Assembly (NCBI GenBank): GCA_949282265.1
Contig: CASDOZ010000009.1
Location: 1 to 64,000, forward strand
Direction of reading: 5' to 3'
DNA from: an uncultured Bacteroidales bacterium
Lineage (GTDB): Bacteria > Bacteroidota > Bacteroidia > Bacteroidales > Paludibacteraceae
Length of the DNA: 64,000 nucleotides
Numbering within the stretch: the stretch's first letter is position 1; each line of letters opens with the position of its first letter. The position numbers and the translations under genes are program-made. The notes below the pieces were generated by a model. That model searched no databases. It had not been told where the DNA came from and saw nothing but the letters and a program-made list of their open reading frames with translations. This document shows, in pieces, positions 1-64,000 of the stretch.

Positions 1-283
1 TTAAACTTAATGATTTGGAAAACACTAAGTTAATAAAAATCAACGATATGCGCAACTTTTCAAACATATTATCAACGCTAATTAATTCCGCCAACAGGTA
101 AAGGTATATGTTTTTTTAAAAAAACAATAGGGCTAATGCAATTTTTTTTGCTTTCGGCTCAAATTAGTTACTATTTATATATTTGTAGGGTGCAATCTAG
201 ACAAAAAGGTTGCTGTTTAATGTCCTCTGTTGCAGGCGTTTTTGGGGGGAAACCACGCAGGTTTCCCCTTGTTGCACGCCTTG
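1..283. other. non-coding start of window
   Basis: I see no credible gene here. The stretch is AT-rich and lies downstream of the leftward permease operon. Its only structured element is the hairpin at 246-268, listed separately. A TATATTTG box at 178-185 has no gene to serve. Confidence 0.5.
246..268 (-). terminator. hairpin downstream of the AmpG-like gene
   Basis: GGGGAAACC (246-254) pairs with GGTTTCCCC (260-268) around a 5-base loop, just past the stop codon of the leftward operon. No clean U-tract follows on the minus strand, so it could be a Rho-dependent or RNA-stabilising 3' hairpin rather than a classic intrinsic terminator. Confidence 0.35.
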
Positions 284-2164
284 TTATTTTTTACCAAAAT
301 CTTTGTCAATTTTCATGAACGGGATCACTGCCAGCGTGGGTATGGCGCAAATCATTACCCAGATAAAGAAATTGTGGTAACCTATAATTTCTTGCAGCCA
401 GCCCGCCACCATGCCCGGAAGCATCATTCCCAAGGCCATAAAGCCCGTGCAGAGCGCGTAGTGGGCGGTTTTGTGCTCGCCGTCGGAGATATAAATCAGG
501 TAGAGCATGTAGGCCGTAAAGCCAAATCCATAGCCAAACTGCTCAATGGCCACGGCTACGTTGATGATAAAGAGGCTTTCGGGCTGCATCCACGACAGGA
601 AAAGGTAGGCAAGGTGAGGCAATGTAATGCACAAGGCCATGGGCCAAAGCCAGAATTTAAGTCCTTGTCGGGAGGCCACAATGCCGCCAATAATGCCGCC
701 GAGGGTCAGGAAAATAACGCCCACGGTGCCGTAGGCCAACCCAACTTCGCCGGTGGTCAGTCCAAGGCCGCCCAGCTCGCGGGCATCGAGCAGGAAGGGC
801 GAGCTCATTTTTACCAGCATGGCCTCGCCTAAACGATAGAGCAGCATGAACGCAATGGCAATGCCGATGCCTTTTTTCTGGAAAAACGACACGAAGGTGT
901 TGCCAAATTCCACGAGGATATCTTTGGGCGTATGTTTGTCGGACGGATGGTCGGTGGCTGGATAGGGCAAGATAAAGCGGTGGTAGATAAAAAAGCCGAT
1001 AAATAAGCCGGCCAGCACAAAAAAGGTGATTGACCATGACAGCGGGATATTGCCCGACAGGCCTTTGAACTGAGCCTCGGAGGCTTCTTGCAGTTTGTGG
1101 TCGAGTTGCACGACGGCAAAAGCGGGTTTGTCCCAGTTGTCGGCCGTGAACACTAAGCGTTCGCCGCAGAGCAGGTGTATGCTTTGGTCGCCTTTATCTT
1201 GCGCAAGGTTCAGGATCACTTCCTTATCGGGTTCGGGCTGCTGGCTGAGCCTGATGGCCACAAGGCCAGCATTTCCGGCCACGGGTGCCAGCTCGGCTTG
1301 CTCCACACCGAAGGCTTTTCGGAGTGCGGCAGCCAGCGGGTCGGACACGTATTTGCTCCACCAGCCTTTTTGGTTGGCTTCGTTGGCGGCGGTAGCTTCT
1401 TCGGCCAGCACAAAGCCGTTGGCGGTGTTGGCTTGCGTAGCAAAGTCCTTGATGCGTTGCAGCGAGTCGAGCGATATGGTGGCTGTGTTCAGCGTCAAGG
1501 CTTCCGGAAAGGTGATGAAGCGCATTTCGCCATCGTTGGGCACTGCTTCGTAGGCCGCTGCGGGCACTATTGCCGCAGGCGCATCGGGTTGTGCTTGCAC
1601 GTTGAAGCGCACGGGGTCAAGGCCCGTCATGCTTTCCAGCGTACCCGCCAGAATAATCAGCACGCCTTGCCCTGCAATCATGGATAGGCGGTAGAACGTG
1701 CTGCGTATGCCCACAAAGTAGGATTGCTCGTGCTGGTCGAGGGCGAGCATGTAGAAGCCGTCGGCGGCAATGTCGTGCGTGGCCGAGCTGAACGCAATGA
1801 GCCACAACACAGCCAGCGTGGCTTGGAAGAAGAAGGGCACGGGAATCAAGAACGCTATGGCGCCCAGCCCGGCTCCAACCAGCAACTGCATGGTGGTAAT
1901 CCACCAGCGTTTGGTGCGAATCAGGTCAACAAACGGGCTCCAAAACGGTTTGATGACCCATGGCAGATAGAGCCAACTGGTGTAGAGCGCAATGTCCGTG
2001 TTGGATATGCCCAAACGTTTGTACATGATGACGGCGACCGTCATGGCCACTACGTAAGGTATGCCTTCGGCGAAATAAAGTGTTGGTATCCATGCCCATG
2101 GGTTGCGTTTCCCTTTGTTGCCCGGGACGGCTGCTTGCTGTTTCATGTCCGTATGTTTTTTCAT
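284..2164 (-). CDS. AmpG-like MFS permease with large soluble insert
   Basis: Major facilitator family membrane protein of about 626 residues. The N-terminal segment around WIPTLYFAEGIPYV and the DIAADGFYMLAL motif match the AmpG group, which carries anhydro-muropeptides across the inner membrane for cell-wall recycling. A block of roughly 200 residues (about 175-373) without membrane segments separates two halves of membrane helices; E. coli AmpG has no such block, and its function is unknown to me. I chose the start at 2164, 5 bases after the stop of the SpoIID-like gene; a Met six codons later is also possible, and the longer frame from 2272 would overlap that gene. Last gene of a five-gene leftward operon that fits murein recycling. 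The substrate is inferred from family and context. Confidence 0.8.
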   Translation of the reverse strand: MKKHTDMKQQAAVPGNKGKRNPWAWIPTLYFAEGIPYVVAMTVAVIMYKRLGISNTDIALYTSWLYLPWVIKPFWSPFVDLIRTKRWWITTMQLLVGAGLGAIAFLIPVPFFFQATLAVLWLIAFSSATHDIAADGFYMLALDQHEQSYFVGIRSTFYRLSMIAGQGVLIILAGTLESMTGLDPVRFNVQAQPDAPAAIVPAAAYEAVPNDGEMRFITFPEALTLNTATISLDSLQRIKDFATQANTANGFVLAEEATAANEANQKGWWSKYVSDPLAAALRKAFGVEQAELAPVAGNAGLVAIRLSQQPEPDKEVILNLAQDKGDQSIHLLCGERLVFTADNWDKPAFAVVQLDHKLQEASEAQFKGLSGNIPLSWSITFFVLAGLFIGFFIYHRFILPYPATDHPSDKHTPKDILVEFGNTFVSFFQKKGIGIAIAFMLLYRLGEAMLVKMSSPFLLDARELGGLGLTTGEVGLAYGTVGVIFLTLGGIIGGIVASRQGLKFWLWPMALCITLPHLAYLFLSWMQPESLFIINVAVAIEQFGYGFGFTAYMLYLIYISDGEHKTAHYALCTGFMALGMMLPGMVAGWLQEIIGYHNFFIWVMICAIPTLAVIPFMKIDKDFGKK

Positions 2165-2169
2165 TTTGT

Positions 2170-3621
2170 TCAATCGTATATCCGGCTGATGCGTGCGCCG
2201 GTGAAGTAGTGTTGCAATATCTGTTTGTAGTCGTAGCCTTGCGCACCCATGACGGCTGCGCCTATCTGGCATAGGCCTACACCGTGTCCCCAGCCTGCGC
2301 CGGTGAGCGTGAAGTTGCCTGCCGGGTCGCGATCCACCACAAATGCGGAACTGTACAGGTGGCTTTCAGACAACCATTTGCGTATTTCCAGCTCCTTGCC
2401 CACAATGAGTGTCCGTTTCGTACCGACGATTTTCAGGCGCACAATGCGCCCCGAAGTGCCGCGTTTGAGCGGAACCAGGTCGGTCACGGTGCCAAAATCG
2501 ATGCCGGAACGCCGCTTGACTAACTCTGACAACTCGTCTTGTCTGTAAGTCTTCGTCCAGCGGAAAAAATCGGTGGTTTCAAAGTCGTAGGTGTTCAGCA
2601 CCTGGCTTAATATGTTGCGGTCAGCCGTGTTGCAGAAGCACGCGGGCTTGCTGCGTATCCACTTTTCGGCGGCTTCTTCCGTAGTCAGGTCGGGCACCGG
2701 CCGGTTGATGCCTTCGTCTTTGATGGCTTCCAGATACGGATGGTGTTCGTCCGCCCAGCAGTTTTCAAATACTTCGGACACGCCGCCGCACGATTTGGAG
2801 AAGCGCGCATCGCAGATTTGCCCGTTGTGTACGAGCACCTCGCCGCGCGTGGCGTCGATGGCAGCCTTGACGTTTGGCGTCCGCGCGCGGACAATGCCTT
2901 GGTAGCGTTGGCAGTGGTCGTCGGCGCAAACGTCGAACAACTCGTGCGCGTCACGTTCGTACCAGCGTGTGATTTCTTCGTCCAGCACTTGCTCGCATAC
3001 GGCTTTATGTGCGACTTTTTCGGGATGTAGCATGGGCGCAAGCAGCCATGAGCGCGATATGACCGCATGGGCTTTCAGCAGTTCCAAGGAGGCGGTCGCG
3101 TTCATTTCGGACGCGATGACGCTATACAGGTAGGCCTCGGTGCCTATGCGGTTGATGGCGATGGTTTTTCCTCCGTTAGCCACGAAGCGCAACAGGCCTT
3201 TGAAGCGTTGTGTCTCGCGCCGTTGCCAATGGAAGTCAACCCCGATGATGACATCGTGCAGCGCAAAGTAGCCTTGCGAGTCGGTGTAGTGCCGGGGATT
3301 TACGGGTACAAACTCGAGGTTGTCGTATAGCTTGTCCAGAAAACGGAGTTTGTCCGCCTCGGCGGATATGTGATAGCAGCCTGCCGGCAATTCCTTGCCC
3401 AATATCTCGCAGCGGAACGGGCTGTCCAGCTCAAAAGTTATTTCCGCCGCACTCATGATGCCGACATCGACGGTCGGCTCTTCCTGCTTTTTCGGATATT
3501 GCTCCATGTCTGCTTCCGCGGCTACGAGTGGATCCTGCCGGAATGCATCTGCCCCAGGCACGAATATTTTGCTTGAATCACAGACTTCCGTTATCTTGTC
3601 TTTGCGTCGAATCAGTGCCAT
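2170..3621 (-). CDS. SpoIID/LytB-domain protein, probably cytoplasmic
   Basis: 483-residue protein with the SpoIID/LytB fold. The catalytic-glutamate segment AYLYSVIASEM (Glu about 172) is followed by KAHAVISRSW, a central DARFSKSCGG motif and a C-terminal GWGHGVGLCQIGA motif. SpoIID of sporulating bacteria is a lytic transglycosylase cutting glycan strands stripped of peptides. The N-terminus is charged and polar with no signal peptide or membrane helix, so the protein probably stays in the cytoplasm, unlike SpoIID. It sits 4 bases after the DUF4922 gene and just before the AmpG-like permease, so it may process imported murein fragments. That role is inference; the domain call is firm. Confidence 0.85.
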   Translation of the reverse strand: MALIRRKDKITEVCDSSKIFVPGADAFRQDPLVAAEADMEQYPKKQEEPTVDVGIMSAAEITFELDSPFRCEILGKELPAGCYHISAEADKLRFLDKLYDNLEFVPVNPRHYTDSQGYFALHDVIIGVDFHWQRRETQRFKGLLRFVANGGKTIAINRIGTEAYLYSVIASEMNATASLELLKAHAVISRSWLLAPMLHPEKVAHKAVCEQVLDEEITRWYERDAHELFDVCADDHCQRYQGIVRARTPNVKAAIDATRGEVLVHNGQICDARFSKSCGGVSEVFENCWADEHHPYLEAIKDEGINRPVPDLTTEEAAEKWIRSKPACFCNTADRNILSQVLNTYDFETTDFFRWTKTYRQDELSELVKRRSGIDFGTVTDLVPLKRGTSGRIVRLKIVGTKRTLIVGKELEIRKWLSESHLYSSAFVVDRDPAGNFTLTGAGWGHGVGLCQIGAAVMGAQGYDYKQILQHYFTGARISRIYD

Positions 3622-3625
3622 TTCA

Positions 3626-4513
3626 TCAGATTTTTAGGGTAGTTTGGGAATAGATGTCGCGGATGTCGTCGGCTGTGATGCGTTCAAAATGCGCTTCGAC
3701 CGGTGTTATGAATACGCCGGCCATTTCCACGGTTGCCGGACTGATGAGCAGTTGCTTGTCGGGTTCGGCTGTGTACTGCCACGGGCGGAACAGCTTGCGC
3801 GGCAGGATGAATATCTGCCAACCGTTGTCGTCGTAGGAGCATACGATGTTCATCATCGGCTCTTCCGTCTGTCCGGCTTGCCATTGGCCATATAATTCCT
3901 GGAAAGCCTGTTGCGCGGCATCGGCATTGGCTGTTTCTATGCAATAAACGGTGCGCAAGTAGTCCGGCAGCGTATAAATGGCATAGTCGCCTGTATGGCA
4001 GATGGTTTGTTTGGGCAGGGAACTATAATCACGCAGCAGTGGCAGAAAATTCTTGGTGCCGGCCTGGAAGTGCATGTGGTCGGGTGCGGATGCGCCGCAT
4101 CGCGGCCCGTTGTAGAACACAACCCATTTGGCCATGGCCTGTGCAAGTTCCAGCATGTCGGCAAAATAGGGTTTTATGGCTTGTTCCGTGTGCCCGTTGC
4201 GCGGAATGGTGAAATGTTCCGGAAAAATGGGGAACGGATTGACCAGAATGGTATAGTCTTTCCAAGCAATGCCATCCTGTTCTGCCGGCCGGTTGTCTTG
4301 GCAGAGGAAACATTTGCGCGCGGCGATGGCTTTCGCATCCGTTTTCGCGCCGGATGATACGATACGCGCCGGATTGAACTGTACAACCACATCAAACCCA
4401 TCAAAATGAAACCGTCTGGTCCTGACGTTTTGCAGGTCCGAAAAATTCTTGCGTGCCAGTTCCCATTGCGTAGTCTGCTCTCTGAAGAGCTGTTCTATGC
4501 GGGCTTGTAACAT
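3626..4513 (-). CDS. DUF4922 protein, HIT/GalT-like nucleotidyltransferase fold
   Basis: About 295 residues from the Met at 4513, which begins 4 bases after the upstream stop; an earlier Met at 4534 would overlap that gene. I recognise the family as DUF4922, seen in Bacteroidota. The sequence APDHMHFQAGTK contains H-x-H-x-Q, the signature of the histidine-triad / galactose-1-phosphate uridylyltransferase / Ap4A phosphorylase superfamily, in which the central His carries the nucleotidyl group. CFLC near residue 90 could be part of a metal site, as in GalT-type enzymes. The partner substrate is unknown; the operon suggests a sugar phosphate or nucleotide sugar from amino-sugar metabolism. The motif is seen directly, the chemistry inferred. 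Confidence 0.7.
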   Translation of the reverse strand: MLQARIEQLFREQTTQWELARKNFSDLQNVRTRRFHFDGFDVVVQFNPARIVSSGAKTDAKAIAARKCFLCQDNRPAEQDGIAWKDYTILVNPFPIFPEHFTIPRNGHTEQAIKPYFADMLELAQAMAKWVVFYNGPRCGASAPDHMHFQAGTKNFLPLLRDYSSLPKQTICHTGDYAIYTLPDYLRTVYCIETANADAAQQAFQELYGQWQAGQTEEPMMNIVCSYDDNGWQIFILPRKLFRPWQYTAEPDKQLLISPATVEMAGVFITPVEAHFERITADDIRDIYSQTTLKI

Positions 4514-4517
4514 GATC

Positions 4518-5969
4518 TTATTTTGGCATGGCAATTCGTGCCATAAGTTCTATGGTACGGATTTTATCCTTATATGAATTGTTCGCGTTGATTTTGCTTA
4601 TGTCCAGTGCGGCATCCGAGTTGTCATCCCAACGGCGGCACAGGTACACGGATTTCATGATGCGCCCGATTTGATAACGTCTGCTGAAATACAAACCGAG
4701 TGCGTAATCTTCTCCATAACTGGTGTTTGGTACCCTGATTTCGCGGAGCAGCGGTGTGTAAAACGCCCGTGGCGCTCCCAGACCGTTGATGCGCAGCGCG
4801 TTGTTACGGCCGTTTTCAGGCGTCCATTCCTTGTGGTCAATGAGTCCAGGCGGGATGGGCTGCATGTTGATGTTGGTCATGGTGTAGGAGCCTACGACCA
4901 TGGCACATTTCTGCTCGTAGAATGCATTGACCATGGTTTGCAACGTATGTTTGTCCTCGTACACGTCGTCGCTGTCCAATTGCACGGCGAATTTGCCGCA
5001 TGCGGGATGGTCGATGCCGGCGTTCCAGCAGCCTCCGATGCCCAAATCAGTCCGTTCGGGTATGAGATGAATGACGCGCTTGTCCGCTTGCGCGTATTTT
5101 TCTATGATGTCGCCCGTGCGGTCCGTGGAGTGGTTGTTAATGATAATCAGGTTGAATTTGAAGTCGGTTTTTTGGCTCAATACGGACCGGATGGCATCTT
5201 CCAGTGTGCGTTCGCGGTTGCGTACCGGAATTATGACGGATGCCTCGTTTTCGAAATAGCCCTTGTTGAAGTCTATTTCTTGAAATTTGGGCGGCAGGTA
5301 TCCGCCTATGCGTCTCAAGTGACTGGTGCAGGCCTCTTCCATTTCAATCTGGACGGCTCTGTTTTTCGGGTCAACGTAATCGAATTGCTTTTCGCCGCTT
5401 TTCCGCATGTCAGTTTCCACTTCGGCGTACAGGAACTCGTTGATGTGCACGATTCCTGCCGATTCGGAAACTTTCAGTCGCAGGTCGTACAGTCCCGCGT
5501 AAAGATAATTGTTTTGTTCCATGCTTGCGGCCTTTTTGAGTTCGGCGGTGTTATAGAACAGCACGGAGCCGAAATTAAAATCGTCGCGCAGACTTCCTTG
5601 CTGGTAGTCGATCGTAGGCAGGCAAGAGCGTTTGCCGTCAGTAATCTGGTAGTAATCTGCATAAACCAGGCCGGCGCAGGAGTCCTGCGCGATATGGCAA
5701 AAACGTTCCAAACCGTATTGTCCGATTTCCAGCGGTGTTTGTTTGGTATAAATCAGTGTGAACTCGCTGTCTGCGGCTTCGGCAATTTTCCGTATGCAGT
5801 TGCTGCTCGCCAGGTTCTCGGCGCGGATAACCGGGCATCCTTCAATTCGGATGTCCGTGTTTCCGGCAACGATAATGAAAATGTTCTTTACCAGTTGTGA
5901 TGCACGCAATGCTTCAACCGTTTTGGCTGTTTGCAGAGGTTCGCTGCATGGAACAAAACAATTAATCAT
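4518..5969 (-). CDS. family 2 glycosyltransferase
   Basis: 483 residues. The C-terminal half is a GT-A domain: [17 protein letters not shown] opens the nucleotide-binding fold, [14 protein letters not shown] follows, and [10 protein letters not shown] supplies the D-x-D type metal site near residue 320. The first 230 residues resemble a second, weaker GT-A-like domain with no clear D-x-D. No membrane helix is visible, so it probably acts in the cytoplasm or on the membrane's inner face. The preceding NagB/PIG-L gene ends at 5988, an 18-base gap, so co-transcription is likely. Donor and acceptor cannot be read from sequence. A glycosyltransferase in a putative murein-recycling operon is unexpected. 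Confidence 0.75.
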
Positions 5970-5987
5970 AACAGTCGTATTAAGTTA

Positions 5988-7970
5988 TTATAACGGATGG
6001 TATTGCACGAATGCTTCGATGGCTTCATACGAGGCCAGACCTAATTGTGCATACAATTCGGCGGTCGCGCGGTTTCTGTCTTCTGCACGTTGCCAGAACA
6101 GGCGTTCATCATTGCCCATAAACGGTGCACTTTCCATTTGTGACTGGTGTTTCAGGATGGTGTTCCGTTTGAAACGCAATTCCTCCGGGCTGATGGGCAC
6201 TGCCATTTCTATATGGTCGATTTCCCATTCTTTCCAGGCTCCGCGATACATCCAAATGCGGCAATCTTTCAACCAAGCCTCGCCTTTCATTTCGTCGATG
6301 GCGGCCAGAACGGCATCCAGGCAGACTTTGTGTGTCCCGTGCGGGTCTGCCAAATCGCCGGCTACGTAGATTTGGTGCGGTTTCAGTTCATCCAGCAACT
6401 TTTTGATAATATCGACATCGGCTTGTGTCAGGTCGCCTTTCTTGATGGCACCTGTTTCGTAGAACGGCAAATTCAGGAAATGCACATGTTCGGCAGGAAG
6501 TCCCATGTAGCGGCATGCGGCACGTGCTTCACCCCGGCGGAGCAAGGCTTTCAGATTCAAAATGTCACGGGTGTCGCTGTCACCATCTTTCTTGTCGTGC
6601 AGGATGAAGTTGGTAAATTCAGTGCATTTGGCTTCCAACTCTTTGTTTCCTTTATCGTACATTTCACCGAAACCTTTTAGGAAAGAAAGGAAACGAATGA
6701 CTTCATCGTCGGCAACGGCAATGTTACCAGAGGTTTCATAAGCTACGTGTACGTCATGTTTTTGTTCGATAAGACGATGGAATGTGGCGCCCATGGAGAT
6801 GACATCATCATCAGGGTGCGGACTGAAGATCAGCACCTTTTTCGGATATGGTTTGGCACGTTCGGGGCGGTTGCTGTCATCTGCATTGGGCTTTCCACCC
6901 GGCCATCCGGTTATGGTGTGCTGTAAATCGTTAAATATCTTTATGTTGCAGTTGTAAGCCGAGCCGTAGATGTTCAGCAGGTCGCTCAAGCCGTTTTCGT
7001 TATAATCTTTGTTTGTCAGTTTCAAAATGGGTTTCTGTGTCTTTTCGCAGAGCCATACAATGGCGCGGCGGATCAGTTTGTCATCCCACTCGCACGATGT
7101 CAGCAGCCAGGGTCTGCTCAGGCGTGTCAGTTCGGATGCTGCCGGCAGGTCAACCACGAATCTGACATTTGGATGTTGCTGCAGGGCAGAGGCCGGATTG
7201 CTCAGAGAGGCGGGTTGTTCAATGGCATCCTTTATTTGGGTGGCTTTGTGTTCGCCCCATGCAGCCAGTACGACCTCTCTGGATTTCATGATGGTGCCTA
7301 TGCCCATTGTGATTGCGCTGATTGGCACGTTTTCAACGCTGCCGAACAAATCGGTTGCATCTTTTTTGGATACGTTGTCGAGCAGGACAAGACGTGTGAT
7401 GGAATTGATTTGCGTACCAGGTTCGTTAAAGCCTATGTTGCCGCCACGTCCGATGCCTAACAACTGGAAATCGATACCGCCCACTTCGTCGATTTTCTTT
7501 TCATAATTGGCACATTCCGAGAATATCTCCGACTTGTCCAGATTGCCGCGAAGCGTGAATACATTGCTTGGCTCGATGTCTATTTTGCTGATAAATGTTT
7601 CCCGCAATTGGGCAAAACAACCCGAGTTTTCATTGGTGAGCGGGAAATATTCGTACAAATTGAAAAGAATGACATTTTTGAAACTCAGGTTTTCTTCTTC
7701 ATGTTTTCGTACCAGTTCTTTGAAAATTTCAACGGTGGACTGTCCTGTGGCAACGCTCATTACGAATTTTTGGAAACATGATTGCTTCTGGATGATCAGT
7801 TGTGCAATGTGGTTGGCTATCCTTATGGCACCTTCATGAGCTGTTTCGTAAATTTCTGTCCTGACTTTTTCCAGACGCGTCACGCGGGACAATTCAAAAA
7901 CATCACTGGGTTTGTACAGATTTTGGGACACGCGCGATAGCGTGATTTGAGAACTGAGGTTTGTTTTCAT
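5988..7970 (-). CDS. NagB-like / PIG-L (LmbE) deacetylase fusion
   Basis: 660 residues in two domains. Residues about 30-290 have the NagB glucosamine-6-phosphate deaminase fold, and about 375-640 have the PIG-L/LmbE N-acetyl-sugar deacetylase fold with SPHPDDDV (His385, Asp387, Asp388) and DPHGTH (His544, His547) as zinc and catalytic positions. Such proteins are usually annotated as glucosamine-6-phosphate deaminase. However, the NagB domain has NLYEY where E. coli NagB has N-M-D72-E-Y, and GIGRGGNIGFNEP where NagB has Asp141 and His143; only the Glu148 equivalent (Glu183) remains. Deaminase activity is therefore doubtful, while the PIG-L site looks intact. First gene of the leftward operon, with a TATCTTTG promoter box about 45 bases upstream. 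Confidence 0.8.
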   Translation of the reverse strand: MKTNLSSQITLSRVSQNLYKPSDVFELSRVTRLEKVRTEIYETAHEGAIRIANHIAQLIIQKQSCFQKFVMSVATGQSTVEIFKELVRKHEEENLSFKNVILFNLYEYFPLTNENSGCFAQLRETFISKIDIEPSNVFTLRGNLDKSEIFSECANYEKKIDEVGGIDFQLLGIGRGGNIGFNEPGTQINSITRLVLLDNVSKKDATDLFGSVENVPISAITMGIGTIMKSREVVLAAWGEHKATQIKDAIEQPASLSNPASALQQHPNVRFVVDLPAASELTRLSRPWLLTSCEWDDKLIRRAIVWLCEKTQKPILKLTNKDYNENGLSDLLNIYGSAYNCNIKIFNDLQHTITGWPGGKPNADDSNRPERAKPYPKKVLIFSPHPDDDVISMGATFHRLIEQKHDVHVAYETSGNIAVADDEVIRFLSFLKGFGEMYDKGNKELEAKCTEFTNFILHDKKDGDSDTRDILNLKALLRRGEARAACRYMGLPAEHVHFLNLPFYETGAIKKGDLTQADVDIIKKLLDELKPHQIYVAGDLADPHGTHKVCLDAVLAAIDEMKGEAWLKDCRIWMYRGAWKEWEIDHIEMAVPISPEELRFKRNTILKHQSQMESAPFMGNDERLFWQRAEDRNRATAELYAQLGLASYEAIEAFVQYHPL

Positions 7971-8016
7971 TGCAAATAGATTTTTTGTTATTTGTGAGTT
8001 TTATATTTTTACGCGT

Positions 8017-8024
8017 CAAAGATA
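8017..8024 (-). promoter_or_regulatory. -7 promoter box of the leftward NagB-AmpG operon
   Basis: On the minus strand this reads TATCTTTG, matching the Bacteroidota TAnnTTTG element, about 45 bases before the first gene. No TTTG -33 box lies at the usual spacing, so an activator could be needed. Confidence 0.5.
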
Positions 8025-8053
8025 CGTATTTTATTTGAATAAACAATACGTGG

Positions 8054-8067
8054 CGCAAACGTTTGCG
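8054..8067. promoter_or_regulatory. LacI/PurR-type palindromic operator 1
   Basis: CGCAAACGTTTGCG is a perfect 14-base palindrome with the central CG typical of LacI-family operators such as the PurR site. It lies about 30 bases upstream of the -7 box of the leftward operon, in the region divergent from murK. No LacI-family gene is in the window, so the regulator must be encoded elsewhere. Confidence 0.55.
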
Positions 8068-8205
8068 AGTAAAATTTATTTTTTCGCTGAAAAAATTGTA
8101 GAAGTCAAATCTTTTGTGTTATTTTGTCGGCGGGCAATCCATTCCTGTCTGTTTTTATGAGCTGAAAGTGCCTGTTCCTGGTTTTTGTTTTCTTGTTTGG
8201 TGGAT

Positions 8206-8220
8206 TGTAAACGATTGCAT
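8206..8220. promoter_or_regulatory. LacI-type operator-like site 2
   Basis: TGTAAACGATTGCAT, an imperfect version of the palindrome at 8054, is centred on CG about 50 bases before the murK-like start, where a regulator would touch that promoter. It shares the ten bases AAACGATTGC with the site at 9969. Confidence 0.4.
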
Positions 8221-8265
8221 GAATTTGTGCATAATGTAATTGGTATCAAATAAAAGGATTTAAAA

Positions 8266-9117
8266 ATGATATTGGTAGCAGATAGTGGTTCTACAAAAAC
8301 CCATTGGAGCCTGTGTACGGCTAATGGGCAACATTCGGAGTTTGTAACGGATGGGATAAATCCGTTTTACCAGTCGGAAAATGAAATCCGGCAGGCGGTA
8401 GAACAGCAATTGTGGCCTTCTTTGCAGCAATACATGTGGATAGGCACAATCAATGCTGTGTATTTCTATGGCGCGGGTTGCACGGCAGAAAAAAAAGGAG
8501 TCGTTTCGGCGGCTTTGTCTTCGTGTTTCCCGCAGGCTTCGGTTTCAGTAGAATCGGATTTGTTAGCTGCGGCGCGTGCTTTGTTCGGGCAGTCGGCAGG
8601 CATTGCATGTATCTTGGGGACTGGTTCCAATTCGTGTTATTACGATGGCAGCGTTATTGTGAAAAACGTTTCCCCTTTGGGATTCATATTAGGTGATGAA
8701 GGAAGTGGTGCCGTGTTAGGACGGATTTTGGTAGGCAATGTGCTTAAAAATCAATTGGATAGTGATTTGTGCGAAAGGTTTTTTGCGGCATATAAGTTGA
8801 CTGCGGCGGAAATTCTGGAAAATGTTTATAAACGTCCTTTCCCGAACCGCTTTTTGGCCGGCTTTTCCAAATTTTTGTCTGAAAATATTTCCCATCCTGC
8901 CATTTATAATATTGTGTATGATAGTTTTGATGCGTTTGTGGTCCGTAATGTTTTGCAATATGAAACCAAAGGGCGTAAAGTGGGATTTGTCGGCTCTGTG
9001 GCTTATTATTATGCCGATGTTTTAAAGAACGTGCTTGATGCGCACGATTTGGAGTTGGCGGACATAATGCAGGAACCATTGGAAGGCTTGATACATTATC
9101 ATAAAATTAGAAAATAG
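8266..9117 (+). CDS. MurK-like amino-sugar kinase (BadF/BcrA family)
   Basis: 283-residue sugar kinase of the ASKHA fold, BadF/BadG/BcrA family. Visible motifs are DSGSTKTHW (phosphate-1 loop, residues 5-13), GTGSNS (phosphate-2, near 125), GDEGSGAVLG and a late GSVAYYY adenosine loop. Family members include N-acetylglucosamine kinase and MurK, which phosphorylates MurNAc and GlcNAc and is found beside MurQ in Tannerella forsythia. The next gene here, 2 bases downstream, is murQ, so MurNAc is the likeliest substrate, giving the MurNAc-6-phosphate that MurQ uses. It is cytoplasmic, with no signal peptide. GlcNAc specificity cannot be excluded. Confidence 0.85.
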   Translation: MILVADSGSTKTHWSLCTANGQHSEFVTDGINPFYQSENEIRQAVEQQLWPSLQQYMWIGTINAVYFYGAGCTAEKKGVVSAALSSCFPQASVSVESDLLAAARALFGQSAGIACILGTGSNSCYYDGSVIVKNVSPLGFILGDEGSGAVLGRILVGNVLKNQLDSDLCERFFAAYKLTAAEILENVYKRPFPNRFLAGFSKFLSENISHPAIYNIVYDSFDAFVVRNVLQYETKGRKVGFVGSVAYYYADVLKNVLDAHDLELADIMQEPLEGLIHYHKIRK

Positions 9118-9119
9118 TT

Positions 9120-9935
9120 ATGTTCCAGAAAATCACGGAAAAATCATCTTTATATGATGATTTGGAAAAGAAGAGTGTCCCTGAATTATTGCAGGAAATG
9201 AACATGGAAGATCGCAAGGTCCCTTTGGCGGTAGCCAAAGCGATTCCCCAAATAGCAGACCTGGTGGAAAAAATCGTGGAACGCATGAAACGTGGTGGCC
9301 GTATTTTTTATCTGGGTGCCGGAACGAGCGGCAGGCTTGGGGTGCTGGATGCATCGGAAATTCCGCCGACTTTCGGTATGCCTTCTCATTTGGTGGTCGG
9401 CCTGATAGCCGGAGGCGACGTCGCGCTGCGAAAGCCGGTTGAGAAGGCGGAAGATGACTTTGACCGCGGTTGGGAAGAATTGTGCGAACGTAACATCAAC
9501 AGTTCGGATACGGTTGTGGGCATTGCTGCTTCCGGTACGACGCCTTATGTGATAGGTGCGTTGCGTCATGCGCGGGAGCATGGCATATTGACGGCTTCCA
9601 TTTCGTGCAATCCGGATGCTCCTATTTCACAGGAGGCTGATATAAAGATAGAAGCGATTGTCGGACCGGAGTTTGTAACAGGAAGTACGCGATTGAAGTC
9701 AGGAACGGCCCAAAAGTTGATTTTGAACATGATAACAACTACGACCATGATTCAATTGGGACGTGTAAAAGGCAACAAAATGGTCAACATGCAATTGTCG
9801 AACGCCAAATTAGTGGACAGGGGAACCCGTATGATTGTGGAGGAGCTCGGGCTTGATTACCAGCAGGCTAATAATCTGCTGCTGTTGCATGGCTCTGTTA
9901 AAGATGCTATTGATGCTTATAAAAGGCAGGTGTAA
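9120..9935 (+). CDS. murQ: N-acetylmuramic acid 6-phosphate etherase MurQ
   Basis: 271-residue SIS-domain protein. YLGAGTSGRLGVLDASEIPP (near residue 62) is the hallmark MurQ motif, followed by EKAEDDFDRG, with GIAASGTTPYV as the sugar-phosphate-binding loop. MurQ removes D-lactate from MurNAc-6-phosphate to give GlcNAc-6-phosphate, the entry of murein sugars into amino-sugar metabolism. It is shorter than E. coli MurQ (298 residues) mainly at the C-terminus, but the core is intact. It follows the kinase by 2 bases, so the two are surely co-transcribed. This is one of the most secure calls in the region and anchors the cell-wall interpretation of its neighbours. Confidence 0.95.
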   Translation: MFQKITEKSSLYDDLEKKSVPELLQEMNMEDRKVPLAVAKAIPQIADLVEKIVERMKRGGRIFYLGAGTSGRLGVLDASEIPPTFGMPSHLVVGLIAGGDVALRKPVEKAEDDFDRGWEELCERNINSSDTVVGIAASGTTPYVIGALRHAREHGILTASISCNPDAPISQEADIKIEAIVGPEFVTGSTRLKSGTAQKLILNMITTTTMIQLGRVKGNKMVNMQLSNAKLVDRGTRMIVEELGLDYQQANNLLLLHGSVKDAIDAYKRQV

Positions 9936-9968
9936 TGTTAAAAAACAAAACCATGTTTTATAACATAC

Positions 9969-9982
9969 TGCAAACGATTGCG
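9969..9982. promoter_or_regulatory. LacI-type operator-like site 3
   Basis: TGCAAACGATTGCG, centred on CG, resembles the perfect palindrome at 8054. It lies 33 bases past the murQ stop and upstream of the susC leader, so the SusCD locus could share a regulator with murK-murQ and the divergent operon. Confidence 0.45.
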
Positions 9983-10064
9983 CTTTTGATTTTTTTTTTG
10001 TTCCTTTGCCGCCAGAAGAATTTCTTTCTGCTGATTTGAGTTGAATTGTTTTGGTGACATTTTT

Positions 10065-10087
10065 ACCGGAAAAACAATTCCGGTTTT
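10065..10087 (+). terminator. probable murQ terminator or susC attenuator
   Basis: ACCGGAA (10065-10071) pairs with TTCCGGT (10078-10084), followed by a short T-run. An alternative stem, GAATTGTTTT (10043-10052) with AAAACAATTC (10071-10080), would exclude it, the arrangement expected of an attenuator. Confidence 0.4.
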
Positions 10088-10271
10088 GTGAAAGATAAAA
10101 CTTAACCATTTTTGAAATCTGACCATGTGTGAACAAATCTATGCCATAGATCGAATTTTCAGTCCTGTCAGTCGTAATGCCGCAGGAGCTGTTTTGCCGT
10201 ATGGTTTGTGGTCAAGGTTCGTTTTAGTGTTTTTTATGATTAAAAATTTGTGCATATCAAATAATTTGATA

Positions 10272-10291
10272 ACACACACACACACACACAC
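10272..10291 (+). repeat. (AC)10 dinucleotide repeat
   Basis: Ten uninterrupted AC units lie 150 bases before the susC start codon. Such tracts can change length by slipped-strand mispairing and alter promoter or leader spacing; whether this one does is unknown. Confidence 0.9.
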
Positions 10292-10343
10292 CAAGTAGTC
10301 AGCGTTTTATATTTTTACATAATTTGTTTTTGGGGAATGCAAG

Positions 10344-10373
10344 GCCACGAAGGGTTTTTCAACTTTTCGTGGC
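10344..10373 (+). promoter_or_regulatory. stable hairpin in the susC leader
   Basis: GCCACGAA (10344-10351) pairs perfectly with TTCGTGGC (10366-10373) around a 14-base loop, followed by TTTGCTTGTTT. It ends 68 bases before the susC start. It could terminate or attenuate the transcript or stabilise the mRNA. Confidence 0.5.
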
Positions 10374-10441
10374 TTTGCTTGTTTGTACCTGTCCGTTCAG
10401 GTTTTCTGATTTGAAGAACTTGTAGCAACAAATAGAGTGGT

Positions 10442-13400
10442 ATGAAGAAAATAGTAATTTTTGTTATAGGTGTTTTGGTGGCAACACATGTTTTGTATGC
10501 TCAACAACGTAGTGTATCTGGATTAGTTACGTCTGCCGAAGATGGCTTGCCGGTGATAGGGGCCAGTGTTCTTGAAAAAGGGACATCCAATGGCACAATT
10601 ACGGATGTAGATGGTGTCTATACGCTTGTTGTTTCAGAAGGGGCTACCTTGGTAGTTAGTTATGTGGGTATGCAGTCTGCGGAAATAAAGGTAACGTCAG
10701 ACCGCCACAATATTAAATTGAAAACAGATGCGGTTGCCATTGATGAGGTCGTTGTTACTGCCATGGGTATCAAGCAGGAAAAGAAACGAATGAATTTTGC
10801 AGTCCAGAGTGTGGATGGCGATGCTATTACTGATAGCCGTTCGGCTAATTTCGTAAATTCGTTGCAAGGTAAGATTGCCGGTATAAGTGTAACCAATTCC
10901 AGCGGTTCTCCCAATTCGGAATCACAAATTATTGTGCGTGGTATTGCTTCCATTAATCCGTCCCAGAATAATGAGCCTATGTTTATCTTGGATGGAATCC
11001 CTTTGTCGGGAGGAGGCTCGGCTGCTGCTGATATAAATCCAAATGATATAGAAAATATAACGGTGCTGAAAGGTGCGGCTGCCGCAGCCTTGTATGGACA
11101 AGATGCCGCTAATGGTGTTATTATGATTACGACCAAACAAGGGGAGATTGGTAAGGTTAGTGTAACGGCCAATGCGAGCGTTGAATACGATATGCCGACC
11201 CGCGTGCCGCAATTGCAGACAAGTTATATGCCTGGTTCACAAGGATTCTATAAGGAAAAAACAATGGGTGGTTGGGGGCCATTGTTGGCTGAAGGACAGA
11301 CCATTTATGACAATGTGAATAATTTCTTGCAGAACGGTTTGTATCAGAAATACGATGTGAGTATGACTGGCGGTAGCGAAAAGTTCCAGGCATACGCTTC
11401 TGCCCAATACTCAAAAAACGATGGTATCGTCCCGAATGATTATTTAGATAAAATAGGCGTTATGTTGAAAGGGACATATACACCTGTCAAATCATTGACA
11501 GTTACTGTTTCTGCCAACATCTTGGAGACTACTTCACGTACGTTTGCTGCCGATGGCATGTCCAGTGTGTATAACTGGCCGATTACGGATGATATAACCA
11601 ATTATGAAAATGTGAATGGTTATCCCCGTTTTCTGTATTACGCGGATGTGAACAAATATGATTCGCCGGTAAGCCCTTTGTTTTCACGTTATAATGATTA
11701 TGAAAAAAACAAGGCTTTGCGCAATATCCTGCATGGTTCCATAAATTGGAAGCCATTCAAGAATTTTGAGATAACCGGCCGTGTCAGTTATGATACGAAA
11801 TCTACTTCCACCGATTCTTATCAAGTGCCACGTTGGGATGATACTGTTATTTATCAGTCATGCAAGATGCCGGCTGCTTTGGGTGATGGTGCCACGGCGG
11901 AAGAGCAGGCCCAATATGCAGCAGCTTTGGCCGCGTATGAGGAATATACAGCTATTTTGCGTGATGTTTATCCGACATCACCTTATCTGACGAGTGATGA
12001 TATTAGCAATATGGATTGGGACCTTTTGGGTTTGTATAAAACGAGAGGCGGCAAGAGCCAGTTATTTACGGCCTCTGCGATTGCAACTTATAAAATAGAA
12101 CTGCCGCTTGATTTCAGCATTGATTTGTTGGCCGGAACGGAAATGAAAATATCGGAAGGTTTTTCTATGTCCAATGCCGGACGCGATTTTATAATTCCCG
12201 GTGTATATAGTTTGAGTAATACAAACAGTGAATACCTTAAACTGACGGATCGCACAGCGGAACATAGTGGAAAAAGAACGTTCGGTTATTTTGGTGAAAT
12301 CCGTGGTGATTACAAAGGTCTTGCTTCGTTGAGCGTAACAGGACGTTGGGACTGGTCCTCTACTATTTTAAAGAACCCGTATTTTTACCCATCCATAACT
12401 GCGGGTTTGCTCTTTTCTGAATTGTTTGGCATAGCCGGCGATGTGTTCAGTTATGGGAAATTGCGTGGTAATTATGCCGTTGTCGGTAAGGATGCGCCCG
12501 CTTATTTGTATGACCGCCGTTTCAAACAATTTGCTACATATCCGGATGGTGGTTATGGAATAGACCCGACATTGTCGTCGGCAAGCAAGGAATTGATGCC
12601 GGAAATGTCCTATTCGTGGGAGGTTGGTGCCGACTTGCGCTTTTTCAACAACAAGACACGACTTGATGTGGCATATTATTCCACCAAAGTGGATAACCAG
12701 ATCGTAACGGTGCGCGTGTCGCCTTCGTCCGGGTATATTTTGCAAACCCGTAATGAAGGTGCAGTCCGGAACCATGGCGTGGAATTTACGTTGGATCAAG
12801 ATATTATAAATAGAGATGCATTTGCATGGACAGCCTCATTGAACTTCGGCTTAAATCGGGGTACAGTTGTCAGCCTGCCAGAAGATGTGGCGGAAATTAC
12901 GGGAAAGCAATATGGTGATATTTATACCTCAGCCTATTTGGGTGCTTCGACAACGGCCATTTCAGGAAAAGACTATCTGCGTACCAATGACGGGCAGATT
13001 ATTTGTACGGCTGATGGTTATCCGCAAATCGATACGAACAAAAACAAGTTGATAGGTAACCGCGAACCATTATTCCAGGCTGGTTTGACCAATATGTTTA
13101 GATATAAAGGTTGGTCGTTGTCGTTTATGTTTGATGGACGTTTGGGCGGCGATGTGGTGAATGTAACCGGCCGTGGACTGATATCTAACGGACAGAGTGC
13201 TATCTTGGAAAAATACCGTGGCCGTCAGGTTGTGGTGGAAGGCGTTGTTTTGCAGGAAGATGGCACGTATGCGCCGAATACTATGCCCATTCAGCTGGAT
13301 TACCAGACAATAACGAACTATTTCTACAATGTCAGCTCGAATTTTGTGGAAGACGGTTCTTATATTCGTTTGAGTTATGTTACGCTGGCTTATGATTTCT

Positions 13401-13603
13401 CTCATTTGTTGAAAAAGAAAGTTTTGCAAGGACTTCGTTTGTCTTTGACCGGAAATAATCTGTTCTTGTTGACGAAATATACGGGTTCTGATCCGACTTG
13501 TAACGCAAGTGCGAGTGCGGGAGGAACAGGCTCAGCCGGTATAGATAATTATGCTGTACCAAGTACGCGTGGTATCAATTGTACGGTAAGCGTTTCATTC
13601 TAA
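10442..13603 (+). CDS. SusC/RagA-type TonB-dependent outer-membrane transporter
   Basis: 1053 residues. A signal peptide ends at about residue 20 (LYAQQ). A carboxypeptidase-regulatory-like domain (about 24-105) is followed by DEVVVTAMG as a TonB-box-like stretch, a plug with the SusC signature PMFILDGIPLSG, and a long beta-barrel ending in phenylalanine. SusC proteins import glycans or peptides too large for porins, using TonB energy and a SusD lid. First gene of a nine-gene rightward locus, with SusD downstream. No sigma/anti-sigma pair or hybrid sensor is adjacent, so regulation is atypical; the upstream LacI-like sites may matter. The locus enzymes suggest murein fragments as cargo (inference). 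Confidence 0.93.
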   Translation: MKKIVIFVIGVLVATHVLYAQQRSVSGLVTSAEDGLPVIGASVLEKGTSNGTITDVDGVYTLVVSEGATLVVSYVGMQSAEIKVTSDRHNIKLKTDAVAIDEVVVTAMGIKQEKKRMNFAVQSVDGDAITDSRSANFVNSLQGKIAGISVTNSSGSPNSESQIIVRGIASINPSQNNEPMFILDGIPLSGGGSAAADINPNDIENITVLKGAAAAALYGQDAANGVIMITTKQGEIGKVSVTANASVEYDMPTRVPQLQTSYMPGSQGFYKEKTMGGWGPLLAEGQTIYDNVNNFLQNGLYQKYDVSMTGGSEKFQAYASAQYSKNDGIVPNDYLDKIGVMLKGTYTPVKSLTVTVSANILETTSRTFAADGMSSVYNWPITDDITNYENVNGYPRFLYYADVNKYDSPVSPLFSRYNDYEKNKALRNILHGSINWKPFKNFEITGRVSYDTKSTSTDSYQVPRWDDTVIYQSCKMPAALGDGATAEEQAQYAAALAAYEEYTAILRDVYPTSPYLTSDDISNMDWDLLGLYKTRGGKSQLFTASAIATYKIELPLDFSIDLLAGTEMKISEGFSMSNAGRDFIIPGVYSLSNTNSEYLKLTDRTAEHSGKRTFGYFGEIRGDYKGLASLSVTGRWDWSSTILKNPYFYPSITAGLLFSELFGIAGDVFSYGKLRGNYAVVGKDAPAYLYDRRFKQFATYPDGGYGIDPTLSSASKELMPEMSYSWEVGADLRFFNNKTRLDVAYYSTKVDNQIVTVRVSPSSGYILQTRNEGAVRNHGVEFTLDQDIINRDAFAWTASLNFGLNRGTVVSLPEDVAEITGKQYGDIYTSAYLGASTTAISGKDYLRTNDGQIICTADGYPQIDTNKNKLIGNREPLFQAGLTNMFRYKGWSLSFMFDGRLGGDVVNVTGRGLISNGQSAILEKYRGRQVVVEGVVLQEDGTYAPNTMPIQLDYQTITNYFYNVSSNFVEDGSYIRLSYVTLAYDFSHLLKKKVLQGLRLSLTGNNLFLLTKYTGSDPTCNASASAGGTGSAGIDNYAVPSTRGINCTVSVSF

Positions 13604-13639
13604 ATATTTGATATGTTGAACAATAATTCAGTTCTTAGT

Positions 13640-15406
13640 ATGAAGAAGATTCGATATATTATGTTGGCTGTTGTGGCTACTGTTTGTTGTACGGCCTGTG
13701 AGGATTTTTTGGATGTCAATACCAGCAAAGATAGTGCTACCTCCGTTACGGTGGATCAATTGTTGCCTACCGCTTGTTTTTACGCATCGCAAATCAACTA
13801 TGATCATGCGGAGTATGGTGTATATTTGGCGCAGGCATTGACTACTGGCGAAAAAAGTCAGACCGGTGTATATGCATATAGTGCCGGTTGGGAATTTCTT
13901 TCCATGAACCGCCATCCACAATGGCGGCGCCATTTTTACGATTTGGGAGCCAATATTAATGAAATGTATGCGGCGGCAGAAGAAATCAATTCACGGAATT
14001 TCATCCTAATAGGGCGTACCATCATGTTGCTGTCCACCATGCTGACAACCGATGTGTTCGGTGATATGCCGCGTTCGAATGCTTATACAACGACTTCACC
14101 GACTTATGATTCGCAAGCATCTATTTATGATTGGATGTTTCAGGAAGCGGATGAATTGATTGCATTGTATGAGGATAAATCGTGGACGGAGAATGCGGAC
14201 AATATTCCCATTTCACAGAAAATGGATCGTATTTATGCAGGCGATTTGAAAAAATGGGAATTATATACGAAAGCTCTGCGGGCACGGCTTTGGTTACGCA
14301 AATTACCTAATTGGGAAAATACGCCGGCCGTTTGCTCGCATATTGTTCAACTTGTTGATGAAGTTTTGGATGATCCGAATTGGGAAGAGCCCTTATATCA
14401 TTATGATGGCGGTACGAGTGAGCAGAATTGTCCTTGGGGACCGTATGCGCCTACTATTAATTCATGGGAGAGTCGGGCAAATCGCTTGGCAACATCCATT
14501 CCGACCAAGTTTTTTGGTTATGCCTTGTTAGGTGGATATGAGCGCAAGACTACGAACCGGCGATATGCCCTTGACCCGCGTGCGGAAAAAATGATGACGC
14601 CGCGTGAGTCTTCGACGGGTTCTGGATCAGATGCCATGCGCTGGCTTGAAAGCAACATAGGCATGGATGCATCCATGAAAATAACTTATTATCCGGATTT
14701 GTTTGCTTCGGAAGGTAATAACCCTTATACATCCAATATTGGTTATATTGCTTTGATGACTGATGAGGAGTTGCTTTTCATAAAGGCCGAGGCCCAATAT
14801 TGGGGAGGTGACAAGGCTGCTGCTTATGAAACGACCAAACAGGCAGTTTTGCGCAGTATGGAACGCTATGGTATTCGGGAATCTGATTTGAGCGGTACAG
14901 CTTTGACCCGTTATGAACGTTTCTTTGAAGTACGATTGCCCGGTGCCACCACATTCAGCATTTCCGATTTGATGCAGCAAAAGTTTGTCGCTATGTACTT
15001 GCAGCCAGAGTTGTGGACGGACGTACGCCGCTATAATTATAGTAGCAAAACGAATGGTATTTTATATGATGGTGTGCCTGTTTACACGGTTACGACATGC
15101 CATGACGGCTCAAGTACGGGTTACAAAGTGGAAAATTTTACTGTGGAATATTCCCTGCGTCGTCCGTATAATTTGTATGAGCCGTATTGGTGTCAGGCGG
15201 ATGCATATGGAATCAATGCAGAACTGTCTCCGAACGCTTGGGTGAACCGGTTGAACTACGATCCGGAAACGGAAGACAAATATAACCGTGCGGAATTGGA
15301 ACGTTTGGGTGCGTACAAAAACCATGAATGGCTGAAAAAGCGTATGATATGGGCGTACAATACTTCGGGCAAAGCTGTGTGCAGTGACCCGACAGAGTGG
15401 AAATAG
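13640..15406 (+). CDS. SusD/RagB-family surface lipoprotein
   Basis: About 588 residues. I take the Met at 13640 because it starts a normal lipoprotein signal (MKKIRYIMLAVVATVCCTAC) with the lipid-bearing Cys at its end; a Met nine codons earlier only adds a polar tail. EDFLDVNTSKDSAT after the Cys is typical of SusD mature N-termini, and the rest has the TPR-rich SusD pattern with many Trp and Tyr residues. SusD forms the hinged lid over SusC and binds ligand at the cell surface. It begins 36 bases after the susC stop. The subfamily looks like the SusD-like group used for small or non-starch ligands; the ligand is not readable. Confidence 0.9.
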   Translation: MKKIRYIMLAVVATVCCTACEDFLDVNTSKDSATSVTVDQLLPTACFYASQINYDHAEYGVYLAQALTTGEKSQTGVYAYSAGWEFLSMNRHPQWRRHFYDLGANINEMYAAAEEINSRNFILIGRTIMLLSTMLTTDVFGDMPRSNAYTTTSPTYDSQASIYDWMFQEADELIALYEDKSWTENADNIPISQKMDRIYAGDLKKWELYTKALRARLWLRKLPNWENTPAVCSHIVQLVDEVLDDPNWEEPLYHYDGGTSEQNCPWGPYAPTINSWESRANRLATSIPTKFFGYALLGGYERKTTNRRYALDPRAEKMMTPRESSTGSGSDAMRWLESNIGMDASMKITYYPDLFASEGNNPYTSNIGYIALMTDEELLFIKAEAQYWGGDKAAAYETTKQAVLRSMERYGIRESDLSGTALTRYERFFEVRLPGATTFSISDLMQQKFVAMYLQPELWTDVRRYNYSSKTNGILYDGVPVYTVTTCHDGSSTGYKVENFTVEYSLRRPYNLYEPYWCQADAYGINAELSPNAWVNRLNYDPETEDKYNRAELERLGAYKNHEWLKKRMIWAYNTSGKAVCSDPTEWK

Positions 15407-15433
15407 GGTAGTAACTGTAAAATAGATGGATAT

Positions 15434-16297
15434 ATGAAAAATTCATTGAATAAGATAGCGGCGGTAGTTTTTGGTAGCTTGCTTATGCTGGGTCTGTTTT
15501 CTTGTGAAAAACATGATTTGTTTGATGAAAATGCCATGACTGGTGATATAGGACCACAAGCTTATTGGGAAATCGGCAGTTCGATGGTGAATGCCGGTGC
15601 AACTGTGCCATTTACAGCCCAATATTACTCGACGGTTTCGGAAATCGACCATTCCGAAGTCTGGTATAAAATTGAAGAGAGCCTGGAGAAAAATGTTTCT
15701 TGTCCGTGGGTAACTACTTTTACATACGACATCAGTTCATCGGTGACAGAAGAAAAACGGATTTCCCAGAAAATCCAGGAATATCCACATGAACTAGCGA
15801 CTTGGAATGATTCGCTTCATGCCTATTATTTTGAAAGTACTTTCCCCGTAAGTTATACGTTGAGCGCTTATTCGTGGAGTAAGCCGGCAACCATGGATAC
15901 GACCTTGGCGGAACGTTATTTCGGACAGGAATACATGCAGCATTTCAAGGACAGCCTCTATACGTTGATGCAGTTCGATGATTTCCAGAAAATGTTTTTA
16001 GGCCTGGAATTGTTGGAAGATTTCAAACAGTACACCGATTCAACTCTGGATGAAAATGCGGGGGAAAATGTTTATACCTATCATTTCCCGAAAAATGAAG
16101 CCGGTGAGACCCCTGTGCCGGAAGATATCCGGAAAATGTATGAAGGAATCTCCTTTTATGATTTGATTTTCAATACATCGACCGGAGTTTATGACATAGA
16201 GTATAAGCGTTCTTATGGATTGGAGGCTGTGTTGCGTGTCTATGATACGCGCGGGGTTTATGGGACTACGATAATGAAAGAGATAAGTATCAATTAA
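15434..16297 (+). CDS. lipoprotein of unknown family in the SusCD locus
   Basis: 287 residues. A lipoprotein signal ends in LGLFSC, with the Cys at about residue 24, so the protein is membrane-anchored and probably surface-exposed. I do not recognise the mature domain. It is acidic, rich in Tyr and Trp, and looks mostly beta, with a helical stretch at about 155-200. It starts 27 bases after susD and ends 11 bases before the PKD lipoprotein, the place where surface glycan-binding proteins are usually encoded, so accessory ligand binding is a reasonable guess. No catalytic motif is visible. Confidence 0.7.
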   Translation: MKNSLNKIAAVVFGSLLMLGLFSCEKHDLFDENAMTGDIGPQAYWEIGSSMVNAGATVPFTAQYYSTVSEIDHSEVWYKIEESLEKNVSCPWVTTFTYDISSSVTEEKRISQKIQEYPHELATWNDSLHAYYFESTFPVSYTLSAYSWSKPATMDTTLAERYFGQEYMQHFKDSLYTLMQFDDFQKMFLGLELLEDFKQYTDSTLDENAGENVYTYHFPKNEAGETPVPEDIRKMYEGISFYDLIFNTSTGVYDIEYKRSYGLEAVLRVYDTRGVYGTTIMKEISIN

Positions 16298-16308
16298 AAT
16301 CGGAGAAT

Positions 16309-17979
16309 ATGAAGCAAATAAAAATCAAATATGTGCTTTTGTCCATTGTCAGCACTGTTTTTATCGGTTGTATCGATAATGACCCGCAGGTCGAGGTATT
16401 GCCATCGGCTGCCGTAAAATTCATATACGAAGTGGCCGACTCTGTATATACATTGGATTATTATACCGGTGCGACCATACGTTTCACAAGTATTTCCGCC
16501 TTGGAAGGTACGTGCCAATGGGATTTTGGCGACGGGGAAACGGCAACCGGTGAGGTAGTGACGCATAAATATGCGGAAGCGGGCACGTATGCCGTGAAGC
16601 TGACGGTCGCCGGCTCGCAAAGTTGTACGGAGCCAATCATGATTTATGACATAGTCCCGATTCTGTCCATCAAATCGATTGAAGGTGGCATTTGTGAAGT
16701 TTTGACTTCTGCGGTGGAATTTGATGTGGAAGTTCCGAATCCGGAAAATCTTTCAGTAGAATATTTGTGGACCTTTCCTGTAGGGACGGTTGATGAAACA
16801 GGGGAAACTTTAACGGAATATGCCGGCGAAAATCCGGGCAAGGTTCGTTTTGGCAATGTCGGGTCGCAAACTGTCCGCCTGCAAGTGAAATTGGGCGGCC
16901 GTTCGTTGGAGGAAGGCTCCCTGAAAGTGCCGGTAGCCTATAACAAGGAAGTGCCGACTTTGTATTATGCGGTTAAGGGCGGCAACTTGATGGCCTATAA
17001 GCTGGTGAACGATAAACCGGATAACATGGAAATCACACCTTTTGACTTGGGTGTTTCTTCCGGGCAGCACGCGCTGAACATCGTATTCAAGGACAGTTCC
17101 TTATATGTGTTGGATTGCGGCAAGCAGTTTACGTATGTCGATGACCAGGCAGGAAACTTGGGTGATGGCAAAATTACGGTAGTAGCTAAGGATGGCTCCA
17201 AGGTGGAAACCATGCTTGCCAATTCCGGCACGGCGTTCGATGACCCGTTCTACGGATATGCCGAGGGCGACTATCTGTATTTTTCCGATCGGAATACAGG
17301 TTTTGCCCGTGCCAAATTGACCGACCGTAATAAAGTGTTGTCACGTACAGAATATCCTTATTATGTCCAGAATGCTTTACTCGGTTATTACAACAATGGT
17401 TGGAGCTATGGTGCCATGAATGCTTGCTTTGGCAAAATCAACGGAACTTGGTATCAGTGTAAAACCTATAACGGTTATGGCATTTACCGTTATACAGATG
17501 CTGATATCTTGTCTGAACCGACAACTGGCGGTGAAAAAGCACCTGATGCAGGAATTGCTTTGAGTGGAATGTCCGTGAAGTCTTTTGTTTGGGATGCCAA
17601 AAACCAAGTGATTTATTTTTCCATTTACGATACGGGTTATGAAGGTTTGTATCGTTGCACGTTGGCCCAGTTGGATGCCATAGGTGCAACGAAAGGCAAT
17701 TTGGCCCCTTACAAACTGACAATGGCCGATGGAACCAGCATTGTACCAATAACAACACCTGGTGTGGGCGAAGGTTCGAGTGGTGAGTTTATCGGTGTAT
17801 GCCAGATGGCATTGGACGAATCTGATGGCAGTGTGTATTTCGGTTATCGTTCCGGTGATGCGAATGTGAAGTCCGGTTTGATGCGTTACAACCCTGCTTC
17901 CGGCAAGATAGAATATGTTTTGGAGGGTGTGGAAGTATATGGAGTAGCGGTGAACATGACGCTCTCCAAATTGTTTTGA
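16309..17979 (+). CDS. PKD-domain lipoprotein with beta-propeller-like C-terminus
   Basis: 556 residues. A short lipoprotein signal ends in VFIGC, with the Cys at about residue 21. A PKD domain at about 30-115 shows the classic WDFGDGETATG and HKYAEAGTYAVKLTV motifs; a second Ig/PKD-like domain follows (about 120-210), then a long region (220-556) with repeated YLYFSD-type strands resembling a beta-propeller. PKD-like lipoproteins occupy the same position in many Bacteroidota SusCD loci and probably bind glycan or present partners at the surface. No hydrolase motif is visible. The next gene's true start lies 26 bases downstream. Confidence 0.75.
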   Translation: MKQIKIKYVLLSIVSTVFIGCIDNDPQVEVLPSAAVKFIYEVADSVYTLDYYTGATIRFTSISALEGTCQWDFGDGETATGEVVTHKYAEAGTYAVKLTVAGSQSCTEPIMIYDIVPILSIKSIEGGICEVLTSAVEFDVEVPNPENLSVEYLWTFPVGTVDETGETLTEYAGENPGKVRFGNVGSQTVRLQVKLGGRSLEEGSLKVPVAYNKEVPTLYYAVKGGNLMAYKLVNDKPDNMEITPFDLGVSSGQHALNIVFKDSSLYVLDCGKQFTYVDDQAGNLGDGKITVVAKDGSKVETMLANSGTAFDDPFYGYAEGDYLYFSDRNTGFARAKLTDRNKVLSRTEYPYYVQNALLGYYNNGWSYGAMNACFGKINGTWYQCKTYNGYGIYRYTDADILSEPTTGGEKAPDAGIALSGMSVKSFVWDAKNQVIYFSIYDTGYEGLYRCTLAQLDAIGATKGNLAPYKLTMADGTSIVPITTPGVGEGSSGEFIGVCQMALDESDGSVYFGYRSGDANVKSGLMRYNPASGKIEYVLEGVEVYGVAVNMTLSKLF

Positions 17980-18005
17980 CAGGTCGATTTGTAAAATATG
18001 GATAT

Positions 18006-20765
18006 ATGAAACGTTGTTTTTGGATAGGGTGTTTTTTTCTGGCAAGCTTGATGCAAGTTTGGGCATTGTCTCCTAAACGTGAATTTCGGGCTTCGTGGGT
18101 GGTTACGGTGTGGCGGAATGATTGGCCGGAAACCGTGATAACAGGCACAGGAAGTGTTCGTGAAGCGAATATCGCCAAGCAGAAACAAGAGCTGGTAGCA
18201 ATTTTTGATTCCTTGAAAGCGGCCGGCATGAATGCGGTTTTTTTCCAGGTGCGCAGCATGTCGGATGCCATGTATAAATCATCGTATGAGCCTTGGAGTA
18301 GCTTTCTGACCAACACACGTGGTGAAGATCCGGGCTATGACCCGTTGGCTTATGCCGTGACCGAAGCACATCGGCGAGGTCTTGAATTGCATGCCTGGGT
18401 GAATCCTTATCGTTATTCAACTTCTTCGGGTACACATGGAAATTTGGCAACGGATTATTCCAATACACATCCCGATTGGTTAATGGCGAATCCGAAAAAT
18501 GCTTATGAAAAAATCCTGAATCCGGGTGTGCCTGAGGTTATCCAACGCATAACTGACATTGTGGCGGAGATTGTCCATGACTATGATGTCGATGGGATTG
18601 TCTTTGACGACTATTTCTATATCAATGGCGGGACGGATGATGAATCTGACCAAACGCAATATGAGTTGTACAATCCAGATAGTTTGTCGCGTGCCGACTG
18701 GCGCCGGCAGAACGTAAACAAAATGGTCAGAAGTGTTTACGATACGATCCAAGCATTGAAGCCTTATGTCAAGTTTGGTATCAGCCCGGCGGGCGTGGCT
18801 GCTTCAGATGCAAGTGTGGCTGCCAAATATGATGTTTCGCCTTCGCCGGGTTCCGACTGGCAATATAATGGCATTTATTCCGACCCTTTGGCATGGCTGA
18901 GTGAAGGTACAATTGATTATATCTCACCGCAGATTTATTGGACCATAGGTTCCGCCAATGATTATGCGGGTTTATGCACATGGTGGTCGGGCGTAGCCAA
19001 CAAATTTGGAAAACATTTTTATTCGAGCCATTCCTTGTCCGCTATGACAGCGGGTGGCTTGCCCGAGAATATGACGGTGGCAGAGGAGCGTGTTGCCGTT
19101 TCTGCATTGTCCGGCATAGAGCAATGTGCCTTGCTGGATAATCAGGACAAACCCCAGAAACGTATGACAACCCGGTTTTACGGGACAGAAATTGGTGCAC
19201 AGGTGGCATGCAATCGTGCGGACGATTTGAACGGTGCTCCCGGAAGTGTGTTTTATTCAAATTCAAAAGTTGTCAATACCGACGGATTTATTGCTTATTT
19301 GAGGAATCATGTTTTTACCGAGAACGCTTTGACGCCGGTGATAGGTTGGAAAGAAACTACATTGCCCGCACCGGTAACGAATCTTGTAGATGAAGGCGGT
19401 GGCTTGTCATGGCAATCCGATGATGTGAATGTACGCTATGCCATATACATGGTTCCTGTTGACAGTATAGGAAATCCCAGCTGTTTTGCCAGTTCGCGTT
19501 ATTTGTCAGATGTTGTTTATGAGAATGTCTATGAGTTAAAAACAGAATTGCCGGCCGGCATGACTTATGCCGTTTCTGTGGTGGATCGCTATGGTAATGA
19601 GTCCGCGCCGGTAGTTTTGGGCATGGCCGGTGGAGATGCCGAATCCGCCGATTTGCTTTATCCGGAAGACAAAGCAGAGGTCCTGATGCCGTGTGTGTTC
19701 CGTTGGAGTGCGGTGGATGGCGCAGTTGGGTATATCTGGCAGTTGTCTGAAAATCCAGATTTTGAATCGTTGGTTTGCTCGCGTGAAACGGTTGAGCCGA
19801 GTTTTTTCTCTGGTTTGCAGGCAAATTTGAAGGATGGGGTAACTTATTATTGGCGCGTATGTACACGCAAAGCCAACGCTCCGGATGCGTGGTCGGAAAC
19901 GTTTAGTTGTACCAGTAATATGTTCGGCATTCTCTATCCGCTGAATGGCGCTACAAATGTGGAAACAGAACCCGTTATTCGTTGGGACAGCATATTGCAG
20001 CCGGCCACGTATCTTTTGGAAATCGCAAGCAGTGCGGATTTTAAATTTTCCGGGTTGGTTTATACGCAGGAAACGGACAAGGCATTTGCTGTTGTACCGT
20101 CCCAGAAACTGTTGTCAGGAACAACTTATTATGCGCGTGTTACGGTGACGACAGAAAGCTATACGGCAATAAGCTCTACAACAGCGTTTACTACCATGAC
20201 GGCTGAAATTCCTGTGCCGCAGATTATTTCTCCGGTGGACAATTCTGTGGTGCAAGGTAGCAGCCTGGAAATATGTTGGCAAAAACAAAACGCGTTGGCA
20301 TTCCGGGCTGAATTGTCTTCACAGAACACTTTCCCGCCTCGTAACACGCAACTGAAAAATACGGATGCATATACTTACTGCACTGTTTTCGATGATTTGG
20401 AAGCTGGTGTTTACTATGTCCGTGTCAAAGCATTGGGCAACGATGGTTATACGGATCCTTCGGACTACATTACGGTGGAAATGCAAACGCAGACTTCTGT
20501 GCAACAAACCGTTTCAGACGGTTTCCAATGTACTTTGTGCAGGCAAGCGGATGCTTACGTGTTGTCTGTTTTACTTGCCGCACCGCAAAGGGCAACCGTC
20601 GCCTTATATGCTTTGACAGGTTCGTGTGTATGGTCAGGCAGTTTTGATTTGACTGCCGGTAAACAACATGTGCTCCTGCCTGTGGAAGGCTATGGAAATG
20701 GCATGTATATGCTCAAAGTTACTTTGGACGACACACGGTCCAGGATTTTGAAGTTTGTAAAATAA
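18006..20765 (+). CDS. GHL10-family glycoside hydrolase (DigH/YngK-like) with T9SS tail
   Basis: About 919 residues from the Met at 18006, which starts a signal peptide ending in QVWALS; an upstream Met would overlap the previous gene. Residues about 18-340 are the GHL10 (formerly DUF187/UPF0748) catalytic barrel: REFRASWVVT opens it, VDGIVFDDYFY (about 195-205) carries the conserved acidic pair, and DYISPQIYWTIGS closes it. E. coli DigH of this family cleaves peptidoglycan glycan strands lacking stem peptides. Two or more fibronectin/Ig-like domains follow (about 450-760), and the last 75 residues form a T9SS type A sorting domain ending in RILKFVK. It should therefore be exported and surface-attached or released. 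With an amidase in the same locus, denuded murein strands are a plausible substrate. Confidence 0.85.
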   Translation: MKRCFWIGCFFLASLMQVWALSPKREFRASWVVTVWRNDWPETVITGTGSVREANIAKQKQELVAIFDSLKAAGMNAVFFQVRSMSDAMYKSSYEPWSSFLTNTRGEDPGYDPLAYAVTEAHRRGLELHAWVNPYRYSTSSGTHGNLATDYSNTHPDWLMANPKNAYEKILNPGVPEVIQRITDIVAEIVHDYDVDGIVFDDYFYINGGTDDESDQTQYELYNPDSLSRADWRRQNVNKMVRSVYDTIQALKPYVKFGISPAGVAASDASVAAKYDVSPSPGSDWQYNGIYSDPLAWLSEGTIDYISPQIYWTIGSANDYAGLCTWWSGVANKFGKHFYSSHSLSAMTAGGLPENMTVAEERVAVSALSGIEQCALLDNQDKPQKRMTTRFYGTEIGAQVACNRADDLNGAPGSVFYSNSKVVNTDGFIAYLRNHVFTENALTPVIGWKETTLPAPVTNLVDEGGGLSWQSDDVNVRYAIYMVPVDSIGNPSCFASSRYLSDVVYENVYELKTELPAGMTYAVSVVDRYGNESAPVVLGMAGGDAESADLLYPEDKAEVLMPCVFRWSAVDGAVGYIWQLSENPDFESLVCSRETVEPSFFSGLQANLKDGVTYYWRVCTRKANAPDAWSETFSCTSNMFGILYPLNGATNVETEPVIRWDSILQPATYLLEIASSADFKFSGLVYTQETDKAFAVVPSQKLLSGTTYYARVTVTTESYTAISSTTAFTTMTAEIPVPQIISPVDNSVVQGSSLEICWQKQNALAFRAELSSQNTFPPRNTQLKNTDAYTYCTVFDDLEAGVYYVRVKALGNDGYTDPSDYITVEMQTQTSVQQTVSDGFQCTLCRQADAYVLSVLLAAPQRATVALYALTGSCVWSGSFDLTAGKQHVLLPVEGYGNGMYMLKVTLDDTRSRILKFVK

Positions 20766-20822
20766 AAAGGCGAATGCCTGATATGATAATCTATTTTTTT
20801 AACAACTCAAATTTTTGTTATC

Positions 20823-23354
20823 ATGAAAAAACTAACTTTTTTGATGGCGGCGTTGGCCATTAGTATGGTAACGTTCGCGCAAGGTAAGATTACCTATGAA
20901 TTGAACGGTGGTGTAACCAACGATGATGGTTGGCAGGACAAAACAGACATGTTGGAGGCTTTTGCAGTAGATTACAATGCTGTTACAGGTAAGAGTGTCT
21001 CATGGGGAGCGGATACAAAACCCGGTGATATTCAAGCGACAACTTATGATAAGATGTACGAAATCTTTGGAGATGCAACAGTTGGCACCAAATGGATATG
21101 GTTAAAAGATTATGTGATAAAAGTAGCAACGGATGCCAATCATAAAAGTCTTGCATCATTACAAGCGGGTACTAATTCGTATTGGCGTGGGGCAATAGAT
21201 GGTTTTTTTACCAACTCACAATTTGCCACAGGAGCTTGGAATGAATGTCCTGATTTTTCATCCGCAGGTTTGCCGGAAGCTTTTATCCCCACATGGAAAC
21301 ATGCTTTTGCGGGGCCGGCAGAGTATGATGGCACGGTTGACGTGACAATTCCCGACCCTTATAAGGAAGGTGAATCGTTCCTCGGATGGTACGAAAATGC
21401 AGATTTCTCCGGTGAACGTGTGACGGTAATTGCCGCCGGCAGGTCGGGCGACATTACGCTCTATGCTAAGTTTGGGGAGTATATCCCGACTTGTGAGGAA
21501 GTATGGGCACTCGGTACGGAAAATGTTGCCACCAAGACGGCTGGAACCGTTACATTCGCATCCGGCAAGAATGTTTATATCCAGGATGCCACGGCGGGTA
21601 TGTATGTCTATTTTACAGCAGCAGCACCCGAGGTGGCCGCCGGTGATTATATCGTAGTGTCCGGTACAACCGATGAATTTAACGGCCAGTTTGAATTGGC
21701 TAATGCTGTTCTGGAAAACAAGACGGCCGGAACCTTGCCGACACCACAAAGTGTAACTATTAGTGGGCTTGTAGCATCTGATTCCGCATATATGTATAAA
21801 TATGTGGCACTTACCGGAGTTAGGATTGCTAAATACTCGGATAATGACTTGTATCTGACCGATGGTATTGATACGATTCTGGTCTATGGTGTTAAAATGG
21901 ATATGGAAGCATTCCCGGTTAGAACTCGCGTAAATGCCAACCTGACTGTTTGTACTTATAATGGAACAACCCAGCTGAAAGGTTATGCGGAGAATATAAC
22001 CCTTGCTCCTTTGGCAGGAAAAGACCCGTACGCATATCCAGACAAAGGCAATTACCAATTTGAAAATAAATGGTTATTTTCCAATGTTTTGGATAACTTT
22101 GCAGCAAACAAACTGGGAACGACAGACTATGTACGTGGCATGGCCGCCAAGGATGGAATGATGTACTTTGTAGATAGGGAGAAGAAGTGTTTGGTAGTGG
22201 TAGATGGTGCTACTGGCGAGCAGTTGGAACCGATTGCATTGGCCGATAATATATTCACTTATGAACAATATGCAGGAACAGATTCGGCGACGGTAGCTAC
22301 GGCCGGAACGTTGCCATTCAACGATATCAAAATAGATGGAGCAGGCAATGTCCTGTTGGGCAACTGTATCACTTCTAATTTGGGACGCTTCCAGGTTTGG
22401 AAAATAAATTTGGAAGATGGGAGCGGAACATTGGTGATTGACACGGTTTTGGCTGAGATTTCAGATTATGCGGAGGCCAATATACGTTTTGATGCTTTCG
22501 GCGTTTATGGCGATGTGGATAATGATGCTATTATCATGGCTTCCAATGCCAATGCCATGGAAGCTTATAAATGGATCATTACTGGTGGTAAAGTTACAGA
22601 AGTTTCATTGATTGAATTTATTACGGATGGTGATGAAACTTTGAGCGCATTGGGTAATCCTGGCACAGCTCCGCAGATATTCCCGGTGGATGAGAATTAT
22701 TTCTATTTAGATGGTAATGAAACCTTACCAGTGTTGTTTGACATGGAAGGTTCCAAAGCAGATGCATTGCATGATTACCCGTCTTTGTTAAATATAAATA
22801 TGGTTATCGGTGCGGATACGGCAAAATGTTCTTTGAACAAGGGACATAATGGTTTATGTGAGTTCCAAGTTGGTGGTGACTATTTTCTTGTCATGGCGGC
22901 GACCAATACTGTAGGGACACCTGCTTCTGCTTTCGCGCTTTTCAAATACAAAGATGCGTCTAAGGCAATGGCTGACATGGAACCCCTGTGGTTCTTCCCG
23001 GAAGCCGGAATGGGTGCTTCGACTAACCAATATCGCACAGCAGTGCCAAGCGTGGAAGTAAATGGAAATGTGGCAACGATTTATGTTTATGCTGGTGAAA
23101 ATGGTTATGGCGTTTATACCATGACAGTACAGCAGACGGCTTTGAGCGAAAATCGCATCGCAGCCTTGAATATCTCACCGGAAGGCTTGTTGTCGGAAAC
23201 GGTTGCAGAAGTTCAAGTATATGCAGTAAGCGGACAATGTGTATTCGCAGCACGTAATGTAAACGCAGTTTCGGTTGCCGTACCGGGTGTATATGTAGTG
23301 AAAGCTGTACGCCAGAATGGTGAAAATGTAATCAAGAAATATATTGCGAAATAA
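20823..23354 (+). CDS. secreted DUF4623 / InlB-repeat protein with T9SS tail
   Basis: 843 residues. The signal peptide ends in SMVTFAQ. Residues about 20-215 include an InlB/Listeria-Bacteroides-type repeat (GWYENADFSGERVT, ITLYAKFGEY). Residues about 220-390 look like an OB-type domain (VYIQDATAGMYVYF), and about 400-780 resemble DUF4623, probably a beta-propeller (WLFSNVLDN, VRGMAAKDGMMYFVDR). The last 65 residues (VQVYAVSGQCVF ... VIKKYIAK) form a T9SS sorting domain. No catalytic residues are recognised, so it may bind glycan or act structurally at the surface. The gap before it is 57 bases, and a strong terminator follows it, dividing the locus. Confidence 0.7.
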   Translation: MKKLTFLMAALAISMVTFAQGKITYELNGGVTNDDGWQDKTDMLEAFAVDYNAVTGKSVSWGADTKPGDIQATTYDKMYEIFGDATVGTKWIWLKDYVIKVATDANHKSLASLQAGTNSYWRGAIDGFFTNSQFATGAWNECPDFSSAGLPEAFIPTWKHAFAGPAEYDGTVDVTIPDPYKEGESFLGWYENADFSGERVTVIAAGRSGDITLYAKFGEYIPTCEEVWALGTENVATKTAGTVTFASGKNVYIQDATAGMYVYFTAAAPEVAAGDYIVVSGTTDEFNGQFELANAVLENKTAGTLPTPQSVTISGLVASDSAYMYKYVALTGVRIAKYSDNDLYLTDGIDTILVYGVKMDMEAFPVRTRVNANLTVCTYNGTTQLKGYAENITLAPLAGKDPYAYPDKGNYQFENKWLFSNVLDNFAANKLGTTDYVRGMAAKDGMMYFVDREKKCLVVVDGATGEQLEPIALADNIFTYEQYAGTDSATVATAGTLPFNDIKIDGAGNVLLGNCITSNLGRFQVWKINLEDGSGTLVIDTVLAEISDYAEANIRFDAFGVYGDVDNDAIIMASNANAMEAYKWIITGGKVTEVSLIEFITDGDETLSALGNPGTAPQIFPVDENYFYLDGNETLPVLFDMEGSKADALHDYPSLLNINMVIGADTAKCSLNKGHNGLCEFQVGGDYFLVMAATNTVGTPASAFALFKYKDASKAMADMEPLWFFPEAGMGASTNQYRTAVPSVEVNGNVATIYVYAGENGYGVYTMTVQQTALSENRIAALNISPEGLLSETVAEVQVYAVSGQCVFAARNVNAVSVAVPGVYVVKAVRQNGENVIKKYIAK

Positions 23355-23380
23355 AACAGGCCAATAGCTTGAATTGTGTA

Positions 23381-23410
23381 AAAAGGTGGTGAGGAATCAC
23401 CACCTTTTTT
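23381..23410 (+). terminator. intrinsic terminator inside the SusCD locus
   Basis: AAAAGGTGGTGA (23381-23392) pairs with TCACCACCTTTT (23397-23408) around a GGAA loop and runs into a T-tract. It separates the first six genes from the phosphodiester glycosidase, propeller and amidase genes, which must rely on read-through or another promoter. Confidence 0.85.
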
Positions 23411-23464
23411 GCTAAAACAATTGTTGCTTTGCCGGAAATAATATGTCCTTTTTATCTTGTTCCC

Positions 23465-25912
23465 ATGAAATATAAATACATAACTACTTTTTTCTTTTTT
23501 GTCTGCTGGTCTCTGTCCGTTTTTGCCGTCCAATTGGATGGGGTAGATTATACGGTTGATACGCTGCAGCATATTCAGGTCGGACCGGGCAGCTGGTACA
23601 CGTCAATGCGTTTCATGAAAGTGAACGAGCAAACGGTTAACCGACGTCTGGATGTTTATTTCTTGCATGTCGATGCATCCAATCCGTACATCCGGTTCCA
23701 AACCGTGTTGGGACGCGATTCGATTTTGATGGGCGAAGCGCCTTCCAGCATGGCGGCACGCAAGTCAGATGCGAATAATACGTTTTTCGCGGGTACGAAT
23801 GGCGATTTTTACATAACAACGGGTTATGTCGGTTTACCTACAGGAGGAACCATGTCGGCTTCACAGTTGGCATATACGCCAAACAACGAACGTCCTGTTA
23901 CAGCAATCGATGTTGCAAACAATTTCCGAATAGGTGCCATGCAATACGAGGGGTTCGTCGTTTACGGAGAGGATACCTGCAGCATCAGCCATGTCAATCA
24001 TTTGAGGAATGAAAACGAATTGGTGCTCTATAACCGGCATAATGGCCGCGTAACCCGCACGAATGCTTACGGTACGGAAGTGCTTCTGGACCTGGTGGAG
24101 GGAGAAACATGGGGCGTGAATAAAACATTACGTGCCAGGGTCGTGAAAGTGGAGAAAAATGTGGGTTCCATGGCCATTCCTGAAAATCAGGCGGTGTTGT
24201 CCGGATACGGAGAGGCGCAAACCTATTTGGATGCCTTGGAAACGGGTGCGGAACTTACTTTGGCGTTGAGCATGACGGTTGATGGTGTTGCCGCCGCATA
24301 TACGGATGCTTTGGGCGGAGACCCGCGTGCATTGATGCTGAAAGGTGGTGTCGTGGAGAGCAATATCGATAATATTTGGAACGAATTGCATCCGCGTACG
24401 GGTTTTGGATATACCCAGAGTGGCGATACGGCTGTTTTTTGTGTAGTTGATGGGCGTGGTATGTCGGCTGGATGTACAACCAAGGTTTTAGCGGAATTAA
24501 TGCAACGTGCAGGAGCCTATACGGCCATTAATTGGGATGGTGGCGGTTCAAGTTGCATGTATGTCAAGGAGTTCGGGCAAGTCAATACGCCGAGCGATGG
24601 GACGGAACGTGCTGTCTGCAACGGATTTTTTGCTGTTGCCACAGCCCCTGAAGACAAGGAAATCGCCCAAATTGCAGCATACGAGCCGCGTTTGGAATTG
24701 CCGCGTTACGGTTTATTGAAACCTAAATTTCTGAGTTATAATCGTTATGGTTTATTGCTTGATACGGATCTTCAAGGGGTAAAACTCTCATGTGCGCCGG
24801 AAGTTGGTGAAATTCTGGAAGATGGTACTTTCTTGGCCACCGGTTCGGCAGGCGGGATAATAACGGCTACTTTTCAAGAAAATATAACCACACAAATTTC
24901 GGTGACTTTGATTTCAGATATGGATATTGCCATTCGTCTGGATTCCGTGCTGATGGATAACAGGCGTGATTATGAGATAGAAGTATTGGGTTTGGCTGGC
25001 TCGGACACATTGGATATTCTGTCCAAAGCCTTTGAGTGGGAGGTCAGGAATCCTGATGTTTGTGTGGTGGAAGACGGAGTTATACATGCCAAGAGCAATG
25101 GCAACACGTATGTTGTGGGCAGGATGAGTGCGGATGCGGAACCAGATTCTTTGAAAGTATGTGTGGAAATTCCAGAAATGACGCCATATAAATGGAGTAC
25201 GTTTGCCAGCGATGAGAATTGGAATTTGACAAGCACATCAGGATTTAATCCGCAAATAATTTGTTCGGATGGCGAACCTGCCGTACTTCATTTTACTTAC
25301 GAGGTCGGCCGTGCACCATTCCTCAAATTGGAACGTGAAACGCCTTTGTATGGCTTGCCTGATACCGTACGCCTGGAAATAAATGCTGGCAATGTTGCAT
25401 TGAAGAACGTTATTGTCGGTATGCGTGCCAATAATAGGTCAGCGAGTCAGACTGGGACATGGACGTTTACCGATATTCCGCAGCAGCAGGACGTTGTTTT
25501 GTCCATACCGATTGACCAAGTGTATGCCGATTGGCCTGATTTTGCCATTTATCCGATATGGATGAAATATATCACACTGAATCTGGATGCATCTGGCATG
25601 ACGAGCAATACGGAATACGATATTGTGCTGAATGGTTTGTCGCTGTGTTACAACGGACTGGAAATTACCTATTTGAACCCGGTACACCAATCCTCTTTAC
25701 GGGTCTATCCGAATCCTGTCGTGCAGGACATGTTGCACATAACCGGCTTTGATGCCGCGGTTGGGCAATTGTGCTTGTTCGATTTGCAGGGACGCATGGT
25801 GCTGGCACAAACGGTTATGGGACAGTCGGTAACGTTGGATTTGTCCAGTCTTTCCGCTGGTACGTATTTGCTACGTCTGGATGCTGAAACGGTGAAAATA
25901 GTAAAACCATAA
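23465..25912 (+). CDS. phosphodiester glycosidase (NAGPA/DUF2233) with T9SS tail
   Basis: About 815 residues from the Met at 23465, which begins a signal peptide ending in LSVFAV. The NAGPA domain spans about 60-400: GTNGDFY (110-116), ALGGDPRALML, HPRTGFGY and NWDGGGSS (356-363) are its conserved motifs. The human member removes GlcNAc from GlcNAc-1-phosphodiesters; bacterial members are often tied to cell-wall metabolism. Ig-like domains follow, then a T9SS type A tail containing VYPNPV and ending in VKIVKP. The protein should therefore be exported. In this locus it may remove sugars linked by phosphodiester, such as teichoic-acid or capsule linkages on murein (inference). Confidence 0.85.
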   Translation: MKYKYITTFFFFVCWSLSVFAVQLDGVDYTVDTLQHIQVGPGSWYTSMRFMKVNEQTVNRRLDVYFLHVDASNPYIRFQTVLGRDSILMGEAPSSMAARKSDANNTFFAGTNGDFYITTGYVGLPTGGTMSASQLAYTPNNERPVTAIDVANNFRIGAMQYEGFVVYGEDTCSISHVNHLRNENELVLYNRHNGRVTRTNAYGTEVLLDLVEGETWGVNKTLRARVVKVEKNVGSMAIPENQAVLSGYGEAQTYLDALETGAELTLALSMTVDGVAAAYTDALGGDPRALMLKGGVVESNIDNIWNELHPRTGFGYTQSGDTAVFCVVDGRGMSAGCTTKVLAELMQRAGAYTAINWDGGGSSCMYVKEFGQVNTPSDGTERAVCNGFFAVATAPEDKEIAQIAAYEPRLELPRYGLLKPKFLSYNRYGLLLDTDLQGVKLSCAPEVGEILEDGTFLATGSAGGIITATFQENITTQISVTLISDMDIAIRLDSVLMDNRRDYEIEVLGLAGSDTLDILSKAFEWEVRNPDVCVVEDGVIHAKSNGNTYVVGRMSADAEPDSLKVCVEIPEMTPYKWSTFASDENWNLTSTSGFNPQIICSDGEPAVLHFTYEVGRAPFLKLERETPLYGLPDTVRLEINAGNVALKNVIVGMRANNRSASQTGTWTFTDIPQQQDVVLSIPIDQVYADWPDFAIYPIWMKYITLNLDASGMTSNTEYDIVLNGLSLCYNGLEITYLNPVHQSSLRVYPNPVVQDMLHITGFDAAVGQLCLFDLQGRMVLAQTVMGQSVTLDLSSLSAGTYLLRLDAETVKIVKP

Positions 25913-25976
25913 TCGTGCTATCCATAAATATGTTCGTATTTGCAATTTCTATGTAAACCGACTAAAAATAAAGGTT

Positions 25977-26867
25977 ATGAAAAATTTTTTGATACTATGC
26001 TTATTTTTTTGTGTGTTTGCTGTTAATGCACAAAAGGTCAGTGTGTTAAGTTGTGAATTTGTCCAAAACGGGTTTTATCCTGAGTTGAATGTGGATGGAA
26101 CCCAAATGTTATTGACTTCGGAAAACTATGCGGGTTTGTCCTTGTTTGATTTGCAACAAGGGAGTTTGATACAGCTCAGCCAAGATGCGGGTGCAGGCTA
26201 TCAGCCTTTGTTCAGCGCCGATAATTCGACGGTGTTTTTCCGTTCCCGGGAAATCAGGAATGGCTATGGCTATGTGTCCGTGAAATCTTGCGCATTGTCA
26301 ACTGGTTCTATCCGGGTTTTGTTGTCGCCGCGGCGTGATGTAGGTCGTTTGGTCTCGTATGGCAACGGAGTTTTGTTCAATCAGGGAAACCAGTTGCGCA
26401 AAGCGACTTTTGGTAAAACGGCTGTTCCTGTTCCAGCGTTCGTCAGCAATGAAAATCTGGACCTGGTGCTCTACAAAGATGGGAAACGTACGGTTTTGCA
26501 TCCGTATGCGGAAGAATTGAATTACATCTGGTCTTCATTGTCGCCCGATGGGCAGAAAATATTGTTCAATACGAAATACGGGACGGCTGTTTGCGATTTG
26601 GAAGGAAATATTTTAGTGGAGCTTGGCCATTTGAATGCGCCCGTTTGGTTCAATGACAATTTGGTCGTTGGCATGTACGATGTCGATGATGGCCATGTGA
26701 TAACAGCTTCCTGTATAGCAATGGTATCGTTGGATGGCAAGCTTAACCAACGTCTTACGGATGGGGCTGAGATAGCCATGTATCCTTCCGTTTCGGCGCA
26801 AAGTGGTAAAATCGCGTTCAATACTTTGGATGGAAAAATTTATGTGATGACAGTCGCAGTAGAGTAG
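25977..26867 (+). CDS. exported WD40/TolB-like beta-propeller protein
   Basis: 296 residues. A signal peptide ends in FAVNAQ. The mature part has repeated PD40/TolB-type blades: YPELNVDGTQMLLTS, YQPLFSADNSTVFFRS, WSSLSPDGQKILFNT and MYPSVSAQSGKIAFNT. Such propellers usually bind proteins or sugars; none of the blades carries a recognisable catalytic motif. Unlike its neighbours it has no T9SS tail and no lipobox, so it probably stays in the periplasm. It sits between the phosphodiester glycosidase and the amidase with short gaps (64 and 32 bases), suggesting a shared transcript and perhaps an adaptor role. Confidence 0.7.
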   Translation: MKNFLILCLFFCVFAVNAQKVSVLSCEFVQNGFYPELNVDGTQMLLTSENYAGLSLFDLQQGSLIQLSQDAGAGYQPLFSADNSTVFFRSREIRNGYGYVSVKSCALSTGSIRVLLSPRRDVGRLVSYGNGVLFNQGNQLRKATFGKTAVPVPAFVSNENLDLVLYKDGKRTVLHPYAEELNYIWSSLSPDGQKILFNTKYGTAVCDLEGNILVELGHLNAPVWFNDNLVVGMYDVDDGHVITASCIAMVSLDGKLNQRLTDGAEIAMYPSVSAQSGKIAFNTLDGKIYVMTVAVE

Positions 26868-26899
26868 GCATGTTGTAATAATCTGATAAATATGAACCT

Positions 26900-29335
26900 A
26901 TGAAAAAACGTGTTTTATTTCTGATGGGGTGCTCCATGTTGTTTGCCCTTATGCAGGCGCAAGACATGAGCGGTGTGAGAATTTACATCAATCCCGGGCA
27001 CGGTGGTTACGACAGCGATGACCGTAATATGGTTGTCTATCCATATACTTCTGGCGACCCGGAAGGTTTTTGGGAATCCAAAAGCAATTTGTATAAAGGA
27101 TTGGCCTTGCGTGATATGCTTGAGGCTGCTGGTGCGGATGTGAAAATGAGCCGTGTTACCAATACGACGGCAGACGATCGGGCCTTGTCGGCTATTGTGG
27201 CAGAAGCTAATCAGTATGATGCAGATTTCATGCTGTCCATACATTCCAATGCTGGTGTAACAAATTATGTGTTGATGTTGTATGCGGGGATAGATGAAAA
27301 TGATACGCATGTTTATCCGACGCCGACACCTTGCTCGGATGAGAGCCGTGCTATCAGTACGGTAATTGCGCAAAATCTGTACAGCAACCAGATTACCTGC
27401 TGGGGCGGAAATTACACTGTGCGTGGCGACAAAAGTTTTGGGCGGACAGCCATGGGCTGGAGCGATGGTTATGGCGTTTTGCGTGGATTGGTTGTGCCGG
27501 GTGTTATCTCGGAGGGCTGTATGCATGATTATATACCGGAAACATACCGTTTGCTGAATGATGATTACAAATGGCTGGAAGCCTGGCATTTCTTCAAATC
27601 GTTCTGTACATATTTCAAGACGGCTGAAATTCCAACGGGCGTTGTTGCCGGTTCGGTACGTGATGGTAGTAATAAAATCCTATTCCCGGAATTTTATAAA
27701 ATCAAGGGTAGCCGTGATGAGTTGTTGCCTTTGCATGGTGCGCATGTGTATTTAACGCAAGGAGAGGACACCGTGCAGACCTATGTGACGGATACTTTAT
27801 ATAATGGTGTTTATGTATTTAAGGATTTGCAGCCTGGTGAATATCGCTTGTCGGTTGTGGCGGATGATTATTATGAATCAGGCCAGGACATAACCGTGTC
27901 GGCGAATGATATAACATATTTCAATTTTGGCATGTCCAAAGTGCGCAGTACGCCGCCAGAAGTTATCGCGTACGAGCCGTGCCCGGCATCGGCGACCGAT
28001 AGTGTGGAATGTTCAACGGATATTGTGTTGCAATTCAATTGGGACATGGTAGCAGATTCCACCATGGCGGCATTCTCCATAACGCCAGAAGTGGAAGGTA
28101 CCCTGACTATGGAAAACAGCCAGAAAACGCTCCGTTTCTCACCGAATGGTTCGTTGGAACCGGCCACAAACTATACGGTACGTTTGACGACTCAGGCATG
28201 TCATCCTGACACAGCACATCCGAACCATCTCGAACAGGATTTTGTTTTGCAATTTGTGACTAAAAAGCGTGGAAACTTGAGTCTGTTGCAGAGTTATCCA
28301 TTTGCAGATGCCGTGCAAGTACCGCTGCGTCCTTCGTTTATCCTGATTTATGACCAGAAACTGAATACTTCTTCGGTGCGCAATGCTGTTTCTGTCATGG
28401 ACATGGCAGGGACAGAAATGACAAAAAATACGCGTTCGTTTACTTATAACAAAGTTGATGAACCTTATGGTCATGTGTCATTCGAGTTGGTGGATGCCTT
28501 GCAGCCGGAATCTGATTACAAATTGGTGATTGGCTCGACATTGACAGACAATATTGGAATTATGACAGAAACTACGGTGGAAATTCCGTTCCGGACAGGT
28601 AAGGAAACGGAATTGGATGTAACGGTTATAAACGAGCTGGACACCTTGGTTTTTGTCTATGATGCAGCAAAAAGCCGCTCTGTCAATACGGCGTCCGTGT
28701 TCCGGAATACGTCTAAAAAACTATATGGTACGGCCTCTAATGAGTTGCGTTATGATTTTGCCGATATGGATGGTGAGGTTTATTATGCAACCACCAATCC
28801 GACTGCTGTTTTGGCCACTTCCGATGACATGTTTGGTTTGCATGTGTTTGCCGATTTCTCATTCAACGAGTTGTGGGCGGAGTTTAGCGTCGATGGCGAT
28901 ATCAAGTATGCGAAAGTATGCGATATGGATTATGCCGGCTGGCAATACCATCAGGTGTCGTTGCAAGATGTGATTCCGGAGGGTGTGACTTACCAGTTTG
29001 TCGGTTTGAAATTAGTCCGTCAGGACAGTTTCCTGTCGGCAGCCGGCAATATCTATATCGATAATATGACTTTGTGCAAAATTTCGGAAACCTCATTGCT
29101 TTGGACGATAGATAAACCTTTGTCGGTTTATCCGAATCCCGCGGCAGATGAGGTTTGGCTGACAGGTACTATAAGTACTCCGGCCGTGTTGCAAATCTAT
29201 TCGCTTTCTGGCAAATTGCTGAAAAGTGTGAATGCAACCCGTATGGTTGTTCGTGATTTACCGGAAGGAACATATATATTGCGTGCACGGATAAATGGCA
29301 GCACATATAGTACGCCATTACTTGTTGTGCATTGA
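26900..29335 (+). CDS. N-acetylmuramoyl-L-alanine amidase (Amidase_3) with T9SS tail
   Basis: 811 residues. The signal peptide ends in ALMQAQD. The Amidase_3 domain spans about 25-235, with zinc ligands visible as NPGHGGYD (His34), FWESK (Glu59) and LSIHSNAG (His115) and a catalytic Glu in GVISEGCMHDY. This fold cuts the bond between MurNAc and the stem peptide. A carboxypeptidase-regulatory-like beta domain (about 285-355) is followed by two Big_5-type Ig domains (about 360-580) and a T9SS type A tail containing VYPNPA. Unlike house-keeping AmiC-type amidases it appears to be sent to the cell surface, suggesting it acts on foreign or shed murein. Last gene of the SusCD locus. Confidence 0.9.
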   Translation: MKKRVLFLMGCSMLFALMQAQDMSGVRIYINPGHGGYDSDDRNMVVYPYTSGDPEGFWESKSNLYKGLALRDMLEAAGADVKMSRVTNTTADDRALSAIVAEANQYDADFMLSIHSNAGVTNYVLMLYAGIDENDTHVYPTPTPCSDESRAISTVIAQNLYSNQITCWGGNYTVRGDKSFGRTAMGWSDGYGVLRGLVVPGVISEGCMHDYIPETYRLLNDDYKWLEAWHFFKSFCTYFKTAEIPTGVVAGSVRDGSNKILFPEFYKIKGSRDELLPLHGAHVYLTQGEDTVQTYVTDTLYNGVYVFKDLQPGEYRLSVVADDYYESGQDITVSANDITYFNFGMSKVRSTPPEVIAYEPCPASATDSVECSTDIVLQFNWDMVADSTMAAFSITPEVEGTLTMENSQKTLRFSPNGSLEPATNYTVRLTTQACHPDTAHPNHLEQDFVLQFVTKKRGNLSLLQSYPFADAVQVPLRPSFILIYDQKLNTSSVRNAVSVMDMAGTEMTKNTRSFTYNKVDEPYGHVSFELVDALQPESDYKLVIGSTLTDNIGIMTETTVEIPFRTGKETELDVTVINELDTLVFVYDAAKSRSVNTASVFRNTSKKLYGTASNELRYDFADMDGEVYYATTNPTAVLATSDDMFGLHVFADFSFNELWAEFSVDGDIKYAKVCDMDYAGWQYHQVSLQDVIPEGVTYQFVGLKLVRQDSFLSAAGNIYIDNMTLCKISETSLLWTIDKPLSVYPNPAADEVWLTGTISTPAVLQIYSLSGKLLKSVNATRMVVRDLPEGTYILRARINGSTYSTPLLVVH

Positions 29336-29640
29336 GCTTGAAAAAGCCCATTTGCCCTCGCAAATGCTGATGATAAAAATAGAGTTGACAACGATGATAC
29401 CGTGTTTTGGTTGGCGAGGGACGGCCAGGACACGGTGTCTGTAAAAATATTTGGAGTAAAGATTTTATATATATAAGATAGACTTGTTATGGTAAAAGTG
29501 TCTGTCATATCATTCTGAAAAAATAGTGCGATGTTTGCGAAAGATTTTTGTCTATTGGATTTGATAGATACAGACATTAATGGTTCTTGTTTCATTTTGA
29601 ACATAAGTTCGGATAGTGCCCCTGAAGTGATTCATGGGCA
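29336..29640. other. intergenic region with two hairpins
   Basis: No gene seen in about 305 bases between the amidase and the end of trmO. CATTTGC/GCAAATG (29349-29366) lies just after the amidase stop. A long stem, 29399-29410 with 29425-29436, includes two G-U pairs. The terminator at 29613-29649 is listed separately. Confidence 0.5.
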
Positions 29641-29649
29641 CTATTTTTT
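29613..29649 (+). terminator. rightward terminator overlapping the trmO stop codon
   Basis: ATAGTGCCC (29613-29621) pairs with GGGCACTAT (29636-29644), followed by a T-run on the plus strand. It would end transcripts from the SusCD locus within the last codons of the convergent trmO gene. Confidence 0.6.
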
Positions 29650-30351
29650 GTCTTTCGGCATGGCTGAAGCTTCGCATACTGTTAATACGTTCTCTTTTAC
29701 TTTGAAACAGACATGGAAACCGGCATATTCGAACGCATAGGTTCGTTCGGGGTCATGTTGATATGCTGGCCGCGGATCTCCGGCAAGTGCTTGCAATAAT
29801 ACATCCGCTTTCTCCGCGGGAATTTTTTGCAACAGTTCGTTAGGGAAATCCACAACCAGTTTATCGTCCTTGTGTGTTTCAGCAAAACCGCCACAGGCGT
29901 CAGGGTGGCTGTCTGTGTATGGTAGGTATGGTTTTATGTCATAAATAGGTGTGCCGTTCATCAAATCGGCTCCTGAAACGTGGAGCACGGTTCCATTTTC
30001 CACGGTCGGTTCCAAAACCTCTAACCGCACGCATGATAACCCTATCGGGTTCGGGCGGTAGGGTGAGCGTGTGGCGAAAACGCCCATGCGTATATTGCCG
30101 CCTAACCGCGGGGGGCGTACCGTTGGAGTCCACGGACGGGGTTCATTCATGGAGAAACCCCACAATAACCAGATATGTGAGAATTGCTCCAATCCGCGGA
30201 TGGCTTCTTGTTGACGGAATTCCGGCTCAAATATAACCCGTGAACTGAGTTTCTTGATTAACCCGCTTTGGCGCGGCAGGGCGAATTTCGTTGGAAAGTC
30301 GTTATAAATGCGCGCAATCACATGCAATGTAATTTCGTCAGTTGGACCCAT
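29641..30351 (-). CDS. trmO: tRNA t6A37 N6-methyltransferase TrmO (TsaA)
   Basis: 236 residues. The N-terminal TsaA/UPF0066 beta-barrel carries the family motifs FSHIWLLWGF, RPPRLGGN, GVFATRSPYRPNPIGLS and DLMNGTPIYDIKPYLPY. TrmO transfers a methyl group from S-adenosylmethionine to N6-threonylcarbamoyladenosine at position 37 of tRNA-Thr. The C-terminal 90 residues match the usual second domain, so the protein is full length. It is transcribed alone, leftward, with a TAACTTTG box about 50 bases upstream, and is convergent with the SusCD locus. Confidence 0.93.
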   Translation of the reverse strand: MGPTDEITLHVIARIYNDFPTKFALPRQSGLIKKLSSRVIFEPEFRQQEAIRGLEQFSHIWLLWGFSMNEPRPWTPTVRPPRLGGNIRMGVFATRSPYRPNPIGLSCVRLEVLEPTVENGTVLHVSGADLMNGTPIYDIKPYLPYTDSHPDACGGFAETHKDDKLVVDFPNELLQKIPAEKADVLLQALAGDPRPAYQHDPERTYAFEYAGFHVCFKVKENVLTVCEASAMPKDKK

Positions 30352-30397
30352 TGTCTGAAAAACAGTTACTTTATTAATCCATTTTGTTCTCTGTGCG

Positions 30398-30405
30398 CAA
30401 AGTTA
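30398..30405 (-). promoter_or_regulatory. -7 box for trmO
   Basis: Reads TAACTTTG on the minus strand, matching TAnnTTTG, about 47 bases before the trmO start. Confidence 0.5.
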
Positions 30406-30469
30406 TGCGAAAAACATGGACAATTCTTCCTTTTTTATGGATATATAGGAAAAATAGCTGCAAAATAGA

Positions 30470-30477
30470 TATATTTG
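30470..30477 (+). promoter_or_regulatory. -7 box for the DUF2461 gene
   Basis: TATATTTG, an exact TAnnTTTG match, ends 17 bases before the ATG at 30495, implying a very short 5' leader of about ten bases. Confidence 0.5.
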
Positions 30478-30494
30478 CAGAAAAATAGTAATTG

Positions 30495-31178
30495 ATGAAT
30501 GCAGCAAATATTCTCCAGTTTTTACGGGAATTGTCATTGAAGAATAACCGGGAATGGTTTATAGAACATAAGGCATGGTATAAACAATGTCGTCAGGATT
30601 TTGAGCAGTTGTGTACGGAGTTGATTCGTCGCATAGCGCTTTATGACCCTGAAATAGGGCATTTGCAGGCCAAGGAATGTATTTTTCGGATTTACAGGGA
30701 TATCCGTTTCTCGGCGGACAAGACACCTTATAAACAGCATTTTGGTTGTTACATTGCTAAAAATGGTGGCCGTAACAGCGACTATGGCGGTTACTATATC
30801 CATTTGCAACCGGATGCGTGTTCGTTTTCCGGCGGCGTATGGTGTCCACCAGTCGATTTGCTCCGAGCACTCCGTCAAAGTATGTATGATAATATTGAAG
30901 AGTTTCTGGAGATAACCGGAGAGCCTGAATTTAAGTCCATGTATCCAGCGTTGTGGACGACTGATAAACTGAAGGTTGTACCTCGTGGTTTCCCGAAAGA
31001 CTGGGAATATGCTGACTTGTTCAAATATAAGCATTACTTAGTTGAGCATGAAATTCCTGAGACCATCGCCCAAAGCGACCAGTTGATTGATTATGTTGCC
31101 GAATGTGCCCGGGTCGTGGTTCCGTTCAACCGCTTTTTGAATTATACGGTTGACGAAGTGAAAGGATTCATGGAATAG
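30495..31178 (+). CDS. DUF2461 (TIGR02453) family protein
   Basis: About 227 residues from the ATG at 30495; a TTG one codon earlier is less likely. The whole length matches the DUF2461 family: FLRELSLKNNREWF at the start, IFRIYRDIRFSADKTPYK in the middle, and the glycine-rich YYIHLQPDACSFSGGVW strand. The family is widespread in bacteria and fungi and its biochemical function is unknown to me. There is no signal peptide or membrane segment, so it is cytoplasmic. It has its own promoter box and the next gene has another, so it is probably monocistronic. Confidence 0.85.
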   Translation: MNAANILQFLRELSLKNNREWFIEHKAWYKQCRQDFEQLCTELIRRIALYDPEIGHLQAKECIFRIYRDIRFSADKTPYKQHFGCYIAKNGGRNSDYGGYYIHLQPDACSFSGGVWCPPVDLLRALRQSMYDNIEEFLEITGEPEFKSMYPALWTTDKLKVVPRGFPKDWEYADLFKYKHYLVEHEIPETIAQSDQLIDYVAECARVVVPFNRFLNYTVDEVKGFME

Positions 31179-31242
31179 AATTGAAAGACAGTCGCTTATG
31201 AAATATTTTGTGTAGCTGTGCCCGTAATCCGATAAAATAGCC

Positions 31243-31250
31243 TATATTTG
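31243..31250 (+). promoter_or_regulatory. -7 box for the YhcH-type gene
   Basis: TATATTTG, an exact TAnnTTTG match, ends 24 bases before the ATG at 31275. Confidence 0.5.
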
Positions 31251-31274
31251 CAAAGAACTATAAAATCTTATGAT

Positions 31275-31724
31275 ATGATACTTGACCAATTATCAAATGC
31301 AGCGCGTTATGAAAGCTGTCATCCGCGTTTTAAGGCGGCGTTCGATTTTTTGAGGAGCAATGATTTGCTGAATATGCCGGCAGGTAAAGTGGAATTGGAA
31401 GGGCAAGATTTGTTTGTGAATATACTTGACTTCAAGGGGAAAGAGGAGGAGAATTGTCGCATGGAGACGCATCAGGATTATATAGACATTCAGTTGCCTG
31501 TCAGCGGATGCGAAACAATGGGTTGGAAAGCAGCTGCTGATTTGCAGGAAGTTACTTCTCCTTACGATGCGGTTAAGGACATTGCCTTTTTTGCCGACAA
31601 GGCAACTACGAAAATCAATGTGCAGGCCGGACAGTTTGCCATTTTCTTTCCGGAAGATGGGCATCAGCCGGGTATCGCCCCAGGCAAGGAATATCGTAAA
31701 ATCATTGTGAAAGTAAGAGTGTGA
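31275..31724 (+). CDS. YhcH/YjgK/YiaL-family cupin (possible sugar anomerase)
   Basis: 149 residues from the ATG at 31275, the usual size for this family (DUF386). METHQDYIDIQLPVSG with its acidic-histidine metal site, and FAIFFPEDGHQPGI near the end, are diagnostic. Family members bind metal in a cupin barrel; NanQ (YhcH) of E. coli speeds anomerisation of sialic acid, and others occur in sugar operons. Here it lies 38 bases before a branching-enzyme gene and not beside sialic-acid genes, so the sugar acted on is uncertain. Cytoplasmic. Confidence 0.88.
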   Translation: MILDQLSNAARYESCHPRFKAAFDFLRSNDLLNMPAGKVELEGQDLFVNILDFKGKEEENCRMETHQDYIDIQLPVSGCETMGWKAAADLQEVTSPYDAVKDIAFFADKATTKINVQAGQFAIFFPEDGHQPGIAPGKEYRKIIVKVRV

Positions 31725-31762
31725 TACTTGTCTCATAAATATAAAGGTTGAAATTGAAAAAC

Positions 31763-33766
31763 ATGAAAAAACTTGCTCTTATCCAGTCCGATCCTTGGTT
31801 GGAACCTTATGCAGATGCGATTAACGGGCGTTACCATTATGCATTGGCAACCGAGAAAGCATTGATCGGCAACAACAAAAACTTGTCTGAATTTGCTTCC
31901 GGATATTTGTATTTTGGTTTGCATAAAACAGACAAGGGGTGGGTGTTCCGTGAGTGGGCACCGAATGCGACTGCAATCTACCTGATAGGTGATTTCAACG
32001 GTTGGAAGAAAACGGAAAAATACAGGCTGAAACCGATTGACAACGGCAATTGGGAAATCAAGCTGGCTCCCGGAGCATTGAAGCACGGGCAATTGTATAA
32101 ACTCTGGATGGAGTGGAACGGCGGCGAAGGTGAACGGATTCCGGCATGGTGCCAGCGGGTTGTCCAAGATGACCAAACGAAAATATTTACAGCCCAGGTT
32201 TGGGATCCGGAGAAACCCTATCAATTCAAGACCAAGAAATTCAAGCCGAATGTGTCCCCGTTGTTGATTTATGAATGCCACATCGGGATGTCGAGCAACG
32301 AAGAAAAAGTTTCGACCTACGATGAATTCCGGCGGACGATATTGCCGCGCATAGCCAAGGCTGGCTATAATTGCGTGCAAATCATGGCTATACAGGAGCA
32401 TCCTTATTACGGCTCTTTTGGTTATCATGTTTCCAGCTTTTTTGCTGCTTCGTCGCGTTTTGGTACGCCGGATGATCTGAAACGGTTGATAGATGAGGCG
32501 CATGATATGGGTATGGCAGTTATTATGGATTTGGTACATTCGCATGCGGTGAAAAACCAGGTGGAAGGTCTTGGACTGTTTGATGGAACGCCTTACCAAT
32601 ATTTTCACGATGGTGCGCGGCGTGAACATCCCGCATGGGATTCGCTTTGCTTTAATTACGGCAAGCATGAAGTCTTGCATTTCTTGCTTTCAAACTGCAA
32701 ATATTGGCTTGAAGAATATAAATTTGATGGTTTCCGTTTTGATGGAGTAACAAGCATGTTATATCGCAGCCATGGCCTTGGTGAGGATTTTAATGGTTAT
32801 GGCAGTTATTATAATTTAAACCAGGATGGTGATGCAATTTGTTATTTGACTTTAGCTAACAAGTTGATACACGAAGTCAACAAGAACGCTATAACCATTG
32901 CAGAAGAGATGAGCGGTATGCCGGGATTGGCTTATCCGATAAAGGGTGGTGGTATTGGTTTCGATTATCGTTTGGCAATGGGAATTCCAGATTTCTGGAT
33001 TAAATATATTAAGGAAGTCAAAGACGAGGATTGGAAAGCCGGACATATTCTATGGGAATTGACAAATCGTCGGGCTGATGAGAAAACCATTAGTTATGCC
33101 GAGAGCCACGACCAGGCTTTGGTAGGGGACAAAACAATTATTTTCAGACTGATAGATGCCGAAATGTACTGGCACATGCAGCATGGGGATAATACCTACA
33201 TGGTTGATAGGGGCATGGCGTTACATAAAATGATCCGTTTGATTACAGCCAGCACAATTAACGGCGGTTATTTGAACTTTATGGGAAATGAGTTTGGTCA
33301 TCCAGAGTGGATTGATTTCCCGCGCGAAGGTAATGGCTGGTCGTGCAAATACGCAAAAAGGCAATGGGAACTGGTGGACAATAAAAATTTCTATTATCAT
33401 GAACTTGGTTATTTTGATGAAAGAATGATCAAACTGATTAAGTCTGTAAAGAAGTTTAATGAATTGCCTATTTGGCAACTGTGGGATAATGAAGGCGATC
33501 AGGTAGTGGCCTATCAGCGTGGTGATCTTATTTTCGTGTTCAATTGGAACGGCCAAAAATCTTTTGTTGATTATGGCATTTTGGCACAACCGGGAGCATA
33601 TAAAACTATTCTAAATACAGATGCCAAGGAATTTGCCGGCTTTGGTCTGGCGGATGACAGCGTAACGCATTTTACGCTGCCAGATCCAGCTAAAACGGCT
33701 CCGGGTAAAGAATGGCTGAAACTTTATTTGCCGGCACGTTCTGCTATTGTATTGAAAAAACAATAA
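31763..33766 (+). CDS. GH13 1,4-alpha-glucan branching enzyme
   Basis: About 667 residues from the ATG at 31763. An N-terminal CBM48-like domain (about 45-150, VFREWAPNATAIYLIGDFNGW) precedes a GH13 barrel with the nucleophile motif FDGFRFDGVTSM, the acid in ITIAEEMSG and the third acid in YAESHDQALVGD, then a C-terminal beta domain. The pattern matches subfamily GH13_8, shared with eukaryotic branching enzymes and common in Bacteroidota, which creates alpha-1,6 branches in glycogen. No signal peptide, so cytoplasmic. No glgA or glgC is adjacent. The gene ends in a clear terminator. Confidence 0.9.
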   Translation: MKKLALIQSDPWLEPYADAINGRYHYALATEKALIGNNKNLSEFASGYLYFGLHKTDKGWVFREWAPNATAIYLIGDFNGWKKTEKYRLKPIDNGNWEIKLAPGALKHGQLYKLWMEWNGGEGERIPAWCQRVVQDDQTKIFTAQVWDPEKPYQFKTKKFKPNVSPLLIYECHIGMSSNEEKVSTYDEFRRTILPRIAKAGYNCVQIMAIQEHPYYGSFGYHVSSFFAASSRFGTPDDLKRLIDEAHDMGMAVIMDLVHSHAVKNQVEGLGLFDGTPYQYFHDGARREHPAWDSLCFNYGKHEVLHFLLSNCKYWLEEYKFDGFRFDGVTSMLYRSHGLGEDFNGYGSYYNLNQDGDAICYLTLANKLIHEVNKNAITIAEEMSGMPGLAYPIKGGGIGFDYRLAMGIPDFWIKYIKEVKDEDWKAGHILWELTNRRADEKTISYAESHDQALVGDKTIIFRLIDAEMYWHMQHGDNTYMVDRGMALHKMIRLITASTINGGYLNFMGNEFGHPEWIDFPREGNGWSCKYAKRQWELVDNKNFYYHELGYFDERMIKLIKSVKKFNELPIWQLWDNEGDQVVAYQRGDLIFVFNWNGQKSFVDYGILAQPGAYKTILNTDAKEFAGFGLADDSVTHFTLPDPAKTAPGKEWLKLYLPARSAIVLKKQ

Positions 33767-33783
33767 TTAGCGACGGAATATTT

Positions 33784-33815
33784 AATCCCCCGAATAAAAT
33801 TATCCGGGGGATTTT
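33784..33815 (+). terminator. intrinsic terminator after the branching-enzyme gene
   Basis: AATCCCCCG (33784-33792) pairs with CGGGGGATT (33805-33813), continuing into TTTT. Confidence 0.85.
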
Positions 33816-33838
33816 ATTAATTATATGAATAGGATTTA

Positions 33839-33846
33839 TACATTTG
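33839..33846 (+). promoter_or_regulatory. -7 box for hisA
   Basis: TACATTTG, an exact TAnnTTTG match, ends 31 bases before the hisA start. Confidence 0.5.
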
Positions 33847-33877
33847 TGTAAATGATATAACGTTTGAGAAAAAGTTT

Positions 33878-34594
33878 ATGATAGAGATTATTCCTGCAAT
33901 TGATTTGATCGATGGCAAATGCGTGCGCTTGTCGCAGGGTGATTATGGTCGTAAGATTGTGTATAACAATGACCCTTTGGAAGTCGCAAAACAATTTGAG
34001 GACAGCGGTATCCGGCGTTTGCATTTGGTCGATTTGGATGGTGCCAAGGCACAGCATATTGTGAACCACAGGACTTTGGAGCGTATTGCGGCACACACGC
34101 GATTGATTATCGATTTTGGAGGTGGTCTGAAATCGGAAGACGATTTGCGCATTGCTTTTGACTGCGGGGCAAAGATGGTTACGGGAGGCAGTATAGCGGT
34201 AAAATCTCCAGATGTCTTTGCTTCATGGCTGCAGAAGTTCGGTACAGAAAGGATCATATTGGGGGCAGATGTGAAGGATGAAAAAATCGCTGTAAGCGGT
34301 TGGTTGGAAGATACCGGTTTGGGGTTGATGCCTTTTATTGAAAAAAATCGCAGGCAGGGCGTTACAAAGGTGGTTTGTACGGATATTGGCAAGGATGGTA
34401 TGTTGCAGGGGCCGGCAATTCCTTTGTATCGGAAAATATTGGCAAGTTATCCAGATTTGTATTTGATAGCAAGCGGCGGAGTTGGCTCGTTACAAGATAT
34501 TTATGCGCTTTCAGAAGCTGGTGTACCTGCCGTGATCATCGGCAAGGCTATTTATGAAGGCAAGGTGTCTTTGGCGGATTTGTCCAAATTATGA
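33878..34594 (+). CDS. hisA: HisA, phosphoribosylformimino-AICAR isomerase
   Basis: 238 residues, normal length. The TIM barrel begins [17 protein letters not shown] with the catalytic Asp8, continues with LVDLDGAKA and [12 protein letters not shown], and has the second catalytic Asp in [20 protein letters not shown] is the phosphate-binding loop. HisA performs an Amadori rearrangement in histidine biosynthesis. No other his gene flanks it: the next gene is rpsU on the opposite strand. I see no inserted or missing element that would suggest the dual-function PriA type. Confidence 0.95.
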
Positions 34595-34661
34595 TACGAA
34601 ACAAAGGGCACTTCTTGTGGAAGTACCCTGTACTGTGCGTTCTTACAAAATTTTGCGAAAA

Positions 34662-34853
34662 TTATTCTTCGCCTAATTGTAATTTTTGTACGTAAATGGC
34701 GTGTATTTTTTGTTCACGTTTTACTACGGATGGCTTTTCAAACGCTTGACGGCGGCGAAGTTCTTTTACGACACCGGTCTTTTCAAATTTGCGCTTGAAT
34801 TTTTTCAACGCTTTTTCAATGTTTTCGCCTTCTTTTACAGGAACTACGATCAT
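34662..34853 (-). CDS. rpsU: 30S ribosomal protein S21
   Basis: 63 residues. The sequence beginning MIVVPVKEGENIEKALKKFK and the basic stretch KELRRRQAFEKPSVVKR are those of S21. The longer Bacteroidota C-terminus is present (ending LQLGEE). S21 joins the small subunit late and helps initiation; in Bacteroidota it lies near the 16S anti-Shine-Dalgarno tail. Transcribed alone and leftward, with a TACCTTTG box about 50 bases upstream. Confidence 0.97.
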   Translation of the reverse strand: MIVVPVKEGENIEKALKKFKRKFEKTGVVKELRRRQAFEKPSVVKREQKIHAIYVQKLQLGEE

Positions 34854-34901
34854 AATGTACTATAAATTTTATTTTTTTATTGCTTCCAAAATTTCAGACC
34901 G

Positions 34902-34909
34902 CAAAGGTA
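34902..34909 (-). promoter_or_regulatory. -7 box for rpsU
   Basis: Reads TACCTTTG on the minus strand, about 50 bases upstream of the rpsU start. Confidence 0.55.
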
Positions 34910-34975
34910 GAAGTTTTTTTTGGATGCACCAAATACTTTGCTGATTTTTTAATAGAGAAATTTTTCTGTATTAAA

Positions 34976-35007
34976 TTTGCAGCCTACATTAAAAATAGCT
35001 AATTTTG
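34976..35007 (+). promoter_or_regulatory. promoter of the fumarate reductase operon
   Basis: TTTG at 34976-34979 and TAATTTTG at 35000-35007 are separated by 20 bases, the expected spacing of a Bacteroidota -33/-7 promoter. The leader to the first gene is about 95 bases. Confidence 0.75.
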
Positions 35008-35105
35008 CGCCTATCATTTTTCGCGTGTAAAATTGAAAAGAACCCGTTGGAAAAGCGGGATGAAACAAACAATAATAATCAACTTAACAAATCAAAGAAA
35101 AAATT

Positions 35106-35801
35106 ATGTGGTTAAAGGATTCCTCTATCGGAAGAAAGCTGATCATGTCGATTTCTGGGATTGCACTGATTTTGTTCCTGCTGTTTCATGGAACAATGAA
35201 TGTGGTTGCAATTATTTCGCCGGATGGCTACAACATGATCTGTGAATTTTTGGGCGCAAATTGGTATGCTCTTGTCGGAACAATCGGGTTGGCGGTTTTG
35301 GTAATAGTGCATATTTTGTATGCATTTTATCTGACTTTGCTCAACTATCGTGCCCGCGGTTTTGAACGTTATGCAGTTACTAAAAAACAGGCTGCTGTGG
35401 AATGGTCGTCTAAAAACATGTTGGTGCTTGGCATTATTGTTTTATTGGGTATTGGTTTGCATTTGTACAATTTCTGGTATAAAATGCAGTGGGTGGAACT
35501 TCGCCACATGATGGGTGCCGATGTGGACGTTTCCAAGGCAACTGACGGCATTGGTTATATCAGCGAGCTGTTTGCTAATCCGGTTTACAGCCTGATTTAT
35601 TTGGTATGGCTCTGTGCTTTGTGGTTCCATCTGACACACGGCTTCTGGAGCGCATTGCACACAATCGGTTGGAATAATGACATTTGGATGAAACGCTTGC
35701 GCGTTATTTCTTACATTCTGGCTACGCTTATCGTGTTGATGTTTGCTGCCGTAGTAATATTTTATTATGGTAGTTCGCTTGCATGTGGAATAGCAGCTTG
35801 A
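35106..35801 (+). CDS. frdC: fumarate reductase / succinate dehydrogenase cytochrome b subunit
   Basis: 231 residues with five membrane helices (about 12-35, 57-80, 98-120, 155-178, 198-222) and conserved histidines near the helix ends (FHGTMN, IVHILYAF, GLHLYNF, FHLTHGFWSALH) that would bind two b hemes. It matches the di-heme cytochrome b of the Bacteroidota fumarate reductase, which passes electrons from menaquinol to fumarate in anaerobic respiration. First gene of a three-gene operon under a well-formed promoter. Confidence 0.93.
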   Translation: MWLKDSSIGRKLIMSISGIALILFLLFHGTMNVVAIISPDGYNMICEFLGANWYALVGTIGLAVLVIVHILYAFYLTLLNYRARGFERYAVTKKQAAVEWSSKNMLVLGIIVLLGIGLHLYNFWYKMQWVELRHMMGADVDVSKATDGIGYISELFANPVYSLIYLVWLCALWFHLTHGFWSALHTIGWNNDIWMKRLRVISYILATLIVLMFAAVVIFYYGSSLACGIAA

Positions 35802-35848
35802 TGTCGTACCAGGTAATAAAATAGTGTAACTTATTAAACAAGAATTTT

Positions 35849-38065
35849 ATGGCAAAGAAGCAAAATATCATTGACGAAGCGAAAGAAGCTATCCAAAAAG
35901 CTGCTGAAACCGTTACGGAAACGGTAAAGGATGTCGTTGAGGATGAAAAAACGCAGAAAATAGTGAAACAAGTAAAGCAAACAGCGGAGAAAGTTGCTGA
36001 CAAGGTTCAGGAAATAATCGATGCGCCTGAAACAAAAGAAGCGGCCGATGCTTTGAAAGATGCCGCCGGAAAGGTGGCAGATGCGGTTAAGGCTGCGGTC
36101 TCCGGCAAATCGGAAAAGATAATAACCCCGAAAGATGCCAAAATCCCGGAAGGCCCGTTGGCTGAAAAGTGGACAAACTATAAAGCACATCAGAAGCTGG
36201 TAAACCCGGCCAACAAACGTCGTCTGGATATAATTGTCGTGGGTACGGGACTTGCAGGTGCTTCGGCTGCTGCATCATTGGCCGAAATGGGATTCAATGT
36301 GTTGAATTTCTGCATTCAGGATTCACCGCGCCGCGCACACTCCATTGCAGCGCAGGGTGGTATCAACGCGGCCAAAAACTATCAGAACGATGGCGACTCT
36401 GTTTACCGGTTGTTCTACGACACGATTAAAGGCGGCGACTACCGCGCCCGCGAAGCGAATGTTTACCGTTTGGCGGAAGTATCCAATAATATTATAGACC
36501 AGTGCGTCGCACAAGGCGTTCCGTTCGCGCGCGATTACGGCGGCTTGCTTGACAACCGTTCGTTCGGTGGTGCGCAGGTATCCCGTACCTTCTATGCAAA
36601 AGGGCAGACGGGACAGCAGTTGCTGCTCGGCGCTTATTCCGCATTGAGCCGCCAGATTGGCAAAGGAACGGTAAAAATGTATTCACGTTACGAAATGCTC
36701 GATGTGGTCGTTATTGAAGGCCGTGCCCGCGGAATTATCGCCCGCAACCTTGTAACTGGACGTATTGAGCGTTTCTTCGGCCATGCGGTTGTGATTGGTA
36801 CCGGCGGTTATGGCAATACATTCTTCTTGTCCACCAACGCAATGGCCTCCAACGGCTCGGTTGCAATGCAAATCTATCGCAAAGGCGCTTATTTCGCAAA
36901 TCCGGCTTATGCCCAAATCCACCCGACCTGTATTCCCGTACACGGTGATTTCCAATCTAAGCTGACTTTGATGTCGGAATCGCTCCGTAACGATGGACGT
37001 ATCTGGGTACCGAAAAAACTGGAAGATGCCAAAGCCTTGCAGGCTGGCAAATTGAAAGGCCGTGATATTCCGGAAGAAGACCGCGACTATTACTTGGAAC
37101 GTCGTTATCCTGCGTTTGGCAACCTTGTTCCGCGTGATGTGGCTTCGCGTGCAGCCAAAGAGCGTTGCGATGCCGGTTACGGTGTCAATTCGACCGGTTT
37201 GGCCGTATTCCTGGATTTCTCGGATGCCATCAAGCGTTTGGGCAAGGATGTGGTTGCAGCCAAATATGGCAACTTGTTCCAGATGTATGAAAAAATCGTG
37301 GATGAAAATCCGTACGAAGATCCGATGATGATTTTCCCTGCCATTCACTATACGATGGGTGGTATTTGGGTGGATTACGAATTGCAAACCAGCATAAAAG
37401 GTTTGTTCTGCATAGGCGAAGCCAACTTCTCCGACCACGGAGCCAACCGTTTGGGCGCTTCCGCTTTGATGCAGGGCTTGGCTGATGGTTACTTTGTCCT
37501 GCCTTATACGATTCAGAACTATCTTTCCGACCAGATTACTGTTCCGCGCATGAGTACGGACTTGAAAGAGTTTGCCGATGCAGAAAAAGCAGTCGAGGCA
37601 AAAATTTCCAAACTCATGGGTATTCAGGGCAAACGTTCTGTGGACAGCATCCACCGCGAATTAGGGCTTGTCATGTGGGATTTTGTCGGAATGGGACGTA
37701 CAGCCGAAGGACTGAAAACAGCTTTGGTGAAAATCAAGGAAATCAAGAAAGAGTTCTGGAGCAATGTGTACATTCCAGGTACGGCCGAAGGGTTGAATGT
37801 GGAATTGGAAAAGGCATTGCGTCTGGCCGACTTTATCGAAATCGGCGAGCTTATGGCTCGTGACGCTTTGAACCGTGAGGAATCTTGTGGCGGACATTTC
37901 CGCGAGGAATACCAGACGCCCGAAGGTGAAGCTCTCCGTCAGGATGACAAATTCTCTTATGTGTCGTGCTGGAAATATCAGGGCGAAGACCAGGAACCTG
38001 AATTGATTAAAGAACCGCTTGATTACGAATTTGTACAAAGGCAGACACGTAATTATAAAGCATAA
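35849..38065 (+). CDS. frdA: fumarate reductase flavoprotein with helical N-terminal extension
   Basis: 738 residues. From about residue 96 ([13 protein letters not shown]) it is a normal FrdA/SdhA: dinucleotide-binding [20 protein letters not shown], the FAD-linked-His region [14 protein letters not shown], substrate-binding HPTCIP and [10 protein letters not shown], and [18 protein letters not shown]. The first 92 or so residues have no counterpart in the usual 640-660-residue protein: they are almost wholly Ala, Lys, Glu, Val, Asp and Thr in amphipathic repeats, like LEA or YtxH-type helices. I see no in-frame stop or alternative start, and the core's first Met lies deep inside it, so the extension is probably translated. 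Confidence 0.93.
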
Positions 38066-38091
38066 GACAAACTCAAAACTATCAACAAATT

Positions 38092-38847
38092 ATGGAAAAA
38101 ACAATAAATATCAAGGTGAAAGTCTGGCGTCAGGCTGGCCCGAAAGCAAAAGGCCATTTTGAGACTTTCGAATTAAACAATATTTCCACAGACAGTTCTT
38201 TTCTGGAAATGATTGACGTGCTGAATGAAAAGTTGATCAGTGAACGTCGCGAGCCGATTGCGTTCGACCACGACTGCCGTGAGGGTATTTGCGGTATGTG
38301 CTCGCTGTATATCAATGGCCATCCGCACGGTCCAGACGATGAAATCACGACGTGCCAGTTGCACATGCGCAAGTTCAAAGATGGTGAAACCATTACCATA
38401 GAGCCGTGGCGTTCCGCAGCTTTCCCCGTGATTAAAGATTTGATGGTGGATCGTCGTGCATTTGATAAAATCATTCAGGCTGGCGGGTTTATTTCTGTGA
38501 ACACGGGAGGAGTTCCTGATGCGAATGCAATTCCAATTCCCAAGAAAAATGCCGATTTGGCCATGGATGCGGCATCCTGCATCGGATGCGGCGCATGTGT
38601 GGCTGCTTGCAAAAACGGTTCTGCCATGCTGTTTGTTTCGGCCAAGGTGAGCCAGTTGGCTTTGTTGCCTCAAGGGCAGGTTGAAGCAGCGCGCCGTGCC
38701 AAAGCCATGGTGGCCAAAATGGATGAACTTGGATTCGGCAACTGCACAAATACGGGAGCATGCGCAGCAGAATGTCCCAAAGGTGTCAAACTGAGCAATA
38801 TAGCCCGTTTGAACCGCGAATACCTGTGTGCCAAGTTAAAAGACTAA
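38092..38847 (+). CDS. frdB: fumarate reductase / succinate dehydrogenase iron-sulfur subunit
   Basis: 251 residues. The N-terminal ferredoxin domain has the 2Fe-2S motif CREGICGMC plus a later Cys (ITTCQL). The C-terminal domain has [11 protein letters not shown] and [14 protein letters not shown] for the 4Fe-4S and 3Fe-4S centres. It links the flavoprotein to the cytochrome b subunit. It starts 26 bases after frdA, and the operon ends at the hairpin 20 bases downstream. Confidence 0.95.
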
Positions 38848-38866
38848 TGTTCCTTCATAAGTAAAG

Positions 38867-38899
38867 AATCCCCGCCGGGAACGACGGGGATTTTTTTTT
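38867..38899 (+). terminator. terminator of the frdCAB operon
   Basis: AATCCCCG (38867-38874) pairs with CGGGGATT (38885-38892), followed by a long T-run. Confidence 0.9.
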
Positions 38900-38910
38900 G
38901 TTGTTTGTAC

Positions 38911-39321
38911 ATGCATAAGATTATTTTCGTTATTGTTGGCACGGTTTCGCTGTTTCTGGGAGTCTTAGGGATTTTCCTGCCAATTTTGCCGACAACACCC
39001 TTTTTGTTGCTGACTGCGTTTTGTTACATGCGCGGTTCCCGCACTTTGTATGACAAGCTCATGCGGCACGAACATTTGGGGGCATACATAAGGAATTTCC
39101 AGGAGCATAAAGCCATTCCACTTCGTGTCAAAATAATTTCCATCACTGTTTTGTGGCTGACGATAATTTGTTCGGCGTTTTTCTATCTTGAAAACATCTG
39201 GTTGCGCATATTGCTGATAGCCATAGCCATAGGTGTTACTATCCATATCTTGTCATATCGTACACTTGGGAAACCGTCGTCAGAAAATGGCGATACGGCT
39301 GGAAAAAAGAACGCAAAATAG
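38911..39321 (+). CDS. DUF454 (YbaN-like) inner-membrane protein
   Basis: 136 residues from the ATG at 38911, only 12 bases after the frd terminator T-run. A first hydrophobic hairpin (about 5-35) contains the family motif GIFLPILPTTPFLLL, then CYMRGSRTLYDKLM, and a second pair of membrane helices (about 72-112). The C-terminus is charged and cytoplasmic. DUF454 proteins such as YbaN are conserved but uncharacterised as far as I know. No promoter box is visible, so it may be expressed by read-through. Confidence 0.85.
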   Translation: MHKIIFVIVGTVSLFLGVLGIFLPILPTTPFLLLTAFCYMRGSRTLYDKLMRHEHLGAYIRNFQEHKAIPLRVKIISITVLWLTIICSAFFYLENIWLRILLIAIAIGVTIHILSYRTLGKPSSENGDTAGKKNAK

Positions 39322-39339
39322 AAAAATATCAGAAAAACT

Positions 39340-39369
39340 TTTGTAATCATTCTTTTTTTTGTACCTTTG
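39340..39369 (+). promoter_or_regulatory. promoter of the yceD-rpmF group
   Basis: TTTG (39340-39343) and TACCTTTG (39362-39369), 18 bases apart, end 23 bases before the yceD-like start. Confidence 0.65.
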
Positions 39370-39392
39370 CGCGGCTTTAAAGAAACCTTGGA

Positions 39393-39956
39393 ATGTCAAA
39401 ATTTGAGTCTTATAACATAGATTTGAAACAATTGGCGGCGGGGACGCATCTTTTTGAGTATAAACTGGATGACGATTATTTCAGCAAAATAGATAGTCCG
39501 GAGGTCCAAAAAGGGAATTTGACAGCCAAAGTCAAAATAACGACGGTCCAAGATTTTTTTACAGTGCTCTTTGAAGTCAATGGAATGATTTTTGTCCCAT
39601 GCGACCGTTGTCTGGACGATATGGAGTTGTCTGTTGCGGCGAAGGACACCTTGCAGGTGAAATTCGGTGCCGACTATGGGGAAGAAGGTGATGTGATGCT
39701 TGTTCCTGAAAATGATGGAACTTTAAATGTATCTTGGTTCCTTTATGAGATGATAGTATTGGCTATTCCGATAAAACATGTACATGCGCCCGGCATGTGT
39801 AATAAAGCCATGGCTGCTAAGTTGAAAAAACATATGGCACCAATGACGCTTGATGAAAATGACATTGATTTTGATGATAACGGAAACAATGAAGTAGAAA
39901 GGACGATAGATCCGCGTTGGAATGGATTGTTAGATGTCCTAAATGATGAAGAATAA
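39393..39956 (+). CDS. YceD-family protein (DUF177)
   Basis: 187 residues. FVPCDRCLDDMEL carries the C-x2-C of the YceD/DUF177 family. A second conserved part, around PIKHVHAPGMCNKAM, supplies more Cys and His. In E. coli and plants, YceD homologues support 23S rRNA accumulation, and the gene sits before rpmF in most bacteria, as here (59-base gap). The acidic tail ENDIDFDDNGNNE precedes a C-terminal RWNGLLDVLN motif. Cytoplasmic. Confidence 0.9.
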   Translation: MSKFESYNIDLKQLAAGTHLFEYKLDDDYFSKIDSPEVQKGNLTAKVKITTVQDFFTVLFEVNGMIFVPCDRCLDDMELSVAAKDTLQVKFGADYGEEGDVMLVPENDGTLNVSWFLYEMIVLAIPIKHVHAPGMCNKAMAAKLKKHMAPMTLDENDIDFDDNGNNEVERTIDPRWNGLLDVLNDEE

Positions 39957-40015
39957 GCAACAACTAACTGCAAATAAATCGGTTAGCAATTTATATAACT
40001 TAATACATAAATAAA

Positions 40016-40201
40016 ATGGCACATCCTAAACGAAAACATTCTCATCAGAGAACAGCAAAGAGAAGAACCCATGACAAAGCAGTGGCACCTACTTTGGCTG
40101 TATGTCCAAATTGCGGTGCAACACATATTTATCATACCGTATGTGGCGAGTGTGGGTATTACAGAGGTAAGTTAGCTATTGAAAATTTGGCTACTGCTTA
40201 A
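40016..40201 (+). CDS. rpmF: 50S ribosomal protein L32
   Basis: 61 residues. AHPKRKHSHQRTAKRRTHD at the N-terminus and the zinc ribbon with CPNCGA and CGECGYY identify L32 of the four-cysteine type. Between yceD and fabH, the common gene order linking ribosome and fatty-acid synthesis. A terminator follows, so fabH may be expressed partly on its own. Confidence 0.97.
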   Translation: MAHPKRKHSHQRTAKRRTHDKAVAPTLAVCPNCGATHIYHTVCGECGYYRGKLAIENLATA

Positions 40202-40219
40202 ATTAAAGCAGACATTATC

Positions 40220-40252
40220 AAGCCCTAAACTTCAATTTAGGGCTTAATTTTT
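40220..40252 (+). terminator. terminator between rpmF and fabH
   Basis: AAGCCCTAAA (40220-40229) pairs with TTTAGGGCTT (40236-40245), followed by AATTTTT. Confidence 0.75.
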
Positions 40253-40270
40253 CAACAAAACAGAACGATA

Positions 40271-41266
40271 ATGATGACTAATATCAAATCCGTAATCAAA
40301 GGAATCGGAGGATACGTTCCCGATTATATTTTGACCAATGATGAATTGAGCCGGATGGTAAATACAAGCGATGAGTGGATTACAACACGTGTCGGAATTA
40401 AAGAGCGCCATCTATTAAAAGACCCACATCTGGGGACATCTTATCTGGGAATCAAAGCTGTTGAGGATTTGTTAGAAAGAACTGCTACCAAACCGGAAGA
40501 TATTGATTTGGTGATTTGTGCGACTTCGACTGCAGATAATGCATTTCCTTCCACTGCTTCGAAAATAGCTTATGGCTGCAATCTGAAAAATGCATTTGCA
40601 TTTGATATTCAGGCAGCTTGTTCTGGTTTTATAACCGGCTTGACGATTGCTGATGGATATATAAAAAGTGGACAATGTAAAAAAATCATTGTTCTTGGAG
40701 CCGAGAAAATGTCAGCTATTGTTGATTATCAACAACGTGAGACATGTCCTCTTTTTGGAGATGGGGCCGGTGCCGCGCTTATAGAAGGTACAACCGAAGA
40801 TGTGGGCATTATTGATTATATCATGCACACGGATGGAGTGGGTTATCCTCATCTCCACATGAAATCAGGCGGTTCTATCAGTCCGGCTTCGCACGAAACA
40901 GTGGATAGACGTGAACATTATGTGTATCAGGAGGGTGCACATGTGTTTAAACATGCTGTTTCGGATATGTCGAATGTTTGTCGGGAGATTTTGAAGAAGA
41001 ATAATTTGACAGTGGCAGATGTGGATTGGTTAGTACCTCATCAAGCCAATATGCGTATCATTGAGGCCGTTGCCCGTTTGACGGAGATTCCGACTGACCA
41101 TGTGATCATCAATATCCAGAAGTATGGAAATACATCTGCTGCAAGTATTCCCCTGAGCTTGTGGGACAACCAGGACAAACTGAAAAAAGGTGACAAAATC
41201 ATATTGACATCATTCGGTGCTGGATTTATCTGGGGAGCCATTTATTTGAAATGGGCTATAGAATAA
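40271..41266 (+). CDS. fabH: beta-ketoacyl-ACP synthase III
   Basis: 331 residues (a second Met follows at once). The active-site triad is visible: Cys in DIQAACSGFITGL, His in VPHQANMRIIE and Asn in KYGNTSAASIP. FabH condenses acetyl-CoA or a branched acyl-CoA with malonyl-ACP to begin fatty-acid synthesis; in Bacteroidota branched primers are usual. Normal length, cytoplasmic. Followed after 18 bases by the pseudouridine synthase gene. Confidence 0.95.
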   Translation: MMTNIKSVIKGIGGYVPDYILTNDELSRMVNTSDEWITTRVGIKERHLLKDPHLGTSYLGIKAVEDLLERTATKPEDIDLVICATSTADNAFPSTASKIAYGCNLKNAFAFDIQAACSGFITGLTIADGYIKSGQCKKIIVLGAEKMSAIVDYQQRETCPLFGDGAGAALIEGTTEDVGIIDYIMHTDGVGYPHLHMKSGGSISPASHETVDRREHYVYQEGAHVFKHAVSDMSNVCREILKKNNLTVADVDWLVPHQANMRIIEAVARLTEIPTDHVIINIQKYGNTSAASIPLSLWDNQDKLKKGDKIILTSFGAGFIWGAIYLKWAIE

Positions 41267-41284
41267 ATAAATAGACTAAACAAC

Positions 41285-42454
41285 ATGTTAGACAATTCAA
41301 AAGGGCAAGATTCTTCGGGAGGAAGAAGCTATGCCGACCGTGACGGTAAGAAGAGCGGACGTGCGAGGGTTAAAATAACTAGACAAAATGAGCCGATATA
41401 CAGATCGGACAGGCCAACAGCACCCTCGTCGAATCGTAATTATGCAACAAATGGGGATGAACGTCCTAAACGCTACAACCGGTTTGACAACCGAAGCGAT
41501 GGGGACAGATATGATCCTCGTAAAAAAAAGGAACGGAATGAATCGTACTCATTCAACAGCAGACGGAATGAATACGGGGACTTTGACGGAGTGCGTGATG
41601 TGAAGTTCGACCGGCCGCGTGGCGGAAACTACCGCAACAACGACAACAGGCGTCCGCACATGCCGCGTAGCGGAAATTATGACCCGAATTTCGCACCCCA
41701 AAGACCAGTTGAATACAAACGCGAGATAGATCCTGACAAGCCGGTACGGCTGAATAAATTTCTGGCCAATGCCGGAATCTGTTCACGTCGTGAGGCAGAT
41801 GAATTCATTCAGGCAGGCGTCATAACAGTCAATGATGTTGTGGTAACGGAGCTGGGAACCAAAGTCTTGCCAACAGACAAGGTGATGTTCCATAACCAGC
41901 CGGTGCGTTCAGAACGGAAAGTGTATCTGCTTTTGAACAAACCCAAGGATTGCGTAACGACAACCGAAGATACGCATGCACGCAAAACAGTACTTGATTT
42001 GGTGAAAAATGCATGCAGCGAGCGAATCTATCCGGTAGGACGTCTGGACCGGAATACAACGGGAGTCCTGTTGCTTACGAACGATGGCGACTTGGCGGCA
42101 AAGCTGACTCACCCGAAGTTTGAGAAGAAAAAAATCTATCATGCAGTTCTGGATAAGGACTTGAGCATGGAAGCTTACAATACATTGATGTCGGGTGTCA
42201 TGCTGGATGATGAACTGGTCAAGGCAGATGCTATTGAGTTCATCAAGGAGAATGACCTGAAACAGGTCGGCATAGAAATCCACTCGGGACAAAACCGCGT
42301 TATACGGCGCATGTTCGAGAAAGTGGGCTATAAGGTACTGCGGCTTGACCGTGTCTTCTTTGCCGGATTGACCAAGAAAAATCTTCCTCGAGGCAAATAC
42401 CGTTTCCTGAGCCAGAAGGAAGTGAATATGTTGTTGATGGGAGCTTTTGAATAA
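41285..42454 (+). CDS. RsuA/RluB-family pseudouridine synthase with disordered N-terminus
   Basis: 389 residues. The first 150 or so are a low-complexity Arg/Asn/Asp/Gly/Tyr-rich tail (RYNRFDNRSDGD, GGNYRNNDNRRP), probably unstructured and RNA-binding. An S4 domain follows (VRLNKFLANAGICSRREAD), then the catalytic domain with the nucleophilic Asp in VGRLDRNTTGVLLLTNDG. The enzyme isomerises a uridine in 16S or 23S rRNA; RluB/E-type 23S specificity is likelier given the S4 domain and length, but the site cannot be read. Such tails are common in the Bacteroidota members. The ddh gene follows after 9 bases. Confidence 0.88.
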   Translation: MLDNSKGQDSSGGRSYADRDGKKSGRARVKITRQNEPIYRSDRPTAPSSNRNYATNGDERPKRYNRFDNRSDGDRYDPRKKKERNESYSFNSRRNEYGDFDGVRDVKFDRPRGGNYRNNDNRRPHMPRSGNYDPNFAPQRPVEYKREIDPDKPVRLNKFLANAGICSRREADEFIQAGVITVNDVVVTELGTKVLPTDKVMFHNQPVRSERKVYLLLNKPKDCVTTTEDTHARKTVLDLVKNACSERIYPVGRLDRNTTGVLLLTNDGDLAAKLTHPKFEKKKIYHAVLDKDLSMEAYNTLMSGVMLDDELVKADAIEFIKENDLKQVGIEIHSGQNRVIRRMFEKVGYKVLRLDRVFFAGLTKKNLPRGKYRFLSQKEVNMLLMGAFE

Positions 42455-42463
42455 ACAAGGAAT

Positions 42464-43363
42464 ATGAAGAAAATTAGAGCTGCCGTAGTTGGATACGGAA
42501 ATATCGGTAAATTTACATTGGAAGCACTGGAAGCTGCTCCCGATTTTGAAGTGGCAGGTATCGTTCGCAGGAATGGTGATGCCAATAAACCGGCAGAATT
42601 GGCTGACTATCCGGTGGTAAGGAACATTAAAGAACTGAAAGATGTGGATGTGGCCATTCTGGCAACTCCGACCCGTAGCGTAGAAAAATATGCCAAGGAA
42701 ATTCTGGCACTGGGTATCAATACAGTAGACAGCTTTGACATCCATACGCAGATTACCTCTCTGCGTCGCTCGTTGGACGAAACCGCCAAAGCATGCAAGG
42801 CCGTATCTATTATTTCTGCCGGCTGGGATCCGGGAAGCGATTCAGTCGTCCGCACCTTGCTGGAAGCTATCGCACCGAAAGGAATTACATACACAAACTT
42901 CGGTCCGGGCCGTAGCATGGGGCATTCAGTAGCAGTACGTGCCATTCCCGGTGTGAAGGATGCTTTATCCATGACTATTCCGGTAGGTACAGGTATTCAC
43001 CGTCGTATGGTATATGTAGAACTGGAAGAAGGAGCCGATTTCAAGACGGTAGAAGCGGCTATCAAGTCGGATGCATATTTCGTGAACGATGAAACTCATG
43101 TTATCCAGGTTCCTTGTGTTGACGATTTGAATGATGTAGGCCATGGAGTAAATCTGGTTCGTAAGGGTGTTTCCGGAAAAACTCACAACCAGCTGTTCGA
43201 ATTTGATATGAAAATCAACAATCCGGCATTGACTGCACAGGTTCTGGTATGTGTGGCCCGTGCTTCCATGAAACAGCAGCCAGGTTGCTACACCATGATT
43301 GAAATTCCGGTAATCGATTTGCTGGAAGGCGACCGTGAAGAACTGATTGCTCATCTGGTTTGA
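42464..43363 (+). CDS. ddh: meso-diaminopimelate D-dehydrogenase
   Basis: 299 residues. The N-terminal Rossmann motif is VVGYGNIGKFTLEAL; ATPTRSVEKYA, ISAGWDPGSDSVVR and FGPGRSMGHSVAVRAIPGV are the substrate- and cofactor-binding segments of Ddh. It makes meso-diaminopimelate directly from tetrahydrodipicolinate with NADPH and ammonia, supplying both lysine and the murein cross-link. Its presence shows a diaminopimelate-type wall. Starts 9 bases after the pseudouridine synthase gene. Confidence 0.95.
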   Translation: MKKIRAAVVGYGNIGKFTLEALEAAPDFEVAGIVRRNGDANKPAELADYPVVRNIKELKDVDVAILATPTRSVEKYAKEILALGINTVDSFDIHTQITSLRRSLDETAKACKAVSIISAGWDPGSDSVVRTLLEAIAPKGITYTNFGPGRSMGHSVAVRAIPGVKDALSMTIPVGTGIHRRMVYVELEEGADFKTVEAAIKSDAYFVNDETHVIQVPCVDDLNDVGHGVNLVRKGVSGKTHNQLFEFDMKINNPALTAQVLVCVARASMKQQPGCYTMIEIPVIDLLEGDREELIAHLV

Positions 43364-43389
43364 TTTCCAATATTTTTGATTTGTGATAG

Positions 43390-43426
43390 GGCAAGGCTGC
43401 TTTCCGTGTTGGGAGGTAGCCTTGTC
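43390..43426 (+). terminator. weak hairpin after ddh
   Basis: GGCAAGGCT (43390-43398) pairs with AGCCTTGTC (43418-43426), with one G-U pair and no T-run. Confidence 0.35.
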
Positions 43427-43485
43427 TTATTCGTTTGTCTGCCGGTGTGGCAATTTTTCGGATTATATCGCGTTATTGATTAATT

Positions 43486-46260
43486 ATGAAACGATTTCTT
43501 TTTTCTGTGTTTTTGTCCTGCGTGTGCGGATTAAGCGTTTTTGCCGCACGTTTGAGTCCGGATGCACAAATCAGCCTGATTACCTGCACACCGGGTAATG
43601 CCTTATACACCATGTTCGGACATACGGCCATACGTGTTTTTGATCCGGCGGTTCCGACAGATGTCGTTTTCAACTATGGAATGTTCAGTTTTTATGCTGA
43701 TCATTTTTACAGCCGTTTCGTAAAAGGAGAAACGGATTATGAGTTGGGAATCAACTCCATGAATTCATTCAGGCAGGAATACGCGGCAAACGGACGTGCT
43801 GTTTATGAACAGGTGCTGAATCTGACGCAAAATGAAAAAGAGGCTTTGCTGGATGCTCTTCTGGTGAATTACCGGCCGGAAAACCGTGTGTACCGTTATA
43901 ATTTCGTATATGACAATTGTGCAACAAGGCCCTATTATCTGATAAAGGAAAGCTTGCAAGGAACATTGGAAGCACCGGACTTTGCAGCCCGGCGGGATAC
44001 TTATCGTCATATCATAGATCACTATACGGGCAGCACATCCTGGGCCGCGTTCGGCATAAACCTGATATTCGGTAAAGATGCAGACCGGATAATGACAACT
44101 GAACAACGGTTGTTCTTGCCGGAAGAACTGATGAATTTTGTCTCGGAGGCGACCATACAAAATGGCACCGCAAAGAAGAAACTGGTTGATTGGGAACAGA
44201 CCGGCGTGTTTCAGGTGCCGGAGTGTGGCGGAATTGGCATGCCGCAAATTGTCGTGATTCTTGTCGTCTTGTTTACCATCCTGCTGTCAATATGGGATTT
44301 GCGTCGTGGCAAGATAGCCTGGTGGTATGATGCATTGTGCTTTTTGTTGTATGGTTTGTTGGGAACGCTCATGTTTTACCTGTCGTTCGTGTCGTTGCAC
44401 CCGCTTGTCAAGCACAATTTCAACTTGCTGCTTCTGAACCCGCTTATGTTCATTCCTTTTGTGCTGTGCCTTTTCGGCAAGGGAAGGAAAATACTGGCCC
44501 GCATACATTGGATATTTCTTGCTTATTATATGCTGTCGTTGGTTGTGTGGCTCTGTTCCGGGCAGACGAAACATGCTTTTGCATGGATAGTTGTGGCTCA
44601 TCTGTTACGGATAGTCTTTGTCTGGCATACACCACGGAAAATCCGTAGTTCATTCTCCCGGACATCCAAGGCTTTGGTTGTCATGGCTGTTGCATGCCTT
44701 TTTCCTGTTATTGCAACGGCGCAGGCTACACAGTCGGTTCCGCGCTTGTTGGTCACAGTGGTTGTTGATGGCTTGCAACGTCAGAATCTGGAACGCCTCG
44801 AACATTATCTGGGGCAGGGTGGACTGCGCACATTGTTGCAGGAAGGTTCGTGTTTCTCTTATGTCTGTTTTCCGCAAACCGTGAACGGAGGCGTGGAAAC
44901 TGTTGCAACCATCTGTACCGGTACGGTGCCTTATTATCATGGAATCATGGGAGATTTTGTGTTTTGCCCGCAGGAACGTTCCGTGCACCATAGCCTGACT
45001 GCCGGTGAACATAGCGGAATAGGAACGGATGAAGACATGTCACCGAAAAATCTGCTGGCTACTACATTCGCGGATGAACTGAAACTGGCCTATGGAAAGG
45101 AATGCAAAATATATGCAGTAGGAGTAGATGCAGCGGAAACGGTTGTGCTGGCCGGACATAATGCAAACGCCGTGGCATGGCTGGATGACAAGGAACTGCG
45201 ATGGGCAAGTACCAATTGTTATGCGGAAGGCCTTCCTGCGTCTGCGGATGAAATGAACATGAATGGCCGATTCATGCAGATGGCAGGGCGTGAGTGGACT
45301 CCGCGTATGGATTGCAGCCTCTATCTGTCGCCAACGGAAAAGGAATTGAAGAATGGATTCGCTTACCAGCCGCTGCAACAACAGGGCAATGCGGATGCAC
45401 CCATCCTGAAAAAGACTCCGTCGGCCAACGCCCTTGTTATCGAACTGGCTTTGAAAATTCTGGAGCAGGAACATTTGGGCGATGATTTGAAACCGGACAT
45501 GCTAATGCTGCATCTGACAACGGAAACACCTGCCGGAACGGGTGATATGATTGCTACGGCAGAGCAGGAAGATATGTACATGCGTCTGAATCAGGATCTG
45601 GGCCTTTTCCTGGACCAGCTTGTCAAACGTGTCGGAAAGGATAATTTGTTGGTCGCTCTGGTCGGTAAACCCAATGCCGGCTATGGAACTGCCAGGCTCG
45701 AAACAAATGGTATCCCGGCCGGATATTTCAATACGGAACGTTCCGCCGCCTTGATTAATACGTATTTAATGGCTTTATACGGACATGAGCGTTGGATTGA
45801 TGGCTGTTATGACAATCATATTTATCTGAACCGCATATTGATTGAACAACGTAAAATGGACCTGGAGAAAATACAGGAGCAGGTTGCCTGTTTCTTGATG
45901 GAATTCGAGGGTGTGCAGACTGCCTATACGGTTTCACAATTGCGTGCATTGGCTCCGGACGAATTGGACAGGAGTAATAAATTGCAGAATTCCTGCCATA
46001 TAAGAACGTGCGGCGATGTGATGTTTACGCTCCAGCCGGGCTGGGTCGTTGCTGATGAACAGAACCGGCCAATTGACCGCATACAGGAAATGAACCCTAC
46101 CGTACCGCTTTTTTTGTGGGGAATGAATGTCGGAAACCGTCGTGTGGATGATATGATTTCGGCCACGGAGATTGCTCCTTATCTGTGTCGTCGCATGTCC
46201 GTTCCTTTTCCGAATGCTTGTCTTGGTCAGGAGAGCATAACAGACGGCACGCGGCAGTGA
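43486..46260 (+). CDS. DUF4105 membrane protein fused to a degenerate alkaline-phosphatase domain
   Basis: 924 residues. A signal peptide (1-20) precedes a DUF4105 (Lnb N-terminal) periplasmic domain, about 22-240, with MFGHTAIRV and VYDNCATRP, a His-then-Cys order suggesting a thiol enzyme. About five membrane helices span 253-380. Residues 396-414 look like a buried second signal peptide ending ATAQA, then comes an alkaline phosphatase/PafA-like domain (419-910) that keeps the first ligand motif VVVDGL (Asp428), CTGTVPYYHGI and TEIAPYL. The TADHG-type motif reads VGKPN (726-730), the D-x-x-x-H motif and last His are gone, and no nucleophile Thr is evident at T-x-P-G-H. Probably a pseudo-phosphatase born by gene fusion. 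Confidence 0.8.
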   Translation: MKRFLFSVFLSCVCGLSVFAARLSPDAQISLITCTPGNALYTMFGHTAIRVFDPAVPTDVVFNYGMFSFYADHFYSRFVKGETDYELGINSMNSFRQEYAANGRAVYEQVLNLTQNEKEALLDALLVNYRPENRVYRYNFVYDNCATRPYYLIKESLQGTLEAPDFAARRDTYRHIIDHYTGSTSWAAFGINLIFGKDADRIMTTEQRLFLPEELMNFVSEATIQNGTAKKKLVDWEQTGVFQVPECGGIGMPQIVVILVVLFTILLSIWDLRRGKIAWWYDALCFLLYGLLGTLMFYLSFVSLHPLVKHNFNLLLLNPLMFIPFVLCLFGKGRKILARIHWIFLAYYMLSLVVWLCSGQTKHAFAWIVVAHLLRIVFVWHTPRKIRSSFSRTSKALVVMAVACLFPVIATAQATQSVPRLLVTVVVDGLQRQNLERLEHYLGQGGLRTLLQEGSCFSYVCFPQTVNGGVETVATICTGTVPYYHGIMGDFVFCPQERSVHHSLTAGEHSGIGTDEDMSPKNLLATTFADELKLAYGKECKIYAVGVDAAETVVLAGHNANAVAWLDDKELRWASTNCYAEGLPASADEMNMNGRFMQMAGREWTPRMDCSLYLSPTEKELKNGFAYQPLQQQGNADAPILKKTPSANALVIELALKILEQEHLGDDLKPDMLMLHLTTETPAGTGDMIATAEQEDMYMRLNQDLGLFLDQLVKRVGKDNLLVALVGKPNAGYGTARLETNGIPAGYFNTERSAALINTYLMALYGHERWIDGCYDNHIYLNRILIEQRKMDLEKIQEQVACFLMEFEGVQTAYTVSQLRALAPDELDRSNKLQNSCHIRTCGDVMFTLQPGWVVADEQNRPIDRIQEMNPTVPLFLWGMNVGNRRVDDMISATEIAPYLCRRMSVPFPNACLGQESITDGTRQ

Positions 46261-46281
46261 TTATGAAAATCATGTAAATAT

Positions 46282-46315
46282 AAAAGAGCCGGCAAGGTTT
46301 CCTGCCGGCTCTTTT
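46282..46315. terminator. bidirectional terminator between the fusion gene and rubrerythrin
   Basis: AAAAGAGCCGGCA (46282-46294) pairs with TGCCGGCTCTTTT (46303-46315). With A- and T-tracts on either side it can serve both convergent genes. Confidence 0.9.
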
Positions 46316-46347
46316 ATTGCTGGTACAAAACAGTACCCGGGATTTTC

Positions 46348-46896
46348 TTATTTCTTGAAATAACGGTTGAACAATCCTTCGAAACCTTTGCCATGGCGGG
46401 CTTCATCCTTGGCCATTTCATGTACGGTGTCATGAATGGCATCCAGGTTCAACTCTTTGGCGCGTTTTGCAATGCGCATTTTGTCGGCGCAGGCTCCGCT
46501 TTCGGCATTCATGCGTTTTTCCAGATTGGTTTTCGTATCCCAAACCACATCGCCAAGCAATTCTGCAAATTTGGCGCAATGTTCGGCTTCTTCCCAGGCA
46601 TAACGTTTGAATGCCTCGGCAATTTCGGGATAGCCCTCGCGGTCGGCCTGGCGGCTCATGGCCAAATACATGCCGACTTCGGTAGCTTCGCCCATGAAGT
46701 GAGCATTGAGGTCCTTGATCATCTCATCATCACAACCTTTGGCTACGCCAATGACGTGTTCCGTTACGAATTCCAGTTGACCCTCAACCAGTTCGGTGAA
46801 CTTGCTGCCGGGTACGCCGCATTGCGGGCATTTTACAGGAGGTTCTGTTCCTTCGTGTACATAACCGCACACGCTGCAAATGAATTTCTTAATCAT
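46348..46896 (-). CDS. rubrerythrin with N-terminal rubredoxin-like domain
   Basis: 182 residues. The rubredoxin-like zinc/iron knuckles come first ([22 protein letters not shown]), then a four-helix ferritin-like di-iron domain with [18 protein letters not shown] and [12 protein letters not shown]. This is the reverse of the classic order, as in reverse rubrerythrins of anaerobes, which reduce hydrogen peroxide to water. It forms a leftward operon with a mini-rubredoxin gene and a PerR-type regulator, which fits peroxide defence. Cytoplasmic. Confidence 0.93.
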
Positions 46897-46957
46897 AATC
46901 TTAAAACTTTTAATTGTGAAACTTATGTGTTTTGTGTCGTATAAAAATATCTGATCC

Positions 46958-47083
46958 TCACGCCGGCCTTTGGTCGGTTATTTCAACAAACTTGCTTGCC
47001 GGTTGCTTGCATTTGGGGCAGAATTCCGGCGGGTTTTCTCCTTCGTGGATATACCCGCATACTGTACATTTCCATTTTTTCAT
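46958..47083 (-). CDS. 41-residue rubredoxin-like protein
   Basis: A short frame ([20 protein letters not shown] at the start, ending DQRPA) with two C-x2-C knuckles: CTVC and CPKC. It closely resembles the N-terminal domain of the rubrerythrin encoded 61 bases downstream, as if that domain were duplicated as a free protein. It lies 29 bases after the PerR-type gene on the same strand. A likely role is electron transfer to rubrerythrin. It is shorter than typical rubredoxins (about 52 residues), so it may bind iron as a rubrerythrin-type knuckle only. Confidence 0.75.
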
Positions 47084-47112
47084 ATGTCCATTTTTTTTCA
47101 GGTTGGATAGTT

Positions 47113-47532
47113 TTAACGGCATTTGCACGAATGGCATATGCCATAATATGATATTTCTACTTTATGTATCTCCTTGCCGCTTGATTCGGGCAAGGCAAAT
47201 ATTTCTTCTTCCGGGAAAAAATCTTCTATTTTTCCACAACAGCTGCAAATGAAATGTGCATGTGGCTGAATGCAGCCATCAAACCGCTGGTTCTTCTCAT
47301 CCAGACTCAGGTTTAAAATGATGCCGGCATCGGAGAACAGTTTGAGCGTGTTGTATATTGTTGTTTTCGACAGGGTCGGCATGGTTGCCGACAAGCCTGC
47401 GTAGATTTCATCGGCCGTCGGATGCGTATGGTTTGTCAACAAATAGTTAAGAATCGCAATGCGCTGTACCGATGGTTTAATGCCGTGATGCTGCATTCGT
47501 TCTATAATCGTATCTTGTTGTTTCCTTACCAC
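47113..47532 (-). CDS. Fur-family regulator, PerR type
   Basis: 139 residues. An N-terminal winged helix (KPSVQRIAILNYLLTNHTHPTADEIY, then LSKTTIYNTLKLFSDAG) precedes the dimer and metal domain with the HAHFIC motif and two C-x2-C pairs (CSCC near the middle, CHSC at the end) that bind structural zinc. Coupling to rubredoxin and rubrerythrin genes, rather than iron uptake, points to a PerR peroxide sensor using metal-catalysed His oxidation. A TAATTTTG promoter box lies 31 bases upstream; the protein may repress its own operon. Confidence 0.9.
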   Translation of the reverse strand: MVRKQQDTIIERMQHHGIKPSVQRIAILNYLLTNHTHPTADEIYAGLSATMPTLSKTTIYNTLKLFSDAGIILNLSLDEKNQRFDGCIQPHAHFICSCCGKIEDFFPEEEIFALPESSGKEIHKVEISYYGICHSCKCR

Positions 47533-47563
47533 TTTTGTATTCGTTACAATTTTGTTTTCGTTG

Positions 47564-47571
47564 CAAAATTA
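47564..47571 (-). promoter_or_regulatory. -7 box for the PerR-rubrerythrin operon
   Basis: Reads TAATTTTG on the minus strand, ending 31 bases before the regulator's start. Confidence 0.55.
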
Positions 47572-48148
47572 GTCGATTTCCGATAACCGTCCAAGAAAAT
47601 AAACATAATTTAATACAGTTTCTGCTCGTATGCATACAATGTGTTTATATTCAATAATTTGTGCTGTTGTACAAGTTGTCTGAAATATTAGGAAACATAA
47701 TCTGTTTATAAAAAAACGTGTAATTTACATCAAAATGGTTTGTCTATTAAAAAATTTTTGTACATATTTGCAAAAGCAATAGCCCAAAAAAGATGTTGCA
47801 GTTTTCAAAATTGTTAGTTAATTTTGCGCCAACATTGACTGACATGGGAAATGTAAGTTTATTCTCGTTAAGTGAATCTGGATAATTCTTTTTGAAGGGG
47901 GATAAGCGGACATCTTTCTGCATATGTTATATGCGTGGGCTGTTGCTTGTTTTTCTTCAAGGCATATTCCAGAGCCAACTTAACGGAATGAGCGTAGTCC
48001 ACGCTTTTTTAGCCTGTTTTTTTTCTTTTCTTTGGTTTCTCCTTCGTTTGTTGCCCTTTACGCTGTCCGTATCCATGATGTAAGGAGCGGTCCGGCTTTT
48101 TTTGCGGACAGTTTCCTGCTTATATGTCTGGCTCTTCGGCAAGCAAAA

Positions 48149-48195
48149 GAGGCTGCGTCTGTTTGAAGTGACCCCCAAAAGTTAGACACAGCCTC
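48149..48195. repeat. hairpin with IS3-like end motif in its loop
   Basis: GAGGCTGCGTCT (48149-48160) pairs with AGACACAGCCTC (48184-48195) with one mismatch. The loop contains GTGACCCCCAAAAGTT. Just downstream of the yeiH-type stop, it may also end that leftward transcript. Confidence 0.5.
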
Positions 48196-48220
48196 ATGTT
48201 GTTTTTATGTTTTTTGTGGA

Positions 48221-49303
48221 CTAAAACATTGGTACAATGTATTTTGTCAGCAGATAACCTCCAACAACGAGCCATACATACAATAGTCCGGCCAGCAGGA
48301 AAGGTTTGGCGCCCGCCTGTTTGAATTTGTCTATGCTTGTTTCTGTTCCAAGGGCGGTCATGGCCATGGTCAGCATGAAAGTGTCTGCATATTCGATTGC
48401 TCCGTTCAGTGGAATCTCCTTGACGCTTTCAACGCCAAGCATGTGCTGCAGCAATGTATTCAGGCAAATGATTCCGATAAATCCGAACGCGAACCAGGGA
48501 ATGGTGATTTTGCTTTTTCCCTTGTATGCAATGGCTTCTTGCCCTTCGTTTCGTTTGCGGCCGCCCAATGCAAATCCCATGATGACAAGTACCGGTGCCA
48601 GCATCATGACGCGTATCATTTTGGTGATGGTCGCCGTGCCTGCAATGCCGAGCGTATCCGTCGGGTCCATGGCGTTACCGGCTCCGGCCACGTGTGCCAC
48701 TTCGTGCAGCGTGCTCCCTGTGTAGATGGCGGTTCCGGTGTCGCCAAGTGCGTCCAGCATGCCTGTGCGATACATAATCGGATACAAGAACATGGAGATT
48801 GTTCCGAATATGACAACAGTGGATACGGCAATGGCTGTCTTATGGCTTTCGCATTTAACAACCGGTTCGGCACCCAACACCGCAGCGGCTCCGCATATCG
48901 CACTGCCGGTGGCGGTCATCAAGGCTGTGTCTTTGTCCATTCGCAGCAATTTGCCCAATCCGATACCTAAAAAAATCGTACCTGCCACAACGATTGTGTC
49001 AATAATGATGGCGGGTAGTCCGACGGCGGCAACCTGTGTCAAAGTCAGCCGAAAACCGTAAAGGACGATACCGGCACGCAAAATCTGCTTGGTGCAGAAT
49101 TTTATGCCGGGAACCCATGTCTCAGGGAGTTTGTTGCGCAGACTGTTGGCATACAGCATGCCCAGAATGATTCCGATGATCAGCGGACTGAGCGAAAGGC
49201 TTTTTACAAATGGAATTTCTGCCAGGTAAAAGGCAGCAAAGGAGAACAGGGCTATCAGCAAAATGCCGTGAATGGTGTTGGCGCGGTTTTCTTTGTCGAA
49301 CAT
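48221..49303 (-). CDS. YeiH-family (UPF0324) membrane transporter
   Basis: 360 residues with about ten membrane helices. LSPLIIGIILGMLYAN, the GIVLYGFRLTLTQV helix, TATGSAICGAAAVLGAEPV and TGSTLHEVAHVAGAG are the conserved segments of the UPF0324/YeiH family, often annotated as putative sulfate exporters. Experimental knowledge of the substrate is thin. Usually linked to a LysR regulator, but none is adjacent here. Monocistronic and leftward, with a TATTTTTG promoter box about 33 bases upstream. Confidence 0.88.
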   Translation of the reverse strand: MFDKENRANTIHGILLIALFSFAAFYLAEIPFVKSLSLSPLIIGIILGMLYANSLRNKLPETWVPGIKFCTKQILRAGIVLYGFRLTLTQVAAVGLPAIIIDTIVVAGTIFLGIGLGKLLRMDKDTALMTATGSAICGAAAVLGAEPVVKCESHKTAIAVSTVVIFGTISMFLYPIMYRTGMLDALGDTGTAIYTGSTLHEVAHVAGAGNAMDPTDTLGIAGTATITKMIRVMMLAPVLVIMGFALGGRKRNEGQEAIAYKGKSKITIPWFAFGFIGIICLNTLLQHMLGVESVKEIPLNGAIEYADTFMLTMAMTALGTETSIDKFKQAGAKPFLLAGLLYVWLVVGGYLLTKYIVPMF

Positions 49304-49335
49304 ATCTTTTGTTTTTTGTGTTTGTTTTCCGTCTG

Positions 49336-49343
49336 CAAAAATA
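49336..49343 (-). promoter_or_regulatory. -7 box for the YeiH-type gene
   Basis: Reads TATTTTTG on the minus strand, ending 32 bases before the start codon. Confidence 0.45.
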
Positions 49344-49523
49344 CATGGTTCGGACTCGCCAACCTATTCACTTTTTTTTATGGATTATAACCGGAAGTAA
49401 TGGCAGGCAGGAGCGGCGGTTTATTCCGGCATTTGATGTTTTCCTGTCGGCGTGAAAACGGCGCATGAAGGACGATCTGCCGATTGTCCTTCATGCGCCG
49501 CCAATGTGTGGTGTTGCCCGGGC

Positions 49524-50600
49524 TTATTTGATTTTTATCGTGGTAATCGGTTGCTGTTTGACGGTATCGAGCGGAACAGCCTGGTAGCGCGTGCGTCCGA
49601 AATCGATATTGGTGAGGTCAAAGCAACGGATGGCGCTGTTGTGCATGGTACGGTAATAAATTTTCCGGTTTTTTATGTCCGTGGCCGATGTCCATTGTGT
49701 GGCGCTTGGGATATTGGCCGGTACATGCCCTGCGGGAAATTCGACACCAGTCGGGATGTCGAAATTATTCAGGATTTGGAAGCATTGCAAAACGGTTTCT
49801 TGTGCAGTTTCCTGTTGCGGTGCAGTGGCTTGGTAAAATGCAGCCCTTACAAACCGCGAGGGTGGGGTAACATCGCCGGGCAAACCTAAAAATCCGCTTC
49901 CAGCTCCGAATGGTTGCAATTTGGCTGCACCTAAATTTTGTGCGGGTGCACTGCCTGGAAACAAATTCACGTAGTTGTTCAGGTTGGTCAGTTGCCATTT
50001 GAAGTCGGGCGAATTGGTCAGTACACCCAACGTGTTTTCATAAAAAACAGGCTTCTCGTCTATGATTTCCAGCACGATTTGCCGACCGCTTTTGTCAGAA
50101 AAACGCCAGTGCACGGTCGATGCGCGTGGGTCTATGGCAACCACATGTATTTTACTGACAGCTTCTTTAACTTCATCAACAGTGGTGCATTGCCCTAATA
50201 ACCACGGAACAAGTTGCAGGTCGGCGATACTGCGGTTTTTCTCGGCGGGCTTATAAGTTTCGTATTTGCCGTAGTTGGGGAAATAGAACAAGCCAGCGGA
50301 AAGTCCTGCCTCATTCAGCCCTTCGGCAATAAATTCCTTTTGCTCGACGGCAAAGCCTACATAGCCGTATTTGGCAGTAAATTGCATGCCATTTTGCCCG
50401 CCGGGGATGTAGGATTGTTGTGTGTATCCGCGCGGCACAACGATGTATTGGCTGTTCAGGTCGCTTCCGCCCCATTCAATGGTGCGTGCAAGGATATGTG
50501 TGCTGTCTTTGGCGGTCAAGGTTATGCCTGTGCAAGCCAGGGCAGTTTGGGTTACGGCAGCCGTTGCGGCAACCAATAGCGTACTAATTTTTCGTTTCAT
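49524..50600 (-). CDS. choloylglycine hydrolase family protein (bile-salt or penicillin-V-acylase type)
   Basis: 358 residues. A signal peptide ends in QTALA, immediately before Cys23 (CTGITL); after cleavage Cys is the N-terminal nucleophile of this Ntn-hydrolase family. Arg39 in ARTIEW, the Asn in LTNSPDF and the Arg in PSRFVRAAF match the remaining active-site residues. Gram-positive bile-salt hydrolases have Asp at the position of Glu42 here, as I recall, so substrate preference (conjugated bile salts, penicillin V or acyl-homoserine lactones) is open. Periplasmic. Starts about 70 bases downstream of the dehydrogenase gene, so the two may be co-transcribed. Confidence 0.9.
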   Translation of the reverse strand: MKRKISTLLVAATAAVTQTALACTGITLTAKDSTHILARTIEWGGSDLNSQYIVVPRGYTQQSYIPGGQNGMQFTAKYGYVGFAVEQKEFIAEGLNEAGLSAGLFYFPNYGKYETYKPAEKNRSIADLQLVPWLLGQCTTVDEVKEAVSKIHVVAIDPRASTVHWRFSDKSGRQIVLEIIDEKPVFYENTLGVLTNSPDFKWQLTNLNNYVNLFPGSAPAQNLGAAKLQPFGAGSGFLGLPGDVTPPSRFVRAAFYQATAPQQETAQETVLQCFQILNNFDIPTGVEFPAGHVPANIPSATQWTSATDIKNRKIYYRTMHNSAIRCFDLTNIDFGRTRYQAVPLDTVKQQPITTIKIK

Positions 50601-50669
50601 AGAAAATAAATTTGAATTTGATAATGATTTTTTTTGCGTCGAATATAGCAGGGAACCTTCCCTTGTGGT

Positions 50670-51425
50670 TTAACGGGTTGTGCTGCCTGCCATGCGCATG
50701 ACTACCGAGCGTGGCAAAAAGCGTTCCATAAATGTGTTGAAACGATTGCCGAATTTGTGAATGGCTAATGGTTTGCCGCGCATAAGCATTTTGTAGCCGT
50801 ATTCGGCAACATCGTGGGCTGTTGCTTGTGGCAGGATTCTGGCTTTTTGCAGCGTATTTTGCGTGTTGGCCCTTTGGTGGAACTTGCTTTCGGTTACGCC
50901 CGGGCATAAGGTGGTTACGGTTACGCCCGTACCTTTCAGTTCAAAATTGACGCTCTCGGACAGGCTCAATACGAACGCTTTTGTGGCGGCGTATGCCGCC
51001 ATATATGGTACAGGCTCGAATGCGGCTGTGCTGGCTACGTTCATGATGCGTCCATGGCCGCGGGCTTTCATGTCGTGCGCAAACATTTTTGTGAAATAGG
51101 CTAAGCTGATCATGTTTAGTTGCAGCATGTTGCGTTCTTGTTCCCAATCTATTTGCGTATATTCACCGCTGGTGCCGAAACCGGCATTGTTTATGGCAAT
51201 GTCGATGGCAATATTTCTATGGCGCAAGTCGTGGTAAATAAATTCCGCATTGTCCGGCTGGCTGAGGTCGCTGGCATAGTAGGTTATGTTTTTATATTTT
51301 TGTTGGATGGCGTTCAGTTTGGATTCATTGCGTGCTACAAGAACCAAATCGTACTCTTTTTCGGCGAAGATGCGCATCAGTTCATAGCCGATGCCTTCGG
51401 TGGCACCTGTGATAAAAACGGTCAT
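50670..51425 (-). CDS. short-chain dehydrogenase/reductase
   Basis: 251 residues of the classical SDR fold: TGATEGIGYELM (cofactor loop), NNAGFGTSG, the catalytic Ser in VASTAAFEPV and YAATKAF (Tyr-x3-Lys). CPGVTESKFH follows the active site. The substrate cannot be told; the family handles many alcohols and ketones, and NADP preference is suggested by ARNESK after the second strand. It could act on steroids or bile acids given the neighbouring choloylglycine hydrolase, but that is speculation. A TATCTTTG box lies about 28 bases upstream. Confidence 0.85.
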   Translation of the reverse strand: MTVFITGATEGIGYELMRIFAEKEYDLVLVARNESKLNAIQQKYKNITYYASDLSQPDNAEFIYHDLRHRNIAIDIAINNAGFGTSGEYTQIDWEQERNMLQLNMISLAYFTKMFAHDMKARGHGRIMNVASTAAFEPVPYMAAYAATKAFVLSLSESVNFELKGTGVTVTTLCPGVTESKFHQRANTQNTLQKARILPQATAHDVAEYGYKMLMRGKPLAIHKFGNRFNTFMERFLPRSVVMRMAGSTTR

Positions 51426-51452
51426 AAATATTCTGATTAAAGGTTATGCTGG

Positions 51453-51460
51453 CAAAGATA
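51453..51460 (-). promoter_or_regulatory. -7 box for the dehydrogenase gene
   Basis: Reads TATCTTTG on the minus strand, 27 bases before the start codon. Confidence 0.5.
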
Positions 51461-51671
51461 ACAAACAAATCCAATAATCTTATTGTTTTCAAAAATTATT
51501 TGTGCTGGTTAATATCAGGCCATAGGCGATATGCAGCAGGCGGGAAACAAACCATATATATCATACAGATCTCCTTTTTTTTGCGTGGTAATAAAGCAAG
51601 GAATGTGTTAAAAAAAATTACTAATGTAAAATTTCCAAACAGTGCGCTTGCCTGTATGAAGTTTTATTTCC

Positions 51672-51679
51672 TAACTTTG
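51672..51679 (+). promoter_or_regulatory. -7 box for the surface-protein gene
   Basis: TAACTTTG, an exact TAnnTTTG match, leaves a leader of about 85 bases before the ATG at 51770. A small hairpin, ATAACC/GGTTAT, lies in that leader. Confidence 0.5.
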
Positions 51680-51769
51680 CCACATCTATTTATGTAACGG
51701 GGAATAACCTTGGTTATCTAAATACTAAAAAAAACAATACTAATTATTAATCATTTACAGTAAAACATT

Positions 51770-53530
51770 ATGAAAAAACTTTTATTTTCTTCGTTAATGC
51801 TCGTTATGGCAGTATTAACTGTTTCGGCTGAAGCCACCAAGTTGACGGCAACAGCTTCCACTAATATGTCAACGTATGGATCAAATTACATTCAAAATGT
51901 AACGGATGGTAATTCTTCTACTGTCTTTTATTCGAATGGAAATCAGGAAGCTGGCCAATACATTCTGTTGACGTTGGATAATACGTATCAGATAGGTACG
52001 ATAACTGTTGTTTTTTCGACAGGTGATAAGCCTTTTGCATCTAAGATACAATATTCAACGGATAATAATACATGGAATGATGTCACTGATGGAACTGTTG
52101 ATGCCTCCGGTTCATCTTTTTCCTGTGATGCAAGAGGTGTGGATGCACGATATGTAAGGCTGTATCTGACAGAGGGTGCAGGTAGTTGGCTACAAATTGC
52201 CGAGTTTGAAGTTTACACAGTGGATGTGACTAAAACGGCAACACCGGAATTTAATCCGGGAAGTAAAGAATTTGAAATGGGAGAATCCGGAGCAACAACA
52301 GGCATAACGATAACTTCGGAAGAAGGCGCTACCATATATTATACGCTGGATGGGACAGAACCTACGATAGACTCACAATCCATTCAGCATGGCGGAACCG
52401 TTTCCGTTCCGATCGATGACTGGACGGTAACTACAACCATAAAGGCGGTAGCAAAAGCAGGATATAAAGAGCTTAGCAATGTCGCTACAGCTACATATAT
52501 GGTGCAATCCCCTTATTGCCAGCCGAATGTTCCCACAAACGGAACGAATGCAAGTTATGTCGGCCAGATAGTTACACTTACAACCACGGGAGCACAAGTG
52601 AATGCAAATTGGAGCAATCCAAAAGATGGGACAACTGGAGATGATTTTGACAATAGGCTCAACGGTTATGTTGGTGTTATAGGAAATACATTTACTGCAG
52701 AAGCCGGCCAGACTGTTACGCTTAACATTACCAGCGTAAACACAAACTGGGGTGCCATACGCGTGTATGTGGACCTGAATGGAAACCAGATATTCGATGA
52801 CGGTGAAAATATTGCCCGCGTAGGAACAACAACTGATAATTCCGATACAAAAGCTGTGAACCAGGAATTTACCATAGATGCTGCTACACAGCCAGGTATA
52901 TATCTGATGCGTGTATTCTATGTGGCACGTTCAACAACGGGTGATGTGGAGTTTAATATTACGGATCCTTGCGGAACATATGCTCAAGGCGGATATTATG
53001 ATTTTGCATTCAATGTGGTGGAACCGACCGTAGTAACCCATACGGTAACAGTAGAACCGGCTGCAACAGGAGAAGGTACGGTAGAATATGCTATAGCAGA
53101 TGGTGAAAAAACTGCTGTTGACAGTGAGGCAGCTGTTCAGGTTACTGCCGGCCAAACCATAACTTTGACTGCCACGGCAGCTACCGGTTATAAGTTCAGC
53201 AAATGGGTTAATGGTGAAGGAACAGAACTTTCCACTGACAATCCGTTTGTTTACACCCCGGACGCTGATATAACAATCAGTGCTGTATTTGCAAGAGATG
53301 AGGCAACCGGTTTGTTGGAAAATGTTGCATCCCGTTTCAGTGCAATAGTTGCAGGCAATTGCATAAAAGTTTCCGGCGTTCCGGCAGGTGAAATAATTAA
53401 TGTTTATACGGTTAATTCGGTTTTGGTTGCCAGCACGGTGGCTGCTGAAGGTGTAAATGAAATTGTTGTTCCTGCACAAGGCGTATTGCTGGTTAAGGCA
53501 GGCAGTCAAGTTGTCAAAGTGATGAAATAA
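51770..53530 (+). CDS. multidomain secreted protein (F5/8-type, CHB_HEX, GEVED, InlB-like) with T9SS-like tail
   Basis: 586 residues. The signal peptide ends in LTVSAEA. A discoidin/F5-8 type C carbohydrate-binding domain (about 25-150; ARYVRLYLTEGAG, QIAEFEVYTV) is followed by a chitobiase/hexosaminidase C-terminal-like domain (about 155-245; ATIYYTLDGTEPT), a GEVED domain (about 250-420; IRVYVDLNGNQIFDDGENIA), a divergent InlB-type repeat (about 425-510; GYKFSKWVNGEG) and a C-terminal 70 residues ending in VVKVMK, like the sorting tails of other T9SS cargo. No catalytic site is evident: probably an adhesin or glycan binder at the cell surface. Transcribed alone between a promoter box and a strong terminator. 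Confidence 0.8.
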   Translation: MKKLLFSSLMLVMAVLTVSAEATKLTATASTNMSTYGSNYIQNVTDGNSSTVFYSNGNQEAGQYILLTLDNTYQIGTITVVFSTGDKPFASKIQYSTDNNTWNDVTDGTVDASGSSFSCDARGVDARYVRLYLTEGAGSWLQIAEFEVYTVDVTKTATPEFNPGSKEFEMGESGATTGITITSEEGATIYYTLDGTEPTIDSQSIQHGGTVSVPIDDWTVTTTIKAVAKAGYKELSNVATATYMVQSPYCQPNVPTNGTNASYVGQIVTLTTTGAQVNANWSNPKDGTTGDDFDNRLNGYVGVIGNTFTAEAGQTVTLNITSVNTNWGAIRVYVDLNGNQIFDDGENIARVGTTTDNSDTKAVNQEFTIDAATQPGIYLMRVFYVARSTTGDVEFNITDPCGTYAQGGYYDFAFNVVEPTVVTHTVTVEPAATGEGTVEYAIADGEKTAVDSEAAVQVTAGQTITLTATAATGYKFSKWVNGEGTELSTDNPFVYTPDADITISAVFARDEATGLLENVASRFSAIVAGNCIKVSGVPAGEIINVYTVNSVLVASTVAAEGVNEIVVPAQGVLLVKAGSQVVKVMK

Positions 53531-53557
53531 TACTTCGGACTTTTATATGATAAGCAA

Positions 53558-53590
53558 GAAGAGGGAAAAATTTTCCCTCTTCTTTTTTTT
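53558..53590 (+). terminator. terminator of the multidomain surface-protein gene
   Basis: GAAGAGGGAAAA (53558-53569) and TTTTCCCTCTTC (53571-53582) form a near-perfect hairpin followed by eight T. Confidence 0.9.
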
Positions 53591-53609
53591 GAGCCAATTT
53601 TTGCGGAAT

Positions 53610-53832
53610 TATACACACTTTGGAAAACAATTCCTATTTTTGTTTCGGCAATTATAAAGACGAACTTATTGAATTGTCTTTGGCTGAATTTTTAAACGAA
53701 ACAGAATAGTAGTTATATGGAAAAATTCCATTCCTAAAAATTAGCGATCCATCTGGTGCTTATCAAGGTCCTAAATATTTCAGCTACAACGGGAAAACGT
53801 TGGATAAGTGGCGAAAGGATAGGGGGTTATGA
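53610..53832 (+). pseudogene. possible decayed gene fragment
   Basis: One plus-strand frame reads NNSYFCFGNYKDELIELSLA before a double stop. A second, shifted frame reads GPKYFSYNGKTLDKWRKDRG before TGA. Composition looks protein-like, but no start, family or intact frame is recognised. Confidence 0.25.
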
Positions 53833-53850
53833 AGTTCAAATGGTTACAAA

Positions 53851-53885
53851 TAAAAAAAGCGTGAAATGTTAATTTCACGCTTTTT
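53851..53885. terminator. bidirectional terminator downstream of dnaK
   Basis: AGCGTGAAAT (53858-53867) pairs with ATTTCACGCT (53872-53881) around a 4-base loop. An A-run on the left gives a U-tract for the leftward dnaK transcript; a T-run lies on the right. Confidence 0.85.
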
Positions 53886-53913
53886 CTATTGATGTGAGCT
53901 TCTATTGTTTAGC

Positions 53914-55827
53914 TTATTTCACTTCCTCAAAATCCACATCGGTAACATTGTCGCCGCCGTTGTTGTTTTGCTGTGTATTTGCGTTATTGTCAGCTTGCGG
54001 CTGTGCATTACCGGCTTGTGCATTCTGTGCGTTGTACATTTCCTGGCTGGTAGCTTGGAACGCATTGTTTAGTTCGTTCATCGCAGCTTCGCAGGCGTTG
54101 GCGTCTTGAGCCTTGTGGGCATCTTTCAGTTTGTTCAAAGCCGCTTCGATAGGAGCTTTTTTGTCGGCCGGAATCTTGTCGCCGATTTCCTTCAACTGTT
54201 TTTCCGTCTGGAAAATCATGCTGTCGGCCTGGTTCAGCTTGTCAATACGCTCTTTCTCTTTCTTGTCGGCTTCAGCATTGGCTTCCGCTTCTGCTTTCAT
54301 ACGTTTGATTTCTTCGTCGGTAAGGCCAGACGAAGCTTCGATACGTATTTTTTGCTCTTTGCCTGTGGCTTTGTCTTTGGCCGATACGTTCAGGATACCG
54401 TTTGCATCAATATCAAAAGTTACTTCGATTTGCGGTTCGCCACGACGCGCCGGCATGATTCCATCCAAGTGGAAACGTCCGATTGTCTTGTTCTGCGCAG
54501 CCATAGGACGCTCGCCTTGCAGTACGTGGATTTCCACAGAAGGCTGGTTGTCGGCGGCCGTCGTAAAGATTTCCGATTTCTTGGTAGGAATCGTGGTGTT
54601 GGCTTCGATCAACCGCGTCATTACACCGCCCATGGTTTCGATACCCAATGACAGAGGAGTTACATCAAGCAACAATACATCTTTTACATCACCGGTCAAT
54701 ACACCGCCTTGAATGGCAGCACCAATGGCCACAACCTCATCCGGATTTACACCTTTTGAAGGAGCTTTTCCGAAGAATTTTTCAACGGCAGCCTGTATGG
54801 CAGGAATACGTGTCGAACCGCCAACCAGAATAATCTCATCGATATCTTTTACGGTCAACCCGGCATGTTGCAGGGCTGTTTTGCACGGCTCGATTGTACG
54901 TTGGATCAGGTCGTCAATCAATTGCTCGAATTTGGCACGTGTCAGCGTGCGAACCAGGTGGCAGGGCACACCGTCAACCGGCATGATGTACGGCAGGTTG
55001 ATTTCTGTCGAGGTTGTGTTGGACAACTCGATTTTGGCCTTTTCCGCAGCTTCTTTCAGACGTTGCAGGGCCATTGGGTCTTTGCTCAAGTCTGCTCCGT
55101 GGTTGTCGTTCTTGAATTCCTGAACCAGCCATTCAATGATACGGTGGTCGAAATCATCACCGCCGAGGTGCGTATCGCCGTCGGTCGATTTTACTTCAAA
55201 TACACCGTCACCGAGTTCCAGTACGGATACATCGTGTGTACCGCCACCGCAGTCGAACACGACGATTTTCATATCCTTGTTCGATTTGTCCAGACCGTAT
55301 GCCAAAGCGGCAGCCGTAGGTTCGTTCACGATACGGCGGACGGTCAGTCCGGCAATTTCACCGGCTTCTTTAGTAGCCTGACGCTGTGCATCGTTAAAGT
55401 AGGCTGGCACTGTAATGACAGCTTCCGTAACTTCTTGGCCAAGATATTCTTCTGCTGTTTTTTTCATTTTTTGCAAAATGATGGCAGAAATTTCCTGAGG
55501 AGTGTACAGACGGCCGTCAATATCCACACGGGGTGTGTTGTTGTCGCCGCGCACAACTTTATATGGTACACGTGCGATTTCCTTGTCCAGACGGTCGTAT
55601 GTTTCACCCATAAAACGTTTGATGGAGAACACCGTTTTGGTCGGGTTAGTAATAGCCTGACGTTTGGCAGGGTCACCTACTTTACGTTCGCCGCCATCCA
55701 CGAATCCGATTACGGACGGGGTTGTCCTTTTACCTTCACTATTAGCAATAACGACTGGCTCGTTGCCTTCCATTACAGCTACACAAGAGTTAGTTGTTCC
55801 TAAATCGATTCCAATAATTTTTCCCAT
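53914..55827 (-). CDS. dnaK: molecular chaperone DnaK (Hsp70)
   Basis: 637 residues. The ATPase domain starts [20 protein letters not shown] and contains [27 protein letters not shown] and [13 protein letters not shown]. The linker reads [16 protein letters not shown], and the substrate-binding and lid domains end in the Asn/Gln-rich tail and [10 protein letters not shown], the co-chaperone-contact terminus. It refolds proteins with DnaJ and GrpE, neither of which is adjacent. Monocistronic and leftward; I see no CIRCE element upstream. Confidence 0.98.
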
Positions 55828-56013
55828 AATTGTATGTTTTAACTGTTATTTTTTCGTTTTATTTTTGGCTGCTCTTTTAAGCAGTCGCCTCGTGTTAGTC
55901 AAACCTCGTGCCATATAAAGAATGGTTTGATGTCTACTGACAAATCCTGCCAAAAAGGCATAATATATATTCCTTTTTTTGATGAGTAGGCATGACATCT
56001 GTCAATATTATCG

Positions 56014-56021
56014 TATTTTTG
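56014..56021 (+). promoter_or_regulatory. -7 box for folK
   Basis: TATTTTTG, an exact TAnnTTTG match, ends 19 bases before the folK start. Confidence 0.5.
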
Positions 56022-56040
56022 CAGGCATAAATCAGGATTT

Positions 56041-56445
56041 ATGCTTACATATCTTTCCATAGGAACAAATTTGGGAAACAAGCAAGCCAATATAGAGCGT
56101 GCTGTAGTCTTGATAAATGAACGTGTTGGTAAAGTCGTGCGCCGTTCTTCTGATTTTGTTTCGGAGCCATGGGGGTTTATATCAGAAAATACATTTTTGA
56201 ATATAGCTCTTGCGGTAGAAACGAAATTGCAACCGCTTGAACTACTGGCAGCCACTCAGGGCATCGAACACATAATGGGGCGTACGTATAAATCGGTCGA
56301 TGGACACTATGCAGATAGAATTATCGATATAGATATATTATTGTATGGTAATGAGATGGTAAATCTTCCTGAGCTAAAAATTCCGCATCCACATATAGAA
56401 GAACGTGATTTTGTGCGTATCCCTTTGTGGGAAATAATGAGGTAG
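56041..56445 (+). CDS. folK: HPPK, folate biosynthesis kinase
   Basis: 134 residues. SIGTNLGNKQANIERA, SEPWGF, FLNIALAVET and ADRIIDIDILLYGN, then IPHPHIEERDFVRIPL, are the HPPK motifs, including the two metal-binding Asp residues. The enzyme transfers pyrophosphate from ATP to 6-hydroxymethyl-dihydropterin. It is shorter than E. coli FolK (159 residues) in the loops and C-terminus but keeps the active site. It appears to be transcribed alone and is followed by an oppositely oriented tRNA gene. Confidence 0.93.
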   Translation: MLTYLSIGTNLGNKQANIERAVVLINERVGKVVRRSSDFVSEPWGFISENTFLNIALAVETKLQPLELLAATQGIEHIMGRTYKSVDGHYADRIIDIDILLYGNEMVNLPELKIPHPHIEERDFVRIPLWEIMR

Positions 56446-56525
56446 CTGATTTCAAATGGTTTCTGGTGGAAAATGGGGACAAAATAAAAAAGCAAATACC
56501 GTTTTTGACAGCATTTGCTTTTTTG

Positions 56526-56598
56526 TGACCCCGGAGGGGCTCGAACCCTCGACCCATTGATTAAGAGTCAATTGCTCTACCAGCTGAGCTACGGAGTC
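56526..56598 (-). tRNA. tRNA-Lys (anticodon CTT)
   Basis: On the minus strand a 73-base cloverleaf folds: acceptor GACTCCG with CGGGGTC (one G-U pair) and discriminator A, D-arm AGCTCAGCTGGTAGAGC, anticodon stem ATTGA/TCAAT around CTCTTAA (anticodon CTT), and T-arm GAGGG/CCCTC with TTCGAGC. CCA is not encoded. Confidence 0.95.
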
Positions 56599-56781
56599 AT
56601 TCTTTTCCAAAACGGCTGCAAATGTACAATTAATTTATGATTTTCCAATCATGTGGGAAAATTTTTTTTGAACAAAAATGTAGAATGTTTTTTTAAGATA
56701 TTTGTAATCAATCAAATGAGGAGTAAAAACAATTATTTGTAAAAAATAAATATTAAAGCCATAAAATCAGGGGAAAAACGT

Positions 56782-56789
56782 TATCTTTG
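56782..56789 (+). promoter_or_regulatory. -7 box for the nucleotidyltransferase gene
   Basis: TATCTTTG, an exact TAnnTTTG match, leaves a leader of about 25 bases before the ATG at 56822. Confidence 0.55.
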
Positions 56790-56821
56790 CCGTCCAAAAT
56801 GTCTATCATCAATAATCTATT

Positions 56822-57727
56822 ATGAAACCGACTTTATTTGTATTAGCTGCCGGAATGGGTAGCCGTTATGGAGGTCTGAAACAATTAGATGGTCTTGGTC
56901 CGAATGGAGAAACAATTATGGATTATTCAGTCTATGACGCTATTAGGGCTGGATTTGGTAAGCTTGTTTTTGTTATTCGGGAAAGTTTTGCCGAAGATTT
57001 CAAAAAGATTGTTCTCAGCAAGTTTGAGGGTAAGATTCCATGTGAAGTGTGTTTCCAATCGTTGGATAAGATTCCGACGGGTTGTACTTACAATCCGGAA
57101 CGTGAAAAGCCTTGGGGGACAAACCATGCCGTTCTAATGGGAAAAGATGTCATTCATGAACCATTTGCGGTTATTAATGCGGATGACTTTTATGGTAAGG
57201 AATCATTTCAAGTGTTGGCTGATTTTTTAAACAACCTTGAAGGCAAGAAGAATGAATATTGCATGGTGGGTTATCGTGTTGGCAATACACTTTCGGAGAG
57301 TGGAGCTGTAAGTCGTGGTATTTGTGTGACCAATGCAGAAGGTTATTTGACAAATGTTGTGGAACGTACGCACATTGAAGACCAAGGAGGTAAAATCATT
57401 TTCAAAGATGAAAATGGTCATGATGTAACGATTGCGCCAGACACACCGGTTTCTATGAATATGTGGGGATTTACCCCAGATTACTTCGAGTATTCGGAAA
57501 AATTCTTTGTTGATTTTTTGCAAAAACATGGTCAGGAATTGAAATCCGAATTTTTCATACCTCTCGTTGTGAATGAATTGATTACCACAGGGACAGCTAC
57601 TTGTAAAGTACTTGATACACCGGCGAAATGGTTTGGAGTTACATATGCAGAAGACCGTCCACAAGTAGTTATGAAATTAAACGACTTGATACGCAAGGGC
57701 GTTTATCCGGAGAAACTATTCAGCTAA
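56822..57727 (+). CDS. sugar-phosphate nucleotidyltransferase
   Basis: 301 residues. FVLAAGMGSRYGGLKQLDGL is the nucleotide-binding loop of sugar-nucleotide pyrophosphorylases, and VINADDFYG supplies the metal-binding Asp residues. WGTNHAVLMG and MNMWGFTPDYF resemble NTP-transferase proteins of Bacteroidota whose sugar is not established. The family makes NDP-sugars from a sugar 1-phosphate and a nucleoside triphosphate. galE and manA lie downstream, suggesting nucleotide-sugar supply. A terminator-like hairpin separates it from galE, so linkage is partial. Confidence 0.8.
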   Translation: MKPTLFVLAAGMGSRYGGLKQLDGLGPNGETIMDYSVYDAIRAGFGKLVFVIRESFAEDFKKIVLSKFEGKIPCEVCFQSLDKIPTGCTYNPEREKPWGTNHAVLMGKDVIHEPFAVINADDFYGKESFQVLADFLNNLEGKKNEYCMVGYRVGNTLSESGAVSRGICVTNAEGYLTNVVERTHIEDQGGKIIFKDENGHDVTIAPDTPVSMNMWGFTPDYFEYSEKFFVDFLQKHGQELKSEFFIPLVVNELITTGTATCKVLDTPAKWFGVTYAEDRPQVVMKLNDLIRKGVYPEKLFS

Positions 57728-57738
57728 TAACAAACATA

Positions 57739-57778
57739 ATCACAATAGTTCCGTATATGCGGGGCTATTGTGATTTTT
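57739..57778 (+). terminator. terminator before galE
   Basis: ATCACAATAG (57739-57748) pairs with CTATTGTGAT (57765-57774), followed by TTTTT. Confidence 0.75.
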
Positions 57779-57791
57779 ATTTAATATGATT

Positions 57792-58835
57792 ATGACTAAA
57801 ATATTAGTTACAGGGGGAACTGGCTATATCGGTTCCCATACAGTAGTGGAACTCCAAAAAAAAGGATTTGATGTTGTAATTGTGGACAATCTGTCCAATT
57901 CCAATATCGAAGTACTTTCTGGCATTGAGAAAATTACAGGCATTCGTCCTGCATTTGAGAACATAGATTGCTTGGATTATGTCAGTTTGGATAAGATGTT
58001 TGAGAAATATGCTGGTATTGAAGCAATTATTCATTTTGCAGCTAGCAAAGCTGTAGGAGAATCTGTCGAAAAACCATTGCTTTATTACCGTAACAACTTG
58101 GGCTCTTTGATTAATTTGTTGGAATTGATGCCGGTGCATAAAGTACCCAACATAGTGTTCTCATCTTCATGTACAGTGTATGGACAACCGGATGTTTTGC
58201 CTGTTGATGAAAACGCTCCTATTAAGAAGGCTTTGTCGCCTTATGGAAATACCAAGCAGATTTGTGAGGAAATTATTCATGATACGATTTATGCCAATCA
58301 AGACATGAAAGCTGTTATATTGCGTTATTTCAACCCAATTGGTGCACATCCGAGTGCGGAAATTGGTGAACTGCCCAATGGTGTGCCAAATAACCTGTTA
58401 CCTTTTGTGACGCAGACTGCTATTGGCATACGCAATGAATTGAAGGTGTTTGGTGATGGTTATAATACACCAGATGGATCTTGTATCCGTGATTATATTA
58501 ATGTGGTTGATTTGGCTAAAGCACATGTACTTGCAGTACAACGGATGTTGGATGCGAAAAGTAGTAAAAACATCGAAATCTTCAATTTGGGTACAGGAAG
58601 AGGGCTTTCTGTATTGGAAATCATACGAACTTTCGAAGCTGCAAACAAGGTGAAAGTCCCTTACAAAATAGTGGGTCGCCGTGAGGGGGATATCGAACAG
58701 GTGTGGGCTAATCCGGAACGCGCTAATAATGTGTTGGGTTGGAAAGCCGTGGAAACAGTTGAAGATACTTTACGCAGCGCATGGGCTTGGGAGTTAAAAC
58801 TTAAAGAACGCAGGGAGAACGAATCTAAAGCATAA
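57792..58835 (+). CDS. galE: UDP-glucose 4-epimerase
   Basis: About 347 residues; an ATG two codons earlier (57786) is equally possible. VTGGTGYIGSHTVVEL is the NAD-binding loop, FSSSCTVYG holds the catalytic Ser, and SPYGNTKQICEE the Tyr-x3-Lys pair. RYFNPIGAHPS and PDGSCIRDYI are typical of GalE. It interconverts UDP-glucose and UDP-galactose, and sometimes the N-acetyl forms. The manA gene follows after only 3 bases, so they are translated from one mRNA. Confidence 0.93.
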   Translation: MTKILVTGGTGYIGSHTVVELQKKGFDVVIVDNLSNSNIEVLSGIEKITGIRPAFENIDCLDYVSLDKMFEKYAGIEAIIHFAASKAVGESVEKPLLYYRNNLGSLINLLELMPVHKVPNIVFSSSCTVYGQPDVLPVDENAPIKKALSPYGNTKQICEEIIHDTIYANQDMKAVILRYFNPIGAHPSAEIGELPNGVPNNLLPFVTQTAIGIRNELKVFGDGYNTPDGSCIRDYINVVDLAKAHVLAVQRMLDAKSSKNIEIFNLGTGRGLSVLEIIRTFEAANKVKVPYKIVGRREGDIEQVWANPERANNVLGWKAVETVEDTLRSAWAWELKLKERRENESKA

Positions 58836-58838
58836 AAG

Positions 58839-59819
58839 ATGAATTTATATCCGTTGAAATTTACCCCCATTGTCAAGGATAAAATATGGGGTGGGCATAA
58901 GTTGGAAAAAATGTTTGGGAAAAATCCGAATGGATTGCCCAATATAGGTGAAAGCTGGGAACTTTCAGGTTGTGCAGGAGATGTGTCTGTCATAAGCAAT
59001 GGTTATTTGGCAGGAAATACATTGGAGGAACTTATCGAAGTGTATATGGGAGATTTGGTCGGCGACAAGGTGTATGAACGTTTCGGATTGACATTTCCAC
59101 TTTTGTTCAAGTTAATCGATGCGAATGATGATTTGTCAATACAAGTGCATCCCAATGATGAAGTTGCGGCTCAAAGGCATAATTCTTTCGGAAAAACTGA
59201 AATGTGGTATATCTTGGATGCGAATAAAGATGCTTCCCTGATTGCCGGGTTTACGAAAGATTCTAATGCGGAAGAATATACGCAAAAACTGGCAGCGGGA
59301 CAAGTAGAGACTTTATTACAAAAAGTTCCGGTAGCCAAAGATGATGCAATCTTTATTCATGCAGGTTTAGTACATGCCATTGGTAGAGGGATTGTGCTGG
59401 CAGAAATACAGCAAACGAGCGATATTACGTATCGGATATATGACTATAACCGCAAAGATGCTTCGGGTAAAACACGCCAATTGCATACGGCAGAAGCTTT
59501 GGATGTGATTGACTATTCGGCAAATAAAAAACCCAAAATAGCCTATGTGTCAAATATGAACCATGTGGTTAATTTGGCTAAATGCCAGTATTTTACAACT
59601 AATGTCCTGGAATTTGACCAGACGATAGAACGGGATTATGCTCCACTTGATTCGTTTGTGGCATATATGTGTGTAGAAGGATGCATAATAATTGAAACAG
59701 ATAGCGATAAAACAGAAGTGGCTATGGGGGAAACAGTGTTGATTCCAGCGGTATTAAATGATGTACGCTTGATACCTGAAAACGGGAAGGCCAAATTGTT
59801 GGAAGTATATATTGATTAA
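58839..59819 (+). CDS. manA: mannose-6-phosphate isomerase, class I
   Basis: 326 residues. The cupin metal site is visible in LSIQVHPNDEVA and, further on, HAGLVHAIGRG; GESWELSG near residue 38 and LTFPLLFKLIDAND are conserved in the short class I enzymes of Bacteroidota. It interconverts mannose 6-phosphate and fructose 6-phosphate, feeding GDP-mannose and fucose synthesis. Follows galE by 3 bases and ends in a strong terminator. Confidence 0.93.
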   Translation: MNLYPLKFTPIVKDKIWGGHKLEKMFGKNPNGLPNIGESWELSGCAGDVSVISNGYLAGNTLEELIEVYMGDLVGDKVYERFGLTFPLLFKLIDANDDLSIQVHPNDEVAAQRHNSFGKTEMWYILDANKDASLIAGFTKDSNAEEYTQKLAAGQVETLLQKVPVAKDDAIFIHAGLVHAIGRGIVLAEIQQTSDITYRIYDYNRKDASGKTRQLHTAEALDVIDYSANKKPKIAYVSNMNHVVNLAKCQYFTTNVLEFDQTIERDYAPLDSFVAYMCVEGCIIIETDSDKTEVAMGETVLIPAVLNDVRLIPENGKAKLLEVYID

Positions 59820-59850
59820 GGAGTATCCTGTCTTAATACACATGCAAAAC

Positions 59851-59892
59851 ACAGCAAAGAATAGTGGAGAAGCTATTTTTTGCTGTCTTTTT
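59851..59892 (+). terminator. terminator after manA
   Basis: ACAGCAAAGAATAG (59851-59864) pairs with CTATTTTTTGCTGT (59873-59886) with one G-U pair, followed by CTTTTT. Confidence 0.85.
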
Positions 59893-59910
59893 ATATAAAA
59901 ATACTAATTT

Positions 59911-61332
59911 ATGAAAACTGTAGAGCAACAAGAAAAAATAGTCGGAAATCTGGAATGGGATGGCATGCACAAGCCGCAGATTTATTACGCAATGGCGGCT
60001 ACGTTTTGCGGTTTGTTCTTGTCTGTGTTGGATGGGACTATCTGCAATGTGGCTTTGCCTAACATTGCCGCGGAAATGAATATATCCTCCGCGGATTCAA
60101 TTTGGATTGTAAATGCTTTCCAGCTTATTATTATGATGACGCTGCTGCCATTTGCATCGTTGGGCGAATTGTTCGGCTACAAGCATGTGTATGCCACGGG
60201 TGTTGCGGTTTTTACCGCAGGTTCGTTGTTTTGCGCGTTGGCACATACGTTGCCGTTGCTTATTGTTGCGCGTGTTGTCCAAGGAATTGGTGCTGCCATG
60301 ATTATGAGTGTCAATACGTCGCTGATAAAATTGATTTATCCGAAAAAGCATTTGGGCAAGGGCGTGGGATTGAATGCTACTATCGTGGCGTTGGCATCTG
60401 TCGCCGGACCGACGCTGGCAGCTGCAATCCTGTCGGTCGCTTCGTGGCCGTGGCTGTTTGCTATTAATGTTCCAGTTGGCATCTTGACTTTCTTTATGGC
60501 GCGGAAATATATGCCGGAAAATCCGACTCGTGTGGTTGGCAGGAAATTCAATTGGCATGAGGCATTGCTTAATGCAGCTACATTTGGCTTGTTTATAGGT
60601 TGTATAGAAGCATTTTCACATCATGTTGCAGGTTGGGAAGTGTTGATAGGTTTTGTTTTATTCTTGCTTGTGGGAACACTATATGTAAGGAATCAGAAAA
60701 ATAAGCCTTATCCCATGCTTCCGTTTGATTTGTTGCGTATTCCTGTTTTTACAATGTCTGTCATAACTAGCATATTATCGTTTACGGCGCAGATGTCGGC
60801 TATGGTTGCAATTCCATTTTTGTTGGTACATTCGCTTAGCTATAGTGCTGTGGAAACAGGTATGATTATGACAGCGTGGCCGTTGGTGATTGTGTTTGTC
60901 GCTCCTGTGGCAGGGATGTTGATTAGCAAGGTACATCCGGGTATTTTAGGCGGCGTCGGGTTAGGTGTGATGAGTATTGGCTGTTTTTCGTTGTCCTTTG
61001 TTTCGGCTGATAGTACATATCTGGATATTATATGGCGGCTTATGTTGTGCGGTATGGGATTCGGATTTTTCCAATCGCCCAATAACCATATTTTGTTGAG
61101 TTCCGCTCCGCCCCATAGGGCAGGTAGTGCAAGTGGCATGTTGGCAACTGCGCGCTTGGTCGGTCAAACAACCGGTGCGGCGCTTGTCGCGCTTATGTTC
61201 GACTTGTTTGGCGATAATGCCCCGCACAAAGCCATGTTGCTTGCCGGAATCTTTACCGTATGCGGCGCAATATCATCATTTACACGTATCGGTCTTTCCA
61301 AGCCGCACGAATCATTTGTGCACGGGAAATAG
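59911..61332 (+). CDS. DHA2-family MFS multidrug transporter
   Basis: 473 residues with about 14 membrane helices, the count of the DHA2 (EmrB/QacA) family. LDGTICNVALPNIA in helix 1 and WIVNAFQLIIM in helix 2 are characteristic, and GERLFGYK-like motif A appears as GELFGYKHVY after helix 2. VVQGIGAAMIM and GLNATIVALASVAGPTLA match motifs B and C of proton-linked exporters. The likely role is efflux of toxic compounds across the inner membrane; no membrane-fusion protein or outer-membrane channel is adjacent, so it may act alone. Lies between a terminator and a convergent gene. Confidence 0.88.
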   Translation: MKTVEQQEKIVGNLEWDGMHKPQIYYAMAATFCGLFLSVLDGTICNVALPNIAAEMNISSADSIWIVNAFQLIIMMTLLPFASLGELFGYKHVYATGVAVFTAGSLFCALAHTLPLLIVARVVQGIGAAMIMSVNTSLIKLIYPKKHLGKGVGLNATIVALASVAGPTLAAAILSVASWPWLFAINVPVGILTFFMARKYMPENPTRVVGRKFNWHEALLNAATFGLFIGCIEAFSHHVAGWEVLIGFVLFLLVGTLYVRNQKNKPYPMLPFDLLRIPVFTMSVITSILSFTAQMSAMVAIPFLLVHSLSYSAVETGMIMTAWPLVIVFVAPVAGMLISKVHPGILGGVGLGVMSIGCFSLSFVSADSTYLDIIWRLMLCGMGFGFFQSPNNHILLSSAPPHRAGSASGMLATARLVGQTTGAALVALMFDLFGDNAPHKAMLLAGIFTVCGAISSFTRIGLSKPHESFVHGK

Positions 61333-61369
61333 CAGAATTTTGATTCCCTGAGAAATATCGGAATCTGTT

Positions 61370-62014
61370 TTATTTGTTTTTGTGTTGCTTCTTTTTCAAG
61401 TCCTTAATGGAAAGGCTTGGATTCCATATCATGTCAATTCCCATTTCCCGGAACATTTCAATATAGAAAGCCATTGGCGGAAGGCCTATTTCTGTGCGTC
61501 TTGTGTCAACTTCTTCCGGATCTTTAATTGGCCATACATAGCACTCTGTTTTCCCGTTGTATGTGAATGAAACAGTCTGGGTTCCATATATTTGTTTCTT
61601 GTTTTCATGCATCAGGATGCGGTCTTGCAATGTGGCTGCGTCTGACTGGGCGAGAATGCCTGTTGCCGCACTGTGTTCGATGAAAGGATAGTATTTTTTT
61701 TGCGCTTTTAATTCCGCGTGATCTATCACTAAAAATATTGCTTTGTTTGCCGAATCTGACAGGTTTTTCGGCCAACCGAGCGTGTCGAGAATTTCAAATA
61801 CAGTTTCTTGGTTTTTCAAGTCGGCTTCTGCCATCCGTCTGTGATAGGCCAAAATCCGTTCCGTGTCGTTGGAGTTTATGATTTCGTTAAACTCTTGTCT
61901 GACTTCTTGGTCTATTTTGTATACATTTCGGAGGATTGAATCTATATCACAATAGTTTTGGGCTAAGCTGCTCGTGGCCATTGCCAATGTAAAAAATAGA
62001 ATATTTATTTTCAT
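61370..62014 (-). CDS. exported DUF6624-like protein
   Basis: 214 residues. A signal peptide ends in SSLAQ. The mature part resembles the DUF6624 family: EILDTLGWPKNLSDSANKAIF, LVIDHAELKAQKKYYP, LQDRILMHENKKQIYGTQ and a short final domain with GLPPMAFYIEMF. The family is uncharacterised; the conserved His-Asp and Gln/Tyr-rich segments might form a ligand site. The C-terminus is Lys-rich. Leftward, divergent from a small lipoprotein gene with its own TAACTTTG box. Confidence 0.75.
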   Translation of the reverse strand: MKINILFFTLAMATSSLAQNYCDIDSILRNVYKIDQEVRQEFNEIINSNDTERILAYHRRMAEADLKNQETVFEILDTLGWPKNLSDSANKAIFLVIDHAELKAQKKYYPFIEHSAATGILAQSDAATLQDRILMHENKKQIYGTQTVSFTYNGKTECYVWPIKDPEEVDTRRTEIGLPPMAFYIEMFREMGIDMIWNPSLSIKDLKKKQHKNK

Positions 62015-62044
62015 AAATAGATTTGTTTAAAATTAAATGCGTCG

Positions 62045-62052
62045 CAAAGTTA
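62045..62052 (-). promoter_or_regulatory. -7 box for the DUF6624-like gene
   Basis: Reads TAACTTTG on the minus strand, ending 30 bases before the start codon at 62014. Confidence 0.55.
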
Positions 62053-62073
62053 TTGTTTTTCCATTAAAATTCG

Positions 62074-62081
62074 TAATTTTG
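62074..62081 (+). promoter_or_regulatory. -7 box for the small lipoprotein gene
   Basis: TAATTTTG, an exact TAnnTTTG match, lies 31 bases before the ATG at 62112. It is divergent from and close to the minus-strand box at 62045. Confidence 0.55.
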
Positions 62082-62111
62082 CCATCTGGTAAAACAATTA
62101 TAATTGTAGAG

Positions 62112-62504
62112 ATGAAAAATTTTATTTCCATAAGGATTTGCTTGTGCTTGATTGTCGGTATGTTTTTGTTGAATTCGTGTGAAACAGCAACTTCGGAAGT
62201 TTATGTTTTTGGTATAACCAATTCCATGTCATTGGATAATTCAGACAGATTGGATGTGATGAATTATGTGAGTAGCCGGATGAGTTTTGAGGCGATTCAG
62301 GTTACGGTATGTGATTGTGATGAAGCCGAAGGTGTTGCGCAGGCCAAGCAGATTTTCGAGTCACGTTTGTCGGCTATCGATGATGATGAGTTGAATGCGA
62401 AATTGCATGGTGATGATTTTTATTCTATAAGTTTGATAATGGCTGCAACCAGTTCAGATGGAGTAGAGACAGAAATCACATCTAAGAAGTGGCCGACGAA
62501 ATGA
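62112..62504 (+). CDS. small lipoprotein of unknown function
   Basis: About 130 residues from the ATG at 62112, chosen because it begins a normal lipoprotein signal (MKNFISIRIC to FLLNSC) and sits just after the promoter box; the longer frame from 62037 would start upstream of that box. The mature part is acidic, with an EVYVFGITNSMSL strand, a TVCDCDEAEG segment containing two Cys, and a C-terminal EITSKKWP. No family is recognised. Transcribed alone; a very strong hairpin follows. Confidence 0.7.
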   Translation: MKNFISIRICLCLIVGMFLLNSCETATSEVYVFGITNSMSLDNSDRLDVMNYVSSRMSFEAIQVTVCDCDEAEGVAQAKQIFESRLSAIDDDELNAKLHGDDFYSISLIMAATSSDGVETEITSKKWPTK

Positions 62505-62526
62505 TTTAGAATGGATTAGAATGAAT

Positions 62527-62580
62527 ATATACAGATAAAAAAAAGGGAGAAATACTTCTCCCTTTTTTTTATCTGTATAT
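62527..62580. terminator. 25-bp perfect inverted repeat, bidirectional terminator
   Basis: Bases 62527-62551 are perfectly complementary to 62556-62580 with a 4-base loop. Each arm has eight A or T beside GGGAGAA/TTCTCCC, so termination would work for both the small lipoprotein (plus) and the zinc-ribbon gene (minus). Confidence 0.9.
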
Positions 62581-62595
62581 TATGGATATATTCCC

Positions 62596-62718
62596 CTATT
62601 TTTTAGGAGTTTGTTGCAGTGTTGTTTTTTCATCCAGACGTGCGCCGCAGAATTTACATTTATGTGCTACGATATGTATGTCTGACCCGCATTGTGGACA
62701 TTTTTTATATTTTTCCAT
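62596..62718 (-). CDS. 40-residue zinc-ribbon protein
   Basis: A short frame beginning MEKYKKCPQCGSDIHIVAHK with two C-x2-C knuckles, CPQC and CKFC, then a polar tail ending TPKK. The spacing is that of a zinc-ribbon (double-zinc-ribbon half) domain. It sits between a -7 promoter box and a terminator, which supports its being a real gene. Function unknown; such mini-ribbons may bind nucleic acid or protein partners. Confidence 0.7.
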   Translation of the reverse strand: MEKYKKCPQCGSDIHIVAHKCKFCGARLDEKTTLQQTPKK

Positions 62719-62747
62719 AAGATATGTACATCTATTAAATTTGTTTA

Positions 62748-62755
62748 CAAAGATA
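62748..62755 (-). promoter_or_regulatory. -7 box for the zinc-ribbon gene
   Basis: Reads TATCTTTG on the minus strand, 29 bases before the start codon at 62718. Confidence 0.55.
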
Positions 62756-62870
62756 CGTATTTTTTTATATACACGGCATGTGGATATATTTTTTTAAAGT
62801 ATACTTAAAAAAATAATTATTTTTTTTGTGATATAAATAGGATTCTCTTGAATGCTTGTTTGAAATTTAT

Positions 62871-62878
62871 TATTTTTG
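62871..62878 (+). promoter_or_regulatory. -7 box for the exported Cys-rich protein
   Basis: TATTTTTG, an exact TAnnTTTG match, ends 8 bases before the ATG at 62887, implying an almost leaderless mRNA. Confidence 0.5.
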
Positions 62879-62886
62879 CAAGCTGA

Positions 62887-63264
62887 ATGAAACGATTGAT
62901 GGTTATATTGTTTTTGGGATTGTATGCCTGTTTGTTTTTTCAGGCCGATGCAAAGCCAGTCGTGCATGAGAATTGCCATGCTGAACAAGATGCACAAATT
63001 TTGTGCAAAAAGGCGGATACTTGTGCTCTGGCGGCGAAGGAAGTGGGGGATCTGTGTGCCAATTTGGGGCAGAGCCTGCAGTTCCATGTGCGTTTGCAAA
63101 TCTCCCGGCAACTCAATCAACAACGTTTGGCTGTAAAGACAATCTCTAATCTGTTTGCCCGGAATATACGTTCTGTCGTCGCTGTTTTTGACGGAAAGGC
63201 TCTTTTATATACTCACAGCAGGCACAAATACTACATTTATGCTTTAAGAAAGATTGTTATTTAA
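62887..63264 (+). CDS. small exported protein of unknown function
   Basis: 125 residues. A signal peptide (1-22, ending QADA) precedes a Cys-containing segment (ENCHAEQDAQILCKK, DTCALAAKEVGDLC) and a basic C-terminal half with IRSVVAVFDGKALLYTHSRH. No family is recognised. Four Cys in the first half could form two disulfides in the periplasm. The promoter box 8 bases upstream supports expression. The next gene starts 67 bases downstream. Confidence 0.6.
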   Translation: MKRLMVILFLGLYACLFFQADAKPVVHENCHAEQDAQILCKKADTCALAAKEVGDLCANLGQSLQFHVRLQISRQLNQQRLAVKTISNLFARNIRSVVAVFDGKALLYTHSRHKYYIYALRKIVI

Positions 63265-63331
63265 GGATGGTTTTGTACCTCGAAAAACAAAGCAAAATCA
63301 TTTTAATCAGTCTATTTATTTTTAAAGCATT

Positions 63332-63862
63332 ATGAAAACAATCTTATCAGAAGATGAGGTCATGTCGGCCTTGTCCCAATCGGAATTTATTCAGAAAACG
63401 AATTTTATGTATGTAATAGGCGGGATTCTACTGCTCCTGCTTGGTGTAGTAGGCATATATGTATCAGGTGCGTGTTGTGCATCTAACGGAACTATGCAAA
63501 TGCTTGTTATGGTTTTAGGAATTTGTGTGATTGTAGCAGGCCTTGTCGTGTATCTGAAAAGGCACTATAGCGTATATGCGCCAACAGGGAGTAAAATCCA
63601 GAAGAAAAGTATTTATTTGTCGGAACAGGAAGCCCGGAAAGTAGTGGATGCGTTGCGCCGTGGCTCTGCGTATGATACCTTGTCTTTTGCACCGGCTACA
63701 ACCAATCAATATCGTTTTGATATTATGGGTACGGTTGACCGCCAATATGCACACGTACAGGTATTGCACTATGTGCCTTTTAATTACGAGCCGTTTTCGC
63801 CTGTTTATCTTATGACAGAGGCGGATGCTGTTGCAATATGGCAGGCTGTTTTGCAGAAATAA
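63332..63862 (+). CDS. two-helix membrane protein of unknown function
   Basis: 176 residues. Two hydrophobic helices, about 26-46 and 55-74, are joined by a short loop with SGACCAS. The remaining 100 residues are soluble, probably cytoplasmic, with SIYLSEQEARKVVDALRRG and VLHYVPFNYEPFSPVYLM. No family is recognised. It is followed by a strong terminator shared with the convergent gene at the window edge. Confidence 0.65.
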   Translation: MKTILSEDEVMSALSQSEFIQKTNFMYVIGGILLLLLGVVGIYVSGACCASNGTMQMLVMVLGICVIVAGLVVYLKRHYSVYAPTGSKIQKKSIYLSEQEARKVVDALRRGSAYDTLSFAPATTNQYRFDIMGTVDRQYAHVQVLHYVPFNYEPFSPVYLMTEADAVAIWQAVLQK

Positions 63863-63886
63863 ATTTGGCCTCTGTATTGAAATATG

Positions 63887-63920
63887 TCGCCCCAAAAGTT
63901 CGAGAAAACTTCTGGGGCGA
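63887..63920. terminator. terminator hairpin at 63.9 kb
   Basis: TCGCCCCA (63887-63894) pairs with TGGGGCGA (63913-63920), with an inner AAGTT/AACTT stem and one mismatch. A T-run follows on the plus strand. Confidence 0.8.
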
Positions 63921-63925
63921 TATTT

Positions 63926-64000
63926 TTATGCTTGCAGGCCGCCGATCAGTTCGTTTATGTCATCTATGTTATGGCGTCGCATGTATTCGTTTATGCCGGC
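63926..64000 (-). CDS. C-terminal end of a leftward gene, possibly dihydroorotate dehydrogenase
   Basis: Only the last 24 residues are in the window (AGINEYMRRHNIDDINELIG, then GLQA and TAA). The pattern of a helix with E-Y-M, a histidine-asparagine-isoleucine turn and DINELIG resembles the C-terminus of dihydroorotate dehydrogenase (PyrD) of Bacteroidota. The identification rests on a very short match and needs the neighbouring sequence. Confidence 0.35.
   Translation of the reverse strand, partial: AGINEYMRRHNIDDINELIGGLQA

Follow-up and report, generated by a model that had tools for sequence, protein, structure and literature searches.

In a 64,000-nucleotide stretch of DNA from an uncultured Bacteroidales bacterium (the window), we identified a gene module that very probably constitutes a polysaccharide-utilisation-type (PUL-type) system for bacterial cell wall, meaning peptidoglycan and possibly the polymers attached to it, coupled to a MurNAc/muropeptide block (Table 1). 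The presence and order of its genes, their conservation in relatives and the retention of active-site residues form the firm part of this reading, on which the predicted substrate, activities, secretion and direction of transport are built. An earlier note on this DNA had listed MurK, MurQ, SusC, SusD, lipoproteins, a GHL10 enzyme, NAGPA, a DUF4623 protein, a propeller and Amidase_3 between 7980 and 29335. All of these genes were located, every one on the plus strand between 8266 and 29335, and the list is borne out by Pfam, TIGRFAM and structure matches. The end of that interval stands; its start is intergenic, the first gene beginning at 8266, and the interval omits a divergent upstream block (284-7970) that is part of the same biology. 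The adjacency of murKQ to SusCD, taken there as one locus, also holds, but murKQ is the end of a separate block, and the module proper runs from SusC to Amidase_3.

Table 1. Features of the window that belong to the MurNAc/muropeptide block, the murQ-susC gap and the module.
Feature	Coordinates	Strand	Basis
AmpG-like muropeptide permease (MFS)	284..2272	-	Pfam BT1, MFS_1
SpoIID/LytB-type protein	2170..3621	-	Pfam SpoIID 80.9 bits
DUF4922 protein, block member	3626..4534	-	Pfam 216 bits
GT2-like protein, block member	4518..5969	-	Pfam Glycos_transf_2 89.8 bits
NagB (GlcN-6-P deaminase)-PIG-L fusion	5988..7970	-	Pfam Glucosamine_iso 57.9, PIG-L 71 bits
MurK-like MurNAc kinase	8266..9117	+	solved relatives, S-P-L and Asp residues
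MurQ, MurNAc-6-P etherase	9120..9935	+	TIGR00274 over cut-off
murQ-susC gap, 506 bp	9936..10441	.	holds terminator-like hairpin
SusC, TonB-linked outer-membrane importer	10442..13603	+	TIGR04056 627.7 bits
SusD-like lipoprotein	13613..15406	+	Pfam SusD-like_2 76 bits; lipobox Cys in translation
Lipoprotein 1 (LP1), candidate surface ligand binder	15434..16297	+	lipobox
Lipoprotein 2 (LP2), PKD and beta-propeller, module marker	16309..17979	+	Pfam PKD_4, AlphaFold
GHL10 glycosidase / lytic transglycosylase (predicted), probable T9SS cargo	17976..20765	+	Pfam 215.8 bits
DUF4623-like propeller protein, possible T9SS cargo	20823..23354	+	AlphaFold/4ftd
NAGPA phosphodiester glycosidase (predicted), T9SS cargo	23429..25912	+	Pfam 88.7 bits
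Secreted PD40 propeller	25977..26867	+	Pfam PD40 26.2 bits; signal peptide in translation
Amidase_3, N-acetylmuramoyl-L-alanine amidase (predicted), T9SS cargo	26900..29335	+	Pfam 44.3 bits

The genes murK and murQ close a T. forsythia-type MurNAc/muropeptide block (ampG, spoIID, GT, murK, murQ), with ampG, lytB/SpoIID, murK and murQ occurring together at the window locus. The seven annotated proteins of 284-9935 include neither murT nor ybbC/NamZ; NamZ is encoded elsewhere in the same genome. The nearest solved chains of the AmpG-like permease are AmpG structures (8zgz, 9.8e-21; 9c3f, 1.7e-20). The SpoIID/LytB-type gene occupies the position of lytB in the T. forsythia operon as given in excerpts of PMC5388701, and its product likely acts on peptide-free glycan strands. 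MurK has solved relatives in 1zbs (5.4e-94) and 8ow9 ('Putative novel MurNAc kinase', 4.5e-90), and its S136-P137-L138 and Asp98 correspond to S133-P134-L135 and D95 of T. forsythia MurK (excerpts of PMC10465942). MurQ scored 376.8 bits with NF003915 and 314.3 bits with TIGR00274 (cut-off 302). Rfam gave no match in the gap that follows murQ; an 18-pair terminator-like hairpin lies there at 10339-10378, with the susC start 63 bases further on, so adjacency alone does not make murQ and susC one operon in this species.

Within the module, susC and susD are adjacent and co-located with genes for the glycan-active enzymes GHL10 and NAGPA (Pfam; activity predicted), as in Sus-like PULs. The nearest solved chain to SusC is 5fq6 (named SusC/RagA family, BT_2264; 3.6e-95). 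LP1 matched no Pfam family, and the AlphaFold model of LP2 (pLDDT 80.9) gave propeller matches; lipoboxes, position and the LP2 propeller fold make both candidate surface glycan-binding lipoproteins. The window's own module holds no peptidase, and Pfam annotation revealed no regulator among ten flanking and module proteins.

For the GHL10 protein, which likely starts at ATG 18006 in place of TTG 17976, only one solved relative came within E<=0.001, namely Cwp19, a peptidoglycan enzyme of C. difficile (2.3e-74); the two share the GHL10 domain, and DigH of E. coli is a member of the same family. In a 16-row alignment, the equivalents of Cwp19 W36, Q77, W127, R132, D196, Y197, Q295 and Y297 are invariant; the S250 position is identical in the window protein and is not listed among the invariant columns, while G328, F367 and S368 fall outside the alignment. 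Available portions of the respective papers describe Cwp19 as cutting peptidoglycan (PMC6016235) and as a slow enzyme (PMC5765458), and DigH as degrading peptide-free strands (PMC12288456); one GHL10 protein is reported to use starch (PMC9967864). Cwp19 and DigH, both wall-glycan cutters in the portions cited, target their own cell's wall, whereas the window GHL10 is 929 aa long, has several domains and probably carries a T9SS tail.

For NAGPA, likely starting at ATG 23465, the profile search reached the NAGPA structures 6pku, 6pky, 6pki and 6pkg, and its motifs R-T, D-G, DGGGS and PSD align with the uncovering enzyme structures and with the bacterial DUF2233 protein 3ohg. In Amidase_3, H34, E59, H115 and E205 are invariant in a 4-row alignment, and the first three align with Cwp6 (5j72); we take the four to be zinc ligands plus the catalytic Glu, E205. 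The DUF4623 assignment, for which the window protein itself gave no Pfam match at E<=0.01, is upheld by its AlphaFold model (pLDDT 75.6), whose top PDB match is 4ftd (DUF4623; E 1e-13, TM 0.57 by target length), and by its homologue in genome G320, which matches Pfam DUF4623 at 31.6 bits (cut-off 28.9).

Tails were sought with the T9SS profile TIGR04183 (cut-off 23) in two scans, the second across the genome, and with Pfam. The four tails proposed earlier proved uneven. Those of NAGPA (42.5 bits) and Amidase_3 (39.2 bits) were found again in the genome scan and by Pfam, and the T9SS protein SprA is encoded in the genome (2766 bits); as their tails exceed the cut-off and the genome encodes a T9SS, these two proteins are predicted T9SS cargo. 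The others are weaker, each recovered in one scan of two: GHL10 reached 26.9 bits in the first scan, the genome scan giving nothing at its position and Pfam no tail, and the DUF4623-like protein scored 18.7 bits, below the cut-off, in the first scan and 23.1, at the cut-off, in the genome scan, with no Pfam tail.

The earlier note had made conservation in relatives a point to examine, and the grouping is kept. Taking LP2 as the module marker in 250 genomes of the family, we found murQ in 48 of 49 genomes with LP2 versus 37 of 201 lacking it, figures that are descriptive since the genomes are related and the counts are not independent events. Within one genus (69 genomes listed) the corresponding values were 19/19 and 4/50. 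murQ was colinear with the module within 10 kb in 30 of the 49, and 37 genomes carried murQ and no module. At the 18 of 21 LP2-carrying loci with enough sequence upstream of SusC, murQ was colinear immediately upstream at 13 and turned round within 4 kb at two; the fetched upstream stretch did not contain it at three.

In several of these genomes, peptidoglycan genes adjoin the module or occupy the interval separating it from murQ: G195 has AmiA-like amidase, epimerase-like and NlpC/P60 genes, G159 has NamZ, a GlcD-type oxidase and an additional GHL10, and G222 has SpoIID with GT2. A GlcD-type oxidase follows Amidase_3 in G007, where the contig carrying murQ lacks the module. In G024, murQ is 149 kb from the module on the other strand; in G124, G095 and G251 the two are on separate contigs, with long upstream sequence, and in G066 (L100 denotes the same contig) the module stops after GHL10.

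In other families of the order, peptidoglycan genes adjoin the module in five of six genomes. In G600 a murK-murQ fusion, ampG, DUF4922 and GT2 diverge from the module, and a T9SS-tailed purple-acid-phosphatase-like protein is encoded between the two NAGPA genes; in G601 and G357, murK immediately follows Amidase_3. G320 and G485 have NlpC/P60+SH3, an epimerase-like enzyme (nearest solved chain in G320, 3iji, 4e-137) and NamZ beside the module. G559 retains SusCD-LP1-LP2-GHL10 next to a GH31 gene, with NAGPA, Amidase_3 and peptidoglycan genes absent from the fetched stretch. Metallophos-PQQ proteins occur near the module in several lineages. Judging by their record titles, module-carrying bacteria come from samples of rumen, gut and reactors. 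This conservation beside varied peptidoglycan genes supports the earlier proposal that the substrate is bacterial cell wall, which we regard as very likely on genomic grounds. Points against it are the modules distant from murQ, the reduced loci of G559 and G066, the 37 genomes with murQ and no module, the lack of a peptidase in the window's module and of a regulator among the ten proteins, the two weaker tails, the hairpin before susC, the slowness of Cwp19 and the reported starch use of a GHL10 protein.

We propose that the T9SS would deliver Amidase_3 and NAGPA, and probably also GHL10 and the DUF4623-like protein, to the cell surface or beyond it, where Amidase_3 would remove stem peptides, GHL10 would cleave peptide-poor strands, and NAGPA would take off phosphodiester-linked sugars. 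LP1, LP2 and SusD may bind the fragments for TonB-energised import by SusC. SpoIID-type, NamZ and GH3 enzymes would trim them, and the AmpG-like permease would carry them across the inner membrane. MurK would yield MurNAc-6-P, MurQ would convert it to GlcNAc-6-P and D-lactate, and NagB would lead into glycolysis; the GlcD-type oxidase of some relatives could burn the D-lactate.

Wall teichoic acids and the rhamnose polymers of streptococci are attached through GlcNAc-1-phosphate linked to O6 of MurNAc, and the substrate of the human uncovering enzyme, GlcNAc-1-P-6-mannose, contains the same kind of bond. The target might be decorated Gram-positive walls, a tentative extension that we consider rather doubtful, in which NAGPA would cut the GlcNAc-1-P-6-MurNAc link and leave MurNAc-6-P for MurQ; its motifs are common to the uncovering enzyme (6pkg and others) and 3ohg, and the wall-polymer linkage as its substrate is our proposal. 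Such a cut would bare the glycan for GHL10, the MurNAc-6-P would be usable by MurQ without MurK if it crossed the membranes, and the extra phosphoesterases of relatives would remove the polymer. In streptococci, de-acetylation of the linkage sugar by PplD-type enzymes could then protect against attack of this sort.

Other uses of the module deserve weighing, two of which overlap with wall feeding. Recovery of wall fragments that the cell itself sheds on dividing, again with peptidoglycan as substrate, appears unlikely: the flanking block is of recycling type, and in E. coli DigH and amidases function in division (excerpts of PMC12288456), but T9SS tails and a SusCD pair suggest an extracellular substrate. 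Moreover, murA is present in the genome, so MurNAc salvage would be dispensable. To our knowledge, the Gram-negative wall offers no target for NAGPA copies and phosphoesterases, which further argues against self-recovery. Somewhat less likely again is that the exported amidase and GHL10 mainly lyse living competitors, feeding coming second. Wall-cutting enzymes are indeed predicted to be exported in this T9SS bacterium, and the accessible text of PMC12419801 discusses spore-former proteins uniting NAGPA with a TelC-like domain, some with NlpC/P60, under interspecies conflict; nevertheless, SusCD, the catabolic genes and the neighbouring GlcD-type oxidases fit nutrition.

It is improbable that the target is another phosphodiester- or GlcNAc-rich glycan, such as a capsule or exopolysaccharide, with murKQ a neighbour by descent. 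The unlinked murKQ and module of some genomes, the resemblance of GHL10 structure to the poly-GlcNAc handler PgaB (portions of PMC5765458) and weak PgaB matches of the G256 GHL10 would agree with it, yet rearranged loci retain other peptidoglycan genes next to the module, and those of G195, G320 and G485 include genes of stem-peptide type. That an unrelated SusCD locus stands beside a MurNAc block by chance is scarcely credible: the block, or most of it, lacks an adjoining module in G002, G033, G034 and G055, but the colinear arrangement within 10 kb described above compares with about 0.2 genomes expected (same strand, either side, 2.5-Mb genomes, kinship aside).

Among known systems, the T. 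forsythia ampG-murTKQ operon (Tanf_08345-08385) shares ampG, lytB/SpoIID, two glycosyltransferase-type genes, murK and murQ with the window, whereas murQ is its last gene and it contains no SusCD, GHL10, NAGPA or Amidase_3 (both as given in excerpts of PMC5388701). Its ybbC/NamZ also occurs in relatives of the window, and their Golvesin-domain protein may be its 'xanthan lyase'. The operon serves a MurNAc auxotroph, unlike the window genome with its murA. Bacillus subtilis possesses a MurNAc operon (murQ, murR, murP, amiE, nagZ, namZ) plus the ykf murein-peptide genes. The common logic is an outside amidase, a glycosidase and MurQ, and the ykf epimerase and endopeptidase for stem peptides resemble genes of G195, G320 and G485; the window system has no PTS, and would rely on SusCD and AmpG for uptake and T9SS for export. 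With Sus-like PULs of Bacteroidota the module shares SusC/SusD, lipoproteins and, by prediction, exported glycan-cutting enzymes in one block, and differs in its predicted substrate, bacterial wall.

A wall-feeding role for PUL-type clusters has until now been merely hinted at. According to portions of PMC6499787, the classical peptidoglycan families GH23, 24, 25 and 73 are under-represented in 13,537 PULs and present in several predicted ones; GHL10 was awaiting CAZy reclassification in 2017 (portions of PMC5765458), so a wall-targeting PUL could have escaped notice. On T. forsythia uptake, PMC5388701 contains no word beginning 'susc' or 'tonb', and the available text of PMC7670621 has no 'tonb' words and one beginning 'susc'. 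These findings suggest searching for SusCD pairs that neighbour MurNAc or murein-peptide genes. If correct, our reading would propose how peptidoglycan fragments cross the outer membrane in Bacteroidota, a step so far missing, and would provide GHL10 and bacterial NAGPA proteins with a substrate that can be tested. For rumen, gut and reactor bacteria, bacterial wall would then be a nutrient in its own right, served by a dedicated SusCD system, bearing on the turnover of bacterial remains in these habitats.

The LP2 lipoprotein, a PKD and beta-propeller protein, served as the marker of the module that runs from SusC to Amidase_3 because of its good conservation: across a 17-row alignment, identity to the window protein is 44-67%. 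Scanning one genome per species identified 21 LP2 loci, in records that were almost all metagenome-assembled and were titled Paludibacteraceae, Paludibacter, Bacteroidales or Bacteroidia, Dysgonamonadaceae (two), Prevotellaceae (one) and Porphyromonadaceae (one). The Porphyromonadaceae record (bacterium H1, L093/G007) bears the title of a strain instead of a MAG, and its module is present from SusC through Amidase_3. Three loci (L085, L093 and L099) with too little upstream sequence were left out of the upstream count; among the remaining 18, 13 carry murQ colinear and directly 5′ of susC. At L083 and L084, murQ lies less than 4 kb away but inverted, with GT2 and AmpG genes in between, and it was not found in the fetched upstream stretches of L082, L086 and L094, the first of which has a GT2 gene there.

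Across 250 genomes of the family, LP2 orthologues (at least 558 bits; next match 164 bits) were identified in 49 and MurQ (E ≤ 1e-60) in 85. MurQ was present in 48/49 LP2-positive versus 37/201 LP2-negative genomes (Fisher p = 8e-27, uncorrected for kinship), the sole exception, genome G155, being 85% complete and in about 410 contigs. Within g21, the largest genus (69 genomes listed), MurQ occurred in 19/19 LP2-positive versus 4/50 LP2-negative genomes; among the latter carriers, G110 has a MurQ of 46% identity, the sequence of G262 stops at murQ, and other genes are found there in G244 and G264. The module thus accompanies murQ, while murQ does not require the module. Genome G012 was scored as LP2-negative, its only LP2-like sequence being diverged and cut off by the contig end (122 bits), although a SusC follows its murQ. 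Single in-frame stops interrupt MurQ copies in five genomes (TAG in G084, G243 and G251; TGA in G233 and G247), representing either pseudogenes or sequencing errors; the LP2-positive G084 and G251 were counted as MurQ-positive. Outside the module, the association of NAGPA with murQ (7/13 versus 30/188 genomes; p = 0.003, uncorrected for kinship) lends weak support to their travelling together, and 7 of 57 NAGPA-bearing genomes were without murQ.

The murQ gene ends 5.7-7.2 kb 5′ of LP2 on the same strand in 30 of the 49 LP2-positive genomes; it takes another arrangement on the LP2 contig in 5 and lies on a different contig in 13. Among the eight plus-strand cases of these 13, the contig began less than 6.3 kb before LP2 in G007, G112, G150, G203 and G217, and at least 13.7 kb preceded LP2 in G095, G124 and G251. 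The 21-locus and 250-genome sets overlap (L081 is G001, L091 is G028, L092 is G020, L093 is G007 and L094 is G195, matched on the length and content of their contigs) and are not independent.

In the wider order, LP2 was detected (E ≤ 1e-60) in 9/393 genomes, three in the window's own family and six outside it. In G600, a full module diverges from genes for AmpG, DUF4922, GT2 and an in-frame murK-murQ fusion; within this module, two NAGPA genes flank a T9SS-tailed Pur_ac_phosph_N-Metallophos protein. This MurK-MurQ fusion is a single reading frame of 560 aa, and the MurQ of G043 likewise lies within a 560-aa open frame. In G601 and G357, murK and a Golvesin-domain protein follow the module. 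G320 and G485 carry transglutaminase-like, NlpC/P60+SH3 and epimerase-like genes upstream, with NamZ beyond; murQ was not found in the stretch examined. For the epimerase-like protein of G320, the closest structure is 3iji, deposited under the name muconate cycloisomerase (4e-137); dipeptide and L-Ala-D/L-Glu epimerases come next, and the NCBIfam scores of the protein fall under cut-off. G559 argues against a fixed gene set: only SusCD, LP1, LP2 and GHL10 are present, adjoining GH31, and no peptidoglycan gene was found in the stretch examined. The grouping on which the earlier note had built its reading is conserved in relatives.

Neighbouring genes vary within the family, while the peptidoglycan pathway is retained. 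G195 presents murQ, an AmiA-like amidase and a second SusCD pair with opposite-strand epimerase-like and NlpC/P60 genes before the module; G159 places NamZ, a GlcD-type oxidase and a second GHL10 between susC and murQ; and in G222, SpoIID and GT2 adjoin susC, with NagA (TIGR00221 over cut-off) and a NAGPA protein after murQ. A NAGPA homologue sits between ampG and spoIID in G012, and in G007 a GlcD-type oxidase directly follows Amidase_3. Since the MurQ reaction yields D-lactate, an oxidase of this type near the module fits, and our guess is that it might oxidise D-lactate; in NCBIfam, the homologues from G159 and G485 match glycolate and D-2-hydroxyglutarate types, below cut-off. The 1.8-Mb genome of G012 contains 14 GHL10 matches (on L072, its contig C45, and elsewhere), several being pieces of one gene, and one of its contigs bears four GHL10 genes in tandem; in this small genome, wall-enzyme genes have expanded.

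Coordinates of features (window positions unless a fetched locus, L, is named)
Feature	Location	Orientation	Remark
AmpG-like permease, SpoIID, DUF4922, GT2, NagB-PIG-L	284-7970	minus	divergent from murK-murQ
murK-murQ	8266-9935	opposite to the 284-7970 block	
murQ-susC gap	9936-10441		506 bp
Terminator-like hairpin	10339-10378		18 pairs
SusC, SusD, LP1, LP2, GHL10, DUF4623-like, NAGPA, PD40 propeller, Amidase_3	10442-29335		gene order as written
MurK-MurQ fusion (G600)	L130:774-2456		
Short-tail proteins (G256)	L115:13496-15970, L116:26-1048, L116:1226-3496, L116:4212-6467, L116:9465-11816		also L095, L096, L117
Calcineurin-like phosphoesterases	L131:4346-7681, L131:15095-16975, L082:1529-3367, L135:14073-15926, L139:11240-13192, L140:1908-3785		

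The draft genome holding the window comprises 2.47 Mb in 28 contigs. Genes inside the module are spaced by 9-110 bp or overlap at their ends, and a single operon of murKQ and module was considered. For the window species this was dropped in view of the 506-bp gap and its terminator-like hairpin; because this hairpin, followed by a T-rich stretch, directly precedes susC, murKQ and the module are likely transcribed separately. The surrounding region (7900-10600) held 4 terminator-like sites versus 3.6 in shuffles, among which the hairpin stands out by its 18 pairs; it could be a terminator, an attenuator or a leader element, and an Rfam scan of the region returned zero matches, hairpin included. 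The Bacteroidota-type promoter pattern was absent from the murQ-susC gap and gave a single weak match on the minus strand of the nagB-murK gap. The murQ-susC gap also contains about nine consecutive CA units. The gap is only about 60-100 bp in G020, G012 and G256, so a single transcript may hold elsewhere. All or most of the MurNAc block occurs without an adjoining module in G002, G033, G034 and G055, and G007 and G024 have a complete module distant from murQ; module and block are therefore separable units that adjoin each other. MurNAc auxotrophy as the rationale of the locus is unlikely, given that murA is present.

The four type IX secretion (T9SS) tails proposed in the earlier note stand in part (TIGR04183, cut-off 23 bits). 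NAGPA and Amidase_3 exceed the cut-off in every scan, while the GHL10 tail (26.9 bits in one scan, not reported in the genome scan) and the DUF4623-like tail (18.7 bits in one scan; 23.1 bits, at the cut-off, in the genome scan) are weak, each passing one. SprA is encoded in the genome (2766 bits). The lower count leaves the odds of the overall reading unchanged, because conservation carries the argument. In G256, GHL10, NAGPA, Amidase_3, the DUF4623-like protein and also an LRR protein unrelated to them share a similar short C-terminal tail that is not the Por tail, approximately K-x-[IL]-x(4)-L-x-I-x-[RK]-N-G-x-x-Y-[DNT]-x-x-G; in NAGPA the tail has diverged. The motif is loosely defined (a stricter pattern caught only two), and the region matched no Pfam or NCBIfam model; it may be a sorting signal that has not been catalogued. 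On visual inspection, tails of both types occur within one module in L096 and L117.

Among GHL10 rows (16-row alignment), the Cwp19 positions W36, Q77, W127, R132, D196, Y197, Q295 and Y297 are invariant, as are H34, E59, H115 and E205 of Amidase_3 (4 rows). Cwp19 is described as having lytic transglycosylase activity (PMC6016235) and as slow on whole cells (PMC5765458). MurK retains an S-P-L stretch, which gives room for the lactyl group. The nearest solved chain to SusC is 5fq6, which we take to be a peptide importer; as only a lead, this likeness would suit peptide-bearing fragments. SusD matches its solved relatives weakly (5.8e-08 at best), which gives no indication of a ligand, and the LP2 model matches generic propellers (BtuG, PorZ, TolB, LRP6) without substrate information. 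The predicted DUF4623-like model (pLDDT 75.6, pTM 0.58) supports the family assignment only.

The NAGPA profile reaches 3ohg as well as structures that bear the NAGPA name. GlcNAc-1-phosphate connects wall teichoic acids to MurNAc, and a phosphodiester to O6 of MurNAc connects the streptococcal group A polymer (both PMC8807736), linkages that resemble the bond in the enzyme's name. By this analogy NAGPA could conceivably cleave the GlcNAc-1-phosphate link of wall polymers to MurNAc, a reading we consider doubtful. Extracellular phosphoesterases of the ShfP family, some with PQQ propellers or NAGPA fusions, have teichoic acid among their proposed targets (PMC11488536). Close to the module, Metallophos-PQQ proteins occur in G251 (L082), G600, G601/G357, G320 and G485; in G007 they occur within the MurNAc block, and none was seen among the window's annotated proteins. 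Several lineages have calcineurin-like phosphoesterases in the vicinity of the module, five of the six listed being fused to a PQQ propeller.

The window's block with murKQ matches the Tannerella forsythia operon Tanf_08345-08385, which comprises a xanthan lyase, two glycosyltransferases, lytB, ampG and ybbC, then murT, murK and murQ (PMC5388701). The idea of a wall-targeting polysaccharide utilisation locus (PUL) is not new, because several of the PULs predicted in a survey were already noted to contain peptidoglycan families (PMC6499787). In titles or abstracts of open-licence literature, a peptidoglycan SusCD locus was not found described among the matches listed, and one may be in print elsewhere. 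Within that literature, what appears to be new is the conservation of a SusCD module that includes putatively exported GHL10, NAGPA and Amidase_3 and that is linked, in several families, to genes of MurNAc and stem-peptide type. Comparative genomics, through the conservation of module and murQ and the peptidoglycan genes beside the module in other families, supports the wall-scavenging reading, and bacterial cell wall as the predicted substrate of this locus is well supported.
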